Source: Shinella curvata
GTDB lineage: Bacteria > Pseudomonadota > Alphaproteobacteria > Rhizobiales > Rhizobiaceae
Length of the DNA stretch: 64,000 nucleotides
Assembly (NCBI RefSeq): GCF_022899935.1
Contig: NZ_JALJCJ010000004.1
Span: forward strand, 62,001-126,000
Reading direction: 5' to 3'
In this document: in pieces, positions 1 through 64,000 of the stretch
How positions within the stretch are numbered: the stretch's first letter is position 1
Layout of the letters: each line of letters opens with the position of its first letter
Position numbers and translations under genes: made by a program
The notes under the pieces: generated by a model
Seen by the model: only the letters and a program-made list of their open reading frames with translations
What the model was told of the DNA's origin: nothing
The model's database searches: none

Positions 1-848
1 GCCGGGCGCTGCTCGAAAAGGGTGATGCCGACATCGCAGTCGGTCTGCCTCCCAAGGAAAATGCTGAGCTTGCAGCTGCTGGAAACGTCAACGTTGTTGG
101 CGATTTGATCCAGAACGAGATGTACTGGCTCTCCATGCAGGTCGACATGAAGCCGTTCAACGACGTCCGCGTCAGAAAGGCGATCGCCTACGCGCTGCCA
201 TACGATGCGATCATGAAGCAGGCCTTCTACGACCGAGCCGTCCCAATGTATGGCGCGAAAAATGTGACGTCCTATCCGCCAAAATGGCCGGCGGTATCGC
301 CGTACAACACCGACCTCGACAAGGCTAAGGCACTTCTTGCGGAAGCGGGCTATGCCGACGGCTTTTCAACGGAGCTCTTCATCGACTTGACGTCGGCGAC
401 TGTGCAGGAGCCCATGGCACTGCTCATCCAGGAGCAACTCAAGAAGATCGGCATCGAAGTCACCATCAACAAGGTTCCTGCCTCCGAGCGCTTCGCCAAG
501 ATGGCGAGCAAAACCATGCCTATGGATATCAACTCGTTCTACGGCTGGCTGGACTATCCGGAATACTTCTTCTTCTGGAACTACCACGGCAAGAACAACA
601 GCGTGTTCAACACGTCCAACTACAAAAACGCTGAACTCGACAAGCTTGTCGACAGCGCCCAGTCCAATGATCTCGACAAGGGGCAGTACGACAAGGCGAT
701 CTCCGACATGATCGGCATCGTGATGAACGATGTCCCGCGCGTACCTGTCGCCCAGGTGTTCTCGGACGTCGCAATGCGCAAGAACGTTCTAGGGTATACC
801 TATTGGTACCATACTCACGTTGATTACAGGGACATCTCGAAACAATGA
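1..848 (+). CDS. ABC transporter substrate-binding protein, peptide/opine type (C-terminal part)
   Basis: This is the C-terminal part of a family 5 solute-binding protein, the periplasmic component that would deliver a peptide-, opine- or nickel-like ligand to the permeases encoded next. The reading frame is open from base 3, so the signal peptide and N-lobe lie outside the window. Family 5 features visible are the segment reading as 'DVRVRKAIAYALPYD' (a conserved hinge-side helix), 'AKALLAEAGYADGF' and the C-terminal 'YRDISKQ' tail. It is followed after about 107 bases by the permease genes of the same system. The ligand cannot be read from sequence, although the downstream amidase suggests an amide. 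Confidence 0.9.
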   Translation, partial: RALLEKGDADIAVGLPPKENAELAAAGNVNVVGDLIQNEMYWLSMQVDMKPFNDVRVRKAIAYALPYDAIMKQAFYDRAVPMYGAKNVTSYPPKWPAVSPYNTDLDKAKALLAEAGYADGFSTELFIDLTSATVQEPMALLIQEQLKKIGIEVTINKVPASERFAKMASKTMPMDINSFYGWLDYPEYFFFWNYHGKNNSVFNTSNYKNAELDKLVDSAQSNDLDKGQYDKAISDMIGIVMNDVPRVPVAQVFSDVAMRKNVLGYTYWYHTHVDYRDISKQ

Positions 849-955
849 TCGTCGGCCGCCGCCTGCTCAAAAGAGAGCCGAGCGGCGGCTGCCCGTCCCC
901 TTGGCGCGCATAGACCGAACTTCGGTCGCGTGCCCAGCCGTTGAAAGCACACGCA

Positions 956-1978
956 ATGAACACGCTAATAACCATCTTGCGGCGCGTGTTGGTGGCGGTC
1001 CCCACAATCATTGGGGTTGTCATCGTCACCTTCATTCTCCAGCGCGCACTGCCTGGCGATCCTGCGGTCTTTTATGCAGGTCCTTCCGCCAATCCGGAGG
1101 TCGTCGCAAGGGTGCGCGAGCAGCTTGGTCTTGACCAACCTGTTTTCATGCAATTTCTCGACTTCATTCGCCGCCTGACCCATGGTGACCTCGGTCTATC
1201 GATATCGAGCGGTCACCCCGTTCTCGATGACCTCCTGTCGCGCGCTCCGGCCTCGATCGAGTTGACGCTGGCTGCTTTGCTGTTCGCGATCGTCGTCGGC
1301 CTGCCATTGGGCATGCTTGCCGCCCTCAAGCCAGGGACTTTGGTAGACCACGCATGTCGCGTCATTGTCACAGTCGGCGCTGCATTCCCGACATTCTTCG
1401 TCGCGCTCATTCTCATTTTTGTCTTCTATTACCAGTTGGGCATCGCTCCTGAACCTCTGGGCCAGCTCAACGAGATTTACGATACCATTCCGACGACCGT
1501 GACGGGCTTCCTGTTAATCGACACCCTTTTGGCAGGGGATACCGCGACGTTCCAGTCAGTTGCCATGAAGCTTGTCCTCCCGATGATTTCTCTCGGTCTG
1601 TTCGCTCTGGCTCCGATCGCCCGGATAACGCGCGCAGCGATGCTGGAAACCCTCTCGAGCGACTATTGTCGCACGGCTCGAGCCATGGGCCTGTCCTATT
1701 CGAGAATGGTCTTCAGCTACGCCCTTCGAAATGCCATGCTGCCGATTATCAGCATCCTCGGAATGGTCTTTTCCTTCCTTCTTGGCGGTAGCGTGCTCGT
1801 GGAGCAGGTCTTCGCGTGGCCGGGGATCGGAGCTTACGCGGTATCCGCCGTCATGGCCTCCGATTACGCCGCGGTCCAAGGCTTCGTCCTTCTGATGGCC
1901 GTTCTCTACGTCCTTCTCAATCTGGTGGTCGACTTGGTGATCACCGCAATAGACCCGAGGGTTCGCTATGAGCACTAA
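956..1978 (+). CDS. ABC transporter permease, DppB/OppB type
   Basis: This is an inner-membrane permease of a peptide/opine/nickel (DppBC-type) importer, which forms the channel together with the next gene. The N terminus (MNTLITILRRVLVAVPT) is the typical first helix of DppB proteins. It is followed by 'ALPGDPA', a periplasmic domain, and the EAA-loop region 'YCRTARAMGLS', which contacts the ATPases. An upstream in-frame TTG at 941 exists, but the ATG at 956 is preceded by GAAAG at a suitable distance and gives the normal family start. The stop overlaps the next gene by 11 bases, so the two are translated together. Confidence 0.92.
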   Translation: MNTLITILRRVLVAVPTIIGVVIVTFILQRALPGDPAVFYAGPSANPEVVARVREQLGLDQPVFMQFLDFIRRLTHGDLGLSISSGHPVLDDLLSRAPASIELTLAALLFAIVVGLPLGMLAALKPGTLVDHACRVIVTVGAAFPTFFVALILIFVFYYQLGIAPEPLGQLNEIYDTIPTTVTGFLLIDTLLAGDTATFQSVAMKLVLPMISLGLFALAPIARITRAAMLETLSSDYCRTARAMGLSYSRMVFSYALRNAMLPIISILGMVFSFLLGGSVLVEQVFAWPGIGAYAVSAVMASDYAAVQGFVLLMAVLYVLLNLVVDLVITAIDPRVRYEH

Positions 1979-2834
1979 GAAAACCGCGTTTTCGGAATTC
2001 ATGAGCGACGCTCGCTATATTGCGAGCACCAATAAGCTGACTTTCGGCGCAGCCTTGATCCTGCTGGCACTCGTGGTCTTAGCCGTGATCGGCCCCGCGA
2101 TTGCACCTTATGATCCGATCGCGACCGATGCCGCAAAAACGCTGCTGAAGCCGTCGTGGGCTCATCCTTTCGGAACAGACGCTTTGGGCAGGGATATCCT
2201 GAGCCGCGTGATCTACGCCACCCGTCTCGACCTTGGAATTGCAGTTGGCGCGGTCGCGGTCTCGTTCTTCATTGGCCTCGCGCTCGGCTCTATCGCCGGA
2301 TACGCGGGCGGCTGGACTGACACGATCATTGGCCGCTTGATGGATACAATCATGGCATTCCCGCTGTTCGTCCTGGCCATGGGTATCGTTGCGGCTTTGG
2401 GCAACAACGTCTTCAACATTATGGTCGCCACGGCCATCATCAACCTCCCGTTCTACACACGGTTCGCCAGGGCCGAGGTGAACGTCATCAGTAAGCTGAC
2501 TTATGTCGAGGCCGCGAGGATGGGTGGAAACGGGTCCGTTCGAATTCTCGCTACTCACATCACGCCGAACATCCTGCCCAAGATGGTAGTTCAGGCTTCC
2601 CTGAACCTGGGATGGGCGATCTTGAACGCTGCGGGCCTGTCATTTATCGGCCTCGGCGTTCGTCCCCCGACGCCTGAGTGGGGTATCATGGTCTCCGAAG
2701 GAGCGCCGTACATCTTCTCGGGCGAGTGGTGGACCTTCGTATTCCCAGGGCTTGCCCTCGTAATCGCTGTCTTCTGCTTCAACTTAGTTGGCGACGGATT
2801 GCGCGACCTCATCGATCCGCGAGCACGCACATGA
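1968..2834 (+). CDS. ABC transporter permease, DppC/OppC type
   Basis: This is the second inner-membrane permease of the peptide/opine-type importer. The sequence has the cytoplasmic N-terminal extension, the 'HPFGTDALGRDILSRVIYATR' region that is a hallmark of DppC proteins, and the EAA loop 'YVEAARMGGNGS'. The C terminus 'GDGLRDLIDPRAR' is also typical. The gene starts inside the 3' end of the dppB-like gene and its stop shares ATGA with the following ATPase gene. The five transporter genes and the amidase therefore form one coupled transcription unit. Confidence 0.93.
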   Translation: MSTKKTAFSEFMSDARYIASTNKLTFGAALILLALVVLAVIGPAIAPYDPIATDAAKTLLKPSWAHPFGTDALGRDILSRVIYATRLDLGIAVGAVAVSFFIGLALGSIAGYAGGWTDTIIGRLMDTIMAFPLFVLAMGIVAALGNNVFNIMVATAIINLPFYTRFARAEVNVISKLTYVEAARMGGNGSVRILATHITPNILPKMVVQASLNLGWAILNAAGLSFIGLGVRPPTPEWGIMVSEGAPYIFSGEWWTFVFPGLALVIAVFCFNLVGDGLRDLIDPRART

Positions 2835-3787
2835 CAAAACAGCTTCTCAGCGTACAGGACCTCTCGATCGACTTCCTTACTCGTCGTGGACGAGTGCAGG
2901 CTCTCGAAGATGTAAGTTTCACCGTTAGCGAAGGCGAGATTCTCGGCATCGTCGGCGAGAGCGGCTCGGGTAAGTCGGTCCTCTCGTACAGTATCATGGG
3001 CCTGTCTGACAAAGCGGCCAATATTCGATCGGGAAGTATCGATTTCAGAGGTGTTCCCCTGAAGCCCGAGAAGATGGCGGATTTGCGCGGTCGGGAAATC
3101 TCCATGGTCTTCCAGAGCCCGCGAACGGCCTTAAACCCCATCCGCAAGGTAGGGCATCAGATCGAGGACGTATTGCGCCGGCATACACCCCTTCGAGGAA
3201 AGGTTCTGAAGTCGGCGGCTATCGAGGCGTTGGCTCGGGTGAGAATCCCAGACCCCGAGCGCCGATACGAAGCTTACCCGTTCGAAATGTCGGGCGGTAT
3301 GTGTCAACGAGTAATGATCGCCATGGCTCTTGCATGTAAGCCGGCGCTGTTGATTTGCGACGAGCCGACGACCGGATTGGACGTGACAACTCAGGCCGTT
3401 ATCATGGACCTGGTCCGCGATCTGGTGGCCGAGACCAAAATGGCCGCTATCCTGATCACACACGATCTTGCTCTAGCCGGCGAGTACTGTGATCGAATTG
3501 CGGTCATGCATGCCGGACACATCGTCGAGGTCGCGCAATCTCGCAGTTTCCCCAACGAACTCAAGCATCCGTATACGGAACGGCTGTTTGCGGCTCTGCC
3601 GTCGGCGGCTGCCAACCTGAGCGAACTGGCGATCATTCCTGGTAGCCTACCAGACCTAAGAGGCGCGCTCCCTCCTTGTCGTTACATCGCCCGGTGTGAA
3701 CGCGCCAAAGAGGACTGTTCGCTCGGGCCTTTACCGTGGACGAAAATCGACTCCGACCACCTTGTTCGTTGCAGGTACCCAAAATGA
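2831..3787 (+). CDS. ABC transporter ATP-binding protein, DppD type
   Basis: This is the first of two nucleotide-binding subunits powering the peptide/opine-type importer. Walker A is GESGSGKS at residues 42-49, the signature is 'MSGGMCQRV' and Walker B is 'LLICDEPTTGLD'. The C-terminal oligopeptide-transporter extension carries the usual cysteine-rich tail ('CRYIARCERAKEDC'), which binds a metal cluster in related proteins. The start is the ATG at 2831 that overlaps the upstream stop (ATGA). A longer in-frame extension back to 2678 would run through dppC and is not used. Confidence 0.93.
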   Translation: MTKQLLSVQDLSIDFLTRRGRVQALEDVSFTVSEGEILGIVGESGSGKSVLSYSIMGLSDKAANIRSGSIDFRGVPLKPEKMADLRGREISMVFQSPRTALNPIRKVGHQIEDVLRRHTPLRGKVLKSAAIEALARVRIPDPERRYEAYPFEMSGGMCQRVMIAMALACKPALLICDEPTTGLDVTTQAVIMDLVRDLVAETKMAAILITHDLALAGEYCDRIAVMHAGHIVEVAQSRSFPNELKHPYTERLFAALPSAAANLSELAIIPGSLPDLRGALPPCRYIARCERAKEDCSLGPLPWTKIDSDHLVRCRYPK

Positions 3788-4818
3788 AAAATCTCATCAC
3801 TGCACGCGGTCTTACAAAACGCTTTTCTGTACAGCGCGGATTGAAAACACATTGGGTACACGCGGTTGACGACCTGAATTTTTCGATTGGGGAGGGCGAA
3901 TGCGTCGGCCTTGTCGGAGAGTCAGGCTGTGGCAAGACCATCTTGTCGCGCTTGCTTTCCCGCATGATCGACCCGACGTCAGGATCGATTATGTTCGATC
4001 AGGTCGACTTGACGAAGATGCCGACGAAGAAGTTCGCAGATTCCCTCCATCGCGCCCAGATTCAGATCGTTTTCCAAGACCCTACGGAATCTCTGAATCC
4101 GCACTTCACGGCGTTTCAGGCGGTAGCAGACCCACTACGCCGATTGATGTCCAATCTCAGCGCAGCTGAAGTCGAGGAAAAGGTGAACCAAGCGTTCGAT
4201 GACGTCGGATTGCCAAGAGCGCTTGGGTCACGCTATCCGCATCAGCTCTCTGGCGGCCAAAAAGCACGTATCGGGATAGCTCGGGCGATTGCGGTCGAGC
4301 CGCGCCTGCTTATTCTCGACGAGCCAACATCGGCTTTGGACGTGTCCGTTCAGTCGACAATCCTGCGTCTTTTGGGCGAACTGCGCGCCAAGCGCGGCAT
4401 GAGTTACCTCTTTGTCACTCACGATTTGGAGGTGGTGCGAATCATCAGTGATCGCATCTTGGTGATGTACCTCGGCAAGATCATCGAAAGCGGACCGGCG
4501 AACCAAGTGTTCGAAAATCCCGTTCATCCCTATACTAAGGCTCTCCTGGCGGCGAGCCCAGACCCCGCCCGGCGCGGCATCAAAACGCAGAGATTGGAAG
4601 GGTCTGCGAGCAGTCCGATCGACCCCGACCCCAATGTGTGCCGGTTTGCTGGCCGCTGTCCTGTCGAAATGAGCAACTGCCGCTCGGTCATGCCTCCGCT
4701 TATCGAGGTCGAAGAGGGACATCACGCAGCTTGTCATCGCGCTGAGCCTCGTGGAGCGCAAGTGACGCATCTTCCATCGCGCAAGCCCGCATTTCCAAAC
4801 TCGGGAGTACGTCAATGA
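3784..4818 (+). CDS. ABC transporter ATP-binding protein, DppF type
   Basis: This is the second ATPase subunit of the same importer. Walker A is GESGCGKT at residues 45-52, followed by the Q-loop region 'IVFQDPTESLNP', signature 'LSGGQKARIGIARAI' and Walker B '[16 protein letters not shown]'. The C-terminal 'CRFAGRCPVEMSNC' motif marks the oligopeptide-type extension. ATGA overlaps join it to dppD upstream (3784-3787) and to the amidase downstream (4815-4818), so it sits in the middle of a tightly coupled operon. Confidence 0.93.
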   Translation: MKNLITARGLTKRFSVQRGLKTHWVHAVDDLNFSIGEGECVGLVGESGCGKTILSRLLSRMIDPTSGSIMFDQVDLTKMPTKKFADSLHRAQIQIVFQDPTESLNPHFTAFQAVADPLRRLMSNLSAAEVEEKVNQAFDDVGLPRALGSRYPHQLSGGQKARIGIARAIAVEPRLLILDEPTSALDVSVQSTILRLLGELRAKRGMSYLFVTHDLEVVRIISDRILVMYLGKIIESGPANQVFENPVHPYTKALLAASPDPARRGIKTQRLEGSASSPIDPDPNVCRFAGRCPVEMSNCRSVMPPLIEVEEGHHAACHRAEPRGAQVTHLPSRKPAFPNSGVRQ

Positions 4819-6266
4819 CGCCGAATGAATACACTGAATTGACTGCGCTCGACATCAGAGACCTGGTATCATCTCGGCAGGTCAGCGCCCTGGAAGTCAT
4901 CGAAGCCGCATTCGCTGTTTTGGAGGAAGCGGAACCTCACATCCACGCGTTTGCTACGCTGGACAAGGAGGGTGCAATACGTGCCGCCAGACAGCTTGAT
5001 GCCGACCTCGCGCAAGGTCAAAGCGTGGGTCCGCTCGCTGGGGTGCCGGTCGCCATCAAAGACCTCGTCCTCACAAAGGGTTTGCGGACGACATTCGGCT
5101 CCCGACTGTACAAAGACTTCATTCCAGAAGATGACGACATCGTCGTCGAACGCCTCAAGGCGGCCGGCGCGATTGTGATTGGAAAAACGAATGCATCGGA
5201 GTTTGGTTACTCGGCGCACGGGTGCAACCTCCTCTTCGAACCAACCTGCAACCCGTGGGACCTGACGAAGACGCCTGGAGGATCGAGTGCGGGGTCAGCA
5301 GCCGCGGTAGCAGCAAAAGTTTGCCCGTTGTCGATCGGAAGCGATGGCGGCGGCTCAATACGCATACCCTCGGCCCTGACGGGCAATGTCGGTATCAAGG
5401 CCTCGATGGGACGAGTTCCGCTTTGGCCCGGATGCCGCGACGAGCGCCTACCCGGCGCGTCCGGTTGGGAATCTCTTGAGCACGTCGGTCCGATCACCAG
5501 GAACGTCGCGGACGCTGCCCTCATGCTGTCCGTGATCGCGGGGGCGGATCGTCGAGACCGTCTGTCTAACAATACCAGCGACGTTGATTGGCTTGCGGCC
5601 GCCAGCTCCGACATCCCAAGGGGATTGCGCGTAGCCTACTGGCCGGACTGGAACGACCAGCCAACCGATCCTCGCATCAAGGAGAAGGTAACCGAAGCCG
5701 TTGGCAAACTGTCGGAAGTATACGGGTTTGACGTTGTCGAAAGCTCGCCTCCGGCTGTGGAGATCGTAAAGGCGTTTCAGACGATCATGGCACTGGAGAC
5801 GGACATCACGGGGATTCGTCGGCTTGTCGAACAGTCTCAGGAGCCCGTTGGCGAGGCCCTTCACGAATTGCTTGCGCGGAGGCTTCCGTTTGAAGCTGCT
5901 ACCGACGCGATTACGACACGGAAGGCGTTTGTGAACGCGATGGCGGTCGTCATGGGATCGATCGATCTCATTCTCACGCCAACCGTGGCTCTTCTTCCCA
6001 TGGCGGCAGACGGCACCGGCAAAAGCCAGATCGCAGGCAAGGATGTGAGCTACGACGACTACGCTCGGTTCACGTTCCCGTTCAATCTGACTGGACAGCC
6101 CGCTGCGAGTATTCAGTGCGGTATCGTCGACGGTTTCCCCGTCGGTCTGCAGATCGTCGGTAGGCATCTCGATGACGCCACTGTGCTGCGAGCCGCTGCG
6201 GCCTTTGAACGGGTTCTCCCTCCGCAGAGTGCACCTCTGAAATGGCGGAAGGTGACGGCGATGTGA
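4815..6266 (+). CDS. Amidase signature family hydrolase
   Basis: This is a cytoplasmic amidase that would hydrolyse a carboxamide to acid plus ammonia or amine. It carries a complete Ser-cisSer-Lys triad: Lys82 (in 'VAIKD'), Ser157 (in 'GGSSAGSAA') and Ser181 (in 'GSDGGGSIR'), with the 24-residue spacing between the two serines seen in characterised members. Its 483 residues are normal for the family. Coupling by ATGA to the last transporter gene implies that it acts on the imported ligand or on its first product. GatA (Glu-tRNA amidotransferase subunit) is unlikely because no gatB or gatC is nearby. Confidence 0.92.
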   Translation: MTPNEYTELTALDIRDLVSSRQVSALEVIEAAFAVLEEAEPHIHAFATLDKEGAIRAARQLDADLAQGQSVGPLAGVPVAIKDLVLTKGLRTTFGSRLYKDFIPEDDDIVVERLKAAGAIVIGKTNASEFGYSAHGCNLLFEPTCNPWDLTKTPGGSSAGSAAAVAAKVCPLSIGSDGGGSIRIPSALTGNVGIKASMGRVPLWPGCRDERLPGASGWESLEHVGPITRNVADAALMLSVIAGADRRDRLSNNTSDVDWLAAASSDIPRGLRVAYWPDWNDQPTDPRIKEKVTEAVGKLSEVYGFDVVESSPPAVEIVKAFQTIMALETDITGIRRLVEQSQEPVGEALHELLARRLPFEAATDAITTRKAFVNAMAVVMGSIDLILTPTVALLPMAADGTGKSQIAGKDVSYDDYARFTFPFNLTGQPAASIQCGIVDGFPVGLQIVGRHLDDATVLRAAAAFERVLPPQSAPLKWRKVTAM

Positions 6267-6449
6267 TGAGAGAGCGCGAGACCCGCCCGTAGTGAGACAG
6301 TAGGCCCTTAACGGCTCATCTCCAACTCGAAGACAAAACGAATTTCGATCAGCTCGCCGCGACCGCTGGCGGGCCCGACGACGCGCAGCTGTACGCCATC
6401 GCTTTCTGGCGAAACCGCAGAGGTCAGTCGGCGAACAAGGAGCATGTCA

Positions 6450-7241
6450 ATGAACCTAAATCTGAATGGCCAGGTCGCGTTGGTAACGGGATCGACGAAG
6501 GGGATCGGTTTTGCCGTCGCTGCTGGCCTGGCAAGCATGGGAGCGGAGGTTGTCGTGCAGGGACGCTCACAGAGGTCCGTGGATGCGGCAGTTGAAGCCT
6601 TGCGCGTAGACCAAGACGTTCACGTCCGAGGAATAGCCGCCGATCTAACGATTGCTTCCGACATATCCCGACTGTGCGAAGAGCTTCCGCGTATAGACGT
6701 CCTCGTAAACAATGCTGGCTTCTACAACCAGAAGGATTTTTTCCAGATAACCGACGACGAATGGGATGAGATGTTCCGGCTTAATCTCATGTCCGGTGTC
6801 TGTCTCACGCGTCACTACCTCCAGGGCATGCTCGACAAGGGCTGGGGCCGGATCGTGAACGTCTCCAGCGAATCCGGCGTGTTCATCCCCAAAGAGATGA
6901 TTCACTACGGTGTCTCCAAGGCAGCTCAACTGGCGTTCAGCCGAGGGGTTGCAGAACTCACGGCGGGAACCAACGTCACCGTCAACTCCGTTCTGCCTGG
7001 CCCCACCTGGGTCGAGACCACAAGCGATCAGATCAAGCAACGCGCGCTGGAGCAAAACGTCAGCGAGCGCGAATTGATGGCGCGAACCTTCAGCACGCGC
7101 CGCCCGACATCGCTCATCCAGCGCTACACCACGCCAGAAGAAGTGGCGAACGTCATTTGTTTTCTCTGCAGCCCCGCGGCCGCCGCCACGAACGGAGCCC
7201 CAATACGGGCCGACGGCGGAATAGTGCGCACCTTTGCGTAG
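6450..7241 (+). CDS. Short-chain dehydrogenase/reductase (SDR)
   Basis: This is an NAD(P)-dependent oxidoreductase of the classical SDR family. Motifs are TGSTKGIG (residues 13-20) for the cofactor, NNAG (87-90), catalytic Ser140, and Tyr153/Lys157 in YxxxK. The C-terminal part 'SPAAAATNGAPIRADGG' is the usual SDR ending. AAGGAG at 6437-6442 lies 7 bases before the ATG at 6450, which is preferred over the ATG at 6444 that would leave only one base. The substrate is unknown. The position after the amidase and before a CoA-transferase suggests oxidation of a hydroxyl group in the same catabolic route. Confidence 0.9.
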   Translation: MNLNLNGQVALVTGSTKGIGFAVAAGLASMGAEVVVQGRSQRSVDAAVEALRVDQDVHVRGIAADLTIASDISRLCEELPRIDVLVNNAGFYNQKDFFQITDDEWDEMFRLNLMSGVCLTRHYLQGMLDKGWGRIVNVSSESGVFIPKEMIHYGVSKAAQLAFSRGVAELTAGTNVTVNSVLPGPTWVETTSDQIKQRALEQNVSERELMARTFSTRRPTSLIQRYTTPEEVANVICFLCSPAAAATNGAPIRADGGIVRTFA

Positions 7242-7298
7242 GCGCACACCCAACAATCTGACTATGCGAGAGAAACAGAGCCTTTAGAGGAAACTCCA

Positions 7299-8825
7299 AT
7301 GAAAAACGTCAACATCATCACTGCCGAGGATGCGGCATCCTGGGTGAAGGACAACGATTGCCTCGCGATTTGTGGCTGCGAGAACGTCCTTGCCCCCGAT
7401 GCGCTCCTGCGCGCCCTCGGAGAGCGCTACGCTCAATGCGGGTCGCCCAAAGCCATCACAGAAATCCATCCCATTGTCGTAGGCATGGGCGAGGGGCGCG
7501 GCCTCGAAAACCTGGCCCACCCCGGTCTGGTCGCCACCGCAATCGGCAGCGGATACAGCTACCTCAAGAGCTCACGATATACCGAGCTTCTCAAGCAAGG
7601 GGCGTTCGCGGCGCACGTCGCCCCGATGGGAACCATCTTCCAGATGCTACGAGATTGCGCCGCTGGACGAAAGCGGACCTACACGAAGGTAGGCCTCGGA
7701 ACCTTCGTCGATCCAGACGTCGAAGGCGGACGCATGAACCGGGCGGCCGGGGAGTCGCTCGCCAGGCATGTGGAGATCGAAGGTGATGTCCATCTCGCCT
7801 ACGATGTGCGGCCAATCAACGTGGCGTTCCTGCGCGGCACGACTGCGGACGAATGCGGCAACATCAGCCTCGAGGATGAGCCGGTATCGCTCGGCATCAA
7901 GGCCATCGCACAAGCAACCAAGGCTTCCGGCGGTAGGGTCGTTGCCCAGGTTCGCCGGATGACGCAGAAAGGGTCGATCCATCCAAGGATGGTCGAAGTT
8001 CCTGGCATATTCGTTGACGCCGTCGTCGTGGTGCCCGACCAGGAACTCGCGGGTGGACGCCTCAATCCGGCACTAACGGGTGCGGTTCGTCTGCCGGTTG
8101 GCGATGTCGGCATCGTTCCTCCCGGTGTCGAACGTATCGTTGCGAGCAGAGCAAGCTTTGAGGTGTTCGACGGAGCGACCGTCAACCTCGGCGTTGGAAT
8201 GCCGATCGCCGTGCCCACCATCCTTCACGAGCGACGGTTAGCGCCGAATGCGACCTATTTTCCCGAACATGGTTCGCTGGGCGGCATCCCCGGCGAACGG
8301 GCGATCTTCGGGACCAACATAAACCCCGATGCCATCATCGACTCGACGTCGGTCTTCGATTGCTTCCAGGGTGGCGGGCTGGACATCACATTCCTTGGCT
8401 GCGGGCAGATCGACGCCAACGGCAACGTCAACGTCAGCAAGTTCAACGGCATCGTTCCCGGGTGCGGCGGATTCATCGACATTGTAAGCAGAACGCCTCG
8501 CATTGTGTTCTGTGGAGCGTTCAGCGCCGGCGGCCTCGAGATCGGGACAGAAGACGGTCGCCTTATCATTAAGAACGAAGGCAAATTCAGCAAGTTCGTG
8601 CCCGTCGTGGAGCAGGTGACGTTCAACGCTAAGCTTGCGGTCGAACGTGGCCAGCGGGTCACCTACGTCACCGAGCGGGCAGTGTTTGAGGGACGTCCTG
8701 ACGGGCTCGAACTGGTTGAGGTCGCACCGGGCGTCGATATCGAGCGTGACATTCTCCGCCTGATCCCGTTCTCGGTCAAAATTGCCGAACACCTCAAGAC
8801 CATGGAAGTCGGCCACTTCAGCTAA
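7299..8825 (+). CDS. Acyl-CoA:acetate/3-ketoacid CoA-transferase, fused alpha-beta type (YdiF-like)
   Basis: This is a class I CoA-transferase that moves CoA between a donor acyl-CoA and a carboxylic acid, via a glutamyl-CoA intermediate. The single chain carries both halves: an N-terminal AtoD-like half with 'GLGTFVDPDVEGGRMN' around residues 132-147, and a C-terminal AtoA-like half with 'LGVGMP' near 297 and the catalytic Glu323 in 'PEHGSLGG'. The ending 'TERAVFEGRPDGLELVEVAPGVD' matches the YdiF/acetate CoA-transferase group. AGAGGAAA precedes the ATG. It would activate an acid made by the upstream steps for further oxidation. Confidence 0.92.
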   Translation: MKNVNIITAEDAASWVKDNDCLAICGCENVLAPDALLRALGERYAQCGSPKAITEIHPIVVGMGEGRGLENLAHPGLVATAIGSGYSYLKSSRYTELLKQGAFAAHVAPMGTIFQMLRDCAAGRKRTYTKVGLGTFVDPDVEGGRMNRAAGESLARHVEIEGDVHLAYDVRPINVAFLRGTTADECGNISLEDEPVSLGIKAIAQATKASGGRVVAQVRRMTQKGSIHPRMVEVPGIFVDAVVVVPDQELAGGRLNPALTGAVRLPVGDVGIVPPGVERIVASRASFEVFDGATVNLGVGMPIAVPTILHERRLAPNATYFPEHGSLGGIPGERAIFGTNINPDAIIDSTSVFDCFQGGGLDITFLGCGQIDANGNVNVSKFNGIVPGCGGFIDIVSRTPRIVFCGAFSAGGLEIGTEDGRLIIKNEGKFSKFVPVVEQVTFNAKLAVERGQRVTYVTERAVFEGRPDGLELVEVAPGVDIERDILRLIPFSVKIAEHLKTMEVGHFS

Positions 8826-8836
8826 GGATGATTGAT

Positions 8837-10549
8837 ATGTCGGATTACAAGACGCTTGAGACAGACGTTCTCGTTATTGGCAGCGGCGGCGCTGCTTTGA
8901 GAGCGGTTCTCGCGGCCAGCGACGAGGGGGCCGAGGTTACGGTCCTCGTCAAGAACAACTTCCGAAAGAGCGGAGCAACCTTCTACAGCGTTGCCGAAGT
9001 GGGCGCTTATAACGTCCCTGATGGTGCGGGCGATCCCGCCGATAATCCAGACGTCTTCCGCGAGGACATTCTCAAGGCGGCACAGGATATGGCGGACCCA
9101 CGCCTCGTGGATATCCTTGTCAACGAGTCCGAGTCCAGCCTCCGTTATCTGGAGAAGTTCGGAGTTCATTTCGAAAGGAACGAGGATCGATATCTAGCCT
9201 TCCGGGCCTGCTTCTCGTCGAAGCCACGATCACACGTGCTAAAGGACCATTTCAAGCCAATTATGCGCGCGTTGGGTGAAGAAGCGACCCGGCGTGGTGT
9301 CCGTGCGCTGGACCGGATGATGGTTGTCGGCCTGGTCAGCGACGGTACCACGTGCCACGGAGCCATGGCTATCGATGACGAGGGCGGCCTTGTCTGTGTC
9401 CGCGCCAAGTCTGTCATCCTCACGACCGGCGGCGCGAGCCAGCTGTTCTCCAAGAACCTGTACCCGGCCGATATCACCGGGGACGGCTATGCCATGGCTT
9501 GGCGGGCAGGGGCCGAGCTTGCGAACATGGAATTCATGCAGGCTGGGGTCTCGATCATCGATCCGTTCATCAACCTGTTTGGCAACTACCTCTGGGACGC
9601 CCATCCCAACCTCACGGACCGAAACGGTGTGCCCTTCGTCGAGAGCTACCTTCCGCGCGGCCTGACGGTGGCTGACGTCATGCAGGAGAAGGAACGTCAC
9701 TTCCCGTTCAGCTCATCCGACATTTCCCGCTATATCGAAATATCGATCCAGCGAGCGATCAACGAGGGCCGTGGAACCGACAAGGGCGGCGTCTACATGG
9801 ACTTCAGGCGCTGCGATTTCGATCGCCTGCTCGCCGACAAGACGCGCTCGTTCGGCCAGATGTGGCCGTTGACCTACGAGTGGTACAAGGAGCGCGGAAC
9901 CGACCTCTATAAGGACGCGGTTCAGATCACGTGCTCGGCGCACGCTATCAACGGTGGTCTTCGGATCGACGAGAATGGCGAAACGACACTCAAGGGGCTG
10001 TTCGCAGCAGGCGAGACAGCTGCCGGGCCGCACGGAGCGGACCGCCTTGGCGGGAACATGGCTATGACCTGCCAGGTCTTCGGTGCGCGCGCCGGAAAGG
10101 CTGCCGCCGAGCGATGCCGCGAAGTAGGCGAGACGCCTGTTGCTGATGGCATAGACGCGATCCGAGCGTACCTCGCGAAATTCAGCCGAACCGGTGGAGA
10201 GGACGGAGCAGCCATACGTCTCGAACTGCAGGCCGCGGCTAACCGCAGCTTGTTGATCCTGCGAAACGAGAAGGGGCTAAGCCAATTCCTGTCGGAACTG
10301 ACAGGGCTGCAGGAAAGGCTAGAGGCTGTATCGGCTCCATCCCGTGAAAGCTTTGTCCAAGCGATCGAAACCGACAACTTGATTGAGACGGGCCGCATGA
10401 TGACCCGGGCCGCATTGCTGCGGACGGAGAGCCGAGGAAGTCATTTCCGAGAGGATGCACCGAGCTCCAATGAGAACTTTGCGGTGAGCTACATCCTTTC
10501 GCGGGGTCATGAAAGCGGTGGCTATTTTGCCTCGCTCGGAACTCTCTGA
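8837..10549 (+). CDS. FAD-binding protein, fumarate reductase/succinate dehydrogenase flavoprotein type
   Basis: This is a flavoprotein of the FrdA/SdhA/L-aspartate oxidase superfamily. The N-terminal FAD dinucleotide motif is GSGGAA at about residues 15-20. The C-terminal half holds 'GGLRIDENGETTLKGLFAAGE' and 'GADRLGGN', the usual FAD-proximal segments, and it ends with the helical 'LLRTESRGSHFREDAP' region containing the conserved arginine-rich stretch. AAGGAT lies 7 bases before the ATG at 8837; an in-frame ATG at 8828 is less well placed. No iron-sulfur or membrane subunit gene is adjacent, so it may work alone on an acyl or enoyl substrate. The exact reaction is unknown. Confidence 0.85.
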   Translation: MSDYKTLETDVLVIGSGGAALRAVLAASDEGAEVTVLVKNNFRKSGATFYSVAEVGAYNVPDGAGDPADNPDVFREDILKAAQDMADPRLVDILVNESESSLRYLEKFGVHFERNEDRYLAFRACFSSKPRSHVLKDHFKPIMRALGEEATRRGVRALDRMMVVGLVSDGTTCHGAMAIDDEGGLVCVRAKSVILTTGGASQLFSKNLYPADITGDGYAMAWRAGAELANMEFMQAGVSIIDPFINLFGNYLWDAHPNLTDRNGVPFVESYLPRGLTVADVMQEKERHFPFSSSDISRYIEISIQRAINEGRGTDKGGVYMDFRRCDFDRLLADKTRSFGQMWPLTYEWYKERGTDLYKDAVQITCSAHAINGGLRIDENGETTLKGLFAAGETAAGPHGADRLGGNMAMTCQVFGARAGKAAAERCREVGETPVADGIDAIRAYLAKFSRTGGEDGAAIRLELQAAANRSLLILRNEKGLSQFLSELTGLQERLEAVSAPSRESFVQAIETDNLIETGRMMTRAALLRTESRGSHFREDAPSSNENFAVSYILSRGHESGGYFASLGTL

Positions 10550-10584
10550 ACAAAACCTCAAGAACAGAAGCAGGAAGCAACCAA

Positions 10585-11580
10585 ATGCTCATATCGCAGA
10601 TCAAGGGTTCGAACGGGGAGATCGTCGTCGCCGTGCGCGAGCCTGGCGGTACCGCAAAAGCCGTCAACAACGCCGGCAGCGTCTATGCGCTCGCCATGGA
10701 AGCCGCAAACGTTGGCAAGTCGCTGGTGTCGGTGATCGAGGCGCATGGCCTGGGTGACACCGTCGATCTCGAACAGGCCTATGCCGAAGGCCGCTTCCTG
10801 CCGCCGATGACGCATCCTGACGCCGCGCACCTGCATCTGACGGGCACGGGCCTGACGCATCTCGGCTCGGCCGCGACGCGCGACAGCATGCACAAGAAGA
10901 CCTTCGCGGCCGCTGAGGAGACCCTCACGGACTCGATGAAGATGTTCAAGATGGGCCTCGAGAGCGGCAAGCCGAAGGCCGGTGAGAAAGGCGTCCAGCC
11001 CGAGTGGTTCTACAAGGGCAACGGCTACGGTTCGGCTGCGCCCGGCGCTCCGCTCATTTCCCCATCCTTCGCGCTCGACGGTGGCGAAGAACCTGAGATG
11101 GCCGGCATCTACGTCATCGCTGAAGACGGCACCCCGTTCCGGATCGGTTTTGCGCTGTCGAACGAGTTTTCCGACCACGTCACCGAGCGCCAGAATTATC
11201 TCTACCTCGCGCATTCCAAACTGCGCCCGGCAAGCTTCGGCCCGGAAATCCGCATCGGTGCTGCGCCTGACGACATCCGCGGCACGTCGCGCATCATGCG
11301 CGGTGACAAAGTGATCTTCGAGAAGCCCTTCATGTCGGGCGAGGCGAACATGTCGCACACCTTCGCCAATCTCGAATACCACCACTTCAAGTACGGCCTG
11401 TTCCGCGTACCCGGCGACGTTCACGTCCACATGTTCGGTACGGCGACGCTGTCGTTTGCAGAAGGCATCAAGACGCAAGAGGGCGACGTGTTCGAGATCG
11501 AAGTCGCCGAGTTCGGCCTGCCGCTGCGCAATCCGCTGAAGATAGACGCCGAAGAAGAGATCGCCGTCAGGCAGCTCTGA
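10585..11580 (+). CDS. AraD1/GguC-like protein, fumarylacetoacetate hydrolase (FAH) superfamily
   Basis: This 331-residue FAH-fold protein resembles the AraD1/GguC group, which is predicted in proteobacteria to dehydrate 2-keto-3-deoxy-L-arabinonate to alpha-ketoglutaric semialdehyde. Recognisable segments are 'RFLPPMTHPDAAHLHLTGTGLTHLGSA' near residues 70-97, 'PEWFYKGNGYG', 'AEDGTPFRIGFALSNEFSDH' and 'GTATLSF'. AGGAAG sits 7 bases before the start. The next gene encodes alpha-ketoglutaric semialdehyde dehydrogenase, which supports this assignment. Third positions look more GC-rich than in the preceding genes, hinting at a different origin. The molecular role is inferred from family and neighbour. 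Confidence 0.8.
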   Translation: MLISQIKGSNGEIVVAVREPGGTAKAVNNAGSVYALAMEAANVGKSLVSVIEAHGLGDTVDLEQAYAEGRFLPPMTHPDAAHLHLTGTGLTHLGSAATRDSMHKKTFAAAEETLTDSMKMFKMGLESGKPKAGEKGVQPEWFYKGNGYGSAAPGAPLISPSFALDGGEEPEMAGIYVIAEDGTPFRIGFALSNEFSDHVTERQNYLYLAHSKLRPASFGPEIRIGAAPDDIRGTSRIMRGDKVIFEKPFMSGEANMSHTFANLEYHHFKYGLFRVPGDVHVHMFGTATLSFAEGIKTQEGDVFEIEVAEFGLPLRNPLKIDAEEEIAVRQL

Positions 11581-11610
11581 GCGCGGTCGAAACCCGGAGA
11601 AGCAACTAAT

Positions 11611-13044
11611 ATGACAATCCATCAAAATCTCATCGGCGGCGAATGGGTCGGTTCCGATGCGACGACGAACATCAATCCGTCGGATACCAATGAAATCGTC
11701 GGCTTGTATGCGAGCGCCTCCGTCCAGGACGCGGCCAATGCTATTGCAGCTGCCAAGGCTGCATTCCCGGCTTGGTCGCGCTCAGGTATCTGGGAACGCC
11801 ACGTTATCCTCAAGAAGGCCGGCGACGAGATCATGGCGCGCAAGGACGAGCTCGGCGCGCTCCTTGCCCGCGAGGAGGGTAAGACCCTTCCCGAAGCGAT
11901 TGGTGAAACCATCCGGGCAGCGCAGATTTTCGAATACTTCGCGGGCGAAGCGGTGCGCCTGGCGGGAGAGACCGTCCCCTCGGTGCGCCCCAACATCGGC
12001 GTCGAAATCACCCGTGAACCGCTTGGTGTAATCGGTATTATCACACCGTGGAACTTCCCTATTGCCATTCCGGCGTGGAAGATCGCCCCAGCGCTTTGCT
12101 ACGGCAACACCATCGTGTTCAAGCCTGCAGACTTGGTTCCGGCCTGCTCATGGGTGATCGTCGACATCCTGCACCGCGCTGGTCTTCCGAAGGGTGTTCT
12201 GAACCTCGTCATGGGAAAGGGCTCGGTCGTCGGGCAGGCCCTGCTCGACAGCCCCGATGTCGCGGGCCTTACGTTCACCGGCTCCACTGGCACTGGCAAG
12301 CGCGTCGCGGCCGCATCGATCGAGCATAACCGCAAGTTCCAGTTGGAAATGGGTGGCAAGAACCCGATGGTCGTTCTTGACGACGCCGACCTCAACGTCG
12401 CCGTCGAGGCTGCCGCCAATTCCGGCTTCTTCTCGACTGGCCAGCGCTGTACGGCTTCGTCGCGCCTGATCGTCACCGAAGGCATCCACGATCAGTTCGT
12501 GGCGGCGCTGACGGCAAAGCTCGAGACGCTTGTGGTTGATAACGCCATGAAGGCCGGTACGCATATCGGGCCCGTCGTCGATGAGAAGCAGCTCAGGACC
12601 GACACCGACTACATCGAGATCGGAAAGAAAGAGGGTGCCAAACTGGCCTTCGGCGGCGAGGTTTTGAAGCGCGACACTCCAGGCTTCTACCTACAGCCGA
12701 CGCTCTTCACCGAGGCGACAAATCAGATGCGCATCTCGCGAGAGGAAATATTTGGGCCAGTTGTCTCTGTCATCCGTGTCAAGGATTACGAAGAAGCACT
12801 TGCGACCGCGAACGACACGCCGTTCGGCTTGTCCTCCGGAATTGCGACGACGAGCCTCAAGCATGCGACGGACTTCAAGCGCAACGCCGAAGCCGGCATG
12901 GTGATGGTCAACCTGCCTACGGCAGGCGTCGATTTCCACGTTCCTTTCGGCGGGCGCAAAAGCTCGTCATACGGCCCACGCGAGCAGGGCAGGTACGCTG
13001 CCGAGTTCTACACGACCGTTAAGACGGCGTACACGCGCGCTTAG
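11611..13044 (+). CDS. Alpha-ketoglutaric semialdehyde dehydrogenase
   Basis: This NAD(P)-dependent aldehyde dehydrogenase is 477 residues long. It would oxidise alpha-ketoglutaric semialdehyde (2,5-dioxopentanoate) to 2-oxoglutarate, the last step of oxidative pentose, hydroxyproline or glucarate catabolism. Catalytic residues are Glu246 ('LEMGGKNP') and Cys280 ('GQRCTAS'). The C-terminal 'PTAGVDFHVPFGGRKSSSYG' is characteristic of the KGSADH subgroup rather than of SSADH or betaine aldehyde dehydrogenase. It follows the AraD1-like gene by 30 bases, with GGAGAAG ahead of the ATG. The two enzymes form a logical pair feeding the TCA cycle. Confidence 0.88.
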   Translation: MTIHQNLIGGEWVGSDATTNINPSDTNEIVGLYASASVQDAANAIAAAKAAFPAWSRSGIWERHVILKKAGDEIMARKDELGALLAREEGKTLPEAIGETIRAAQIFEYFAGEAVRLAGETVPSVRPNIGVEITREPLGVIGIITPWNFPIAIPAWKIAPALCYGNTIVFKPADLVPACSWVIVDILHRAGLPKGVLNLVMGKGSVVGQALLDSPDVAGLTFTGSTGTGKRVAAASIEHNRKFQLEMGGKNPMVVLDDADLNVAVEAAANSGFFSTGQRCTASSRLIVTEGIHDQFVAALTAKLETLVVDNAMKAGTHIGPVVDEKQLRTDTDYIEIGKKEGAKLAFGGEVLKRDTPGFYLQPTLFTEATNQMRISREEIFGPVVSVIRVKDYEEALATANDTPFGLSSGIATTSLKHATDFKRNAEAGMVMVNLPTAGVDFHVPFGGRKSSSYGPREQGRYAAEFYTTVKTAYTRA

Positions 13045-13124
13045 GCTAAGCGCCGAACGGTGCAGCGACATAATCAGCGAATTTGGTCTGCCGCGGGGTC
13101 GTACTCGCGGCGGTTGGCGAACGT

Positions 13125-13145
13125 ACGTGCGCGATTGTCGCACGT
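13125..13145 (+). repeat. Perfect inverted repeat just upstream of the MFS start
   Basis: ACGTGCG (13125-13131) and CGCACGT (13139-13145) form a perfect 7-base inverted repeat with a 7-base spacer. It lies about 11 bases before the Shine-Dalgarno sequence of the transporter gene. It could be a regulator operator or an RNA hairpin limiting translation. Confidence 0.5.
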
Positions 13146-13170
13146 TATGCGAATGAAGGAGGAGGGTTCT

Positions 13171-14490
13171 TTGAGCAGTATATATGATGACGCCAAGGCG
13201 ACGGTCAACGATCGGTACCGCAACGCCGAAACACCGATCTACAGAAAGGTCACCTGGCGGCTTTTGCCATTCCTGACTCTTTGCTACGTGATCGCATATT
13301 TGGATCGAGTGAACGTCGGCTTTGCGAAACTGCAGATGCTGAACGACCTTCAGTTCAGCGAGACCGTCTATGGTCTTGGGGCGGGCATTTTCTTCATCTT
13401 CTATGCAATCTTCGAAACACCCAGCAACCTGATCCTTCACAAGGTGGGCGCAAGGAAGTGGATCGCCCGTATAATGATCTCGTGGGGCGTCATCTCCGCG
13501 TCGTTCATGTTCGTACAGACACCAATCCAGTTCTACATCCTTCGTTCGTTGCTGGGTATCGCGGAAGCCGGGTTCTTTCCTGGGATAATTCTCTATCTCA
13601 CCTATTGGTACCCCGCCCAACGCCGCACGCGTGTCATCGCGATATTCATGGCGGCGATGCCCCTTGCAGGCATCTTCGGTGGCCCCCTCTCCGGATGGAT
13701 ACTGGACAGCTTCCACAATGTTCACGGGCTAGCCGGATGGCGTTGGATGTTCTTGCTCGAAGCAATGCCTGCTGTCGTGCTCGGCGTGGTAACGCTCTTC
13801 TGGCTGGATGACGGCATCCGCAAGGCCAAGTGGCTTACTGACCAAGAGAAGGAGATTTTAGAGCGCAACGTTCAGGCCGAAGATAGAGGCAAGATTGCCC
13901 ACGCATCCATCAGCCTCCTTTTCAAAGACATCCGTGTCTGGATGATGGGTCTCGTATACTTTTGCCTGGTGATGGGACAGTACGGTATTACGCTTTGGCT
14001 CCCGAGCCTGGTGAAAGGTGCCGGTATCACCGGAAACCTCCAGATTGGCCTAGTCACCGCAATACCATACGTCGCGGCCGCTATAGCTATGATCTTCTTC
14101 GGGTTCCGCAGTGACGCTACCCGGAAACGCCGGCGCTACCTGATCATACCCCTGTTGCTGGGAGCAATAGGCTTTGTGGCCTCGGTGCAGTTCGAGAACA
14201 ACACTCTACTGGCAATCGCAGCTCTTACTGTTGCTTCGATCGGGGCAGTATCAGCAGCGCCTCTTTTCTGGCCTCTCCCGACAGCCTTTCTGGCCGGTGC
14301 ATCTGCGGCTGGAGGCATCGGACTAATCACCTCACTGGGAAATCTGGGTGGGTTCTTCTCTCCCTACATGATCGGCTGGCTCAAGGATTTCACCCAAAGC
14401 AGCCATGCGGGCATGTACGCCCTCACAGGCTGGCTTTTGCTCGGCGCATTCGTTGTCTGGCGAACCCCTTCTAACCTTGTTGACAAGTGA
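13171..14490 (+). CDS. MFS transporter, anion:cation symporter (ACS) family
   Basis: This is a twelve-helix inner-membrane symporter of the ACS family, which typically imports organic anions such as hexuronates, phthalate, tartrate or allantoate. The loop 'YLDRVNVGFAKLQM' after helix 1 and 'IFETPSNLILHKVGARKWIARIMISWG' are family hallmarks. A strong AAGGAGGAGGG at 13156-13166 precedes a TTG at 13171, which gives a normal 439-residue protein. The longer ORF to 13060 and the ATGs at 13147 and 13153 would place the Shine-Dalgarno inside the gene. It is probably the uptake partner of the AraD1/KGSADH branch. Confidence 0.85.
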   Translation: MSSIYDDAKATVNDRYRNAETPIYRKVTWRLLPFLTLCYVIAYLDRVNVGFAKLQMLNDLQFSETVYGLGAGIFFIFYAIFETPSNLILHKVGARKWIARIMISWGVISASFMFVQTPIQFYILRSLLGIAEAGFFPGIILYLTYWYPAQRRTRVIAIFMAAMPLAGIFGGPLSGWILDSFHNVHGLAGWRWMFLLEAMPAVVLGVVTLFWLDDGIRKAKWLTDQEKEILERNVQAEDRGKIAHASISLLFKDIRVWMMGLVYFCLVMGQYGITLWLPSLVKGAGITGNLQIGLVTAIPYVAAAIAMIFFGFRSDATRKRRRYLIIPLLLGAIGFVASVQFENNTLLAIAALTVASIGAVSAAPLFWPLPTAFLAGASAAGGIGLITSLGNLGGFFSPYMIGWLKDFTQSSHAGMYALTGWLLLGAFVVWRTPSNLVDK

Positions 14491-14549
14491 GCGGCCCGGA
14501 CGGAGCAGCATAACGACTTAATTCGCGGACTTGCACTTTTGGTTCACGG

Positions 14550-14574
14550 GCCGCGCCCGCTGACAGGGCGCGGC
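14550..14574 (+). terminator. GC-rich hairpin after the MFS gene
   Basis: GCCGCGCCC and GGGCGCGGC form a perfect 9-base stem with a 7-base loop, 60 bases after the MFS stop. No run of T follows, so it is either a weak terminator or an mRNA-stabilising hairpin between the MFS and MaoC genes. Confidence 0.5.
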
Positions 14575-14663
14575 AAGCTCGCAACCAGGCACGTAGGTCT
14601 GCGAAGAGCAACATTATCAGCAGATCGTCGCGCGGCGGCGAATCAAAAAAGGATGTGGGCAAA

Positions 14664-15107
14664 ATGACCAACCAAGTTGTCGAAGCAATGGCCCGTCTTA
14701 CCGTTGGCGAGAGCCATATGGTGCGCAAAACGATTTCGGAATCCGACGTCTATCTTTACGCAGGCATTGTCGCCGATTTCCATCCTAATCATATCGATGA
14801 AGAGTATGCCGGAAAGCACCTGGGCAGGCGCGTCGCTCATGGTGCGCTTCTACCCGGCTTCGTTTCTCGAGCGACCGTAGAGATGATCGGTGAGCGGTTG
14901 AATCCGCCGGGCTATGCGGCACAAGAGTTTCGACTAAAGATGATCTCACCCGCGTATATCGGTGACACAATTACTACAACTGTGACCGTATCGGAGGTCG
15001 ATCCGGCTCGCCGAAAAGTGCTTATGACTACGGAAATTCACGTAGGCGAGCGTCTCTGCGCGGTAGGTGAAACAACAGTAAAAGTTCTCCGCCCTGTGAA
15101 TGGTTGA
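14664..15107 (+). CDS. MaoC-like hot-dog dehydratase / (R)-enoyl-CoA hydratase family
   Basis: This hot-dog fold protein of the MaoC family would hydrate an enoyl-CoA to an (R)-3-hydroxyacyl-CoA. The hydratase 2 motif is present: 'YLYAGIVADFHPNHIDEEYAG' supplies the Asp and the following His (D-F-H-P-N-H), and 'RRVAHGALLPGFVSR' is the second conserved strand. The 147-residue length fits single-domain members. The ATG at 14664 is used; a GTG at 14655 is a less likely alternative. It closes the catabolic block and fits with the CoA-transferase and the flavoprotein as a beta-oxidation-like step. Confidence 0.85.
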   Translation: MTNQVVEAMARLTVGESHMVRKTISESDVYLYAGIVADFHPNHIDEEYAGKHLGRRVAHGALLPGFVSRATVEMIGERLNPPGYAAQEFRLKMISPAYIGDTITTTVTVSEVDPARRKVLMTTEIHVGERLCAVGETTVKVLRPVNG

Positions 15108-15245
15108 CAAACCACATCGAGATTCCGATGCGGCTGCTGAGTCACCTTGATGCTCGGCAAACTACGATTGAGAGGATGAATGCCGCCTGAATAGCCCAAG
15201 ATTTGTAGACGCGTTCTTTCCTAATTTTGAGGCAAGAAGAGCATC

Positions 15246-15513
15246 ATGAGCAAATCGAATTTCAGCGAAGAGTTTAAGCGCGACGCCGTGCGTCAATCAC
15301 GGAGCGAGGCTATCGGGTTGCGGAGGTTTCGCAGCGCCTCGGCGTGAGCCAGCATTCCCTGTATGAATGGAAGAAGAAGTTTGGTGCGTCGAACGCCAAA
15401 GGCAACGACGAGGCCGAGGAGATCAGGCGGCTGAAGAAGGAACTGGCTCGCGTCACCGAGGAGCGAGACATCCTAAAAAAGCGGCCGCGTATTTCGCCAG
15501 GGATGCGAAGTGA
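15246..15513 (+). pseudogene. IS3-family orfA (helix-turn-helix subunit), two frame breaks
   Basis: orfA would encode the DNA-recognition subunit of the transposase. The frame begins MSKSNFSEEFKRDAVRQ, then shifts near 15293 where CAATC stands for an expected CAAATC. It continues as 'YRVAEVSQRLGVSQHSLYEWKKKFG' with the leucine-zipper-like 'EEIRRLKKELARVTEERDILKK'. A second one-base loss occurs at the A-run near 15475-15481, after which the frame ends '..AAAYFARDAK'. Restoring both bases gives 89 residues, the usual length. The A-run is also where the family's programmed -1 frameshift to orfB normally occurs. Confidence 0.8.
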
Positions 15514-16370
15514 AGTGCGCGTTCATTGCCTTGCATCGCTTGCAGTTTTCAGTGCGGACGATGTGCCGTCTCCTGCGAGTTCACCCGAGTGGATTTTACA
15601 CCTGGCTGAAGAACCCGCTGAGCAGACGAGCCAGCGAGGACAAACGGCAGACCGATCTTCTCCTGAAAGCGTGGGAGGAGAGCGGCAAGGTCTACGGCTA
15701 TCGAAAGCTGCACGACGACCTTCTCGACCAGGGCGAGATGTGCTGTCCGAACAGGGTCGCACGTCTGACACGCCTTGCCGGGATCAAGGCGCAGATCGGC
15801 TACAAACGCCGCCCCGGCATCTACGGCGGCAGGCCTTCCGTCGTCGTCTATAACTCGCTCGACCGGCAGTTTGACGTCGAGGCTCCGGACACGGCGTGGG
15901 TCACAGACATCACCTACATCCGGACCTGCGAGGGTTTTGCGTATCTCGCCGTCGTCATCGATCTCTATTCCCGCCGTGTCATCGGTTGGGCGGTGCAGAG
16001 CCGCCAAACCACCGACGTCGTATTGCAGGCTCTGCTCATGGCTGTGTGGAGGCGCAAGCCGAAGAACAAGGTGCTGATCCACTCGGACCAGAGTTCGCAG
16101 TTCACCAGCATGGACTGGGCCTCGTTCCTCAAGCACCACAATCTGGTTCACTCGATGAGCCGACGCGGCAACTGCAATGACAACGCGGTGGCCGAGAGCT
16201 TTTTCAATCTTCTGAAGCGAGAGCGGATACGCCGCAACGTCTACCGTTCACGCGATGAAGCTCGCCAGGACGTGTTCGATTACATCGAGATGTTCTACAA
16301 CCCGAAACGCAAGCACGCCAGGAACGGGATGCTGTCGCCCATCGAATTCGAGAAGCAGCAGAAAATCTAA
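15510..16370 (+). CDS. IS3-family transposase orfB (rve integrase domain)
   Basis: This is the catalytic transposase part, 286 residues. It has the N-terminal HTH_21-like segment ('SGKVYGYRKLHDDLLDQG'). The DDE triad is Asp133 ('WVTDITY'), Asp193 ('HSDQSSQFTS') and Glu229 ('NAVAESFF'), with the DX35E spacing intact. Compared with close relatives the usual HSDQGSQ appears here as HSDQSSQ, which could affect activity. A GTG at 15510 overlaps the orfA stop. In active elements OrfB is made as an OrfAB fusion; the damage in orfA probably makes this copy inactive unless another copy acts in trans. Confidence 0.9.
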   Translation: MKCAFIALHRLQFSVRTMCRLLRVHPSGFYTWLKNPLSRRASEDKRQTDLLLKAWEESGKVYGYRKLHDDLLDQGEMCCPNRVARLTRLAGIKAQIGYKRRPGIYGGRPSVVVYNSLDRQFDVEAPDTAWVTDITYIRTCEGFAYLAVVIDLYSRRVIGWAVQSRQTTDVVLQALLMAVWRRKPKNKVLIHSDQSSQFTSMDWASFLKHHNLVHSMSRRGNCNDNAVAESFFNLLKRERIRRNVYRSRDEARQDVFDYIEMFYNPKRKHARNGMLSPIEFEKQQKI

Positions 16371-16403
16371 CCCGAGGGTGTCTACGAAACTCGGGGCTAT
16401 TCA

Positions 16404-17118
16404 CATCACGGCGATGCTGCATCAGGCTGGCTGGATTGTGAACGTCAAACGGGTTGAGCGTATCTGGCGACGGGAGGGGGGCTGAAAGTGCCGCACAAGC
16501 AACCGAAGCGCGGTCGGTTGTGGTTGAACGACAGCTCATGCATCCGGCTTCGGCCGGAATATCCCAACCATGTCTGGTCCTGCGACTTCGTCGAGGATCG
16601 TACGCACAACGGCATGCTCAACGTGATCGACGAGTTCACGCGAGAATTTATCGCCATCAGGGTCGAGAGAAAGCTGAAAGCCGTCGATGTCATCGACGTG
16701 CTTTCTGACCTCTTCATCCTGCGCGGCTTTCCCACCCACATTCGTTCAGACAACGGCCCGGAAGTTATCGCCAAGGCGCTACGGGAGTGGATCACGGCGG
16801 TGGGAGCCAAGACCGCCTACATCATGCCGGGCAGTCCGTGGGAAAACAGCTATTGCGAGAGCTTCAACTCGAAGCTCCGTGACGAACTGCTCAACGGAGA
16901 AATCTCCTACACGCTCAAGGAGGCAAAGATCGTCATCGAAAACTGGCGATGTCACTACAACACTGTGCGGCCCCACTCATCGTTGGGCTACAAGCCACAG
17001 GCACCCGAAACAGCCGTCTGGCCTCGCCAGAACGGACCAGCTTCAACACCAGCGGTGGCCAGCAGACCGATCATGCACTAACATTCCAAGCGGATCACCC
17101 CATGGGGGAAAGCCAGTG
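16404..17118 (+). pseudogene. Truncated, frameshifted IS3-family (IS407-like) transposase remnant
   Basis: Directly at the right end of the first IS, a second orfB begins mid-gene with 'ITAMLHQAGW.VNVKRVERIWRREG'. It changes frame at a run of six G (16476-16481) and continues from 16482 as 'LKVPHKQPKRGRLWLND' to the stop at 17081. The DDE residues survive: 'SCDFVEDRTHNG', 'IRSDNGPEV' and 'ENSYCESFNSKLRDELL'. orfA and the N-terminal part of orfB are missing. The right end is placed approximately; 'GGATCACCCCATGGGGG' near 17092-17108 resembles the terminal region of IS407-type elements. Confidence 0.8.
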
Positions 17119-17204
17119 CGAGGACCTCGGGCTTCGTTGTCACAGGGAAATTGACATCCACAGTGAGCGATCGCGGCCTCGCAACCGCTCTTAATCCGGG
17201 TGAG

Positions 17205-17226
17205 GAGACGGGATTCGAACCTTGAT
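17205..17226 (-). other. tRNA T-arm-like fragment (no intact tRNA)
   Basis: Read on the minus strand, bases 17226-17205 give a GGTTCGAATCCC core followed by a short C-rich tail, like the T-loop and 3' acceptor end of a tRNA. The upstream bases do not form a T-stem and no D-arm or anticodon arm is present. It may be a scar of an element that integrated at a tRNA 3' end. Confidence 0.3.
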
Positions 17227-17323
17227 TGGTTGTCGACTATAATCGTCGATCGCGGGTCGTGCCGCAGTTGGCCGGCAAAGTCGGCTCGCGGTGAGCGACT
17301 GGCCCTTCGGAGACGAACGATTA

Positions 17324-17902
17324 TCAGGCCGCGTCGGCGGCACCGGGGTCTTGATCGAAAACTGAAAGCTCCGCGGATATTCGCAATCGGGAGATGGCCT
17401 CCCCGACGACCTTTGCCTCAAAGTCCTCACCAGTTACAGCGTCTGCACCATCCTTGCCAGCGCCCATTTCTAAAAACCAATGCTCTTTAGCGTGGCGCAA
17501 CCAAATTGCCGTCAGATCGAGTGCCGGAACTTCAAATACGTGAAGAACAAAGTGCTTGCGCCGCGTCATGGCAAAATCTGCCGCGTCATTCATACCTTTG
17601 TAGATGCTAAAATGAGGGTGTGGATACCGCAATTCGGCCTCAAGTAGTGTCAAACGCCTCGCGCACGTTACATCAAAGAACATGATGCTTTTCCCATCGT
17701 GGACAGGATATCGCAATGAAATCCGTTTTCGGGAGTTGAAATCTCCCATCGAAGCTTGAACCAAATCAAGTCGATAAACACCGAAGGGCCGAAAGTAATC
17801 CTCTGAGCCGGGCCATGGCTGACGTTCGTAGCCTAATTGTCGCATAAGACGTAGTGCGACTTGACCTTCCTCGGATGAGGCGATTGCTATACTCCAACTC
17901 AA
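17324..17902 (-). CDS. Hypothetical protein
   Basis: I do not recognise the family. The 192-residue protein has a mixed alpha/beta look ('MSWSIAIASSEEGQVALRLMRQ' at the start, several aromatic-rich segments such as 'RKHFVLHVFEVPALDLTAIWLRHAKEHWF'), without signal peptide or membrane helices. The TTG at 17902 is chosen because GGAGGA (17914-17909 on the minus strand) stands 6 bases before it; this good translation signal is the main reason to believe the gene is real. It lies between the IS remnants and a phosphatase gene with no obvious partner, so a cargo or accessory role is possible. Confidence 0.6.
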   Translation of the reverse strand: MSWSIAIASSEEGQVALRLMRQLGYERQPWPGSEDYFRPFGVYRLDLVQASMGDFNSRKRISLRYPVHDGKSIMFFDVTCARRLTLLEAELRYPHPHFSIYKGMNDAADFAMTRRKHFVLHVFEVPALDLTAIWLRHAKEHWFLEMGAGKDGADAVTGEDFEAKVVGEAISRLRISAELSVFDQDPGAADAA

Positions 17903-18447
17903 TGTAAATCCTCCGAGGTTTCGCTATATGGCATCCCCGCATATAGCCCCTTGAGGCGATAGCAGGCAGAAGCATTCCAACCGGTTTAGGAGAATAGTTC
18001 ACGAGATATGAAACCCACCTTTCGGGAACTCGTGATCCCGGTTGTATGGAGAAAACCAGCAACGCCATTGTGGCGAGCCTTAGAGCCATAGAAACGGGGA
18101 GTATGAGTGATCACCTCTACGGTTATCGACAGCATGTCTCTCGGTGCTGTTGATACTTGCTGTCGACGACCACCATGCTGGATGATAGACAGCACGGGTT
18201 GTGCAAGTCATGTCAAAGCGGCTGGGTAACACCTCCATTAGTGATGGTTCAGCGCTCGAAAAGATAGCGCGGCGGCAGCCATATTTCTGGCATACCTACC
18301 AGCGCTTTTTCCGAGTCGCCGGCTGGGGAAGATGGTGCATCATCGTCTCGATCGGAGAAATGGACGACTTACAGAAGAAGCTGATAAACCGCTAAGTAGA
18401 AATCAAGCCTCGGCGGAAGCAGACAGAACAGCTTCCACAACAACGCA
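17903..18447. other. Intergenic stretch with an inverted repeat and one doubtful small ORF
   Basis: TCGACAGCA (18126-18134) and TGCTGTCGA (18158-18166) are a perfect 9-base inverted repeat with a 23-base loop. A possible plus-strand ORF (18210-18395, 'MSKRLGNTSISDG...') has protein-like composition but no convincing ribosome-binding site or recognisable family. Nothing else is seen. Confidence 0.35.
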
Positions 18448-19200
18448 TCAGACGTAAACTGGATCGACGTCTTCGACGATGCCCGTAAGCATTGAATTCG
18501 TTTGCAGGAACTCCACGTGGCCATCGGGTTTGATGTGGATCGCAGAAAGCCGGTCTGTCTTGTATGCGCCCGTGTCTATGCCAATTCGGTGCCGGGCGAT
18601 CTCACAGCCCAAAGATGGCGTTACGCTATGTCCATGTACGACGACTTTTCCGAAGTCGTATGGCGTCGATAGGAAAGGCTCTCTGATCCACATCAGGTTG
18701 CGGCGCGTTTGATCCGCCAAGGAGACGTTGGGGGCCAGTCCCGCATGCACCAAGATATGCTTAGGAAGCTCCACGTAGCGTGCGGCGGAGTGGAATATCT
18801 CGAGGTGGTTCCTGGGGAAGTGACGTTCGAGATCGCGAACGGAGAACGTATCTGGATCGAAGTCATAGGAGAGCAATGTCGCCCGGCCGCCGATTTGTCT
18901 TATCCAGAAATCAAGCGCAAGGTTCTGCTGGTCACCCGTCAATTCATGTAGGATTCGCAAGGGAAACCAGTCGTGGTTTCCAAGGATAAGCCTTGAACTT
19001 GGCGTCCGGGCGAGGGTTTCCTCAACCATCTCCACGGCATCCCTGCTGCGCGGGCCGTGATCGATGATGTCTCCCAGGAAAACTATCGAGAAGTCGACGT
19101 TCATTTCGCCTGCACGAACTTCTATCGTCGCGAGCAGAGCACCGAGCAGATCGGCACGACCGTGAATGTCGCCGATGGCGAAAACGTGTTCTCCTTTCAT
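18448..19200 (-). CDS. Metallophosphoesterase, PPP-family serine/threonine phosphatase type
   Basis: This is a bacterial PPP-superfamily phosphatase (PrpA/ApaH-like fold) that would remove phosphate from phosphoproteins or split dinucleotides using two metal ions. All metal-binding motifs are in place: GDIHGR (residues 10-15), GDIIDHGP (43-50), GNHD (74-77), 'ILVHAGLAP' and 'VVHGHS'. The ATG at 19200 puts the first motif at the usual N-terminal position and is preceded by GGGGAG. The upstream ATG at 19269 has no ribosome-binding site. It is followed upstream (same strand, about 85 bases) by an NrtR-like regulator gene, and the two may be co-transcribed. Confidence 0.88.
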   Translation of the reverse strand: MKGEHVFAIGDIHGRADLLGALLATIEVRAGEMNVDFSIVFLGDIIDHGPRSRDAVEMVEETLARTPSSRLILGNHDWFPLRILHELTGDQQNLALDFWIRQIGGRATLLSYDFDPDTFSVRDLERHFPRNHLEIFHSAARYVELPKHILVHAGLAPNVSLADQTRRNLMWIREPFLSTPYDFGKVVVHGHSVTPSLGCEIARHRIGIDTGAYKTDRLSAIHIKPDGHVEFLQTNSMLTGIVEDVDPVYV

Positions 19201-19284
19201 GTTGATCCACTCCCCACGAGAAACTTCAGGCTGTTTATTACCGTATAAAGCGGTTTCAAGCGCACGCATCGCAGGGTTGCAGTT

Positions 19285-19953
19285 CTAAAGGCGAATGCCG
19301 GTATCAAAGGAACCCGGGCGTATCGAGTAATGCTCGGATTTTTTGGTAGCTCCGACTGTGTGCCTTGCTCCTACAGGAACTAATACGTCCGTTCTCAAAA
19401 TCTTCTGCCGGAAGTTCGCTCCGAATGACGTCGTGCCAACCACAGCATCGTATGCCGCGTTTAACTGGGAGATCGTGAATTCTCGAGGGAGTAGGTGGGC
19501 TGGCATGATCGACCATTGTCCGACGTTACGGAGATGCGCAACGGCCGCCAACACCGCGGCATTTCCGTGGTACGGCAGGGAAGGGAGGGCATCGACCGAC
19601 GATGTCTGAAGCTTCGTTGAACGCTGTAGCGCCGTAGCCACAATTGCCTCTGGTGCCAACGCAATATAGCAAACTTGGACCGTCTGCCTTTCCGGGACGC
19701 CGTGCACGACACCAGAAAACGTTTCAAGCTGTTCAATGTATGCGTCCGTGACCGTTGCGCGCCGTTCAAGCGATTGGCGAACCATTTCCTCTAAATCGAG
19801 GTCTTCATTTCCTTCAATGCGCTCATCGAACAGACCGAGCCCACTTGTATCAACGTCGGCCTCACCCGGCGCAAGCACCACTCGAAGCTCACCGTCTTCT
19901 AACGTGAGCAAGACTGTGCTGACGATCACCTGCGGAGCAACAGAATTGTTCAT
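19285..19953 (-). CDS. NrtR-like transcriptional regulator (Nudix-related domain plus winged helix)
   Basis: The N-terminal 140 residues look like a Nudix-fold sensor domain ('VIVSTVLLTLEDGELRVVLAP...'). The Nudix catalytic box is degenerate: no REXXEE is present where 'EEMVRQSLERRATV' stands. The C-terminal 80 residues ('REFTISQLNAAYDAVVG...FRQKILRTDVLVPVG') form the winged helix seen in NrtR-type regulators of NAD metabolism, which sense ADP-ribose. AGGAGA precedes the ATG at 19953 at a rather long spacing of 11 bases. The target genes are unknown; the adjacent phosphatase is the obvious candidate. Confidence 0.75.
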   Translation of the reverse strand: MNNSVAPQVIVSTVLLTLEDGELRVVLAPGEADVDTSGLGLFDERIEGNEDLDLEEMVRQSLERRATVTDAYIEQLETFSGVVHGVPERQTVQVCYIALAPEAIVATALQRSTKLQTSSVDALPSLPYHGNAAVLAAVAHLRNVGQWSIMPAHLLPREFTISQLNAAYDAVVGTTSFGANFRQKILRTDVLVPVGARHTVGATKKSEHYSIRPGSFDTGIRL

Positions 19954-20012
19954 TTGATCTCGTATCTCCTGACGCCAGCTCCGGCCCATCGCCAAAGCCG
20001 TCTCCCACAGCG

Positions 20013-20440
20013 TTATGCGTAACGGGCTGCCCCTAAGGGCGCTCTGCGGAACATCTCGGCAGGCTTAACGGCGACCGTTGCAGCCGCTTTACCACGCGCA
20101 CGAGATGCAAACGCAAAGCGCGAAGCCTTGCGGTCGTTGATCGCCAGCAGGTGAACCCGGCCCGTCTGGCTTGGAAAGCCGCCAAGCGCGATGCTCCAGT
20201 CGTCGTCCTTGGGCAATTGTTCGAGGGCATGCGATCGTGGACCAGAATTTTCTTAACTCCCTGGAACCACGTAGTCAGTGTATCATCAGCGAAGGAGTGT
20301 GCGTCGGGGTCGCCGTCCTTCTACTCCGGGTTTGGCCAGCTCCAACCCTCAATGAAACAGTTGATCAGGGTTTGCAGCTCGGGGACTAAGCCGTCGCAAC
20401 GGCCGATCACATACGTTGTGGATTTTTGGTCTGATTGCAT
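20013..20440 (-). pseudogene. Decayed conserved-hypothetical-like gene (in-frame stop plus frameshift)
   Basis: Starting at the ATG at 20440 (AGGGA upstream), the frame reads 'MQSDQKSTTYVIGRCDGLVPEL...' for 39 codons and meets TAG at 20323-20321. It then continues in frame with protein-like sequence ('KDGDPDAHSFADDTLTTWFQGVKKILVHDRMPS'). A one-base loss at about 20218 (AATTGCCC where AATTTGCCC is expected) moves it to the frame 'PKDDDWSIALGGFPSQTGRVHLLAINDRK...' ending at 20013. Repaired, the product would be about 142 residues. The family was not recognised. Confidence 0.55.
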
Positions 20441-20902
20441 TTCACGTCCCTGTAAAGTGCTAGCTGGCCGACGTTTACAATCCAGGAGTTGAGGAATGGC
20501 TAGGGGACGTACTAAACGAATCGTTTAACTCTGCTGAAACAGTCGCAGTCAGAACTGGGGCCGTCATTCAGTGTTGGATTGAGAACCGGTTCCGAAAATC
20601 CCTCCGTAATTACGCCTAAAAATCAGCACAAAGCGACGCCGTACAACGCGTTGAAAACCCATGCTTTTACACGTTGAGGAATATTTGGAGTTCTCGTTGC
20701 GGATGTTTTCGGTTCGTTTGGGAATCTTTGGGGTTCGTTTTACAGATGCGGACGCGGCCCATTACGTCGTTAGAGCAAATGTTCCATAATGCTGATTATG
20801 TGACTTTTGATGAGCGCAAGGGCAGATTCTATTTCCAAGTGCGACACGCCTTTAACCGACTATTGGCGAGGTTCGATTTGCAGACATTGTACTCTTCCTC
20901 AC
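20441..20902. other. Intergenic, relatively AT-rich stretch
   Basis: About 460 bases between the decayed ORF and the livF-like gene. A plus-strand ORF from 20674 runs antisense into livF and has no ribosome-binding site or recognisable domain, so it is not called. No promoter, repeat or RNA could be identified with confidence. Base composition looks more AT-rich than the flanking operons. Confidence 0.5.
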
Positions 20903-21679
20903 TTACGCCGGCCCACCGAGATAGATGTGATGGAGATCGTCACGGGTCGCCAGTTCGGCAGATGTGCCGGCGAGCGCAACTCGTCCGCTCTCGAGAATAT
21001 ATGCGCGTGAAGCATGGGCAAGCGACAGGGCGGCATTCTGCTCGGCGAGCAGGAAGGCGACGCCCTTTTCCCGGTTGAGGCGCACGATGATCTGGAAGAT
21101 CTCCTGAACGATCCTGGGGGCGAGGCCCATCGACGGCTCGTCCAGCAGCACGAGGCGCGGCTGCGTGAGGAGAGCACGGCCGATTGCCAGCATTTGCTGT
21201 TCGCCGCCGGAGGTAAGCCCGGCCAGGGTTCGCCGTTTGTCCTTCAATCGCGGAAACCAGGCGTAGATGTCGTCGACCCGGCGCAGCAGTTCCTTGCGCG
21301 TCGGACGATGGAGAAACGCGCCAGACAGCAGATTCTCCTCCACCGTCAGATGCGCAAAGACATGGCGGCCTTCCAGCACATGCACGATCCCCTGTTTCGC
21401 CAGGCGATTTGCGGCGATTCCAAGAATGTCCTGTCCGTCGAAACGCACATGCCCCCGCCGCACCGTCGCCCTGTCGGCCGCGGCAAGACCGGAGACCGCC
21501 TTCAGCACGGTGCTCTTTCCGGCGCCGTTGGCACCGAGCAGGGCGACGATCTCCCCCTCCCCGACGGCCAGGGAAACATCAGCAACCGCCAGAATGGCGC
21601 CGCCATACACGACCTCGATATCCGAGACCTCTAGGAGGCGGCGAGCGGCGGGAGCGATCGGTGCATGCTGAAGGGTCAT
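20903..21679 (-). CDS. livF: Branched-chain amino acid-type ABC transporter ATPase (LivF)
   Basis: This is the second ATPase of a hydrophobic/branched-chain amino acid-type (HAAT) importer. Walker A is GANGAGKST (residues 49-57), followed by 'HVLEGRHVFAHLTVEENL' (a LivF hallmark), signature 'LTSGGEQQMLAIGRAL' and Walker B 'LVLLDEPSMGLAPRIV'. It is the last gene of a six-gene minus-strand operon ordered livG, livH, livM, two binding proteins, livF. The real ligand is not necessarily a branched-chain amino acid. Confidence 0.93.
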   Translation of the reverse strand: MTLQHAPIAPAARRLLEVSDIEVVYGGAILAVADVSLAVGEGEIVALLGANGAGKSTVLKAVSGLAAADRATVRRGHVRFDGQDILGIAANRLAKQGIVHVLEGRHVFAHLTVEENLLSGAFLHRPTRKELLRRVDDIYAWFPRLKDKRRTLAGLTSGGEQQMLAIGRALLTQPRLVLLDEPSMGLAPRIVQEIFQIIVRLNREKGVAFLLAEQNAALSLAHASRAYILESGRVALAGTSAELATRDDLHHIYLGGPA

Positions 21680-21700
21680 CTTGTCTCTCCATGAGGAGAA

Positions 21701-21720
21701 CGGGGCGGCAAACCGCCCCG
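21701..21720 (-). repeat. Perfect hairpin between second binding-protein gene and livF
   Basis: CGGGGCGG and CCGCCCCG form a perfect 8-base stem with a CAAA loop, about 10 bases after the stop of the second binding-protein gene. It probably protects the 3' end of the binding-protein mRNA or partly terminates transcription, lowering livF expression. Confidence 0.6.
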
Positions 21721-21730
21721 CTCATAGGGG

Positions 21731-23080
21731 TCAATTGGTGCCGATATCGCGCGGCGTGATGCCGTGTTCCTTCGCATAGGCTGCGGATTTGGCGTCGATC
21801 AGCGGGCGAAGCGCTGCCCGATCGGCCTGCACCCAGTCGCTCACGAGGTGCCAGTTCTCGCCGGTCCACTGCTGCACGCGCACCGCGCCGCCGCCCTCAT
21901 GATCGGCGGGCGTCAGCTGGAGGTTCTGGACGAGGCCGAGGAAGCCGGCTTTTTCCAGCGCGGCATCGTCAAGCTTGAGGTGTTCCAGCGCCCACTGGCC
22001 TTCTTCGCCGGTGATCGGCCTGTTGCCGAATTTCGCCTGCGCCTGCCGGACGACTTCGACCGAGATGACCGCGTTTACCAGGCCGGAATTGTAATAGACG
22101 CTGCCGAATGCCTTGGCATCCCGCAGGTCCGACTTGCCGGTATCGATGATGTGCTGCTTGAGACGCTTGTGGATTTCGAAATCGGCGCCTGCCGGATAGG
22201 GCGTCAAGGCGAGATAGCCCTTTGCGGCGTCGCCTGCGGGAATGACGTCCTCCTCCGAGGAGGCCCAGACATCGCCGATGATGCGGTCGACCGGGAAGCC
22301 GAAGCGCTGTGCCGACTTGATGGCGACCGGCGTGGAAACGCCCCATGTTCTCAGGAAGACCCAATCCGGCTTCTGTTCACGAACCTGGCGCCATTGTGAG
22401 GATTGCTCGCTGCCCGGATCGGGGACCGGAATCTGAATATTCTCGAAACCGTATTTTTCCGCAAACAGTGCCAGCGGATCGAGCGTTTCCCGCCCATAGG
22501 CGCTGTCGTGATAGACGGTGGCGATCTTCTTGCCCTTGAGCTTGTCGAAACCCCCTTCCCTCTCGGCAATATAGTTCACGATGGCGGACGCTTCGCTGTA
22601 GAACGTCACCATGACGGGGAAGATATACGGAAAGACGCGTCCATCGGTCGCTTCGGTTCGGCCATAGGCCATCGTCACGAGAGGGATCTTGTCATCTGCT
22701 GCACGGTCCGAAAGGGCATAGGCCGCCGGTGCGCCGTTCGGAAAATAGGCGGCAATCGGTGCGCCGTTCAGGCCGCGCTTGAAGCGTTCGTAGCATTCGA
22801 TGCCCTTTTCGGCCGTCCATTCCGTCTCGCACTCCTGCCAGACGATCGGAACGCCATTTATGCCGCCCTCCACTTCGTTGATGTAGCGATAGTAGTCGAT
22901 AATGCCCGCCCAGATCGATGCGCCGGAGGCCGCATAGGGGCCGACGCGATAGCTGGCGATCGGGAAGAACTGCTTGTCGCTGTCCGGTCCCGGCGTCGTG
23001 TCGACGGCCTGAGCCGTGCTGGTGAAGACCAGCGCGGAGGCAGCGACGGCGATCGCACCGCGTAAAAATGTCCTGAACAT
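21731..23080 (-). CDS. HAAT-type ABC substrate-binding protein, paralogue 2
   Basis: This is a periplasmic binding protein (Peripla_BP_6 type) with a clear signal peptide (MFRTFLRGAIAVAASALVFTSTAQA). The mature part includes 'YRVGPYAASG', 'YYRYINEVEGGINGVPI', 'KIATVYHDSAYGRE' and 'PDWVFLRTWGVSTPVAI'. It is a close paralogue of the protein encoded immediately upstream; the two match along their whole length. GGAGAG lies 5 bases before the ATG at 23080, so the longer ORF to 23272 is rejected. Having two binding proteins for one membrane complex suggests two related ligands. Confidence 0.92.
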   Translation of the reverse strand: MFRTFLRGAIAVAASALVFTSTAQAVDTTPGPDSDKQFFPIASYRVGPYAASGASIWAGIIDYYRYINEVEGGINGVPIVWQECETEWTAEKGIECYERFKRGLNGAPIAAYFPNGAPAAYALSDRAADDKIPLVTMAYGRTEATDGRVFPYIFPVMVTFYSEASAIVNYIAEREGGFDKLKGKKIATVYHDSAYGRETLDPLALFAEKYGFENIQIPVPDPGSEQSSQWRQVREQKPDWVFLRTWGVSTPVAIKSAQRFGFPVDRIIGDVWASSEEDVIPAGDAAKGYLALTPYPAGADFEIHKRLKQHIIDTGKSDLRDAKAFGSVYYNSGLVNAVISVEVVRQAQAKFGNRPITGEEGQWALEHLKLDDAALEKAGFLGLVQNLQLTPADHEGGGAVRVQQWTGENWHLVSDWVQADRAALRPLIDAKSAAYAKEHGITPRDIGTN

Positions 23081-23104
23081 GTTTCTCTCCTGTTGCCGGT
23101 GCAC

Positions 23105-23130
23105 GGTGTGGCGGGTTCTGCCGCCACACC
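23105..23130 (-). repeat. Perfect hairpin between the two binding-protein genes
   Basis: GGTGTGGCGG and CCGCCACACC form a perfect 10-base stem with a 6-base loop in the 62-base gap between the paralogous binding-protein genes. It mirrors the hairpin behind the second copy, so each copy of the duplicated gene carries its own 3' hairpin. Confidence 0.6.
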
Positions 23131-23142
23131 CGCGTCTGTGGA

Positions 23143-24471
23143 TCAATTGGTTTCGGTGTCCGGCGAGCGCGGCGTGATGCCGTTTTCCTTGGCATAGGCG
23201 GCCGCCCCCTCCTTGATCAGCGGATTGAGCAATTCGTGGTCCGCCTTGATCCAATCGGTCTGGAGAACCCATTTCTCGCCGTCCCAGCTCTGGATACGTG
23301 CCGCACCGCCGCCTTCGTGATCGGTCGGCGTGATCCGGATCTGCTGGAGAAGGCCCTTGAAGCCGATTTCCTCCAGGCGCTTGTCATCGATGGTGAGATG
23401 TTCGAAAGCCCAGCGGCCCTCTTCGCCGTTCAACGGCCGGGCACCGAAATGCTTGTAACCGGTGCGCAGCGCCTCGACGGCCAGCGCTGCGTTGACGAGG
23501 CCGATATTGTAGTTGACCGCGCCGAACAGCTTCTGGTCACGCAGGTCGGACTTGCCCTTGTCGAGGATTTCCGCCTTCAGGCGCTTGTGGATTTCGAAGT
23601 CGGTGCCACCCGGATAGGGCGCCAGCGCCGAATAACCGATCGCCGCCGTGCCAGCCGGAATGACGTCGGATTCGGAGCCAGCCCAGACGTCGCCGATGAT
23701 GTGGTCTGCCGGGAAGCCGAAGCGCTGCGCGGTTTTCAGTGCAACGACCGTCGAGACGCCCCAGGTGCGCAGGAAAATCCAGTCCGGCTTCTCCTCGCGG
23801 ATCTGGCGCCACTGCGGTGACTGCTCGTTGCCCGGATCAGCGACCGGAATCTGGATGTTCTCGAAGCCGTACTTCTTGGCGAGAACCTCGACGGCCGGCT
23901 GGCTTGCGCGGCCATAGGCGCTGTCGTGATAGACGGTGGCGATCTTCAGGCCCTTGAGCTTGTCGAAGCCGCCGACCTTGCTGGCGATATGGTTGATGCC
24001 GGTCGATGCCTGGCTGTAGTAGCTAAACAAAAGCGGGAAGGCATAGGGGAAGACGGTGCCATCGACCGTCTCTGTTTTGCCCCCGGCGGGATCGATCAGC
24101 GGTATCTTGTCGGCAGCAGCCTTTTCAAGCAGCGCATAGGTCGCAGGCGTGCCATGGGTGAAGAAGAAGGCGAGCGGCGAGCCATCCTTTCCGGCCTTGA
24201 CCCGCTCGTAGACTTCGACAGTACGGTCTGGGCTCCACTCGGTTTCGAACTCTTCGTAGTTGAGCTTCACGCCCTCGACGCCGCCCTCGACCTCGTTGAT
24301 GTAGCGGAAATAATCCCGCTCGCCGGCCCACCATAGTTCACCCGATGAGGCATAGGCACCGACGCGATAGGTCGGTAGAGGGATGTATTGACTGACTTCA
24401 CCGGCCGAGGCCGATGTCATGCCGGAGAGGACGGTGCCCGCGAGAAGCACGGCGGCAAGCAGATGTTTCAT
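23143..24471 (-). CDS. HAAT-type ABC substrate-binding protein, paralogue 1
   Basis: This is a periplasmic binding protein of 442 residues with a signal peptide (MKHLLAAVLLAGTVLSGMTSASA). It shares with its downstream paralogue long stretches such as 'FRYINEVEGG', 'KIATVYHDSAYGR', 'KYGFENIQIPVADPGNEQS', 'RTWGVST', 'IIGDVWAGSESDVIPAG' and the C-terminal 'AAYAKENGITPR'. AGGAG precedes the ATG at 24471. It directly follows livM in the same operon. The two genes clearly arose by tandem duplication followed by divergence, mostly in the N-lobe around residues 45-110. Confidence 0.92.
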   Translation of the reverse strand: MKHLLAAVLLAGTVLSGMTSASAGEVSQYIPLPTYRVGAYASSGELWWAGERDYFRYINEVEGGVEGVKLNYEEFETEWSPDRTVEVYERVKAGKDGSPLAFFFTHGTPATYALLEKAAADKIPLIDPAGGKTETVDGTVFPYAFPLLFSYYSQASTGINHIASKVGGFDKLKGLKIATVYHDSAYGRASQPAVEVLAKKYGFENIQIPVADPGNEQSPQWRQIREEKPDWIFLRTWGVSTVVALKTAQRFGFPADHIIGDVWAGSESDVIPAGTAAIGYSALAPYPGGTDFEIHKRLKAEILDKGKSDLRDQKLFGAVNYNIGLVNAALAVEALRTGYKHFGARPLNGEEGRWAFEHLTIDDKRLEEIGFKGLLQQIRITPTDHEGGGAARIQSWDGEKWVLQTDWIKADHELLNPLIKEGAAAYAKENGITPRSPDTETN

Positions 24472-24487
24472 GGTTCAACTCCTGGGT

Positions 24488-25540
24488 TCAAGATGGGAAG
24501 AGACGGCGGCGTGCACCCTGTGCCCGCCGCAAGCCGAGCAACCGCGCCAGCCCCTCGGGCTCCTTGATGAGGAACCAGATGATGAGGATGCCGAAGATGG
24601 CTTTCTGGATGTTCTGGAGCAGGCCCGCATCGACATGGCCGCTGAAAAGATGCTGAAACAGCCAGTCGAGCGCGAGCGGCAGGAGGCTGACGAAGGCGGC
24701 ACCGAGATAGGCGCCGCGAATGGTTCCCAGCCCCCCGATGATGATGATGAAGAGGATCTGGTACGATCGCGTCAGGCCGAAGCTCTGCACGCTGGCCGAT
24801 CCGAGATAGGCAAAGGCCCAGAGCGCGCCGGCAATACCCAGGATGAAGCTGGATACGGCAAACGCCTGGAGCTTCGCGCGAAAGACCGGCACGCCGATGA
24901 CCGCAGCGGCCGTATCCATGTCGCGTATCGCCATCCAGTTCCGCCCGGTCTGGCCGCGGATCAGATTGAGGGACAGGAGCGTGAGCAGCGCGACAATGCC
25001 GAGCGTGAGGTAATAGCGCCCATGCGGTCCGTTCGCCTCGAGACCGAAGAAGGACAGGCCACGAGACAGCGCGATGGTCGCCGAGGAATTGCCGTTGTAG
25101 AACCACGGAAATTTCAGGAAAAGCCATTCGAAGAAAAACTGGGCGGCCAGCGTGCTGACGATCAGGTAGAAACCCTTGATGCGTGTCGAGGGAATGCCGA
25201 AGGCCAGACCGACCGCACCAGCGATGAGGCCGGCAACAACAAGCGCAAGCGGCAGCGGCAGATCTGGCACGCGCAGCTGCAGCGAAAAGGTGGCGTAGGC
25301 GCCGACCATCATGAAGGCGCCTGCGCCAAGCGACAGCTGCCCCGCATAGCCGGTGAGCAGGTTGAGGCCCAGCCCGGCAAGCGACAGGATCAGGAACGGC
25401 ACGATGATCGCGTTGATCCAGTATTCCGACGCGAGGAAGGGGGCTGCAAGCAACAGTCCCACGGCAGCGGCGGCGCCCAATGCCTTCAGGCCGATGCTGT
25501 CGACAGGTTCCGCGGCGGCGGGCAGGTTGATCTCGGACAT
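24488..25540 (-). CDS. livM: Branched-chain amino acid-type ABC permease (LivM)
   Basis: This is the second membrane subunit of the HAAT-type importer, 350 residues, with multiple hydrophobic helices starting at about residue 25. Family hallmarks are 'LNLLTGYAGQLSLGAGAFMMVGAYATFSL' (residues about 59-87) and the EAA-like loop 'GRNWMAIRDMDTAAAVIGVPVFRAKLQAFAVSSF'. It starts 3 bases after the livH stop. The C terminus runs to a hydrophilic 'RRAQGARRRLFPS'. Confidence 0.92.
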   Translation of the reverse strand: MSEINLPAAAEPVDSIGLKALGAAAAVGLLLAAPFLASEYWINAIIVPFLILSLAGLGLNLLTGYAGQLSLGAGAFMMVGAYATFSLQLRVPDLPLPLALVVAGLIAGAVGLAFGIPSTRIKGFYLIVSTLAAQFFFEWLFLKFPWFYNGNSSATIALSRGLSFFGLEANGPHGRYYLTLGIVALLTLLSLNLIRGQTGRNWMAIRDMDTAAAVIGVPVFRAKLQAFAVSSFILGIAGALWAFAYLGSASVQSFGLTRSYQILFIIIIGGLGTIRGAYLGAAFVSLLPLALDWLFQHLFSGHVDAGLLQNIQKAIFGILIIWFLIKEPEGLARLLGLRRAQGARRRLFPS

Positions 25541-25543
25541 GGC

Positions 25544-26425
25544 TCAGACCCTCTCGATCTGTCGTTCGCCGAACAGGCCGGCGGGGCGGATGAAAAGGAA
25601 GACGAGGGCCAGCGCATAGGCGAACCAGGGCGTGATGCCGCCGCCGAGATAGGGGCCGATATAGGTTTCGGCCAGGCTCTCCCCTGCCCCGACGATCAGT
25701 CCGCCGACGATGGCGCCGGGGATCGAGGTGAAGCCGCCAATGATGAGGACCGGCAGCGCCTTCAGCACGACGAGAGAGAGCGAGAACTGCACGCCCTGGC
25801 GCGCACCCCACAAAAGGCCGGCGACAAGCCCCACGAGACCGGCGACCGCCCAGACGATCTGCCAAATGCGGTTGATGTCGATCCCCAACGAAAGTGCTGC
25901 GCGGGTATCGTCAGCCACGCCGCGCAACTGGATGCCGATGCGGGTGCGGTTGAACAGCAGCGACAGGACGACAACGATCGCTAGCGCAACGCCTGCCGCG
26001 ATGAGATCGAACTGGCTGATCATGATATCGCCGACGAAGATCGGCAGGTCCTCTATTCCGAGGTCGAGTGCCCGTACCTGGGATCCCATGATGCCCTGGG
26101 CCACCCCCTCAACGAGGTAGGATAGGCCGAGGGTCGCCATGAAGAGCGTCATCGGGCTGCGGTTGGTGAGCGGTCTCAGCAGCAGCTTTTCGATCGCGAT
26201 CGCCGTGAGGACAAGCAGGGCGATGGTGATGACGATAGCGCCGAGTGCCGGGACGCCCTGGTCGGTGAGCGCGACGAAGGTCAGCGCGGCAAAGAGCAGC
26301 AGGGAGCCCTGCGCATAGTTGAAAACGCCGGACGCCTTGTAGATGAGTACGAAACCGATCGCGACGAGCGAATACATGGTTCCCGCGAGCAGACCGCCAA
26401 GCAGGGTTTCCAGGAACATGTTCAT
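25544..26425 (-). CDS. livH: Branched-chain amino acid-type ABC permease (LivH)
   Basis: This is the first membrane subunit of the HAAT-type importer, 293 residues, almost entirely hydrophobic. 'LLAGTMYSLVAIGFVLIYKASGVFNYAQGSLLLFAA' is the typical LivH opening. 'GIQLRGVADDTRAALSLGIDINRIWQIVWAVAGLVG' is the cytoplasmic loop that contacts the ATPases. Its start overlaps the livG stop by four bases (ATGA), so the permease and ATPase are translationally coupled. Confidence 0.93.
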   Translation of the reverse strand: MNMFLETLLGGLLAGTMYSLVAIGFVLIYKASGVFNYAQGSLLLFAALTFVALTDQGVPALGAIVITIALLVLTAIAIEKLLLRPLTNRSPMTLFMATLGLSYLVEGVAQGIMGSQVRALDLGIEDLPIFVGDIMISQFDLIAAGVALAIVVVLSLLFNRTRIGIQLRGVADDTRAALSLGIDINRIWQIVWAVAGLVGLVAGLLWGARQGVQFSLSLVVLKALPVLIIGGFTSIPGAIVGGLIVGAGESLAETYIGPYLGGGITPWFAYALALVFLFIRPAGLFGERQIERV

Positions 26426-27216
26426 GCGGCGACCTCCGCGTGTTCGGAACCGAGATAGGCAGCGATAACATCCGGGTTGTCGCGAATGGTTTCCGGCGGA
26501 CCGTCGACGAGCTTGCGGCCGTAGTCGAGCACCACGACGTGATGGGCAAGCTTCAGAACGATGCCGATGTCGTGCTCGATGAGCACGATGGTCAGGTCCA
26601 GCTCCTTGTTGAGCCGCGCGATGACGGCGGCGACCTCCTGCTTTTCCGCGGAGTTCATGCCGGCGAGCGGCTCGTCGAGCAGGAGAAGACGGGGTTTCGC
26701 GACGATGGCGCGCGCAATCTCCACTTTTTTCTGCACGCCATACGGCAGCGTGCCGACGATGGTTTCCGCGTGTTTTTCGAGATCGAAGAGTTGGAGGACG
26801 TCGTGTGCTCGCTGGCGAAACGCCCGCTCCTGCCCAAGCGCGCGGGGAAGGCGGAATGCTTCCTCGACGAGCGTCACCCGCGAATGTCTCGAAAGGCCTG
26901 CGATGACGTTGTCCAGTACGCTCATGCCGGAAAAGAGAGCGTTGTTCTGAAAACCGCGACCGATGCCGCGCCGCGCCGCCTCAAGCGGCTGCATGCGTCG
27001 GAAATGTTCACCCTCGAAGACGATTTCGCCCGAATCCGGCACGTAAACGCCGTTCAGAATGTTCAGAAGAGAGCTTTTTCCCGCGCCGTTCGGACCGATC
27101 AGCGCACATATTTCGTGATGCTCGACCTGAAACGACAGGTCCGAAATCGCCTTCACGCCCTTGAAGGACAGGGACACGTTTCTGACTTCCAGGGCCGGCC
27201 CCGCTGATGTGTTCAT
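26422..27216 (-). CDS. livG: Branched-chain amino acid-type ABC transporter ATPase (LivG)
   Basis: This is the first ATPase of the HAAT-type importer and first gene of the operon. Walker A is GPNGAGKSS (residues 41-49), followed by the LivG-typical 'IGRGFQNNALFSGMSVLDNVIAG', 'TLPYGVQKKVEIARAI' in place of the classical LSGGQ (normal in this family) and Walker B 'LLLLDEPLAGMN'. About 340 bases upstream lies a perfect inverted repeat (27554-27574) that may control the operon. Confidence 0.92.
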   Translation of the reverse strand: MNTSAGPALEVRNVSLSFKGVKAISDLSFQVEHHEICALIGPNGAGKSSLLNILNGVYVPDSGEIVFEGEHFRRMQPLEAARRGIGRGFQNNALFSGMSVLDNVIAGLSRHSRVTLVEEAFRLPRALGQERAFRQRAHDVLQLFDLEKHAETIVGTLPYGVQKKVEIARAIVAKPRLLLLDEPLAGMNSAEKQEVAAVIARLNKELDLTIVLIEHDIGIVLKLAHHVVVLDYGRKLVDGPPETIRDNPDVIAAYLGSEHAEVAA

Positions 27217-27688
27217 CGGATATGCTCCTCAGTTCTTCCTGACGCGCACACGATTGTCCCTCGCCCGCATCGAAGATGGAGCGTGAGGTCTGTGGGCAGG
27301 GGATGTTCAACGGTCTGAGCCGTGTTTGGAAATTACGCTGGCCTCATGCTGCCTCGCCGAAGGCCGGCTTAGCCTCCGAGCGTCTGATCGGCTCGATGCC
27401 GCGAACAGGATGGGGCAGAACGACGCCATAAGCCCGGCGGTTGGTTCCCCCGGTGATTCACCTTGAAGGCAATGAAGTGGTTTCTCTTGCTCATGAATGT
27501 TCGCCCGTTTGACTGGACGGCACATTATGGAGCGGAAACCGCTTCGAACAGATATTCTATTATTTTGATAGAATTAATAGGAGAAGAAATTTCCGTTTGA
27601 ACGGGGCATCCATAAGAGCTGCCGACAAAGTGAGCTTACACCATGTGCGGCGTCGCCTATGGTCGAGATTTATCCCACGATCTACGTC
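27217..27688. other. Leader/intergenic region upstream of the liv-type operon
   Basis: No gene is convincing here; the 72-codon minus-strand ORF ending at 27307 has no family or good start. The outstanding element is the ATTCTAT-N7-ATAGAAT palindrome at 27554-27574, annotated separately, within an AT-rich patch (27541-27600) that would suit a promoter. Confidence 0.5.
27554..27574. promoter_or_regulatory. Candidate operator, perfect ATTCTAT-N7-ATAGAAT palindrome
   Basis: ATTCTAT (27554-27560) and ATAGAAT (27568-27574) form a perfect 7+7 inverted repeat. Related half-sites stand upstream of three minus-strand units in the organosulfur-like cluster (55887-55893, 58874-58894 and 61653-61673). 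The best reading is one regulator controlling all four, possibly a LysR-type sulfur-limitation regulator; the regulator itself is not in this window. Confidence 0.55.
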
Positions 27689-28218
27689 TCACGCAGGAAC
27701 GTAGGTCAATCTGAGCACATCCTCAGCAATCCGATCATGCGCTACAAGGCGCAGTCGCGGCCGAGGCCCTGCGAAATACGGACTGCCATGACCAAGCACG
27801 ACAGGATGCAGGTAGATTCGGTATTCATCGATCAGGCGTGCTCGGTGAGGCTTTGTGCCAGAACCGGCCCGGCGACCTCGATCTCCCCCTCATGTTCTGC
27901 CTTCAACCTTCGGATTGCGACCTCAAGATCGTCGCCGACAAGCGTGGCGTTTGGGCCGACAGACGTCAACGAGCGCGAGATGACCCATTTGGGCTGCTTG
28001 CGCCATGCTGCTGCAAAGGCCCGTTCGTCCGCGTCCCATTCAGGGTGCTCATCGTCCCAGTAGCGCATAATCTCATACATTTGGCGGCCGTACACGCTGC
28101 CCGCCTGCCCGCGCGCTTCCTCGATGAAGTGGCGGAAGAGTGTGGGGCTTGGTGCAAACGCCATATGATCGACGTAGCCATCCAGAGACTGGTTCATACC
28201 AAATACGAGCTTGGCCAT
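27689..28218 (-). pseudogene. Dihydrofolate reductase-fold (RibD C-terminal-like) protein, one-base frameshift
   Basis: The protein reads 'MAKLVFGMNQSLDGYVDH...' through 'GDDLEVAIRRLKAEHEGEIEVAGPVLAQSLTEH', and then a premature stop at 27834-27832. If one G is restored (GCACGCC for expected GCACGGCC at about 27836), the typical ending 'LIDEYRIYLHPVVLGHGSPYFAG...LTYVPA' follows in the next frame to 27689. That gives about 176 residues, normal for the YyaP/YwjB-type family of DHFR-like reductases. Either a recent inactivating deletion or a sequencing error is possible. Confidence 0.85.
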
Positions 28219-28260
28219 ATCCTGCTTCCCTCCATTTGACGGGATACATCATGCCGATGT

Positions 28261-28277
28261 GATTGCATTATGCAATC
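28261..28277. promoter_or_regulatory. Perfect 17-base palindrome upstream of the DHFR-fold gene
   Basis: GATTGCAT-T-ATGCAATC is an uninterrupted perfect palindrome about 43 bases upstream of the DHFR-fold gene start. Its size and position suit a dimeric repressor operator (for example GntR or TetR type). No regulator gene is adjacent. Confidence 0.5.
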
Positions 28278-28462
28278 AGTTATGCGGCGATCGGTTGGCT
28301 TTCTGTCGCAATGCGTTTGGGAGGCGAGGATCGCGCCTGGCGGTGGCCTCCTGTCCGGACTCAAGCCGGCAGTCGAATGCGGATGACCCATGCAAAGTTT
28401 GGGTTGACCGTTTTCCATGGCCAGACGACACTTCGACCGACAGCGAGGCAGGAGGAAAAGCA

Positions 28463-28768
28463 ATGGACGAACCAGACCGGTGGCGCCACATGTCAAGCGC
28501 ACCGAGAGACGGCAGCCGGGTTCTTGTCACAGTCCGTTCTTCCGAACAGGGCCCAGCGGAAGTGGACGTGGCCTACTGGTCGAACGGTGACCGGTTCGGG
28601 GCAGAAGGCTGGCGCGCGTCGGATTCCTCTCCCGGCCGCATTGTCGAATATGCCGAACCGGAGTTGAAATGCTGGATGCCGATGCCCTCGGCCGACCGCA
28701 GCCGCGCCTCAGCGCCTTCGCCCTGGCAGGGTGAGGACGCCCAGCAGCTTGACGGATCCGGGATCTGA
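28463..28768 (+). CDS. Small conserved rhizobial hypothetical protein
   Basis: This is a 101-residue protein starting 'MDEPDRWRHMSSAPRDGSRVLVTVR' and ending 'QQLDGSGI'. The 'M.SAPRDGS.ILV' opening and 'W.....F..EGW' centre are common in small rhizobial proteins of unknown function. AGGAGG at 28450-28455 lies 7 bases before the ATG at 28463, a strong ribosome-binding site that fixes the start and rejects the longer ORF from 28211. No neighbour indicates a role. Confidence 0.75.
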   Translation: MDEPDRWRHMSSAPRDGSRVLVTVRSSEQGPAEVDVAYWSNGDRFGAEGWRASDSSPGRIVEYAEPELKCWMPMPSADRSRASAPSPWQGEDAQQLDGSGI

Positions 28769-29144
28769 CGGGCCGTTCTGCCACCGGGTTCTGAAACGGG
28801 GCATAAGCCGGTGTCAGTGGCCGGGCAGCCCAGGCACCCGGGCGGGAGTGGAGTTCAAGACGTGTAACCGTGCCGGTCGCCCCTACGCCGAACGGCCGCC
28901 TCTTTCAGTAAGAAGATTCCGGCGGTGTCGGCGTCCTGTTCGCTGGGATCGTCCGACATGAAGCCTGTTTTCGCTATGTAAACGAAGGCCCTTGCTGGAA
29001 ATCCTCCACATCGGCGAACGCGTCTCACCTGTTGTTCGACAAGTGGCTTGGGGCCGACCGAGATCACCCCGTCAAGATTTGAACGGAGAGCGCCGCCCCG
29101 CATGCGGTCTCGATGGTCGGCGGCGCCCTGTCTACACCCTTCCG
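28769..29144. other. Intergenic stretch between small protein and nrdF
   Basis: No gene could be supported. A minus-strand ORF (28855-29103) lacks a convincing start and family. GCGCCGCC (29090-29097) and GGCGGCGC (29119-29126) form an 8-base stem just beyond the nrdF stop and may be the 3' hairpin of the nrd operon, though no T-run follows. Confidence 0.45.
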
Positions 29145-32292
<3,148 letters not shown>

Positions 32293-32296
<4 letters not shown>

Positions 32297-32700
32297 CGTG
32301 TCCAAAATCGTTCCAATCCATCTTTGACATTGGCGACATCCTCCGCGGTGCCCAAAAGCTCGAAGCGGTAGAGATAGGGCACACCGCACTTGGCGGATAT
32401 GACGTCGCCGGCGATCCCGAAGGTCGCACCGAAATTGCTGTTGCCCGCAGCGATCACGCCGCGAAGGTTGGCGCGGTTTTCCGCATCGTTGAGGAAGCGG
32501 ATCACCTGCTTGGGAACGGCGCCCTTCACACCGCCCTGCCCGTCCTCGCCGCAATAGGTCGGCACGACGAGGACGAAAGGCGTGGCTGCCTTCAGCGCCT
32601 CGTCGGCGCGAAGCGGGATGCGGGCGGCTGGAAGGTCGAGCTTTTGCACGAAGCGATGGGTGTTTTCCGACCGGGTGGAAAAGTAGACGAGTTCACCCAT
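32293..32700 (-). CDS. nrdI: Flavodoxin-like ribonucleotide reductase activator NrdI
   Basis: This FMN-binding flavodoxin-like protein supplies the oxidant (superoxide or peroxide) used to assemble the Mn(III)2-tyrosyl radical cofactor in NrdF. It is 135 residues with the family segments '[17 protein letters not shown]', '[27 protein letters not shown]' and '[14 protein letters not shown]'. It sits between nrdH and nrdE, with a 10-base gap to the nrdH stop and an ATGA overlap with nrdE. Confidence 0.95.
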
Positions 32701-32710
32701 TGCCGTCGCT

Positions 32711-32932
32711 TCAGGCGAGTGCGCTGATCATGTCCGGGCGAAAACCAGCCCAATGCTGCTCGCCGGCGATGACGACGGGAACCTGGCGGTAGCCGAGACC
32801 CTGGACGAGCGCGAAAGCCTCCGCATCCTCGGAAACATCGACGACGCTGTAGTCGATGCCCTGGCGGTCGAGCGCGCGGGTGGTCGCGGTGCACTGGACG
32901 CAGGAGGGCTTGGAATAGACGGTGATGGACAT
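32711..32932 (-). CDS. nrdH: Glutaredoxin-like protein NrdH
   Basis: This is a 73-residue thioredoxin-fold electron donor for NrdEF. The redox motif is CVQC in '[17 protein letters not shown]', followed by the NrdH-specific C-terminal '[18 protein letters not shown]'. GAGGAA precedes the ATG at 32932. It is the first gene of the operon and lies about 270 bases downstream of a cobalamin riboswitch. Confidence 0.95.
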
Positions 32933-32973
32933 GGTTTCCTCGTGATCTGGCGATTGGACATGGGAAGTTATTC

Positions 32974-32991
32974 GGTCATCCGCCGATGACC
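32974..32991 (-). repeat. Small perfect hairpin in the nrdH leader
   Basis: GGTCATC and GATGACC form a perfect 7-base stem with a CGCC loop about 40 bases upstream of the nrdH start. It lies within the riboswitch leader and could be part of the expression platform, although it is not next to the ribosome-binding site. Confidence 0.4.
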
Positions 32992-33199
32992 GTTCGATGA
33001 ATTGAAAATGACTGGACGGCGGCCTTCAGGGCCGGCCGGACGCGGGGCGCCGCTTACTCGCGCGGATGCACTGGAAACACATTCGACATGACTTCACCCC
33101 GAAGCTATTCATACGGGGCACCTGGGGAGACGGCGGGGCGGCATCATTCCGCAACCCATCGCTCGCCTGTCGGACACCCCGCCCGTGGACGTTCATGCT

Positions 33200-33388
33200 C
33201 GAGGCAGGTCTCCTGGCTTGCGGGTCGCGGCACTCGCTCGCCTTCCCAAGGCATTTGCGCCTCAGTGGCTTTGTCGAACGAATGCTCGCCGCTTACAGTT
33301 GCGGGGGCAGCTCCGGATTGACGCGGCCATCATGGCCGCCCCGGATTCCCGTCTTAGCCTTCAATTCTGCGAATCGAAGGAACCTCGA
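33200..33388 (-). ncRNA. Cobalamin (adenosylcobalamin) riboswitch
   Basis: Read on the minus strand, this leader has the conserved cobalamin-riboswitch blocks in order. These are a GGGAATCCGG-type 5' block, AATCCGGAGCTGCCCCCGC, AACTGTAAGCGG, a GCCACTG block, GGGAAGGCGAGCGAGTG, and finally the B12 box ending AGGAGACCTGCC (33219-33203). It stands between a promoter-like sequence and nrdHIEF. Binding of adenosylcobalamin is expected to lower expression of this B12-independent ribonucleotide reductase. The leader between the box and nrdH contains GC-rich complementary segments (about 33130-33190) that could serve as the switching hairpin. Confidence 0.95.
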
Positions 33389-33397
33389 ACACTAGAT

Positions 33398-33425
33398 ATA
33401 GTAGACAAGGTAAAAATTGCGTCAA
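33398..33425 (-). promoter_or_regulatory. Promoter of the riboswitch-nrdHIEF unit
   Basis: On the minus strand TTGACG (33425-33420) and TACTAT (33403-33398) are spaced by 16 bases. The predicted transcript start around 33390 coincides with the 5' edge of the riboswitch aptamer, which supports the call. Confidence 0.6.
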
Positions 33426-33823
33426 TCACTATGATCGGTTATCAACGGTTTCATGTCGAGCGAGGGGCGTTTCGCTTGGCGCGAACTGTGACCCCAATGA
33501 TATCGGCCGGTCTGCGACGATTTCGTAAGCCTTCCCATCTCCGCAAGATAACTCCCCCAGGCACCGTCATGCCGGATCATATGGCAGCCGGGTGCTGTTT
33601 CGATTTCCGGTGCTGTGAGGGCGTGACATGGGACCGGGCTTCAACAGGCGAAGCACTCGGCCCTCTGAACTGCTGCCCCAAGGAAAACGTGTCTCTGCAT
33701 GTCCAACTCGGCGACGGGGGCTCGCTTTCCGGAACATTCGGCATATGGGAGGGTTGGGTTCTCGGCAATCCGGAGTATGTCCGTGGTCGTCACAGAAGCT
33801 GATGCCGAAAGGATGAGACGGCG
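33426..33823. other. Intergenic region between nrd promoter and cupin gene
   Basis: No gene is supported: plus-strand ORFs here run across the riboswitch on the other strand. The last 40 bases contain AAAGGA before the cupin start. No promoter was recognised with confidence. Confidence 0.5.
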
Positions 33824-34336
33824 ATGAAACAACCGGCGACGCTTTTCTTCTCCGCCAGCGAATGGGTGCCGAACCACCCGTTTCTGCCCGTGCTCGTCTA
33901 TCGGGCTGTTCTTGCCGCGGATGTGGACGACCGTGCCCATGCTTTCGAGCAGCTGTTTCGTGCTGCGGGTTGGCTGGGTCTTTGGCGCAACGGCGTGTTT
34001 TCCTACCAGCATTATCACGTCGGAGCGCATGAAGTGCTCGGCATAGCCGAAGGGCGCGCCGAGTTGCTGATCGGTGGGCCGGACGGCGAAGCCCTCGAGG
34101 TCCGTGCCGGCGATTGCCTCGTTTTGCCCGCAGGCACGGGGCACAAACGCAACGGGGCGAGCGACGATTTTCTGGTGATCGGCGGCTACCCGCCCGGTCA
34201 GTATGCCGATATCGCGACGGCCGGTGCCACAGAGGGCGAGTTGAGGATCATCGCGTCTCTGCCCGTTCCAGAGACTGATCCACTTTACGGATCGACTGGC
34301 CCGCTGGTCGCATTGTGGCGCAGCGGCGACACATGA
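33824..34336 (+). CDS. Cupin-domain protein, YjlB-like
   Basis: This is a single-domain cupin of 170 residues. The metal-binding cupin motif 1 is 'YQHYHVGAHEVLGIAEGRAELLIGG' (residues about 61-85) and motif 2 is 'LVLPAGTGHKRNG'. The arrangement and length resemble the Bacillus YjlB group of unknown function. It stands 133 bases before an unusual amidase gene in the same orientation, separated by a perfect palindrome at 34386-34401. A paired role in modifying or sensing the amidase substrate is a guess. Confidence 0.82.
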   Translation: MKQPATLFFSASEWVPNHPFLPVLVYRAVLAADVDDRAHAFEQLFRAAGWLGLWRNGVFSYQHYHVGAHEVLGIAEGRAELLIGGPDGEALEVRAGDCLVLPAGTGHKRNGASDDFLVIGGYPPGQYADIATAGATEGELRIIASLPVPETDPLYGSTGPLVALWRSGDT

Positions 34337-34385
34337 ACCTTGCCGGCCGGCCGCGCCGTCCCGTGCCTGCACGCCGAGTCGATCC

Positions 34386-34401
34386 TGTCCCATATGGGAC
34401 A
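34386..34401. promoter_or_regulatory. Perfect 16-base palindrome upstream of the atypical amidase
   Basis: TGTCCCATATGGGACA is a perfect palindrome in the 133-base gap between the cupin and amidase genes, 68 bases before the amidase ATG. It looks like a dimeric regulator operator. No regulator gene is adjacent. Confidence 0.5.
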
Positions 34402-34469
34402 TTGCCCGTCGAAATGTCGATGGCTAGAACGGAGGTGCGAGACTGCTGGTTGCTTGCGGGAGGACATCG

Positions 34470-36470
34470 ATGAAGGTTGTCGAAGCTTCGATTGGGACGT
34501 TGCGCGAAGCGCTCCAGACAGGGCAGACGACGAGCGTGGGTCTGGTGGCGGCCTATCTGAACCGCATCGCCTTTTACGATCGGCACGGCATCGCGCTCAA
34601 TGCGGTGCCGGTACTCAATCCCGACATGTTCGCCGATGCGCGCGCCTCCGATCTGCGGCGTGCGCGTGGCGAAAGCCTCGGCCCGCTCGACGGCATCCCC
34701 TATACGGCCAAGGACAGCTACAAGGTGAAAGGGCTGAGCGTCGCATCCGGCTCGCCCGCCTTCGCAGACCTCATTGCAACGGAAGACGCCTTTGCAATTT
34801 CCCGCCTTCGGGCCGCCGGTGCGGTGCTGGTCGGGTTGACGAACATGCCGCCGATGGCCAATGGCGGGATGCAGCGCGGCGTCTACGGCCGCGCGGAATC
34901 GCCCTACAATCCCGAGTGGCTGACGGCCGCCTTCGGGTCCGGCTCGTCCAATGGCTCGGGCACCGCGACGGCCGCAAGCTTCGCCGCTTTCGGATTGGGC
35001 GAGGAAACCTGGTCGAGCGGCCGCGCGCCCGCCGCCAATAACGGTCTCTGCGCCTATACGCCGAGCCGTGGCGTCATATCCGTGCGGGGCAACTGGCCGC
35101 TCGTTCCGACCATGGATGTCGTGGTTCCGCATAGCCGGTCGATGGCGGATATGCTGGAGTTGCTCGATATTATCGTTGCCGACGATCCCGAGACGCGCGG
35201 CGACCTCTGGCGCCGCCAGACCTGGGTCAACATCCCCAAGGCCTCCGAGATCCGGCCGTCGTCCTATGCGGATATTGCCGCGACCGCGAGCCTTGCCGGC
35301 AAGCGCTTCGGCCTGCCGGCGATGTATATCAACGCCGATCCGGCAGCAGGAAGCGGTGCCAGGGTAGGAATTGGCGGGCCGACGGGCCAGCGCATCGAAA
35401 CCCGCATATCGATGATGGCGCTGTGCTCGGCGGCGCGGGCGGCGCTTGAGGCTGCAGGGGCCGAGGTGGTGGTCACGGATTTCCCTGTCGTCAGCAATTA
35501 CGAAGGAGACCGGCCCGACGCGCCGACCATTGCAACGCGCGGTCTCGTCAGCGCCGACTATCTTCACCGTGAGATCGTGGACCTCTCCGCCTGGTCGTGG
35601 GACGACTTTTTGGCCGCCAATGCCGATCCCAGCCTGTCGCGGCTCACCGATGTCGATGGCAGTCGTATCTTTCCCGCACCGAAAGGCAGCCTGCCCGACC
35701 GCTATCACGGCTTCGACGATCACATCGCCGACTACCCCGCCCATCGGCGCGACCATGGGGTGACCTCGTTCGAGGATATTCCAGGTCTTGCCGAAGGGTT
35801 TCGCGGCCTTGAGGAGACGCGCCGTATCGATCTGGAAGTCTGGATGGACGAGCTGGGGCTTGATGCGGTCATCTTTGCCGCCGTCGCCGATATCGGCCCG
35901 GCCGATGCCGATGTGAACCCCGTTTCTGCCGATCTTGCTTGGCGGAATGGTACCTGGGTCGCCAATGGCAACCTGGCGATCCGTCATCTCGGCATTCCCA
36001 CGGTGACGGTCCCGATGGGAATGTTGGCCGATATCGGCATGCCGGCAGGACTGACCTTTGCCGGCCGGGCCTGGGACGATACGGCCCTTCTCGCCTATGC
36101 CTGCGCCTTCGAAAAGACTGGCGCCTATCGCCAGACACCCCCTCGGACCCCGGAACTACCGGACCTTGCCGTCTCAGCCGGAACAAGCGTTCCGGGCGCG
36201 GACGATCTGCGACTTGACGTGGCGATCACCGCCGACTGTCACGGACGTGAGCGCCTGTCGATAAGGACGGAGAGCCAGAGCCGGCTGCTCTGGCTGACGG
36301 TGAACGGCGTGCCCGTCGCGTTTCGGCAGGAAGGCGGACAGATCGATGCAAATCTCGATCTGGAGCAGAACACCCGCATTCACAGCGAATGGCGAGGCCC
36401 CTACGGGCATATCGTGATTGCTTGCACCGAGGATGCCGCCGCCTATGCCATCGTGGGTGGGGCGGCCTGA
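34470..36470 (+). CDS. Atypical amidase signature protein with an extra C-terminal domain
   Basis: The N-terminal 530 residues form an amidase signature domain. The triad is preserved: Lys81 ('YTAKDSY'), Ser159 in 'GSGSSNGSG' and Ser183 in 'GEETWSSGR', with the normal 24-residue serine spacing. The usual G-x-D-T-G-G-S-I-R has become GEETWSSGR, placing a Trp and a second Ser next to the nucleophile, so the substrate pocket is probably unusual. About 120 extra residues at the C terminus ('LRLDVAITADCHGRERLSIRTESQSRLLWLTVNG...') look beta-rich and are not part of the amidase fold. GGGAGGA lies before the ATG at 34470. Confidence 0.85.
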   Translation: MKVVEASIGTLREALQTGQTTSVGLVAAYLNRIAFYDRHGIALNAVPVLNPDMFADARASDLRRARGESLGPLDGIPYTAKDSYKVKGLSVASGSPAFADLIATEDAFAISRLRAAGAVLVGLTNMPPMANGGMQRGVYGRAESPYNPEWLTAAFGSGSSNGSGTATAASFAAFGLGEETWSSGRAPAANNGLCAYTPSRGVISVRGNWPLVPTMDVVVPHSRSMADMLELLDIIVADDPETRGDLWRRQTWVNIPKASEIRPSSYADIAATASLAGKRFGLPAMYINADPAAGSGARVGIGGPTGQRIETRISMMALCSAARAALEAAGAEVVVTDFPVVSNYEGDRPDAPTIATRGLVSADYLHREIVDLSAWSWDDFLAANADPSLSRLTDVDGSRIFPAPKGSLPDRYHGFDDHIADYPAHRRDHGVTSFEDIPGLAEGFRGLEETRRIDLEVWMDELGLDAVIFAAVADIGPADADVNPVSADLAWRNGTWVANGNLAIRHLGIPTVTVPMGMLADIGMPAGLTFAGRAWDDTALLAYACAFEKTGAYRQTPPRTPELPDLAVSAGTSVPGADDLRLDVAITADCHGRERLSIRTESQSRLLWLTVNGVPVAFRQEGGQIDANLDLEQNTRIHSEWRGPYGHIVIACTEDAAAYAIVGGAA

Positions 36471-36584
36471 TCGCGAAGCACGCGGCGCTCTGCCCTCTAT
36501 CCCGACACCGGCGGGCCGTCCACGGTGAAGCGGAGTGCCCTGCCGTCGCGAACAAGACCTGCCAAGCGACCGCACCGGCGGCCT

Positions 36585-37286
36585 TTATGCGCCGTACTCG
36601 TCGTGCAACCGCACCCAACTCATGGTGCCGCCGGCCTCGTTGCGCCCCTTGGGTGTCAGGTCGAGCCAGTTGAATGCCCCCATCAGCAGCTCGGTCCCGC
36701 GATGATAGGTCGAGTAGCTGTGGAAGACGGCGCCGCTCTCGTCCTTCACGAACACGCTCAGACCGAACATGTCGGAACTGCGTTTGATCGTCGTCAGGCC
36801 ATAATTGTAGAGAGCCTGCCCCGCCTCGCGATCCTCTCGCGTAAAGGCTACGTCGAAATCATAGCTGAAGTCGCCGTCACCAGCCGAAACCCACGGAAAT
36901 GTCCAGCCCATCCGCTTCTTCACGCCCTCTATACGGCCAATCGGCGCGCGAGACACGGCGGCGAAGGAAAGATCGGCGTGTTCGAAATGCTGTCGGGCTG
37001 CGTCGGCGTGGTCCATGGTGTAGGAGCAGCCCGGGCAGATGTGGTCCGAATCCGGTGGCATCATGAAATGATAGACGGCTAGCTGGTTGCGCTCGCCGAA
37101 GAGTTCGCCGAGGGTGATTTTCCCGTCGGGGCCTTGAAAGGCGTAAACCTTTTCGATCCGGACCCAGGGAAGCCTCCGGCGCTCCGCGCGCAGTTCGTCG
37201 AGAGCGTGGGTCGCAGCGCGCTCCTTCTCGAACAACGCCTTGCGCGCGCTGAGCCATTCCTCGCGCGAAACAATCTCGTGTCGCAT
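36585..37286 (-). CDS. DUF899 family thioredoxin-like protein
   Basis: This 233-residue protein of the DUF899 family is predicted to have a thioredoxin-like fold. Characteristic segments are 'SREEWLSARKALFEKEKA'-like opening helix (residues 7-23), 'YHFMMPPDSDHICPGCSYTMDH' with the Cys84-Pro-Gly-Cys87 pair, and 'VFVKDESGAVFHSYSTYHRGTELLMGAFNWLDLTPKGRNE'. AAGGAGA precedes the ATG. It follows a small membrane-protein gene by 22 bases on the same strand. The substrate is unknown; the CPGC pair suggests disulfide or metal chemistry. Confidence 0.9.
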   Translation of the reverse strand: MRHEIVSREEWLSARKALFEKERAATHALDELRAERRRLPWVRIEKVYAFQGPDGKITLGELFGERNQLAVYHFMMPPDSDHICPGCSYTMDHADAARQHFEHADLSFAAVSRAPIGRIEGVKKRMGWTFPWVSAGDGDFSYDFDVAFTREDREAGQALYNYGLTTIKRSSDMFGLSVFVKDESGAVFHSYSTYHRGTELLMGAFNWLDLTPKGRNEAGGTMSWVRLHDEYGA

Positions 37287-37308
37287 CGTCTTTCTCCTTG
37301 TTGTTCAG

Positions 37309-37536
37309 TCAGTGGCGCCGGGCGAGCTTCAGCCAGGGAGCCAGGTGGAAGAGCGTCATCAGCAGGTACATCACCGTCATGCTGCCGAGCGGCGAGGGAT
37401 TGGCGCCTGTGCCGCAAATCGACATCTGAGAGACGTCGAGCGCCGAAACCAAGGCCATCAGCGCGAAGGTCGGCGAGGCGGCCAGCGCGGGCCAGCGGGT
37501 GTCTTCCCTCGGCGGGTTTCCTGCGGTTGTCGTCAT
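37309..37536 (-). CDS. Small membrane protein upstream of DUF899 gene
   Basis: This is a 75-residue protein with two predicted membrane helices ('SPTFALMALVSALDVSQMSIC' and 'SMTVMYLLMTLFHLAPWL'). GGGAG lies 7 bases before the ATG at 37536; the longer ORF to 37626 is not needed. Small membrane proteins of this type accompany DUF899 genes in rhizobia, and the 22-base gap suggests an operon. A cysteine in the loop between the helices may matter if the pair handles disulfides. Confidence 0.75.
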   Translation of the reverse strand: MTTTAGNPPREDTRWPALAASPTFALMALVSALDVSQMSICGTGANPSPLGSMTVMYLLMTLFHLAPWLKLARRH

Positions 37537-37744
37537 CGTTCTGCTCCCGACATTCGATTGAAGTACCCTACAGGCCATCAAAGGCCGCTCGAGAGTTACA
37601 AATCTGGCGGGATTCCGTTGCACCACACGGCCGATGAGGCGCGTGGGCGACGACCGAATGAAAAATCAATGCCATACCCGATTGCGGAGCACTCTCCGCT
37701 CTCATATCTCTTCGCCTAGGATGCCTTGACTGGGAGGATGCCAC

Positions 37745-39220
37745 GTGGCCCTGACGCAAAACCTCATTCGCCGCCTGCAGAACCCGGAATTGTTCGAGGC
37801 TATCGCCGATCCGGCATGGCTTGGCCTTGCCGCGGGTGGCGCGACCTTCGAGGTTTTCAATCCTGCGACCGGCGAACATCTGGCCGACATTCCGGACATG
37901 GGCGTTGCCGAAACCCGCGCCGCCATCGAGCGCGCCGCGGAGGCACAGATCGAATGGGCGGCCCGCACGGCGCGCGAGCGCTCCGATACGCTGTGGCGCT
38001 GGCACCAGCTGATCGTGCGGCACACGGACGACCTCGCGACCATCCTGACCGCCGAGATGGGCAAGCCGCTCGCCGAGGCGAAATCCGAGGTTTCCCACGC
38101 CGCAGCCTATCTGCAGTGGTACGCGGAGGAAGCCAACCGGGTCTACGGTGAGACCATTCCCGCCCCCTCGCGCGACCGGCGCATGATCGTCATCAAGCAA
38201 CCCATTGGCGTCGTCGGCGCCATCACGCCCTGGAATTTCCCGGCCTCGATGGTCGCGCGGAAAATCTCGCCAGCACTGGCGGCCGGTTGCACGGTGGTGC
38301 TGAAGCCCGCAGAGCAGACGCCGCTGGTGGCTGGCGCGATGTTTGGGCTTGCGGAAAAAGCGGGATTCCCGGCCGGTGTGGTGAACCTCGTCTACGCCTC
38401 TGAGGGCGATGCTGTCGGGCTCGAACTCTGCACGCATCCCAAAGTGCGCAAGATCAGCTTCACCGGCTCGACGGAAGTCGGCCGCCTGCTCATGCGCCAG
38501 TGTTCCGACCAGGTGAAGAAACTCAGCCTGGAGCTTGGCGGCAACGCCCCTTTCATCGTTTTCGATGACGCCGATGTCGATGCCGCCGTCGATGGCGCGA
38601 TCCAGGCGAAGTTCCGCAATGCGGGCCAGACCTGTGTTTCCGCAAACCGACTTTACGTGCAGGCCGGCGTGCATGACGCGTTCGCCGCTAAATTTACGGA
38701 GCGCGTGAAAACGCTCTGCGTCGGCGACGGGTTCGACCCCGACGTGGCCATCGGCCCGCTGATCGACGCGCGGGCACGGGCGAAGATCGAGGCGCATGTC
38801 GCCGATGCCGTCGCGAGAGGCGGCAGCATCCAATGCGGCGGCGAACGGATCGAAGGCACCGGCACCTTCTTCGCGCCGACCGTACTCACCGGCATATCGC
38901 GTGATATGCGCATTGCGCAGGAGGAGACCTTCGGGCCGCTCGCTCCCATCATCCGCTTCACGGATGCCGATCAGGTGGTGCGGGAGGCCAACGACACAAT
39001 CTATGGTCTTGCCGCCTATTTCTACGCTTCCAATCTCAGCCGGGTCTGGCGGGTCGCCGAGGCGCTGGAATACGGCATGGTCGGCATCAATACCGGCCGC
39101 ATGTCCTCCGAAGCCGCTCCCTTCGGCGGCGTCAAGCAGTCCGGCATGGGACGCGAGGGGTCTCGCCATGGCTTGGAGGACTATCTGGAGATGAAATATC
39201 TTTGCATGGGCGGCATCTGA
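37745..39220 (+). CDS. gabD: NAD(P)-dependent succinate-semialdehyde dehydrogenase (GabD type)
   Basis: This aldehyde dehydrogenase of 491 residues is expected to oxidise succinate semialdehyde to succinate. Catalytic residues are Glu263 ('LELGGNAPF') and Cys297 ('GQTCVSANR'). Subgroup features are 'PIGVVGAITPWNFPASMVARKISPALAAGCTVVLKPAEQTP' and the ending 'GGVKQSGMGREGSRHGLEDYLEMKYLCMGG', typical of GabD/SSADH. The start is GTG at 37745 with GGAGG 8 bases ahead. No gabT transaminase gene is next to it. Confidence 0.9.
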   Translation: MALTQNLIRRLQNPELFEAIADPAWLGLAAGGATFEVFNPATGEHLADIPDMGVAETRAAIERAAEAQIEWAARTARERSDTLWRWHQLIVRHTDDLATILTAEMGKPLAEAKSEVSHAAAYLQWYAEEANRVYGETIPAPSRDRRMIVIKQPIGVVGAITPWNFPASMVARKISPALAAGCTVVLKPAEQTPLVAGAMFGLAEKAGFPAGVVNLVYASEGDAVGLELCTHPKVRKISFTGSTEVGRLLMRQCSDQVKKLSLELGGNAPFIVFDDADVDAAVDGAIQAKFRNAGQTCVSANRLYVQAGVHDAFAAKFTERVKTLCVGDGFDPDVAIGPLIDARARAKIEAHVADAVARGGSIQCGGERIEGTGTFFAPTVLTGISRDMRIAQEETFGPLAPIIRFTDADQVVREANDTIYGLAAYFYASNLSRVWRVAEALEYGMVGINTGRMSSEAAPFGGVKQSGMGREGSRHGLEDYLEMKYLCMGGI

Positions 39221-39619
39221 CCAGCCCGGCACCAAAGAAAAAGACGGTTTGGAGAACGCTGAGGCCTCTCAGCGGCGCGCTCCATTGTGTCCCGTCCTTC
39301 CTTCAATGGCGCTCGATACGGAGCTTTTCAGTTAGGGTATGCGCGTGGTGCGCGCGCTCCCCGACAAGGGGCGCATCCGACAGGATCAGGTCCCAGACGT
39401 GTGAAATATCCGACATTGCGTACCATTCTCGAGCCATGATCCCAGGCGGTTGCGAGCCTGACCGACTACAGCCGTGGCTGTCCCGTTTATCGGAGTGCAG
39501 ACAACCGTCCTCTGCCGTATGGTCCCGAATCGGCGTACGCGGAAATGTGTTCAAGTCTTTGCGCTGACCGTCCGCGTTCTCCCCCGTCCAAACCCGAACA
39601 ATGAAGACCGGAAAAACAC
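39221..39619. other. Intergenic region after gabD
   Basis: About 400 bases without a recognisable gene, repeat or RNA. The codon pattern does not support the ORFs that cross it. No clear terminator was found behind gabD. Confidence 0.5.
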
Positions 39620-39841
39620 ATGGAGCCGATCCAGGACACCACGACCATCGCAAACCGCAGCGATTTCGCCCAGTGGGCGATCGAACGCGCTGCGGCCATC
39701 GTTGCCGAACAGGGCGGCACGCTTGCCCTCGCCGCGCGGGGCGATGGCGATGAGGCCATCGCCGGTGCTGCCAATGCACTGGGCCAGGCGATCGTTGACG
39801 CGATGCTTGAGGTATTTGACGGTCTTGTCGGGGACGACTGA
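39620..39841 (+). CDS. Small hypothetical protein
   Basis: A possible 73-residue acidic protein ('MEPIQDTTTIANRSDFAQWAIERAAAIVAEQGG...') with mostly helical character and no membrane segment. The ribosome-binding site is weak. It ends just before a strong hairpin that could terminate both this gene and the convergent kinase gene. The family was not recognised; the call rests on protein-like composition only. Confidence 0.4.
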   Translation: MEPIQDTTTIANRSDFAQWAIERAAAIVAEQGGTLALAARGDGDEAIAGAANALGQAIVDAMLEVFDGLVGDD

Positions 39842-39881
39842 CGGTCCCCGCTCCTCCCGGGAGCGAACGGCGCCGCACTTG

Positions 39882-39909
39882 CGCCGGCCGGGTATTCTCT
39901 CGGCCGGCG
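39882..39909. terminator. Bidirectional hairpin terminator between convergent units
   Basis: CGCCGGCCG and CGGCCGGCG form a perfect 9-base stem with a 10-base loop, between the small hypothetical gene (+) and the end of the polyol ABC/kinase operon (-). The T-run is poor, so it may act as a 3' stabiliser as well. Confidence 0.55.
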
Positions 39910-39934
39910 AAGATGGTACAGGACAGGCCTGCGG

Positions 39935-41554
39935 TCAGCGCGCGAGATGCTCGAAAAGCCGGGCCACGGCCTCCGCACCCGGGTCGACATGGCCTTGGAG
40001 TTGTCTGGCGTTGATATAGGCCGCACGACCGGCTTTAGCGCGGGTGAGGGTCGCGGTGAAATTCGCTCCTTCGCGGGCGGCCGCCGCAGCGGCGGCGACA
40101 TTCTGGCCGAGGGCTTCGAGCGCGGGCGCAAGCGCATCGACCATCGTACGGTCGCCGATGCGTGCGCCGCCGATCTCCTGCATGCGAGCGAGACCCGCGC
40201 GGAGTGCCTCGCGCATCGGCAGGCCGCTTGAGGCGCCATCGCCGGCTGCCGCAAAGAAGATGGCGAGCAGCACGCCGGAGGAGCCGCCCATGGTCTGGCT
40301 GAGTTCCAGGCCGATGGCGCGCAGGAGCTGGGTGTGGTCGGAGAGCGGCAGGCGATCAATGGCGCTGATCAACGCGCGTGCGGCACCCGCCAGTGTCGAA
40401 CCGGTGTCGCCATCGCCGGACTTGGCGTCCAGCGCATTGAGGTCCTGTTCGGCAGCGATGAGGACGTCACAGCAATTTATGACGAAGGCGCGTGTCGGGG
40501 CATGACCGGACGCCATCGGGGTAATGGGGGTAAGGCCATCGGGCAGGGCCGCGATGGCGAGCGGACGGATTTCCGAAACGCCTGGCCATGCGGCAATCGG
40601 GACCGGGTCTTTCAGAAGGGCCAGTTCGGCCGCATCGGCGGGAAGAACGGAGATCGAGAAGCCCTGCATGTCGAGCGAGGTCATCAGCGGTGCGGGACCG
40701 ATGGCGTGGGTGATTTTTGCGCCGATGGACGAGCCGAGGAGGTCATGGGCAAGCACGGACATTTCCACGACCGACGCGCCGCCGAGATTGTTGATCAGCG
40801 CCACATGAGGGCCTTCACCCATCACGACGGCCAAACGCTCGACCATGGTCGCAATGGAAGCGCGCGCACCGGCGAAATCGATCTGTTCGACACCGGCTTC
40901 GCCATGGATGCCGAGGCCGAGCTCGGCCTTGCCTTCGGGAATGCGGTCCTCCTTCGGCGAGCCTGGCACCCGGCAGGTGTCGAGCGACATGCCGATGGAG
41001 TGCGTGCGGGCGATGGCGTGTCTTGCGGCGGAGGTGACCGCGTCGAGGTCGGCTCCCTTCTCGGCAAGCGCACCGGCGATCTTGTGCACGAAGAGCGTGC
41101 CGGCGACGCCGCGCGCCTGCGGCAGGTCTGGTAGCGCGATGTCGTCGCCGACGATCACCATCGAGACATTGAGGCCGAAGGCCCGCGCCCGTTCGGCGGC
41201 AAGGCCGAAATTCAAGCGGTCGCCGGTGTAGTTTTTCACGACGAGGAGACATCCTGCCGGGCCGGTCACCGCCAGGATTCCGGCAAGCACGGCATCGACG
41301 CTGGGAGAAGCGAAGACGTCGCCGCAAACGGCGGCCGTCAGCATGCCCTTGCCGACGAAGCCGACATGGGCCGGCTCGTGACCCGAGCCGCCGCCGGAGA
41401 CGATGGCCACCTTGGACTTGTCCCAGTCGCTGCGCAGAACGACCCGGATATGGGGGTAGCCGTCGAGGCGGGTCAGCGCGCCGCCCGAAAGGGCAAGCAC
41501 CCCGTCGATCGCTTCGGTGACGACGTCTTCGCGCCGATTGATGAATTGCGCCAT
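39935..41554 (-). CDS. Dihydroxyacetone kinase family protein, DhaK-DhaL fusion
   Basis: This is an ATP-dependent kinase of the single-chain (Citrobacter/eukaryote) DAK type, 539 residues. The DhaK domain (residues 1-330) has the GGGSGHEP motif at 54-61 and His217 ('GLGIHGEAG'), which binds the carbonyl of the ketose covalently. The DhaL domain (about 350-539) has the ATP-Mg motif 'DAKSGDGDTGSTLAGAARAL' and 'GGSSGVL'. It ends the polyol-type ABC operon 111 bases after the last ATPase gene. Members phosphorylate dihydroxyacetone, and some relatives prefer erythrulose or other small ketoses. Confidence 0.92.
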   Translation of the reverse strand: MAQFINRREDVVTEAIDGVLALSGGALTRLDGYPHIRVVLRSDWDKSKVAIVSGGGSGHEPAHVGFVGKGMLTAAVCGDVFASPSVDAVLAGILAVTGPAGCLLVVKNYTGDRLNFGLAAERARAFGLNVSMVIVGDDIALPDLPQARGVAGTLFVHKIAGALAEKGADLDAVTSAARHAIARTHSIGMSLDTCRVPGSPKEDRIPEGKAELGLGIHGEAGVEQIDFAGARASIATMVERLAVVMGEGPHVALINNLGGASVVEMSVLAHDLLGSSIGAKITHAIGPAPLMTSLDMQGFSISVLPADAAELALLKDPVPIAAWPGVSEIRPLAIAALPDGLTPITPMASGHAPTRAFVINCCDVLIAAEQDLNALDAKSGDGDTGSTLAGAARALISAIDRLPLSDHTQLLRAIGLELSQTMGGSSGVLLAIFFAAAGDGASSGLPMREALRAGLARMQEIGGARIGDRTMVDALAPALEALGQNVAAAAAAAREGANFTATLTRAKAGRAAYINARQLQGHVDPGAEAVARLFEHLAR

Positions 41555-41665
41555 GAAAAATCTCCTCAGGCTAGTGCTTGGTCCGACCGACGTGAAACGG
41601 GAATCGGCAGGATCATGCTGAAAAAACGAAAGCTTTAGCGCTGGTCCGTTGCAAGCGGTCGAGCG

Positions 41666-42658
41666 CTACAGTCGCATGCCGGCAGCATCGAAATAGAGCG
41701 GCCGTGACGGTTGTATCCGAATGGTCTCGCCGCCCCGAAGCGGCGTATGGGCGTCGGTGACGGTAATGAGGTCGTGCCGTTTGAAGGTGAGGTGCAGGCG
41801 GGTCTGGTCGCCGAGATGCTCGACACGCTTGACCAGTGCCTCCTCCCCCTCGCCTTGCGATATATGCTCCGGACGAAGGCCGATGTTCTTCGCCCCCGCC
41901 GGTGCGCCTGCAAAGAGATCGGCTGGCAGCACGTTGATGCGCGGCTGGCCGAGGCGGGTCGCGGCATAGACGCTGACGGGCTGCTCGTAGACCTCGCGCG
42001 GCGAGCCGAATTGCACCAGCCTGCCCTCGTTCAGCACGCCGACATGGGTCGCCATGGTCATCGCCTCGATCTGGTCGTGGGTGACATAGAGCAGCGTCGC
42101 GCCGGATTTCGCCTGGATGCGCTTCAGTTCGATGCGCAGATCCGCCCTGAGCTTCGCGTCGAGTGAACTCAGCGGTTCGTCCATCAGGAAGATTTGGGGA
42201 TTGCGCACCAGCGCCCGGCCAATCGAGACGCGCTGCATCTCACCGCCCGAAAGCGCGGTCGCCTTGTTGTCCAACTTGTGAGCGATCTGCAGGACGTCCG
42301 CGACCTCCCGCACCTTCCGGTCGATCGCCTCTTTCTGCGTCTTCAGGAGTGGAGATTTCAGGGGGAACTCCAGATTCTGGCGAACGGTGAGGTGCGGATA
42401 GAGTGAATATTGCTGAAACACCATGGCGACATTGCGCTCGGCCGGCGACAGGCCCTTCATCGGCCGGCCGCCGATGTAAACCTCGCCGCTGTCGGGCACG
42501 TCGAGACCCGAGACCATGCGCAGCGTGGTCGTTTTGCCCGCGCCCGTCGGACCGAGCAGCACGACGAAGGAGCCGTCCGGCACCGTCAGTGAGACATTGT
42601 CGAGCGCGACGGTACTGCCAAAGCGTTTCGTCACGTTTTCAAGCACGATCTCAGCCAT
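41666..42658 (-). CDS. Sugar/polyol ABC transporter ATPase, second copy
   Basis: This CUT1-type ATPase has 330 residues. Walker A is GPTGAGKT (36-43), Q-loop 'MVFQQYSLYPHLTV', signature 'LSGGEMQRVSIGRALV' and Walker B 'IFLMDEPLSSLDA'. A C-terminal TOBE/MalK regulatory domain follows ('NIGLRPEHISQGEGEEALVKRVEHLGDQTRLHL'). The ATG at 42658 overlaps the end of the preceding ATPase gene by 8 bases. Two different ATPases in one sugar operon imply a heterodimeric motor, as in the rhizobial glycerol transporter GlpSTPQUV. Confidence 0.92.
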   Translation of the reverse strand: MAEIVLENVTKRFGSTVALDNVSLTVPDGSFVVLLGPTGAGKTTTLRMVSGLDVPDSGEVYIGGRPMKGLSPAERNVAMVFQQYSLYPHLTVRQNLEFPLKSPLLKTQKEAIDRKVREVADVLQIAHKLDNKATALSGGEMQRVSIGRALVRNPQIFLMDEPLSSLDAKLRADLRIELKRIQAKSGATLLYVTHDQIEAMTMATHVGVLNEGRLVQFGSPREVYEQPVSVYAATRLGQPRINVLPADLFAGAPAGAKNIGLRPEHISQGEGEEALVKRVEHLGDQTRLHLTFKRHDLITVTDAHTPLRGGETIRIQPSRPLYFDAAGMRL

Positions 42659-43748
42659 GAGCCAGCACTCCTTCATTGCCCTCTGACACGAGGGCCTTGC
42701 CGCTTTCCGCATCGAAGAGCGAGAGGGTTCGCGCATCGAAATTGAGGCCGATCAGCTCCTCCTCGCGCACCTTTTGTCCGGAGGAAATCCGCGCCTTCAG
42801 TTCGCCGTGCTCCGTTGCTAGCGTGACGATCTGTGTCGTGCCGAGATATTCGACGGCGCTGACCCGGCCGCGATAGGCCGCGTCGTCGCGGAAGTTCACA
42901 TGTTCCGGGCGCACGCCGAGCGTCAGGCGGCCGGCGCGGCCTTCCCGCGCGATGGGCACGTTCATCCTCACACCGCCGAGATCGACGCTTTTGCCGCCGA
43001 TGCCGATCATGCCTTCGAACTCCAGGAAATTCATCGAGGGCGAGCCGATGAACTGGGCGACGAACTTTGTCGCCGGCCAGTCGTAGATCTGCTGTGGCCG
43101 GCCGAACTGCTCCACGACACCATGGTTCATCACGACGATCTTGTCCCCCATCTGCATGGCTTCGAGTTGGTCGTGCGTGACATAGACGGTGGTGGCGCCC
43201 ATGCGATCGTGCAGCGCGCGCAGTTCTTCTGCCATATGCTCGCGGAATTCGGCGTCGAGCGCGCCGAGCGGCTCATCCATGAAGAAGGCCTTTGGCCGGC
43301 GTACGATGGCGCGGCCAAGTGCCACGCGCTGCCGGTCGCCGCCGGAAAGACCGCCGACGGGTTTTTCCAGGATATGCTCGATCTTGAGGATGCGGGCGAC
43401 CTCGGCGACGCGCGTCTTCACCTCCTCGCGTTTCATGCCCTGGCTGACCAGCGGGTAAGAAATGTTCTTGCGCACGTTCATATGCGGATAGAGCGCGAAC
43501 ATCTGGAAGACGAAGGCGATGTCGCGCTGGCTTGCCGGCTTCATGCCGACTTCCTCTCCGTCGATGAAGATTTCGCCCGAGGTCGGCAATTCGAGGCCGG
43601 CCATCATGCGCAGCGTCGTCGTCTTGCCGCAGCCGGAGGGGCCAAGCAGCATGAAGAATTCGCCGTCCTCGATGGTGAAGGAGGAGGAGCGCACGGCGGT
43701 GAAGGCGCCGAACTCCTTGCGCACGTTCTGGATCCTGATTTGCGCCAT
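42651..43748 (-). CDS. Sugar/polyol ABC transporter ATPase, first copy
   Basis: This CUT1-type ATPase has 365 residues. Walker A is GPSGCGKT (36-43), Q-loop 'FVFQMFALYPHMNV', signature 'LSGGDRQRVALGRAIV', Walker B 'AFFMDEPLGALDA'. The TOBE domain follows ('LGVRPEHVNFRDDAAYRGRVSAVEYLGTTQIVTL'). It starts 4 bases after the small membrane protein gene and overlaps the second ATPase gene. It differs clearly from that second copy, so the pair is not a recent duplication. Confidence 0.92.
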   Translation of the reverse strand: MAQIRIQNVRKEFGAFTAVRSSSFTIEDGEFFMLLGPSGCGKTTTLRMMAGLELPTSGEIFIDGEEVGMKPASQRDIAFVFQMFALYPHMNVRKNISYPLVSQGMKREEVKTRVAEVARILKIEHILEKPVGGLSGGDRQRVALGRAIVRRPKAFFMDEPLGALDAEFREHMAEELRALHDRMGATTVYVTHDQLEAMQMGDKIVVMNHGVVEQFGRPQQIYDWPATKFVAQFIGSPSMNFLEFEGMIGIGGKSVDLGGVRMNVPIAREGRAGRLTLGVRPEHVNFRDDAAYRGRVSAVEYLGTTQIVTLATEHGELKARISSGQKVREEELIGLNFDARTLSLFDAESGKALVSEGNEGVLAHG

Positions 43749-43752
43749 GGGC

Positions 43753-43941
43753 CTACTCCGGGAAATGGCTGACGATGATGAACATCACCGTGCCCAGCAA
43801 GGTTACGACGAAGGACCAGGAATAGAGCGCAAGTGCGAAGGGCTGCATGAGCATGATGACGCCCGCCGCGATCAGCACCGAGGCCAGCATTTCCCAGGCG
43901 CTGCGCCTGAAATGCAGGAGGCCGTTGAAAAATCGTGTCAT
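43753..43941 (-). CDS. Small integral membrane protein (62 residues) of the polyol ABC operon
   Basis: The 62-residue frame 'MTRFFNGLLHFRRSAWEMLASVLIAAGVIMLMQPFALALYSW...' carries two hydrophobic segments and ends 'VSHFPE'. Its start shares ATGA with the stop of the second permease gene, and the first ATPase gene begins 4 bases after it, so it is embedded between transporter subunits. A small membrane protein at the equivalent position is known in the rhizobial glycerol transporter operon (GlpU). It may be an accessory subunit. Confidence 0.78.
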   Translation of the reverse strand: MTRFFNGLLHFRRSAWEMLASVLIAAGVIMLMQPFALALYSWSFVVTLLGTVMFIIVSHFPE

Positions 43942-44879
43942 TTGCGGACTGCTCCGAAAGTGATGCCGCGCAGGAGATGCTTGCGCAGAAGGATGGTGAA
44001 CACCATGACCGGCACGAGGAAGAGCGTGGCGCCGGCGGCGACGGCGGGCCAATCCTGACCGCTGACGCCGATGATGGTGGGAATGAAGGGCGGGGCTGTC
44101 TGGGCGTTGCCGGATGTCAACAGAACAGCGAAGGCATATTCGTTCCAGGCGAAGATCAGGCAGAAGATTGCGGTCGAGGCGATGCCCGTCGCTGCCTGCG
44201 GCAACACGACCTTGTAGAAGGCCTGGAAGCGGGTGTAGCCGTCGATCAGCGCCGCTTCCTCGTATTCGACGGGGATCTCGTCGATGAAGCCTTTCAGCAG
44301 CCAGACGGAGAGCGACAGGTTGACCGCCGTATAGAGCAGGATCATGCCGGCATGGGTATCGCTGAGGCCGAGCGAGCGGAACATCAGGAAGATCGGAATG
44401 GCGACGGCGATAGGTGGCATCATGCGCGTCGAGAGGATGAAGAACAGGAGATCGTCCTTCAACGGCACCTTGAAGCGTGAGAAGGCATAGGCCGCGGCCG
44501 TGCCGAGCACGATGCACAACACCGTCGAGCCGAAGCCGATGATGACGGAATTGGTGAAGCGTTCGGCAAAACGCGAGGGACCCGAAATGACGAGCCCGTC
44601 CTTGCGCACCAGCTTGTCGTACCAAGTGGTGGGCTCGCCGAGCGCCTGCAACTGTTCGGGCGAAAGCCGGGTGCGCGTGGTGAAGACGTTGACGTAGCCT
44701 TCCACCGTCGGCGTGAAGAACGTTTTGGGGGGATAGGCGATGGCGTCTGACGGGCTCTTGAAGCTGGTGCCGATGATCCAGACCAGCGGCAGGATGGTGA
44801 TCAGCGCGTAGCCGACGACTAGGATGCCCGCGACCCATTTCTGCCGTAGCGACGGCTCTGTGACGGAATAGCTACTCAT
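43938..44879 (-). CDS. Sugar/polyol ABC transporter permease, MalG type
   Basis: This is the second CUT1-type permease. From the ATG at 44879 it reads 'MSSYSVTEPSLRQKWVAGILVVGYALITILPLVWIIGTSFK', with the EAA loop 'IPVEYEEAALIDGYTRFQAFYKVVLPQAATGI' near the C terminus. The start overlaps the upstream permease stop (ATGA) and its own stop overlaps the small membrane protein gene. The longer ORF to 44981 would extend into the upstream gene. Helices and the loop are as expected for MalG-like proteins. Confidence 0.92.
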   Translation of the reverse strand: MSSYSVTEPSLRQKWVAGILVVGYALITILPLVWIIGTSFKSPSDAIAYPPKTFFTPTVEGYVNVFTTRTRLSPEQLQALGEPTTWYDKLVRKDGLVISGPSRFAERFTNSVIIGFGSTVLCIVLGTAAAYAFSRFKVPLKDDLLFFILSTRMMPPIAVAIPIFLMFRSLGLSDTHAGMILLYTAVNLSLSVWLLKGFIDEIPVEYEEAALIDGYTRFQAFYKVVLPQAATGIASTAIFCLIFAWNEYAFAVLLTSGNAQTAPPFIPTIIGVSGQDWPAVAAGATLFLVPVMVFTILLRKHLLRGITFGAVRK

Positions 44880-45823
44880 CGTTGTTTTACCTTGTTGAGC
44901 GCTTTGACATAGATCGAGGCGAGGCCGAAGACCGTGACGAAGAGAATGACGGCGTAGGCCGAGGCGTAGCCGGTGCGCCATTTCTCGAAGGCCTCACGCT
45001 TCAGGTTGATCGAGGTAAGCTCGGTGATCGAGCCGGGGCCACCGCCGGTGAGTTGCACGACGAGGTCGAACATCTTGAAATTCTCGATGCCGCGGAACAG
45101 CACGGCGAGCATCAGGAAGGGCAGGACGAGCGGAATGGTGATGGTCCAGAATTGGCGCCACTTGCTGGCGCGGTCACATTCGGCGGCTTCATAGATGCTG
45201 CCGGGAATGGAGCGCAGGCCCGCAAGGCAGATCAGCATGACGAAGGGTGTCCACATCCAGGTATCGACGATGATGATGGCCCAGGGCGCCAGCGCCACGT
45301 CGCCGATCATTGAAAAGCTGGAGGGATCCGCGCCGGTGAGAAAGCCGATCGCGTAGTTGAACAGGCCGATCTGCGGCTGGTACAGGAAGGTCCAGAAATT
45401 GCCGACCACCGCCGGGCTCAGCATCATCGGCAGCACAATGATGGTGGTCCACAGATCGTTGCCGCGGAACTTCTTATTGATGAGATAGGCGAGCGCGAAA
45501 CCGATCAGCACCTGCAGCACGATCGTCCAGATCAGGAAATGCGCCGTCGCCTGCATTGTCAGCCAGATGTCCCGGTCCGACAGGATGTTCAAGTAGTTCT
45601 TCAGGCCGACGAACTCGACCTCCGCGTTGGGCCGGTTGACACGGAAATTGGTGAAGCTCAACCGGATCGTCCAGATGAGCGGAAAGATGTTGACCGCAAG
45701 AAGCAGCACGATCGACGGCGCGACGAAGAGCCAGGCGAGCGCACGGTCCGAAAGGCCGTGCATGCGTTTGGCGATGGCGTGCGGCGTCGCTTCGGCGACC
45801 CGGTCCACGGATGATTTCAGCAT
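44876..45823 (-). CDS. Sugar/polyol ABC transporter permease, MalF type
   Basis: This is the first CUT1-type permease, 315 residues: 'RALAWLFVAPSIVLLLAVNIFPLIWTIRLSFTNF' is the usual opening. The EAA loop is 'IPGSIYEAAECDRASKWRQFWTITIPLVLPFLM'. It follows the binding-protein gene after a 105-base gap that contains a strong hairpin, and overlaps the next permease gene by four bases. Confidence 0.92.
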   Translation of the reverse strand: MLKSSVDRVAEATPHAIAKRMHGLSDRALAWLFVAPSIVLLLAVNIFPLIWTIRLSFTNFRVNRPNAEVEFVGLKNYLNILSDRDIWLTMQATAHFLIWTIVLQVLIGFALAYLINKKFRGNDLWTTIIVLPMMLSPAVVGNFWTFLYQPQIGLFNYAIGFLTGADPSSFSMIGDVALAPWAIIIVDTWMWTPFVMLICLAGLRSIPGSIYEAAECDRASKWRQFWTITIPLVLPFLMLAVLFRGIENFKMFDLVVQLTGGGPGSITELTSINLKREAFEKWRTGYASAYAVILFVTVFGLASIYVKALNKVKQR

Positions 45824-45857
45824 GGATATTCCCCTGATGTCAGACTGAGCGGCGACA

Positions 45858-45880
45858 GAGCCGGGGCAAGTCCCCGGCTC
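45858..45880 (-). repeat. Strong hairpin between binding-protein and permease genes
   Basis: GAGCCGGGG and CCCCGGCTC form a perfect 9-base stem with a 5-base loop. Hairpins at this position usually protect the binding-protein mRNA and reduce read-through, giving excess binding protein over permeases. A second GC-rich inverted segment follows at about 45881-45920. Confidence 0.6.
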
Positions 45881-45928
45881 CGGCCGCGCCTTGGCCCGCT
45901 GGGAGGCGCGGGCCCGGGCCGATGGCGG

Positions 45929-47263
45929 TCAGTACTTGCCTTCGTCGTCGAAGACCTGCGTCCAGTCCTTCACGAGGCCGTCGAGCGCGTCCTTGGCGGA
46001 ACCCTGGCCGGCGACGACATAGTCGTGGAAACGCTTCTGCGCCGCCTGGAGCAGCGAGGCATAGGCCGGCTCCGCCCAGAAATCCTGCACGATCGCCATG
46101 GAATCGAGGAAGGTCTGCGCATAGGGCTGGCTGGTCGCGAACTTCGGATCCTCGACCACCTTCAGCAGCGCCGAGTAACCGCCCATCTCCCACCATTTCT
46201 GCTGGATTTCCGGCTGCGCGAACCACTTGATGTAGGCGAGTGCATCCTCCTGCTTTTCCGAGGAGGAAACGACCGAGATGCCCTGCCCGCCGAGCTGTGC
46301 ATAGGCCGCGCCATCAGGCCCCGCCGGATTGGGGAAATACCCCGACTTCTCGCCGCCGACATTGGCGTCGGCATGGATGCCCGGCCAGGTGAAGGCGAAG
46401 TTCATGTGCAGCGCGACCTGGCCAGACTTGTAGGCGTCGATATCCTCCGACATGTAGGCATCGGAATGGCCGGGCGGGGTGCAGCAATCATAGAGTTCCT
46501 TGTAGAACTCAAGACCCTTGACGGCCTCGGCGGAGTTGACGTAACCCTCCAGATCGTAAGGCTTTTCCGGGTTCTCGTATTTGAAGCCGAAGCTGTAGAG
46601 CACGTCCATGACGCCCATGGTGATGCCCTCGGAACCGCGCTCCGTATAGATCGCCGCGCCATAGACCGTCTTGCCGTCGATATCGCGCTTCTGGAAGAAC
46701 TGCGCGATATCCTTCAATTCTCCGAATGTCTTCGGCACGGCCAGTTCGCGGCCGTATTTCTCCTTGAATTCCGCCTGCAGCTCCGGGCGGGCGAACCAGT
46801 CCTTGCGATAACTCCAGCCGACGACGTCGCCGAAGGCCGGCAGAGCCCAGTAGTTTGGCGAATTTTTCGGCCATTCGGCATAGCCGACGACGGTCGCCGG
46901 GATGAAGTCGCTCATCTTGATGCCTTCCTTGTCGAAGAAATCGTTGAGCTTGACATATTGGCCGTTCTCCGCGGCGCCGCCGATCCACTGGCTGTCGCCG
47001 ATCATGAGGTCGCAGAGCTTGCCGCCGGAATTCAGCTCGTTGAGCATGCGGTCGGCGAAATTCGGCCACGGCACGAATTCGAATTTCATGGTGACGCCGC
47101 TCTTGGCCTCGAAATCCTTGCTGAGCTCGACGAGCGCGTTTGCCGGATCCCAAGCGGCCCAGCAGAGCGTCAAATCCTTGGCGCTGGCCTGGCTGGTGGT
47201 TGCAACGCCGGCGGCCAGAAGCGCGCCGAAAGCGGCGAGTGACCTGATATGGCTAGATGTCAT
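45929..47263 (-). CDS. Sugar/polyol ABC transporter substrate-binding protein (family 1)
   Basis: This is a periplasmic binding protein of 444 residues with a signal peptide (MTSSHIRSLAAFGALLAAGVATTSQASA). The mature part opens 'KDLTLCWAAWDPANALVELSKDFEAKSG', typical of CUT1 binding proteins. The C-lobe has 'GGQGISVVSSSEKQEDALAYIKWF'. AGGAGG precedes the ATG at 47263. It is the first gene of the minus-strand operon and diverges from the LacI-type regulator; two palindromic operators lie in between. The ligand is unknown; the kinase at the operon end points to a small polyol or ketose. Confidence 0.92.
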   Translation of the reverse strand: MTSSHIRSLAAFGALLAAGVATTSQASAKDLTLCWAAWDPANALVELSKDFEAKSGVTMKFEFVPWPNFADRMLNELNSGGKLCDLMIGDSQWIGGAAENGQYVKLNDFFDKEGIKMSDFIPATVVGYAEWPKNSPNYWALPAFGDVVGWSYRKDWFARPELQAEFKEKYGRELAVPKTFGELKDIAQFFQKRDIDGKTVYGAAIYTERGSEGITMGVMDVLYSFGFKYENPEKPYDLEGYVNSAEAVKGLEFYKELYDCCTPPGHSDAYMSEDIDAYKSGQVALHMNFAFTWPGIHADANVGGEKSGYFPNPAGPDGAAYAQLGGQGISVVSSSEKQEDALAYIKWFAQPEIQQKWWEMGGYSALLKVVEDPKFATSQPYAQTFLDSMAIVQDFWAEPAYASLLQAAQKRFHDYVVAGQGSAKDALDGLVKDWTQVFDDEGKY

Positions 47264-47419
47264 GATGGGGACCTCCTCCCTCGCCTCCCGACCCCATCGG
47301 AAGGCAGAAAACGCCCGTAACGGGCACCTGACGCGGAATGACTTCCCGGCGGGCCTGTTCTCCTCCGCGCCGCCTGTGTGGCGCGCACGTTCCTCCCGGC
47401 GGCCACGGCATGAGTCATA

Positions 47420-47437
47420 TTGAGGTGCGCACCTCAA
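47420..47437. promoter_or_regulatory. LacI-family operator 1 (perfect 18-base palindrome)
   Basis: TTGAGGTGCGCACCTCAA is a perfect palindrome with the central CpG usual for LacI-family operators. It lies between the divergent binding-protein and regulator genes. Confidence 0.8.
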
Positions 47438-47449
47438 TGCAAGTGAATT

Positions 47450-47467
47450 TTGAGGTGCGCACGTCAA
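47450..47467. promoter_or_regulatory. LacI-family operator 2 (near-perfect copy)
   Basis: TTGAGGTGCGCACGTCAA differs from operator 1 at one base. The centre-to-centre distance is 30 bases, about three helical turns, so two dimers would sit on the same DNA face and could bind cooperatively. Confidence 0.8.
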
Positions 47468-47534
47468 TTGTTGCTTTTCATCTGCTTTTGTTGGAGAAAT
47501 CCCGAAGCGTTATGGCGAGGAAAGTGAGCACTGA

Positions 47535-48566
47535 ATGCGGCCGACCGCAAAAGATCTGGCAGAAGCCGCGGGCCTCAGTCTCGCGACGGTCGATCGCGTG
47601 CTCAATGAGAGGCCCAATGTCAGCCCCAAGGCTGCGAAAAAAGTGGCCGAAGCTATCGAGCGCATCGGCTTCATACGCAATCCCGCCGCAGTGGCCTTGG
47701 CCCGTAACAAGACCTATCGTTTCCGCTTCGTCGTACCGGCCTCCGGCGATCAGTATCTTGATGAGCTCATTTCTCGCGTCGGCGAGGCGAAGGAGGCGTT
47801 GCGGGCCGAGTCCACCGATGTCGAGGCCGCGCAAATCCCCATGAGCGACCCGCATCACGTCGCAAAATATCTCTCCGCCATCGATTGTGAGGCGGTCGAC
47901 GGCGTCGCCGTGATGGCGCCGGAATCGCCGCAGGTGCGAGACGCACTGATGCGGCTCGTTGAGCGCGGCGTGAAGGTCGTACAGTTCCTCTCCGGCCAGG
48001 AGCGAATGCAGAGCGCGGACTATGTCGGTGTCGACAATTTCGCGGCGGGAGCGACCGCGGGCAAGATCGCCGGCCGCTTCATCGGTGCCCGGCCGGGCAA
48101 GATCATGGTCGTTGCGGAAACCATGATGGCGCTCGACAGCATCCAGCGTCGGCTCGGCTTCGACAGCATCATCAATGCCCAGTTCCCCCATCTCCAGAGC
48201 CTGCCGTCGCTCGAAACCTATGCGGACGAAAAGCGCGCCGGCCTCGTGATCGGCCGCACGCTGCACCACAATCCGGATACCGTCGCGGTCTACGTGCTGA
48301 GCTCGGAGGCGCGCGTGCCGCTGACCGCCGTCTGGAACGCTCAGGGAGGGCGCCCCCTCACCGTCGTTGCGCATGAGCGCACCCCTTTCAGCGAGCAGGC
48401 GCTGATAGATGAGCGCATCGACGCGGTGATCGCGCAGGACCCCGGCCATGCCGTGCGCAGTGCGCTCCGCATCATGCGCGCCCGCTCCGATCATCGTGAG
48501 CCGCTCGCCTCGCAAGAGCGGATTCGCATCGAGGTTCTCCTCAAGGAAAACCTTCAGGTCGAATGA
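47535..48566 (+). CDS. LacI family transcriptional regulator
   Basis: This is a regulator of the divergent polyol ABC-kinase operon and probably of itself. The N-terminal LacI helix-turn-helix and hinge read 'TAKDLAEAAGLSLATVDRVLNERPNVSPKAAKKVAEAIERIGFIRNPAAVALAR'. The periplasmic-binding-like sensor domain (residues 60-343) starts 'YRFRFVVPASGDQYLDELI' and contains 'GVDNFAAGATAGKIAGRFIG'. AGGAAA lies about 11 bases before the ATG at 47535. Twin palindromes with a CpG centre in the shared promoter region fit this family. Confidence 0.93.
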   Translation: MRPTAKDLAEAAGLSLATVDRVLNERPNVSPKAAKKVAEAIERIGFIRNPAAVALARNKTYRFRFVVPASGDQYLDELISRVGEAKEALRAESTDVEAAQIPMSDPHHVAKYLSAIDCEAVDGVAVMAPESPQVRDALMRLVERGVKVVQFLSGQERMQSADYVGVDNFAAGATAGKIAGRFIGARPGKIMVVAETMMALDSIQRRLGFDSIINAQFPHLQSLPSLETYADEKRAGLVIGRTLHHNPDTVAVYVLSSEARVPLTAVWNAQGGRPLTVVAHERTPFSEQALIDERIDAVIAQDPGHAVRSALRIMRARSDHREPLASQERIRIEVLLKENLQVE

Positions 48567-48733
48567 GCGGGCGGCGCCAGGAGGCGCCGTCGGCAATCTG
48601 CTGCAAGACTCGCTTGCGTATCGTGCGACGGAGGGCAGTCAATCTCTTCCGAAAAGTCTGGCCCGATCCGAATCTCCACCGATCCTGTCGGCGAAATCCG
48701 TCTCTGCGCAAAGGGCCGGCGCAGGCAGGCGGC

Positions 48734-48762
48734 TTGACACCCTCTATAAACTTGCCTAGTAA
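48734..48762 (+). promoter_or_regulatory. Promoter of the 48.8-54.4 kb operon
   Basis: TTGACA (48734-48739) and TAGTAA (48757-48762) are separated by 17 bases. The next element is an operator starting at 48764, so the transcript start should fall inside it. Confidence 0.65.
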
Positions 48763-48763
48763 G

Positions 48764-48783
48764 TTGTAGGCCTAACCCTACAA
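48764..48783. promoter_or_regulatory. Operator overlapping the transcript start (perfect TTGTAGG-N6-CCTACAA)
   Basis: TTGTAGG (48764-48770) and CCTACAA (48777-48783) are a perfect 7+7 inverted repeat immediately downstream of the -10 element. It is well placed for repression by the GntR/HutC-type regulator encoded in the same operon. Confidence 0.7.
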
Positions 48784-48793
48784 TTTGGATGCC

Positions 48794-49720
48794 ATGCGAC
48801 AGCCTGAACCGAAATCAACCGCCGCGGTCTCCCCCGAGGATCTACCTGGTCCGGGTGTGGCCGTGCGCCGCTTGCGGCATCCCGGGCGCTGGATCAGTGG
48901 CGGCATCGTTCTTCTGCTTCTCGCGTTCATCGGTCGCGCCTTTGCCGTCGGACAGATCCAGTGGGCCGTGGTCGGTCAATTCCTGACGGCCGAAGTGATC
49001 ATCGTCGGCTTCGGCTGGACGTTATTGATTTCTGCCTGTGCGCTTGTGCTCGGCGTCGCACTTGGTTTTGCCTTCGGCATCATGCGTCTTTCAGAAAATC
49101 CTATCCTGCGTTTCGCGGCCTGGCTTTATGTCTGGATTTTTCGCGGTACGCCGGTCCTTCTCCAGTTGCTTATCTGGTTCAATATCGCGCTGGTTTTTCC
49201 GCGCCTGTATATTCCCGGCCTGGTCGATGAGCGCATGGTCGATGTCGTGACGCCGTTCGTTGCCGCTGTTCTCGGTCTTGGCGTCAACGAAGGCTCCTAT
49301 CTTACCGAAGTGGTGCGCGGCGGCATCGGTTCCGTCGATCGCGGTCAGAAGGAGGCGGCCCATACGCTGGGCATGACGTCGGGTCAGACGATGCGTCGCA
49401 TCATCCTGCCGCAGACGCTGCGGCTGATCCTGCCGGTGCTCGGCAACAGCGCCATCGGCATGCTGAAATTCTCCTCGCTCGCCGCCACCATCGCCATGGG
49501 CGAAATGCTCAACGCAGCGCAGCGTATCTACTTCATCAACGGTGCCGTCATCGAATTGCTGTTCGTCTGTGCGGTTTGGTATCTCGCCGGCACCACCGTG
49601 CTGTCCATCGGTCAATATTATCTTGAACGCCATTTTGGCCGCGATGCCGCGACGGCGACCAGCGAGCGCCGTTGGTTCAAGGGCTGGACGCGGCGTCCGG
49701 TCGTCGAGGGGGAAGCATGA
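48794..49720 (+). CDS. Polar amino acid-type ABC transporter permease
   Basis: This is a HisM/GlnP-type permease of about 308 residues. A hydrophilic N-terminal tail precedes helix 1 ('WISGGIVLLLLAFIGRAFAVG'). The family hallmark 'VIIVGFGWTLLISACALVLGVALGFAFGIMRLS' and the loop 'VDRGQKEAAHTLGMTSGQTMRRIILPQTLRLILP' are clear. The transporter has only one permease gene, so it probably forms a homodimer. The ATG at 48794 has a weak ribosome-binding site and a very short leader. The stop overlaps the ATPase start (ATGA). Confidence 0.9.
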   Translation: MRQPEPKSTAAVSPEDLPGPGVAVRRLRHPGRWISGGIVLLLLAFIGRAFAVGQIQWAVVGQFLTAEVIIVGFGWTLLISACALVLGVALGFAFGIMRLSENPILRFAAWLYVWIFRGTPVLLQLLIWFNIALVFPRLYIPGLVDERMVDVVTPFVAAVLGLGVNEGSYLTEVVRGGIGSVDRGQKEAAHTLGMTSGQTMRRIILPQTLRLILPVLGNSAIGMLKFSSLAATIAMGEMLNAAQRIYFINGAVIELLFVCAVWYLAGTTVLSIGQYYLERHFGRDAATATSERRWFKGWTRRPVVEGEA

Positions 49721-50481
49721 GCCTCGCAGTCAAGGCGGTCGGTATCCGCAAGTGTTTTGGCAGCCACGAAGTCCTGAAAGGTCTCGATCTGGAAGTCACC
49801 CATGGCGAGGTGCTCTGCATCCTCGGCCCTTCCGGCAGTGGCAAGAGCACGTTCCTTCGCTGCATCAATCATCTGGAAACGCCCAATGGCGGGTATGTCT
49901 GGGTCGATGGTGCCATTATGGGTTATGCGCTTTCGCGCGGTGCCCTGCAGGAGCTGCCGGTCAAGCAGCTGCGCGCCCAGCAGAGCCAGCTCGGCATGGT
50001 GTTCCAGCATTTCAACCTGTTTGCCCATCGCACGGTGCTCGGCAATGTCATTGAGGGGCCGATGGTCGTGCGTGGTCTCAGCCGTGCCAAGGCGGAGGCC
50101 CGCGCCATGGATTTGCTCGAGCAGGTCGGCATGGCCGCCAAGGCCGCAAGTTATCCGTCCCAGCTTTCCGGCGGCCAGAAGCAGCGTGTGGCCATCGCCC
50201 GGGCGCTCGCCATGGAGCCGCGCGTCATGCTGTTCGACGAGCCGACCAGCGCGCTTGACCCGGAACTCGTCGGCGAGGTGCTGGAAGTGATGCGCGCGCT
50301 TGCCCGCGGCGGCACCACCATGATCGTCGTCACTCACGAGATCCGCTTCGCCCGCGAGGTGGCGGACCGCGTCGTGGTCATGATCGACGGCGAAATACGC
50401 GAAATGGGCGCGCCTGGCGCCGTCCTCAGCAACCCTGCCGATCCGCGCGTGCGCTCGTTCCTGAGCCGTGTGCTCGCCTGA
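49717..50481 (+). CDS. Polar amino acid-type ABC transporter ATPase (GlnQ type)
   Basis: This ATPase has 254 residues. Walker A is GPSGSGKST (37-45), Q-loop '[22 protein letters not shown]', signature '[19 protein letters not shown]', Walker B '[16 protein letters not shown]'. The ATG at 49717 shares ATGA with the permease stop, so the ORF's upstream start at 49672 is rejected. It is clearly matched to the permease before it and the binding protein after it. Confidence 0.93.
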
Positions 50482-50516
50482 TCCTTTTCTTTCGTCCAAC
50501 AATGGGAGTACGGACA

Positions 50517-51374
50517 ATGAAGACAATTCTGCCAATGATGCTGGGGCTTGCCTCCGCCACCTTCATCAGCCTCGCCGGCACGGCGTATGCGGCTGGCGAC
50601 GAGAAGCTCGCGGCCGCGCTGCCCGAAGCGGTACGGACGGCCGGAAAGCTGAACTTCACGATCAGCCTGGCCTACCCGCCGATGGAATATAGCGACGCCG
50701 GCTCGACGGAGCTGAAGGGTTTCGACATCGACCTTGCCAAGGCGATCGCCGAGCGGCTCGGTCTGATGGCAGAATTTCAGAACGTCGAGTTCCCGCAGCT
50801 GATCCCGCAGGTCGTCACCGGTCGGTCGGACATGATCATCACGGCCTTCTCCGACAAGGTCGAGCGCCAGACGCAGCTTGATTTCATCGACTACTTCAAG
50901 ACGGGCAACGTCTTCTATTCGAGCGTCGATCATCAGGCCGAAATCAAGACCGAGGCCGATCTCTGCGGCAAGACCGTCGCCGTGGCGACGGGCACGAGCT
51001 GGGTCACCTGGGCGGAAGAGCTCGGCAAATCCATCTGCCCGGCGGACAAGCTGATCACCGTCATCCAGATCCCGACCCAGGCCGAGCACATCATGCAGAT
51101 CCGTCAGGGCCGCGCCCAGGCTTCCGTCATCGGTCTCGAAGGTCTGCTCGACCTGATGAAGCAGGAGCCGGGCAAGTTCTACCAGATCGGCGAAGTCGGC
51201 GACGTCAACCACTACGGTATCGCCTTCGCCAAGGCGAATGGCGAGCTGCGCGACGCCGTGCATGCCACGCTCGACGCATTGAAGGCAGACGGCACTTATG
51301 CACAGATCCTCGACCGCTACGGCTTGAAAGATGCGGGCGTGGAAGAGTTCAAGATAAACGGAGCCACGAAGTAG
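50517..51374 (+). CDS. Polar amino acid-type ABC substrate-binding protein
   Basis: This is a family 3 periplasmic binding protein of 285 residues with a signal peptide (MKTILPMMLGLASATFISLAGTAYA). The ligand pocket segments 'YPPMEYSDAG..ELKGFDIDLAKAIAERLGL' and 'LCGKTVAVATGTSWVTWAEELG' are typical. GGGAG lies 8 bases before the ATG at 50517. The ligand could be an amino-acid derivative; the downstream AllA-like and PfkB-like enzymes argue for a ureido- or sugar-linked compound. Confidence 0.92.
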   Translation: MKTILPMMLGLASATFISLAGTAYAAGDEKLAAALPEAVRTAGKLNFTISLAYPPMEYSDAGSTELKGFDIDLAKAIAERLGLMAEFQNVEFPQLIPQVVTGRSDMIITAFSDKVERQTQLDFIDYFKTGNVFYSSVDHQAEIKTEADLCGKTVAVATGTSWVTWAEELGKSICPADKLITVIQIPTQAEHIMQIRQGRAQASVIGLEGLLDLMKQEPGKFYQIGEVGDVNHYGIAFAKANGELRDAVHATLDALKADGTYAQILDRYGLKDAGVEEFKINGATK

Positions 51375-51396
51375 TCCAGCCTGCCCGGAGCCCAAC

Positions 51397-52179
51397 TTGA
51401 CCAAGCCTTCCACACCAGACGCCAATGCCGCAGGTGAACATCCGGACGACCGGCTGTCGCGCTTTCGCCTCGATGCCTATTCGAGCGAACAGCTCTACCG
51501 CCAGCTCTACCGGGCGCTGCGCGCCGCCATTCTCAGCGGCGATTTCTCGGAAGGGGAAGCAATCCCCTCTGAGAACCAGTTGCGTGACCAGTTCGGTATC
51601 GCCCGGACAACGGTTCGCAATGCCATGGCGCTTTTGGTGTCGGAAGGTCTTGTCCAGCAGGTGCGCGGGCGTGGCACGATCGTGTCCCACCGGCCGATCA
51701 GCCACAATATCTGGAACTTCGGCAGTTTTACCGAACTCGCCCGCCGCCAGGGCCAACGCCCGGTGACGAAAGTGCTCGAGCATCGCGTGGAAGGCGGCGA
51801 ACTGTTTCTGGTGCGCGCCCGTGGCCTAGCGAACGATGAGACGATCAGCTGGCTGAACGTCGATACGTCCCAGCTGGATCTTGCCCTCTATCCCGGCATC
51901 GAAACCTACGATTTCGCGGCGCAATCGCTCTACGAAGTGCTGCGCCGCGACTATGACCGCCACCCGCTGCGCTCGGAACTGCTGCTCACCGTCGTGCCGC
52001 CGTCCGAGCACCTGCGGGAGGTTTTTCGCCCGGCACCGGATGTGCCTGGCTACCTCTGTGCCAGCGGAGATGTGCTTGATGCCGACGACCGATTGGTCGA
52101 GCGCACATCGATCGTCTACTCGCCGGCCGTCCAGATGAAATTCGCAACGCGCTGGGGGCGCGATACCGCGCCCGCCTGA
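51397..52179 (+). CDS. GntR family regulator, HutC/UTRA type
   Basis: The N-terminal winged helix ('LYRALRAAILSGDFSEGEAIPSENQLRDQFGIARTTVRNAMALLVSEGLVQQVRGRGTIVS') is followed by a UTRA ligand-binding domain. The start is TTG at 51397 with CGGAG 8 bases ahead. It lies inside the operon between transporter and enzymes. Binding of an intermediate to the UTRA domain probably lifts repression at the TTGTAGG-N6-CCTACAA site. Confidence 0.92.
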   Translation: MTKPSTPDANAAGEHPDDRLSRFRLDAYSSEQLYRQLYRALRAAILSGDFSEGEAIPSENQLRDQFGIARTTVRNAMALLVSEGLVQQVRGRGTIVSHRPISHNIWNFGSFTELARRQGQRPVTKVLEHRVEGGELFLVRARGLANDETISWLNVDTSQLDLALYPGIETYDFAAQSLYEVLRRDYDRHPLRSELLLTVVPPSEHLREVFRPAPDVPGYLCASGDVLDADDRLVERTSIVYSPAVQMKFATRWGRDTAPA

Positions 52180-52205
52180 GGGCGGCGCGACGCAGGAGAA
52201 CCGAC

Positions 52206-52946
52206 ATGAACCGTCTCACGGAGACCTTCGCCACCGCAAAACCCATTCTCGGCATGCTGCATCTTGCCGGTGAAAGCCCTGCGGCAAAACTTGTCCAGGC
52301 CGAGGAGGAAGCCCGTATCATGGCCGGCGAAGGCGTCGACGGACTGGTGGTGGAGAACTATTTCGGCGATGCCGACGACGTCGAGCGTGTGCTCGACCGG
52401 CTGTGCGGCCTCGGTCTCGGCACGAAGATCGGTGTCAACGTGCTACGTGAGGATACACGCGCCTTCGCGCTGGCCAAACGCTACCCTGTTTCTTTCATCC
52501 AGGTCGATTCCGTCGCCGGCCATTTGCCGCCGGAGGATGATGCTGTCTTTGCAGCGGATTTCGCTGCTCGGCGGGTGAGCGTTGCATCGCTGCTGCTCGG
52601 CGGCGTGCGGTTCAAGTATCAGCCGGTCCTCTCCGGGCGATCGGAGGAAGAGGATGTGCGGTTGGGTGCCTTGCGCTGCGATGGCCTCGTGGTGACTTCG
52701 GATGCCACCGGCCAACCGACGGATATGGACAAGGTGGCGCGTTTCCGCGCCGCCACCGGCGGCACCGTGCCGCTGCTCATCGGCGCTGGCCTCACCGAAG
52801 CGAACGCTGCCGAACAGCTCATCCATGCCGATGGCGCGATCGTCGGAAGCTGGTTCAAACACGACCACAAGGATACCGGCCGCGTGGACGCCGTCCACGT
52901 CGCCCGCCTGATGCGTGCGGTCCGCGGTCTCAGGAGTGCCGCATGA
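52206..52946 (+). CDS. BtpA/SgcQ family protein
   Basis: This is a 246-residue TIM-barrel protein of the BtpA/SgcQ family. Segments 'ILGMLHLAGESP' at the N terminus, 'MAGEGVDGLVVENYFGDAD' and 'GLTEANAAEQLIHADGAIVGSWFKHD' are family hallmarks. Members occur in photosystem I assembly (BtpA) and in sugar operons (SgcQ); the enzymatic function in bacteria is not settled. AGGAGA precedes the ATG, and the stop shares ATGA with the AllA-like gene. Here it is a catabolic-operon member. Confidence 0.88.
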   Translation: MNRLTETFATAKPILGMLHLAGESPAAKLVQAEEEARIMAGEGVDGLVVENYFGDADDVERVLDRLCGLGLGTKIGVNVLREDTRAFALAKRYPVSFIQVDSVAGHLPPEDDAVFAADFAARRVSVASLLLGGVRFKYQPVLSGRSEEEDVRLGALRCDGLVVTSDATGQPTDMDKVARFRAATGGTVPLLIGAGLTEANAAEQLIHADGAIVGSWFKHDHKDTGRVDAVHVARLMRAVRGLRSAA

Positions 52947-53452
52947 GCGTCGACACCGTTGTCGCCCGGCCCGTGACGGCCGAGAATTTTGCCCGCTACG
53001 GCAAGGTTTACGATCTCGCCGGCGATGCTGATCCCGGTGTGGTCCGGACGAAGGGCGACGGGTGGCTGGACGGCTTCACCCGTGCCCCGCTGATCGACGG
53101 TTCGGGCCATCTCGGCATGACCCGCGGTGGAAGCGCGCCGTGGTCTTGCACGGCGATGGAACGGCATCCTCAGACCGAGGAGGCAATCTTTTGCGCCGCC
53201 GGCCCGGTCGTGCTCGCGGTAGCGCCGGCTTCCTCGACCGATGCGCCGCATCGCGACGAGATCGAAGCGTTCATAGTTGCGCCCGGCCAGGCTGTGGTGA
53301 TGCATCGGAACGTCTGGCACGATGCCTGCCGGGGCACCAGCCGTCCGACACCCTACTACTGGATGGCGATCTGCGGGCTCGGTGAAAGTCCTTGGGTTCC
53401 GGTCGCGGGCGGACCGCGTCTGGTTCAGGTTATAGACGGGCCTGTAGCATGA
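52943..53452 (+). CDS. Ureidoglycolate lyase (AllA)-like cupin enzyme
   Basis: This 169-residue protein of the AllA family belongs to the cupins that release urea from ureidoglycolate. The fold-specific segments are 'VTAENFARYGKVYD', 'CTAMERHPQTEEAIFCAAGPVVLAVAP' and 'VAPGQAVVMHRNVWHDAC', with the paired His residues. No allantoin, allantoate or ureidoglycolate neighbours are present, so the natural substrate here may be a different ureido- or hydroxyacid compound. ATGA overlaps exist at both ends (BtpA-like upstream, PfkB-like downstream). Confidence 0.82.
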   Translation: MSVDTVVARPVTAENFARYGKVYDLAGDADPGVVRTKGDGWLDGFTRAPLIDGSGHLGMTRGGSAPWSCTAMERHPQTEEAIFCAAGPVVLAVAPASSTDAPHRDEIEAFIVAPGQAVVMHRNVWHDACRGTSRPTPYYWMAICGLGESPWVPVAGGPRLVQVIDGPVA

Positions 53453-54402
53453 CCGCCTTCTTCATCGGGGACGTCGCACTCGACGAGTATTACACGGCAG
53501 ACCGCTGGCCGGGCCCCGCCGACAAGGGCATGATCCGGGAGTTGCCCGCCGAAATCGGCGGTTCGATCGCCAATGCTGCTGTCGTGCACGCGACGCTGGG
53601 CGGCGACACGCAGTTCATCTCGCTGCTGAACGACAGTCCTTTGTCGCGGCGGCTTGTTGAAGATCTCCGGCAGAACGGTGTCGGTGTCGATCATATGCTG
53701 ACGGATGCCACTATCGCTGAATCGCGTAACCTGATCTTCCTGATCGATGGCGAACATGTCGTGCTCACCGTCGAAATGGGCGAGCAACCGATGTGGCTCG
53801 AACCCGCGACGCTGGCCGCCTTGCGCCAGCCCGGCTTCCTCTACACGACGCTTTACCGTGTCCGCAGGCTCCATAGCCAGACGCAGGAGGGGGTACTCAA
53901 GCAGGCCGAGCTCATCGCCGATCTACGGGAAAACGGCCGTCGTGCCATATTCGATCTCGACGTTGGCGGCTGCACCCCCGAGGATATGCCCTATCTGACC
54001 GGGGCTGCCGTCGTCATCTTCAACCAGGTGGGCTTTCGCGCCGCCTTCGGCCACGATGACATAACCCTTATCGGCGACTGGATCCGCGACCACGGGATCG
54101 GTCGCGTGGTGCGCACACTGGCAGCGGACGGAGCGGAGGCCTTCGATGGCGAAGCACGCCAGCAGGTCGCCGGCTATCCGGTTGCGGTCGCCGACGTGAC
54201 CGGAGCGGGCGATACCTTCGGTGGCGCGCTCACCTGGTGCCTTGCCCGCAACCATGCCTTCACGGAAGCCCTCGATTTCGCGGTCGCGGCGGCCTCTCGT
54301 TCCGTCACCATTCACGGCCCCCGTGGCGGCAAGGCGTGCGAGGAAGACGTACGGCAATGGCGCGACGCGCAAGGCGAGATCCAGGCGGATTTCGGCCGCT
54401 GA
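53449..54402 (+). CDS. PfkB/ribokinase family carbohydrate kinase
   Basis: This is an ATP-dependent kinase of 317 residues. N-terminal 'FIGDVALDEYYTADRWPGPADKG' and 'GGSIANAAVVHATLGGDTQFISLLN' form the sugar-binding motif 1. 'DVTGAGDTFGGAL' contains the catalytic Asp255 and anion hole (residues 252-255). It is the last gene of the operon and starts by ATGA overlap. It would phosphorylate a sugar or nucleoside-like moiety freed in this pathway. Confidence 0.9.
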   Translation: MTAFFIGDVALDEYYTADRWPGPADKGMIRELPAEIGGSIANAAVVHATLGGDTQFISLLNDSPLSRRLVEDLRQNGVGVDHMLTDATIAESRNLIFLIDGEHVVLTVEMGEQPMWLEPATLAALRQPGFLYTTLYRVRRLHSQTQEGVLKQAELIADLRENGRRAIFDLDVGGCTPEDMPYLTGAAVVIFNQVGFRAAFGHDDITLIGDWIRDHGIGRVVRTLAADGAEAFDGEARQQVAGYPVAVADVTGAGDTFGGALTWCLARNHAFTEALDFAVAAASRSVTIHGPRGGKACEEDVRQWRDAQGEIQADFGR

Positions 54403-54430
54403 ACCTGCGCGTTGCAACGCAGCCGATTTC

Positions 54431-55798
54431 CTAATGTGTGTGAGGGGTCGCCGTCGCAAGCCATGTTTCGAGCGCCCCCGCCGCCGCGTGAGCCTGGACG
54501 ACGATCTGCGGCACGAGGTCGATATCCGGCAGGCTCCCAAGACCGAGAGGCCCCATTGCAAAAAGGCCTTCGAAGCTTCCTGACGCAGCCAGCGCCCTTC
54601 CGTCACGATCGACGGTGATGCCGAGGTCGAGTTCGTCCCGCCTGACGAGCTGCGCGGACAGCAACGAACGGAACAGTGGGGAATCGAGATCGGTCGGGCG
54701 CACGCGACAATCGATCGTGCGGTCCGCCGGCAGCACCTGCAGCCCCGCCGCGCCTGAAAGCAGCACGCCGTTCGTAGCGATGCGCTCGACCCTGCCCTTC
54801 CGCACCGTGATTGCACCGCTGGCAATCGCCTGGCGCAGGCGCTCGTAGTGGCCAAGCGGAAGACGGTTGCGGTGGCTGTCGTAGATCGGCTTGACATGGC
54901 GCTTGAAGCGGCGCCGCTCCTCCGGCGTCAAACCCTGCCAGAGGTCCCGTGCGCGCAGGCGAAAATCGTTCATGATGCCCTGCCAGCCGGTGCCTTCCAG
55001 CGCGGCCCGGTTTGCCGCCTCGCGCAGATGGCGGAATGCGCCGCGAAGCGTATTCGGGAAAGGACGATCGGACGCAATGGCGCCGACGGCCGACGATGCG
55101 TGTGGCTGCGGCAGGAAGCCGGACGCGGAGATCAACGTCACATGGGACGCTTCTCCCGCCGCGAGCAGGCGCAAGGCGCGATCGACGGCGTGAACGCCGC
55201 CACCGATCACCTGCACTTCTCGCGCACTTGTAAGGCCCGCCGTGCCGTCGGGACTGTCGCGCAGTCCGTAACCCGTGGCCAGGAACACGGTGTCGAAACG
55301 CGCCTGCTCGCCATCGCCGGACAGAACTGACAGGCCTGCCTGCGGATGCCGCTCGATCGTCGCCACGCTTTCCGAACGCACCTGGACCATGACGTCGGCG
55401 CGCGCCCGCAAGGCTTCGGAGAAGCGCTGATAGGCGTAGGCGCTGAACACCTCTCCCGGTACGAAGGCGTGGTCGACATTACCGGACAGGCCGTCCTCGT
55501 GATCGCGCCAGTCCTCGTTGGTTTCCAGCCATTGCCGGAAATCGTCGCGCGCGGTCGGGTCGACCGAGAGATCGCGTACCCGGCTGTTGAGCAGTGCGGA
55601 AGCCGGACGGCCGATGCCCTCGCCACCGTCGATTTTCGGGAACGGATCGAACATCACGAGATGGAAAGGGCGATGAAAAGTCTTCAGCAGCGCAATCGCC
55701 GTCATGAGACCGGTAAAGCCGCGTCCGACGATGGCGATCCGGGCAAGAGAACCGGTATCCAGCGATTGCGGGAGGAAATGGGCGGGCACAAGCGTCAT
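54431..55798 (-). CDS. FAD/NAD(P)-binding oxidoreductase (NAD_binding_9 type)
   Basis: This is a flavoprotein of 455 residues with two dinucleotide-binding motifs: GRGFTG after 'IAIVG' near residue 26, and 'VQVIGGGVHAVDRALRLL' in the middle. The FAD/NAD(P)-binding DUF-type proteins of this shape include putative hydroxyacylglutathione-, sulfur- and aromatic-metabolism enzymes. AAGGAG lies 7 bases before the ATG at 55798, which rejects the start at 55867. A half-site of the shared ATTCTAT motif lies 90 bases upstream. Function unknown; the sulfur cluster context suggests oxidation of an organosulfur compound. Confidence 0.82.
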   Translation of the reverse strand: MTLVPAHFLPQSLDTGSLARIAIVGRGFTGLMTAIALLKTFHRPFHLVMFDPFPKIDGGEGIGRPASALLNSRVRDLSVDPTARDDFRQWLETNEDWRDHEDGLSGNVDHAFVPGEVFSAYAYQRFSEALRARADVMVQVRSESVATIERHPQAGLSVLSGDGEQARFDTVFLATGYGLRDSPDGTAGLTSAREVQVIGGGVHAVDRALRLLAAGEASHVTLISASGFLPQPHASSAVGAIASDRPFPNTLRGAFRHLREAANRAALEGTGWQGIMNDFRLRARDLWQGLTPEERRRFKRHVKPIYDSHRNRLPLGHYERLRQAIASGAITVRKGRVERIATNGVLLSGAAGLQVLPADRTIDCRVRPTDLDSPLFRSLLSAQLVRRDELDLGITVDRDGRALAASGSFEGLFAMGPLGLGSLPDIDLVPQIVVQAHAAAGALETWLATATPHTH

Positions 55799-55886
55799 CG
55801 ATAGGCTCCTTTCCTGCACAATGTGCGGCGGCTTCCAGAACTCGTCCTGTCCGACGAGTGGTGACACGGCTTTATCGACTAAAACA

Positions 55887-55893
55887 ATAGAAT
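55887..55893 (-). promoter_or_regulatory. Half-site of the shared ATTCTAT motif upstream of the flavoprotein gene
   Basis: ATAGAAT (plus) equals ATTCTAT read toward the flavoprotein gene, and the extended minus-strand sequence TATTCTATTGTTTT matches the first bases of the perfect palindrome at 27553-27566 with one difference. The partner half is weak. Confidence 0.4.
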
Positions 55894-55939
55894 ACCGCGC
55901 GGAAAATCAAGTCCTCCTTGCTGCAAGCCGGTTGGGCAA

Positions 55940-56275
55940 TCAGAGCGGCAGAAGCGCCTGTTCGAAAATCTTCGTCGAGCGCGCACCTGACCGGCAATAG
56001 GCGAGGACAGGCCCCGGTAACTCAGCGAGCGCCTTTGTCATGCTGCTCAGTGCCTCGGCCGTCAGTCCGGATGGCGCGACAGGGATATGCCGCGCTTCGA
56101 TGCCCAGTTCGCGCGCGCGGGCGGCAATGCTGGCGAATTCCGGCTGGTCTGGTTGTTCGTAGTCCGGGCGATGGCACACGATCGAGCGAAAGCCGAGCAG
56201 GCTGACGATATCGACGTCTTCAGCCTCGATCTGCGGCGAGACCGAATAGTCGTCGTTGATCTTGCGAATATCCAT
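55940..56275 (-). CDS. Rhodanese/DSP-like protein (TIGR01244, BLH N-terminal type)
   Basis: This 111-residue protein resembles the N-terminal domain of Blh (beta-lactamase-hydrolase-like) and TIGR01244 sulfurtransferase/phosphatase-like proteins. The opening 'MDIRKINDDYSVSPQIEAEDV' is characteristic, and the active-site loop is CRSGAR at residues 94-99. GGAAA precedes the ATG at 56275. It follows ssuB by 41 bases and would handle sulfane sulfur released from the imported sulfonate, or act as a small phosphatase. Confidence 0.82.
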   Translation of the reverse strand: MDIRKINDDYSVSPQIEAEDVDIVSLLGFRSIVCHRPDYEQPDQPEFASIAARARELGIEARHIPVAPSGLTAEALSSMTKALAELPGPVLAYCRSGARSTKIFEQALLPL

Positions 56276-56316
56276 GGGCATTTCCTTCATTTTGGTGCCG
56301 GAAGAGGAACGGCTCG

Positions 56317-57060
56317 CTAAACCGCGTCCAGGATGCGGCGTTGGAGATCTACGGCGCGCGGATCGGCGAGCTCCTGGCGCGGGCGATCGAGAGCGATCTC
56401 GATATCGAGCGCGATGGCCCCCTCCCGCAGGACGACGACACGGTCCGCCAGCGCAACTGCTTCGGCGACATCGTGCGTGATCAGAACCGTGGTGAAGCCG
56501 CGTGCGGTCCAGATGCGCTCGAGCAACCGGTGCATTTCGATGCGGGTGAGCGCATCCAGCGCACCGAAAGGTTCGTCGAGCAACAGGATCTGCGGTTCGC
56601 TGACGAGGGCCCGAGCCAGGGCGACGCGTTGGCGCTGGCCGCCGGAAAGAACGCTTGGCCAATCGTTCTCACGCCCCTCAAGCCCGACGTCCGCAAGCGC
56701 GCGGCGCGCCGTCTCCTGCCAGTTGGGGCCACGGGCAATGCCGACATTTTCGATGACGCGCTGCCACGGTACCAGCCGCGCCTCCTGAAAGAGCAGGCGC
56801 ACGGATGGATGAAGGCGCTCGACCTTGCGACCTCCAATATTGACGCGGCCGCTGTCCGCCCCATCGAGCCCGGCGACGAGACGCATCAGGGTCGATTTGC
56901 CTCCACCCGACCGGCCGACCACGGCCAGGAACTGGCCCGCCGGGATATCGAGGTTGAAATTGCCGAGCACATTCAGCGCGCCAAAGGACTTTTCGACCCG
57001 CGAAAGGCTGATCGGCAGACCGCCGGTGCTTTCGGGCTCATAGGCATCGGCTACGCTCAT
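56317..57060 (-). CDS. ssuB: Sulfonate-type ABC transporter ATPase (SsuB)
   Basis: This NitT/TauT-type ATPase has 247 residues. Walker A is GRSGGGKST (49-57), followed by 'RLLFQEARLVPWQRVIENVG' (a SsuB hallmark), signature 'LSGGQRQRVALARALV' and Walker B 'ILLLDEPFGALDALTR'. The start shares ATGA with the ssuC stop. It is the only ATPase in the 54.4-61.6 kb cluster, and could in principle also serve the adjacent polar amino acid permease. Confidence 0.93.
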   Translation of the reverse strand: MSVADAYEPESTGGLPISLSRVEKSFGALNVLGNFNLDIPAGQFLAVVGRSGGGKSTLMRLVAGLDGADSGRVNIGGRKVERLHPSVRLLFQEARLVPWQRVIENVGIARGPNWQETARRALADVGLEGRENDWPSVLSGGQRQRVALARALVSEPQILLLDEPFGALDALTRIEMHRLLERIWTARGFTTVLITHDVAEAVALADRVVVLREGAIALDIEIALDRPRQELADPRAVDLQRRILDAV

Positions 57061-57896
57061 TTCGCACTCCCCGACTTCACTTGGTAGGCGGGATGCCAGA
57101 CGAGCACGCGCTTTTCGATCGCCCGGGTCGCCACGTCGGCAAGCTTGCCGAGAAGCGCGTAGACGATGATGCCGAGAAGTACGACATCGGTCTGCAGGAA
57201 TTCACGCGCGTTCATCGTCATGTAGCCGATGCCGCTGGTGGCCGAGATCGTCTCGGCGACGATGAGCGTGAGCCACATGAAACCGAGCGCGTAGCGCAGG
57301 CCAACGAGGATCGATGGCAGCGCGCCCGGAAGGATGATGCGCTGGATCAGGGCTTTGCGGTCGAGGCCATAGACCGAGGCCATTTCGACGAGCTGCGGAT
57401 CGATGGTCCGCACCCCGTAGAAGGTATTGATATAGATCGGAAAGAAGACGCCGATCGAAACGAGGAAGATCTTGGCCGTCTCGTCGATGCCGAACCAGAG
57501 GATGACGAGCGGGATCAGTGCCAGATGCGGAATGTTGCGCACCATCTGCAACGTGCTGTCGAGCAAAGTCTCCGCGGGTTTCCAGAGCCCGGTGAGAACG
57601 CCAGCGATAAAGCCGAGCCCGCCGCCGATGACGAGCCCGATGACGGCGCGCTGCGTGGAGGCAAGCGTGTGAAAGAACAGCGAGCCATCCAGCAGCAACC
57701 GCCAGAAGGTCGTGGCGATCTTCGTTGGCGCCGGCATGAGACGGGCGTTGACGAAACCGCTCTGCGACGCAATCTCCCAGAGAACGAGGAGCGTGATGGG
57801 AAGTGCCCAAGGGGCAAGCACGCTCGCCAGGCCCTTCAGGTTGAGTTTACGGCCTTCGCCGGCAGCATAGCCACCGGCCACCGACGCCTCCGCCAT
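57057..57896 (-). CDS. ssuC: Sulfonate-type ABC transporter permease (SsuC)
   Basis: This is a NitT/TauT-type permease of 279 residues. Segments are 'PWALPITLLVLWEIASQSGFVNARLMPAPTKIATTFWRLL' at the start, 'TLQMVRNIPHLALIPLVILWFGIDETAKIF' and the EAA-type loop 'YGLDRKALIQRIILPGALPSILVGLRYALGFMWL'. It begins one base inside the ssuA stop (TGATG) and overlaps ssuB by four bases. The C-terminal 'VSATSGIGYMTMNAREFLQTD' is typical. Confidence 0.93.
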   Translation of the reverse strand: MAEASVAGGYAAGEGRKLNLKGLASVLAPWALPITLLVLWEIASQSGFVNARLMPAPTKIATTFWRLLLDGSLFFHTLASTQRAVIGLVIGGGLGFIAGVLTGLWKPAETLLDSTLQMVRNIPHLALIPLVILWFGIDETAKIFLVSIGVFFPIYINTFYGVRTIDPQLVEMASVYGLDRKALIQRIILPGALPSILVGLRYALGFMWLTLIVAETISATSGIGYMTMNAREFLQTDVVLLGIIVYALLGKLADVATRAIEKRVLVWHPAYQVKSGSAK

Positions 57897-58846
57897 CAGG
57901 CACCGCCCTTGCGCACGGCGTCTGCAATCGAGATCCTTTCAGGGATCAGGCCGAGGTCGAAGAAGGTATCGGCAATCGACTGCTGTTGCTTGACCACGCT
58001 GTCATCGATGGCTTTCACGCCGTAGGATTGCCGCTCCAGCGCGACGGCCAGCACATCTGCAGGGATGCCGACGGATGGGGCAAGTTCCGCTGCTGCGGCC
58101 GCGGTGTTGGTTTTCGCCCATTCGTCGATCTCCGCAACGGCTTCGATCACCACATCCACCGCTTCAGGATTGTCTTCCACGAACGGCTTTGCGCCAAGAT
58201 AGAACTGGTGGTTGGGGACGATGCCCTCGCCGTTGCGCAGCTCGCGCGCCTCGATGGCGACTTCCGCGGCCGCCTGGAAGGGATCCCAGATGACCCAGGC
58301 ATCGACAGCACCCTGTTCGAAGGCGGCGCGACCGTCGGCCGGCGGCAGGAAGGTCGTCTTGATGTCGGTATATTTGAGGCCGGCTTCCTCAAGCGCCTTC
58401 ACCAGGAGAAAATGTACGTTCGAACCCTTGTTGAGCGCGACGGTCTTGCCTTTGAGATCGGCCACCGTCTTGATCGGGCTATCCTTGGGCACGAGGATCG
58501 CCTCGCCGCGCGCCGCCGGCGGCTCATGGGCGATGTAGACCAGCGGTGCGCCGGCGGCCTGCGCGAAGATCGGCGGGGTCTCGCCCGTCGTGCCGAAATC
58601 CACGGCGCCGACATTCAGCGCTTCGAGCAGTTGCGGGCCGGCGGGGAACTCGGTCCACGTCACGGTGTAGCCGATTTTCTCCAGCTTCTTTTCGAGCAAT
58701 GCCTTGCCCTTGAGCAGTACGAGCGTGCCGTATTTCTGGTAACCGATCCGGACGACCTTGTCGGAAGCCCAGGCGACGCCACCCAGAAGCGGCAGAGTGA
58801 TCGTAGCGGCAAGCGCGGCGGAGAAAAGGCGGCGTGTCATCGTCAT
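57896..58846 (-). CDS. ssuA: Sulfonate-type ABC substrate-binding protein (SsuA)
   Basis: This is a periplasmic binding protein of 316 residues with a signal peptide (MTMTRRLFSAALAATITLPLLGGVAWA). Mature-protein features are 'VVRIGYQKYGTLVLLKGKALLEKKL', 'EFPAGPQLLEALNVGAVDFGTTGETPPIFAQAAGAP' and 'ALNKGSNVHFLLVKALEEAGL', which match SsuA rather than TauA or NrtA. A promoter region with the ATTCTAT motif lies just upstream. No ssuD/ssuE monooxygenase genes are nearby. Confidence 0.93.
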   Translation of the reverse strand: MTMTRRLFSAALAATITLPLLGGVAWASDKVVRIGYQKYGTLVLLKGKALLEKKLEKIGYTVTWTEFPAGPQLLEALNVGAVDFGTTGETPPIFAQAAGAPLVYIAHEPPAARGEAILVPKDSPIKTVADLKGKTVALNKGSNVHFLLVKALEEAGLKYTDIKTTFLPPADGRAAFEQGAVDAWVIWDPFQAAAEVAIEARELRNGEGIVPNHQFYLGAKPFVEDNPEAVDVVIEAVAEIDEWAKTNTAAAAAELAPSVGIPADVLAVALERQSYGVKAIDDSVVKQQQSIADTFFDLGLIPERISIADAVRKGGA

Positions 58847-58873
58847 GGCGTTCCCCTTCGAGATAGTTTCTAA

Positions 58874-58894
58874 AGACTATATAATCTATAGAAT
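58874..58894 (-). promoter_or_regulatory. Shared motif upstream of ssuA (AGACTAT-N7-ATAGAAT)
   Basis: AGACTAT (58874-58880), a 7-base spacer and ATAGAAT (58888-58894) match the palindrome at 27554-27574 in 12 of 14 half-site bases. It lies 28 bases upstream of the ssuA start, in the gap after the homocysteine S-methyltransferase gene. Confidence 0.55.
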
Positions 58895-58992
58895 TTAAAT
58901 GTCGGCGAGGGTGCCTATTCCAACTTTCACCGGACTGCGTAGTTTTTTCTCCTATTCTTGCCGCAAGCCTCCGCCTGGCCGATGTCATCCAC

Positions 58993-59916
58993 TCAGACCG
59001 CTTCCCGAACGCTCCGGAATGTGCGGATCGCATCGATATGTTCCGGCCCGATGCCACAGCAGCCGCCGACGATGGTCGCGCCATCGCGGAGCCAGCGCTC
59101 GATCCATTTCAGGTAGTTTGCCGGATCGAGATCTGCGCGAATGTCGGAAATGCCGGCATAGGGCGTATCGGAGGGCGGTTCGGGTGCAAAGGCGTTGGCG
59201 TAGACGCCGATGGTCGCTGTGCCACCCGTTTCGTCCACTGCCTGGCGCGCGGCGCGCACGGCCTCGCCCATCACTTCCGGTTGACTGCAGTTGAAAAAGA
59301 CCCCGCGGGCGCCCGCGGCAAGCGTTTTACGCACGGCGTCCTCGACCGGTTCGCCGGAACGCAGTTCCGCCGGCCCCGTGCGCCCGTCCTCGTCTTTCAG
59401 CGTATAGGACACATAAGCCGGCTTGCCATCGCCGATCACCGCGGACAACGCAGTCAAAGCCTCCACTGTCGAACTCTGGGTCTCGATCAGCCAAAGATCG
59501 ATATGGGGCCTCAAGCCGTCGACGAGATTCTGGATGATGCGCGGTGCGCCGTCCGCGTGAAAGCGTTCCGGCCGGTAGCTTTCGAATGGCGGGGGCAGCG
59601 AGCCCGCGACCAGAACCCGCCGGCCGGCGGCATCGGCGACTGCGCGCGCGAGCTGTCCGGCACGGTCGGCGAGCGCCCGACCGCTCGCGGCGAAGCGGTC
59701 CTCGCCCAGCATATGCGGCACGAGACCGTAGGAATTGGTCGTGATGATGTCGGCACCGCTATCGACATAGGCCTGATGTGCTCGGGTGACATAGTCAGGC
59801 GCCTCGATCAGCGAGAGCGCCGACCATTCCGGCAACCGGAAGGGGGCGCCGAGCCGTTCGAGGAGGCGCCCCATGCCACCATCGAGAATGGTAAAGGATG
59901 CACGATCTGTGGTCAT
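58993..59916 (-). CDS. Homocysteine S-methyltransferase family protein
   Basis: This zinc-dependent methyltransferase has 307 residues and would transfer a methyl group from S-methylmethionine (or a related donor) to homocysteine. The zinc ligands Cys210 ('FFNCSQPE') and Cys286-Cys287 ('GGCCGIGPEHI') are present, as is the N-terminal 'LDGGMGRLLERLG'. AAGGAGGA precedes the ATG at 59916, which overlaps the permease stop by four bases. The upstream polar amino acid permease and binding protein would import the methyl donor or another sulfur amino acid. Confidence 0.92.
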   Translation of the reverse strand: MTTDRASFTILDGGMGRLLERLGAPFRLPEWSALSLIEAPDYVTRAHQAYVDSGADIITTNSYGLVPHMLGEDRFAASGRALADRAGQLARAVADAAGRRVLVAGSLPPPFESYRPERFHADGAPRIIQNLVDGLRPHIDLWLIETQSSTVEALTALSAVIGDGKPAYVSYTLKDEDGRTGPAELRSGEPVEDAVRKTLAAGARGVFFNCSQPEVMGEAVRAARQAVDETGGTATIGVYANAFAPEPPSDTPYAGISDIRADLDPANYLKWIERWLRDGATIVGGCCGIGPEHIDAIRTFRSVREAV

Positions 59917-60773
59917 TTTGTTCCTCCTTGCCGATCGCCGGCGAATGCGCGACCGAAATGCCGCTCCAGACGGTTCTGCACGAGCTCGAGGCCAATCGAC
60001 AGAAACCAGTAGATCGCCGCCGCCGTCAGCAGCATTTCCATGTAGTGATAGGTGGCCCGGCCGTAGGACTGCGCCAGAAAATTCAGCTCCCAGAGCCCCA
60101 TGATGGAGACGAGCGACGAATCCTTCAACATCGAGATGAAGTGGCCTCCGGCCGGCGGGATGATGATGCGCATCGCCTGCGGCGCAATGATCTTGAAGGC
60201 GATGACGCCACGCCCAAGCCCAAGTGCCACCGCAGCTTCCCCCTGCCCGCGAGGCACGGACAGAATGCCGGCGCGGATCGTTTCGGCGAGGTAGGCGCCA
60301 TAGTTCAGAGACAGCGCGACTATGCCGGAGGCGAGCCCTGACAGCACCACGCCAAACTGTGGCAGTGCGAGATAGATGATCAGCACCTGCACCAAGAGCG
60401 GCGTTCCCCGGAAAAAGGACGCGTAGAAGGTGGCCACGCCGAAGGCCAGTGCATTGGACGACAGGCGGCCGAGCGCCGTCAGGACAGCCACCACCAGCGA
60501 GATGGCCATGGAAACGACGGTGATCAGCAAAGTAAGCGCGACGCCCTGAATGAAGCCATCGGGCGAGAGGCGCAGGCCGAGCATGAAGGGCAGTTTCTGT
60601 CCGATCAGATCGAAGTCCAGCCCGAGATTGTAGAAGAGCCAGAAAAGCAGCGCCAGCAGAGCCAGCCACGTCAACTGGACGCGCAGCCGAAAGCCGGCAG
60701 GCCCGGTCACGGCGAACCGTGGCCGGGCACCGGTCGATGTCCGCAAGGTAGGAAGACCAACGTCAGAATGCAT
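59913..60773 (-). CDS. Polar amino acid-type ABC transporter permease
   Basis: This is a HisM/GlnP-type permease of 286 residues. 'GVALTLLITVVSMAISLVVAVLTALGRLS' and the loop 'VPRGQGEAAVALGLGRGVIAFKIIAPQAMRIIIPPAGGHFISMLKDSSL' are typical. It overlaps the binding-protein gene by 11 bases and the methyltransferase gene by four. No ATPase gene of this subfamily is present in the cluster. Confidence 0.92.
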   Translation of the reverse strand: MHSDVGLPTLRTSTGARPRFAVTGPAGFRLRVQLTWLALLALLFWLFYNLGLDFDLIGQKLPFMLGLRLSPDGFIQGVALTLLITVVSMAISLVVAVLTALGRLSSNALAFGVATFYASFFRGTPLLVQVLIIYLALPQFGVVLSGLASGIVALSLNYGAYLAETIRAGILSVPRGQGEAAVALGLGRGVIAFKIIAPQAMRIIIPPAGGHFISMLKDSSLVSIMGLWELNFLAQSYGRATYHYMEMLLTAAAIYWFLSIGLELVQNRLERHFGRAFAGDRQGGTK

Positions 60774-61587
60774 ATCGGGTGATATCGACCTTGAACCACT
60801 TCTGCGAAATTCTTTCGAGCGTGCCGTCGTCCTTGAGTTCTGTGATAACCCGCTTCACTTCGGCGTCCCATTCCGGGTCGCCCTTGTCGGTGACGACGGC
60901 GTTGGGCTCGGCAAAGAGCGGTTCGCCCGCGAGCTTGAGTTTGCCCGTCGCATCGATCTGGCCCTGCGCCGTGCCGAGCGAGGCGACGATGGCATCAAGG
61001 CGCACACCGGCGCCGAGCGCAAGATTCTGGAAGTTGACCGTCTCATCGTTCGGTACCGACTGTACGGCGCCGAACGGGAAGGCAATCGCCGCCTGCCCGG
61101 GAATCGTGAAACTCTTGTTGACATAGGCCTCATAGGACGAGCCCGTGCCGACACCGACCTTCTTGCCCGTCAGGTCGGCCGCGGACCTGATCGCCTGCTC
61201 GTCCTTGTTCACGACGAGGACCGCGGGAACGCTGTAGTAGTTCACCGGGAAATTGACGACCTTCGCCCGCTCTTCCGTCGGAGTGGACGAGGTGATCGCG
61301 ACATCCCAGCGCCCAGCCCAGCGGCCGCTGATGATCGTTTCCCAGCCGGGCGTCTCGAGCTTCAGCTTCACGCCGAGCTTTTCGGCAAACGCCTTGGCCA
61401 CATCGATGTCGAAGCCGTCAAGTTGGTTCTTGTCGTTGATATAGGCAAAGGGCGGATAGTCGTTGACGACGGCGTTGACCACTTCGCCCTTCTGCTTGAC
61501 GCGATCAAATACCTCGCCGGCGTGGGCGGCAGTGGCGATGGCGGAAAGTCCAAACGCGAGAATGGTGTTTTTGAGCAGTTTCGACAT
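60763..61587 (-). CDS. Polar amino acid-type ABC substrate-binding protein (sulfur amino acid-like)
   Basis: This family 3 periplasmic binding protein has 274 residues and a signal peptide (MSKLLKNTILAFGLSAIATAAHA). Features are 'YPPFAYINDKNQLDGFDIDVAKAFAEKLGV', 'WETIISGRWAGRWDVAITSSTPTEERAKVV' and 'KKVGVGTGSSYEAYVNK'. GGAGG lies 6 bases before the ATG at 61587. It leads a three-gene unit (binding protein, permease, homocysteine S-methyltransferase), consistent with uptake of S-methylmethionine or a cystine-like ligand. Confidence 0.92.
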   Translation of the reverse strand: MSKLLKNTILAFGLSAIATAAHAGEVFDRVKQKGEVVNAVVNDYPPFAYINDKNQLDGFDIDVAKAFAEKLGVKLKLETPGWETIISGRWAGRWDVAITSSTPTEERAKVVNFPVNYYSVPAVLVVNKDEQAIRSAADLTGKKVGVGTGSSYEAYVNKSFTIPGQAAIAFPFGAVQSVPNDETVNFQNLALGAGVRLDAIVASLGTAQGQIDATGKLKLAGEPLFAEPNAVVTDKGDPEWDAEVKRVITELKDDGTLERISQKWFKVDITRYAF

Positions 61588-61652
61588 GATAGCCTCCAGC
61601 TGTGTCCGATAACGGAGCTTAGCGGGGCGCATCTGCTCAAAGTAGATAATTA

Positions 61653-61673
61653 ATTCTATAATATTTGTGTAAT
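61653..61673 (-). promoter_or_regulatory. Shared motif upstream of the binding-protein/methyltransferase unit
   Basis: ATTCTAT (61653-61659), a 7-base spacer and GTGTAAT (61667-61673), with 4 of 7 matching in the second half. It stands 66 bases upstream of the binding-protein start. Confidence 0.45.
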
Positions 61674-61746
61674 TTGACTTTGCATGCGAAACCGTGGCGT
61701 TTTCTGCCAATCGCATTCTGTGGCAGCCCGATTGCCCGACATCAAT

Positions 61747-62064
61747 TCAAGGCGCTGGCGTCTCCGCTGCCACGAGATCAAGCAGGCCGGGCAGACGCCT
61801 GTCGAGATCGTCGCGCCTGAGCGTTGCCGCACGGCTATTGCCTCGGTCGATCTGCCGGATGAGCCCCGACTCGCGGAGAATGCGGAAATGGTGCGTCAGC
61901 GTCGCCTTGCTGACCGGCAGTCCGAAAGACGCGCAGGTCCTCTCCGTTCCGATAGGAGCCCGTGCCAGTTCCATGACGACGCGCCGCCGCAGGGGATCCG
62001 CCAATGCGGACAGGACGGCACCGAGCGTAATCTCGTGCTCTGCGGGATGCCCTTCATGATCCAT
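61747..62064 (-). CDS. ArsR family (MarR/HTH-5-like) transcriptional regulator
   Basis: This is a small winged-helix repressor of 105 residues: 'LSALADPLRRRVVMELARAPIGTERTCASFGLPVSKATLTHHFRILRESGLIRQIDRGNSRAATLRRDDLDRRLPGLLDL'. 'SKATLTHHFRILRESGLI' is the recognition helix region of the ArsR/HTH-5 fold. No metal-binding Cys pair is evident (one Cys only), so it may respond to something other than a metal. It diverges from a monooxygenase-like gene over a region with two palindromes, which it probably binds. Confidence 0.9.
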   Translation of the reverse strand: MDHEGHPAEHEITLGAVLSALADPLRRRVVMELARAPIGTERTCASFGLPVSKATLTHHFRILRESGLIRQIDRGNSRAATLRRDDLDRRLPGLLDLVAAETPAP

Positions 62065-62077
62065 GCGAATACCTCAA

Positions 62078-62097
62078 GGTACGGATTGTATCATACC
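62078..62097. promoter_or_regulatory. ArsR-type operator A
   Basis: GGTACG (62078-62083) and CATACC (62092-62097) are 5-of-6 complementary with an 8-base spacer. Site B shares the GGTAYG-N8-CATACC pattern 33 bases away. Confidence 0.6.
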
Positions 62098-62110
62098 TTC
62101 TGTGGTGTTA

Positions 62111-62130
62111 GGTATGGCGCAATTCATACC
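62111..62130. promoter_or_regulatory. ArsR-type operator B (perfect repeat)
   Basis: GGTATG (62111-62116) and CATACC (62125-62130) form a perfect 6-base inverted repeat with an 8-base spacer, next to the ribosome-binding site of the monooxygenase gene. Confidence 0.65.
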
Positions 62131-62143
62131 AAAAGGAGACGCC

Positions 62144-62494
62144 ATGTCGAGCCCTGCCTTCACTCTTCCCGAACCGGACACAGACGAGGCCGGCCCCTAT
62201 GCGCTGACCGGGCAGGCGCGTGCCAAGGCCGGAAAAGCAGAAGCGTTGGAGGCTGCATTGATCGCTCTGGTCGAGCCGACGCGCAGGGAAGAGGGCGTTT
62301 TGCAATACCACGTGCATCGCGACCGTGCCGATGCGGATCTCTTTGTGTTCTACGAGGTATGGGCGAGCATCGCGCATCTGGAAGCACATCTCTTGCAACC
62401 CTACGTGCAGGATTTCCTGGCGCAGCGTCACACCCTGCTGGCTGGCGACATGGATGTCCGCTGGTTGCGGATGGCGAGCCCCTATCAGGCGTGA
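62144..62494 (+). CDS. ABM-domain (antibiotic biosynthesis monooxygenase-like) protein
   Basis: This is a dimeric alpha+beta barrel ABM-domain protein of 116 residues, similar to YgiN-type quinol monooxygenases. Segments are 'YALTGQARAKAGKAEALEAALIALVEPTRREEGVLQYHVHRDRADADLFVFYEVWASIAHLEAHL'. AAAGGAG lies before the ATG at 62144, which is preferred over the start at 62063. It is divergent from the ArsR-type regulator and probably derepressed by a quinone or similar small molecule. Confidence 0.88.
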   Translation: MSSPAFTLPEPDTDEAGPYALTGQARAKAGKAEALEAALIALVEPTRREEGVLQYHVHRDRADADLFVFYEVWASIAHLEAHLLQPYVQDFLAQRHTLLAGDMDVRWLRMASPYQA

Positions 62495-62514
62495 GACTGC
62501 GCCTCAAACACACA

Positions 62515-62538
62515 CTGCGCGGCCCTGAAGCCGCGCAG
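62515..62538. terminator. Bidirectional hairpin terminator
   Basis: CTGCGCGGC (62515-62523) and GCCGCGCAG (62530-62538) form a perfect 9-base stem with a 6-base loop, between the convergent ABM gene and the iron-binding-protein gene. Short T-rich stretches flank it on both sides. Confidence 0.7.
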
Positions 62539-62547
62539 TTCCCAACT

Positions 62548-63555
62548 TTAGAGCAGTCCGGCAGCCGTCATCAGTTCGACGACCGTCTTGCTGTCGAGCG
62601 TGGAGGCTTCGACCTTCGGAGCGCCCAGATCCTTGAGCGGAACGAGCTTTGGGTTGGCATCGCCGGCGATCGCGTATTCGAACGAGGTGCCGTCACGCAG
62701 GATCGCCTGGCCGGCCTTTCCGGTGATCCACTTCAGGAAGGTTTGCGCCTCCTTCTGATGCGTGCTGGTCTTCAGGATACCGGCGCCGGAAATGCTGACG
62801 AAGGCGCCAGGATCCTGGTGCTTGAAATAGTGCAGCGCGACGTTCCCGCTGTTTTCACCGGTCTTCGCCTGATCGCCGAACCAGTAGTAGTGATAGATTA
62901 GCGCGCCCTCGATCTCGCCGGCATTGACCGCCTTCATGGCAATGCTGTTGCCCTTGTAAGGCGTCGCGTTCTCCTTCATCGCCGTCAGCCATGCCGTCGT
63001 CGCCTCCTTGCCCTTGAGCTGGAGCAGCGCGCCGACGATCGCCTGGAAATCGGCGCCGTTGGGCGACGCGCCCCAGCGGCCCTTCCAGGCGGGTTCGGCA
63101 AGATCGAGCATCGACTTCGGCAAGGCGTCCTCGGTGAGCCTGGTCTTGTCATAGGCAAAGACCGTCGAGCGCGCGGCGATGCCCGTCCACATGCCATCGG
63201 CTGGGCGATAGTCTGCCGGCACCTGATCGAGCGTTTCCTTGTCGACGGGCGCAAAGCGCCCGGCCGCATCGAGCAGCGCCATGGCCGGCGAATTCTCCGT
63301 CAGGAAGACATCGGCCGGCGTCAGATCACCCTCCTGCAGGATGAGGTTGGCGAACTCCATGTCGCTGCCCTTGCGGACCACGACATTGATGCGGGTCTCC
63401 TTGGTGAACGCCTCGATCCACGCCTTGCCGAGCCCCTCGTGCTGGGCGTTGTAGATGACAAGCTCGCCCGCGTCCTGCGCTCTGGCGCCGGATGCCAGCG
63501 ACGCCAAAGCGGCAAGCGACACGGCTGCGAATGTCAATCGGATCGACGGGATCAT
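62548..63555 (-). CDS. Iron(III) ABC transporter substrate-binding protein (FbpA/AfuA type)
   Basis: This periplasmic binding protein of 335 residues belongs to the ferric-binding protein group. The signal peptide is MIPSIRLTFAAVSLAALASLASGARA. Mature features are 'GELVIYNAQHEGLGKAWIEAFTKETRINVVVRKGSDMEFANLILQEGDLTPADVFLTENSPAMALLDAAGRF' and the region with the paired tyrosines 'ALIYHYYWFGDQ', which in family members coordinate Fe3+. AAAAGGAGA precedes the ATG. It is divergent from a permease gene of the same type. Confidence 0.9.
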   Translation of the reverse strand: MIPSIRLTFAAVSLAALASLASGARAQDAGELVIYNAQHEGLGKAWIEAFTKETRINVVVRKGSDMEFANLILQEGDLTPADVFLTENSPAMALLDAAGRFAPVDKETLDQVPADYRPADGMWTGIAARSTVFAYDKTRLTEDALPKSMLDLAEPAWKGRWGASPNGADFQAIVGALLQLKGKEATTAWLTAMKENATPYKGNSIAMKAVNAGEIEGALIYHYYWFGDQAKTGENSGNVALHYFKHQDPGAFVSISGAGILKTSTHQKEAQTFLKWITGKAGQAILRDGTSFEYAIAGDANPKLVPLKDLGAPKVEASTLDSKTVVELMTAAGLL

Positions 63556-63759
63556 GTGTTCTCCTTTTGAATCGAAAGGCCATCCACAAAACTGGGCAGG
63601 CGAACTCTACTTATAGCGCGGCCACATCCGGCGCCAGTGTCACCACGCCGCAGGCAGGCTGCCCGATTGCGGAAACCATTGCCTTTTACTCAGGAAATCC
63701 TTAGGGCAGAAACGGGCCGCCTGTTCATCGCGAAACGCGCGCCCTGTCGTTTTCATGGC

Positions 63760-64000
63760 ATGAAGGCATGGGCCTTGTTGCAGGATAGTACAGCAGAAAC
63801 CTACGACCGGCCCTGGCCGGTGCGCCAGCGAATGCGCACGTCCTTGCCGCATCTGCCGGTCATCGTGCTCGCTGCGCTCGTCGCACTGTTCAGCCTGGTG
63901 CCGCTCGGCTTCATAGCCTGGGTCACCTTCGATGTCGGCTGGGAGACGGTGAAGACGCTCGTGCTGCGCCCGCGCGTCGGCGAACTTCTCCTCAGCACGC
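63760..64000 (+). CDS. Iron(III) ABC transporter permease (FbpB type), N-terminal part
   Basis: The frame from 63760 is open to the end of the window and reads 'MKAWALLQDSTAETYDRPWPVRQRMRTSLPHLPVIVLAALVALFSLVPLGFIAWVTFDVGWETV...'. This is the typical first transmembrane helix and loop of FbpB/ThiP-like permeases. An in-frame ATG at 63832 is an alternative start with a shorter N terminus. It diverges from the iron-binding protein gene, and the transporter's ATPase presumably lies beyond the window. The gene is cut by the window edge. Confidence 0.8.
   Translation, partial: MKAWALLQDSTAETYDRPWPVRQRMRTSLPHLPVIVLAALVALFSLVPLGFIAWVTFDVGWETVKTLVLRPRVGELLLST

Follow-up and report, generated by a model that had tools for sequence, protein, structure and literature searches.

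Palindromic sites and genes in the window

The window is a 64,000-nucleotide stretch of Shinella curvata DNA. It carries a liv-type transporter operon preceded by the remains of an FMN monooxygenase gene, a flavoprotein gene, an ssuACB unit with a sulfur-transferase-like gene, and a unit encoding a family-3 binding protein, a permease and a homocysteine S-methyltransferase-like protein (Table 1). The sequence-only reading had placed related palindromes upstream of these four, and minus-strand genes were indeed found downstream of all four sites. The perfect 7+7 palindrome that it described at 27554-27574 was borne out, as were the related copies at 58874-58894 (two mismatches) and 61653-61673 (three mismatches). 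At 55887-55893 the motif ATAGAAT was present as claimed, but it is not a mere half-site, being one arm of a complete degenerate site at 55872-55894. The 23-bp palindrome common to the sites is TAATCTATARAWTYTATAGATTA.

Table 1. Putative operator sites and predicted genes in the window (site scores are from the 23-bp matrix)
Feature	Position	Strand	Basis
livF-type ATPase	20903..21679	-	PF00005; relatives with same order
liv binding protein 2 (ORF)	21731..23272	-	PF13458
liv binding protein 1	23143..24471	-	PF13458; 91-96% identity in three relatives
livM-type permease	24488..25540	-	PF02653
livH-type permease	25544..26425	-	PF02653
livG-type ATPase	26422..27216	-	PF00005, PF12399
Relic, last 22 codons of NtaA/DmoA-type monooxygenase, other frame	27347..27412	-	54.5% identity, E 0.011
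Relic, first 24 codons of NtaA/DmoA-type FMN monooxygenase	27423..27494	-	58% identity to L062 protein, E 1e-4
Site, perfect 7+7 palindrome, promoter of lost monooxygenase	27553..27575	.	28.1 bits
Flavoprotein, FAD-NAD(P)-binding	54431..55798	-	PF13454; start codon conserved
Degenerate site, includes half-site 55887-55893	55872..55894	.	18.4 bits
Sulfur-transferase-like gene (approximate start)	55940..56272	-	TIGR01244 100 bits, cutoff 85.85; residues 131-233 of ORF 55940-56662
ssuB-like ATPase	56317..57060	-	NF008420 307.7 bits, below cutoff 395
ssuC permease	57057..57896	-	NF008470 347.4 bits, cutoff 347
ssuA, sulfonate binding protein	57896..58846	-	NF008588 315 bits, cutoff 299
Site before ssuA	58873..58895	.	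31.1 bits; conserved in 7/7 aligned promoters
Second conserved block TAGGAGAAAAAACTAC, ssuA promoter	58939..58954	-	promoter alignment
Homocysteine S-methyltransferase-like protein (approximate start)	58993..59910	-	PF02574 189 bits; residues 261-549 of ORF 58993-60669
Permease of binding-protein unit	59913..60773	-	PF00528; nearest model cystine permease, below cutoff
Family-3 binding protein	60763..61587	-	PF00497; nearest model cystine-binding NF008426 147.5 bits, below cutoff 312
Site before binding-protein unit	61652..61674	.	24.2 bits

For the binding protein of ORF 60763-61716 the ATG at 61587 is the most likely start codon, which places the 61653 site upstream of its gene.

By mismatch count alone the four-site set is only mildly unusual. 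Three matches were counted in the window compared to 0.61 expected, and three or more were obtained in 3 of 100 shuffles. Across the whole genome 22 sites lie within three mismatches compared to 16 for the reversed pattern, while a refined 17-bp core gave 13 rows at three mismatches compared to 11 control rows. As the excess over controls is this small, raw mismatch counts were rejected as proof of an operator.

A symmetric 23-bp scoring matrix with the consensus TAATCTATAAAATTTATAGATTA was built, its symmetry being imposed by construction, although the arms of the palindrome are visible in single sites. Orthologous groups were down-weighted, and the SfnB group (10 sites) was excluded because its arms are shifted, standing 2 bp wider apart. 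Since the training sites came from a core partly derived from the ssuA site, the matrix was run in three versions: with all groups, without the SsuA group and without the monooxygenase groups. The four places noted by the earlier reader took ranks 1-4 in the window. Over the three versions site 58873 scored 28.6-31.1 bits, site 27553 26.8-28.7, site 61652 23.4-24.3 and site 55872 18.3-19.3. In 6.07 Mb of Markov-1 random sequence, the size of the genome, five matches reached 12 bits and none reached 14. The window together with loci on C11, C12 and C15 of this genome held 14 sites of at least 18 bits.

Many equally good matches in unrelated AT-rich regions had been named as the result that would speak against a shared operator. 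Among the 22 genome sites within three mismatches, all six scoring at least 24 bits precede organosulfur-type genes or the relic operon; four of these six were used in training the matrix, the exceptions being 27554 and 61653 in the window. Two further sites precede unrelated genes (20.0 and 15.9 bits), and the other 14 scored at most 4.3 bits.

All four sites were also conserved in other Shinella genomes. In the 55872 site ATTCTATTGTTTT was kept in all seven promoters aligned, one from this genome and six from relatives; the far arm reads GTAGA in two of them and GTAGG in two more. The 61652 site was kept in its one close ortholog (G025), and the 27554-site promoter aligned with three relatives, two more having matching sites. 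We accept a shared operator because of the matrix ranks and this conservation, rather than mismatch counts.

The second conserved block in the ssuA promoter, TAGGAGAAAAAACTAC, was found in nine exact copies, each adjoining an ssuA-type site. It was rejected as a second regulon motif: with up to two mismatches it gave 13 rows compared to 33 control rows in 21 genomes.

Distribution and gene context of the sites in Shinella

With up to two mismatches the core gave 69 rows in 21 Shinella genomes compared to 8 for the reversed control. By hand tally, 49 of the 62 distinct sites precede organosulfur-type genes: an SsuA-like Tat binding protein (14), SfnB-like proteins (9), FMN monooxygenases (7), SsuA (6), the flavoprotein (6), 2OG oxygenases (2), acyl-CoA-dehydrogenase-like proteins (2), and an MsuE-type reductase, a phosphosulfolactate-synthase-like protein and a distant SsuA-like protein (one each). 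In this tally gene neighbourhood decided the class of the flavoproteins and 2OG oxygenases; the Tat binding protein was classed on an SsuA-family score below cutoff (81.6 of 163.5). Twelve sites were ambiguous as to gene class (G004:C5, G004:C22, G007:C22:221407, G011:C1:899356, G011:C24:305290, G010:C16:117002, G010:C11, G023:C3:1065641, 1976249 and 2126903, G001:C2:196691 and G027:C4), and one, before a magnesium transporter and scoring -3.5, was put down to chance (G011:C1:395709). The matrix scores, the conservation of the sites and the genes that follow them across the genus together uphold the claim of one shared operator before organosulfur-type genes.

In many genomes the palindrome precedes genes for binding proteins (sulfonate-type and others), FMN monooxygenases, SfnB-like proteins, FMN reductases and partner flavoproteins, and its spacing from each kind of gene varies little. 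The start codon is mostly 15-74 bp away: 15-30 bp for FMN reductases, 28-31 bp for ssuA, 44-48 bp for the C12-type flavoprotein (in 5/6), 48-54 bp for the SsuA-like Tat binding protein where the ORF start codon is the same, 61-64 bp for the monooxygenase and 65-68 bp for SfnB-like genes. Sites stand further off at SsuD-like genes (114 bp) and at those for 2OG oxygenases (142-246 bp), and these match repression less well.

AT-rich sequence, a position mostly near start codons and counts at three mismatches barely above controls in this genome are also what would be expected if the palindromes were core-promoter (-10) boxes, alike by chance and not operators. We find this hardly credible, as single sites have two arms over 23 bp, the asymmetric core can point either way with respect to its gene, sites are kept where the flanking DNA has diverged, and the excess of genus rows over the control falls mostly before one gene class. 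The plain -10 box was rejected on mixed orientation and conservation.

The liv-type operon and its lost monooxygenase

At the DNA level a match covers 27422-27595 of the window on the 5' relic side, and 27222-27414 matches the 3' end of the monooxygenase and the following gap. An NtaA/DmoA-family FMN monooxygenase of the liv operon is lost here through a 1.26-kb deletion. All five relatives with this liv operon have the site and an intact monooxygenase directly before livG, and the three relatives that were read through share one arrangement: site, monooxygenase, livG, livH and livM, both binding proteins, then livF. The second binding protein is conserved from about residues 41-60 onward, and its true start is probably near 23080.

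The earlier claim that the liv-type transporter belongs to the system thus stands on the five relatives, but the site is not directly before livG in this strain, where the relic lies between. We take the transporter to be part of an operon that is now headless; because the monooxygenase is deleted, the liv-type transporter is all that still follows the palindrome. The liv operon might then lie outside the regulon in this strain, silent or with another promoter, and the palindrome be a fossil, since the monooxygenase is gone and the livG start is now about 340 bp from the site. Both arms of the 27554 site are still perfect, however, and with the arrangement conserved in relatives, both before livG and through livF, we regard a fossil as rather unlikely.

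A candidate Rrf2 regulator and its likeness to known systems

A candidate regulator gene lies outside the window (contig C12, 138291-138752). Its product belongs to the Rrf2 superfamily (TIGR00738 105 bits, cutoff 73.3; PF02082 121.5 bits, cutoff 30), and an intact ortholog was found in 20 of 21 Shinella genomes. All 20 have a matrix match (13.7-19.7 bits) that begins 118-200 bp upstream of the gene; these matches are weak (14.2 bits in 12/20), differ very little in sequence and may in part be promoter boxes. Three Rrf2-bearing Shinella genomes (G002, G005 and G006) had no core match with up to two mismatches, and two of them had a site of 16.6-17.0 bits near Rrf2.

In 80 Rhizobiaceae loci a match of at least 12 bits was found upstream of Rrf2 in 51/80 compared to 68/841 other genes, with four training sites that fall within the loci excluded and one kept training site (L235) looking identical to the site in L080; since the loci were fetched by way of Rrf2, the gene neighbourhood there is biased. 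Many of the 68 other genes appeared by eye to be sulfur genes. Cysteines 91, 100, 103 and 109 of the Rrf2 protein, spaced C-x8-C-x2-C-x5-C, were invariant in 80/80.

Across the family Rrf2, called at E 1e-40, was present in 8 of the 11 genomes whose core match has at most one mismatch compared to 49 of 140 others (p 0.02), and in 6 of 9 compared to 49 of 140 without the two Shinella genomes (p 0.08). Rrf2 is more widely distributed than the strict motif, and the strict phylogenetic profile gave weak backing to the pairing. In the three genomes with a core match and without Rrf2 (G040, G072 and G120), all five matches fall within or next to genes that are not sulfur-type by eye. In six non-Shinella genomes with Rrf2, 7/8 matches precede regulon-like genes, two of which were assigned by eye or by 27-42% identity only, and the remaining match is found beside another gene, 284 bp away from that of Rrf2. 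A good site before sfnB was not found in the R. johnstonii group, although the SfnB protein is close.

The four sites are probably operators of one Rhizobiaceae organosulfur-scavenging regulon, best seen in Shinella, with a CymR-like Rrf2 protein as its putative regulator. We infer its binding, repression and sulfur signal. While sulfur is ample an Rrf2 dimer would sit on the palindrome, covering the promoter and repressing the genes, its own included; upon sulfur shortage it would let go, with the four invariant cysteines as the likely sensing site. Targets in the window would be ssuACB with the sulfur transferase, the flavoprotein, the cystine-like uptake unit with its homocysteine S-methyltransferase-like protein and the monooxygenase-liv operon. 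This would amount to a sulfur-limitation response, in which the two liv binding proteins may carry sulfur compounds. More tentatively, we suggest that this four-cysteine Rrf2 branch senses sulfur itself, through an Fe-S cluster or thiols, and governs a Rhizobiaceae organosulfur regulon that includes a liv-type importer and an NtaA/DmoA-family monooxygenase.

The same regulon could instead answer to a LysR activator of the CysB/Cbl kind under sulfur limitation, with Rrf2 a neighbour or a parallel control. The LysR box has the form T-N11-A, which the core CTAT-N7-ATAG contains, the second conserved block of the ssuA promoter could carry another protein, and the 2OG-oxygenase sites are far upstream. 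Most sites seem, however, rather near the start codon for LysR activation of the usual kind, sites related to the palindrome precede the Rrf2 gene, and in those loci of this genome that were read no LysR-like gene was seen by eye to recur beside the organosulfur sites. We consider a LysR regulator quite improbable and keep Rrf2 as the candidate.

Much soil sulfur is organic. Our search of open PubMed Central papers found no description of this operator or regulator, and nothing that it returned named a switch for organosulfur-use genes in Rhizobiaceae. The operator would bring a liv-type transporter, orphan binding proteins and the partner flavoproteins into sulfur scavenging, and with the operator defined and a single protein as candidate the question of control is directly testable. 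If the cysteines sense sulfur directly, this would be a simple link from sulfur supply to gene control.

The LysR-type regulators CysB/Cbl and SsuR control ssu and tau genes. As with the proposed regulon, ssu-type genes answer to sulfur supply in these systems, but the regulator family is another one, and activation takes the place of the repression proposed for the Shinella sites. The Fe-S regulators NsrR, IscR and RirA are Rrf2 proteins with conserved cysteines, like the candidate, which scored below their cutoffs (IscR, TIGR02010 73.2/207.55; NsrR, NF008240 49/182; RirA, NF008886 41.4/193). To our knowledge its cysteine spacing is not that of NsrR, IscR or RirA. A palindrome of about 23 bp fits an Rrf2-type operator, and the matrix has the length of the Streptomyces NsrR recognition site, given as 23 bp in the part of the source consulted (PMC9338935).

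IGTS8_peg394 of Rhodococcus qingshengii is Rrf2/CymR-like and is proposed as a global sulfur regulator in the sections consulted (PMC8557817). Unlike the candidate it is actinobacterial; its gene neighbourhood is without sulfur genes, and no operator for it was found in those sections (PMC8557817). The nearest solved structure to the candidate is that of CymR, the Rrf2 repressor of cysteine metabolism in Bacillus and Staphylococcus (2y75, E 3.8e-17). The candidate scored below the CymR equivalog cutoff (NF047409, 81 bits compared to 195), and its residues 91-109, which carry the cysteines, fall opposite a gap region of CymR in the alignment. CymR targets cysteine metabolism, whereas the targets proposed here are organosulfur scavenging genes. 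In the portion of the source seen, CymR works as a complex with CysK, an enzyme of cysteine synthesis, and only when cysteine is present (PMC9338935). Since CymR is an Rrf2 repressor of a sulfur regulon, it is a fair model of how the candidate might work.

Palindrome sites in the genome

The sequence-only reading had placed related palindromes before four units of the window (contig C14, 62001-126000, of a 6.07 Mb genome), and all four sites were present as described. By mismatch count, ATTCTAT-N7-ATAGAAT had three matches in the window versus 0.61 expected and 22 in the whole genome versus 16 for the reversed control; the question is not settled by such counting. The informative best genome matches beyond the window are listed in the table. 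The refined core TCTATAGATTNTATAGA, with up to three mismatches, gave 13 rows versus 11 for its reversed control, thus no excess by count. Seven of its nine distinct sites in this genome lay within organosulfur loci (window ssuA, four on contig C11, two on C12), the eighth, C15:159271, lay 30 bp upstream of the MsuE-type FMN reductase gene (TIGR03566 238.7 bits, cutoff 212.5) and the ninth within an ORF.

Sites and genes of the proposed regulon
Position	Feature
27554-27574 (window)	perfect palindrome, liv-type operon
55887-55893 (window)	half-site, flavoprotein
58874-58894 (window)	site, ssuA
61653-61673 (window)	site, binding-protein unit
C11:927181	site upstream of NtaA/DmoA-family FMN monooxygenase
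C12:140234	site upstream of flavoprotein
C11:942717	site upstream of binding protein
C15:159271	site upstream of MsuE-type FMN reductase
C12:138291-138752	candidate regulator, Rrf2 family

A symmetrised 23-bp weight matrix built from the genus sites ranked the four window sites 1-4, with all groups as well as without the SsuA group or the monooxygenase groups. Random Markov-1 sequence of 6.07 Mb yielded five matches with a 12-bit cutoff and none with a 14-bit cutoff. Among the 22 genome mismatch sites, six scored at least 24 bits (four of these were in the training set), 14 scored 4.3 bits or less, and two preceding unrelated genes scored 20.0 and 15.9 bits. The window and the C11 and C12 loci read contained 13 separate sites of at least 18 bits and the C15 site scored 29.6 bits; the gene behind was identified for all except those at L021:1248 and L022:48. 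A 20-bit site (L023:2371-2393, C14:582371), by eye between enolase-type and GntR-like genes with no sulfur link visible in them, is probably the operator of another regulator. The presumed operon downstream of site C11:930611 includes a serine acetyltransferase gene (L020:10539-11387), which would link O-acetylserine to the same control.

Conservation of the promoters

Searched for at two mismatches or fewer across 21 Shinella genomes, the core gave 69 rows and its control eight; 18 of the genomes had a match. Of 62 distinct sites, 49 were upstream of organosulfur-type genes, 12 were unresolved or ambiguous and one was due to chance. Within a gene family, the distance from site to start codon was near constant once corrected for ORF calls that began at too early a start codon. 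The ssuA promoters of this genome and six relatives shared TCTATAGATTAT and, upstream, TAGGAGAAAAAACTA and TTGGAAT, while seven flavoprotein promoters shared ATTCTATTGTTTT between diverged flanks. The binding-protein site was kept in G025, the sole close ortholog, and is the weakest case of conservation since the flanks there are alike too.

The block TAGGAGAAAAAACTAC (window 58939-58954, TTGGAAT downstream) was kept before ssuA and found exactly once in each of nine Shinella genomes, always beside an ssuA-type site; it is perhaps the site of a second protein. At loci L149 (G004) and L157 (G010) both conserved blocks were present in a promoter of the ssuA type; SsuA was not found in the 3-kb stretch, and the next gene in promoter direction is a 2OG oxygenase. 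SfnB-like promoters (L041:1501 and nine more) had arms two bases farther apart, CTATA-N7-TATAG, and were nonetheless fixed 65-68 bp from the start (n = 10). By eye, the sfnB promoter of the R. johnstonii group (L103:9591-9811 and related Rhizobium loci) keeps AAGAAAAT-N19-TAGAAA, which replaces the palindrome despite a close Rrf2 protein.

The liv-type operon and its monooxygenase

The palindrome assigned to the liv-type operon does belong to it, judging from the gene order of relatives, but it is not directly before livG, because a relic of an FMN monooxygenase (24 first and 22 last codons, in different frames) intervenes. Alignment to G026 and G009 revealed a single junction: window 27422-27595 matched their promoter and 5' end, 27222-27414 matched their 3' end plus the interval before livG, and 1263 of their bases in between were absent. 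Only 43 bases aligned to G001. All five genomes with the liv ATPase (E 1e-80 or better, among 20 relatives) carried an intact monooxygenase directly upstream of it, with the site 58-64 bp before its start (G025, G022, G009, G026, G001; 23.4 bits in G025, 32.6 in G022). The order was monooxygenase, livG, livH, livM, two binding proteins, livF in all three relatives read further, and the enzyme of the relatives is of the NtaA/DmoA family (TIGR03860 525 bits, cutoff 279.7). From this arrangement, the compound on which the monooxygenase acts is probably what the transporter takes up; this strain has lost that partner of the transporter at this locus. The G001 operon looks damaged in another way, its livG-type gene (L269:1991-2780) aligning in two frames.

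A candidate Rrf2-family regulator

These comparisons establish, at sequence level, a shared putative operator with its genes, position and conservation. A likely best explanation is an organosulfur regulon controlled through it by the Rrf2-family protein, whose gene is flanked by a binding protein and an SfnB-like gene. This protein would bind the palindrome and, as the position of most sites is one that RNA polymerase would occupy, repress, and it may be released when sulfur is short. The closest named relatives of its gene are from Shinella (Rhizobiaceae), the basis for the genus name used here. Of the 21 Shinella genomes, 20 carried an intact copy of the gene (contig-edge fragments only in G022), each time with a match of 13.7-19.7 bits starting 118-200 bp upstream; being near-identical, these 20 count as one observation. 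Across 80 Rhizobiaceae loci, fetched with the Rrf2 protein, 51 of 80 Rrf2 upstream regions reached 12 bits, compared with 68 of 841 for the remaining genes of these loci. Some of the latter border on the same intergenic stretch as Rrf2.

The candidate Rrf2 occurred in 8 of 11 Rhizobiaceae genomes with a core match of at most one mismatch versus 49 of 140 others (p 0.02), and in 6 of 9 without the two Shinella genomes (p 0.08); the motif-to-Rrf2 distance was 284 bp in G125 and 742 bp in G172. The main rival, an unlikely one, is a LysR-type activator instead of Rrf2: the core also matches the LysR box form, and some sites lie farther upstream. These farther sites, and the p of 0.08 once Shinella is left out, take a little weight from Rrf2 control and add to that of LysR.

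A second Rrf2-family gene (L022:11674-12155) adjoins the C12 flavoprotein; it is split over two frames here and open in several relatives. In the candidate Rrf2 itself, four cysteines, which may form the sensor, were invariant in 80 of 80 proteins, and their C-x8-C-x2-C-x5-C spacing recurred in three of four paralogs displayed. Among solved structures, it is closest to CymR proteins and to a BadM/Rrf2 protein.
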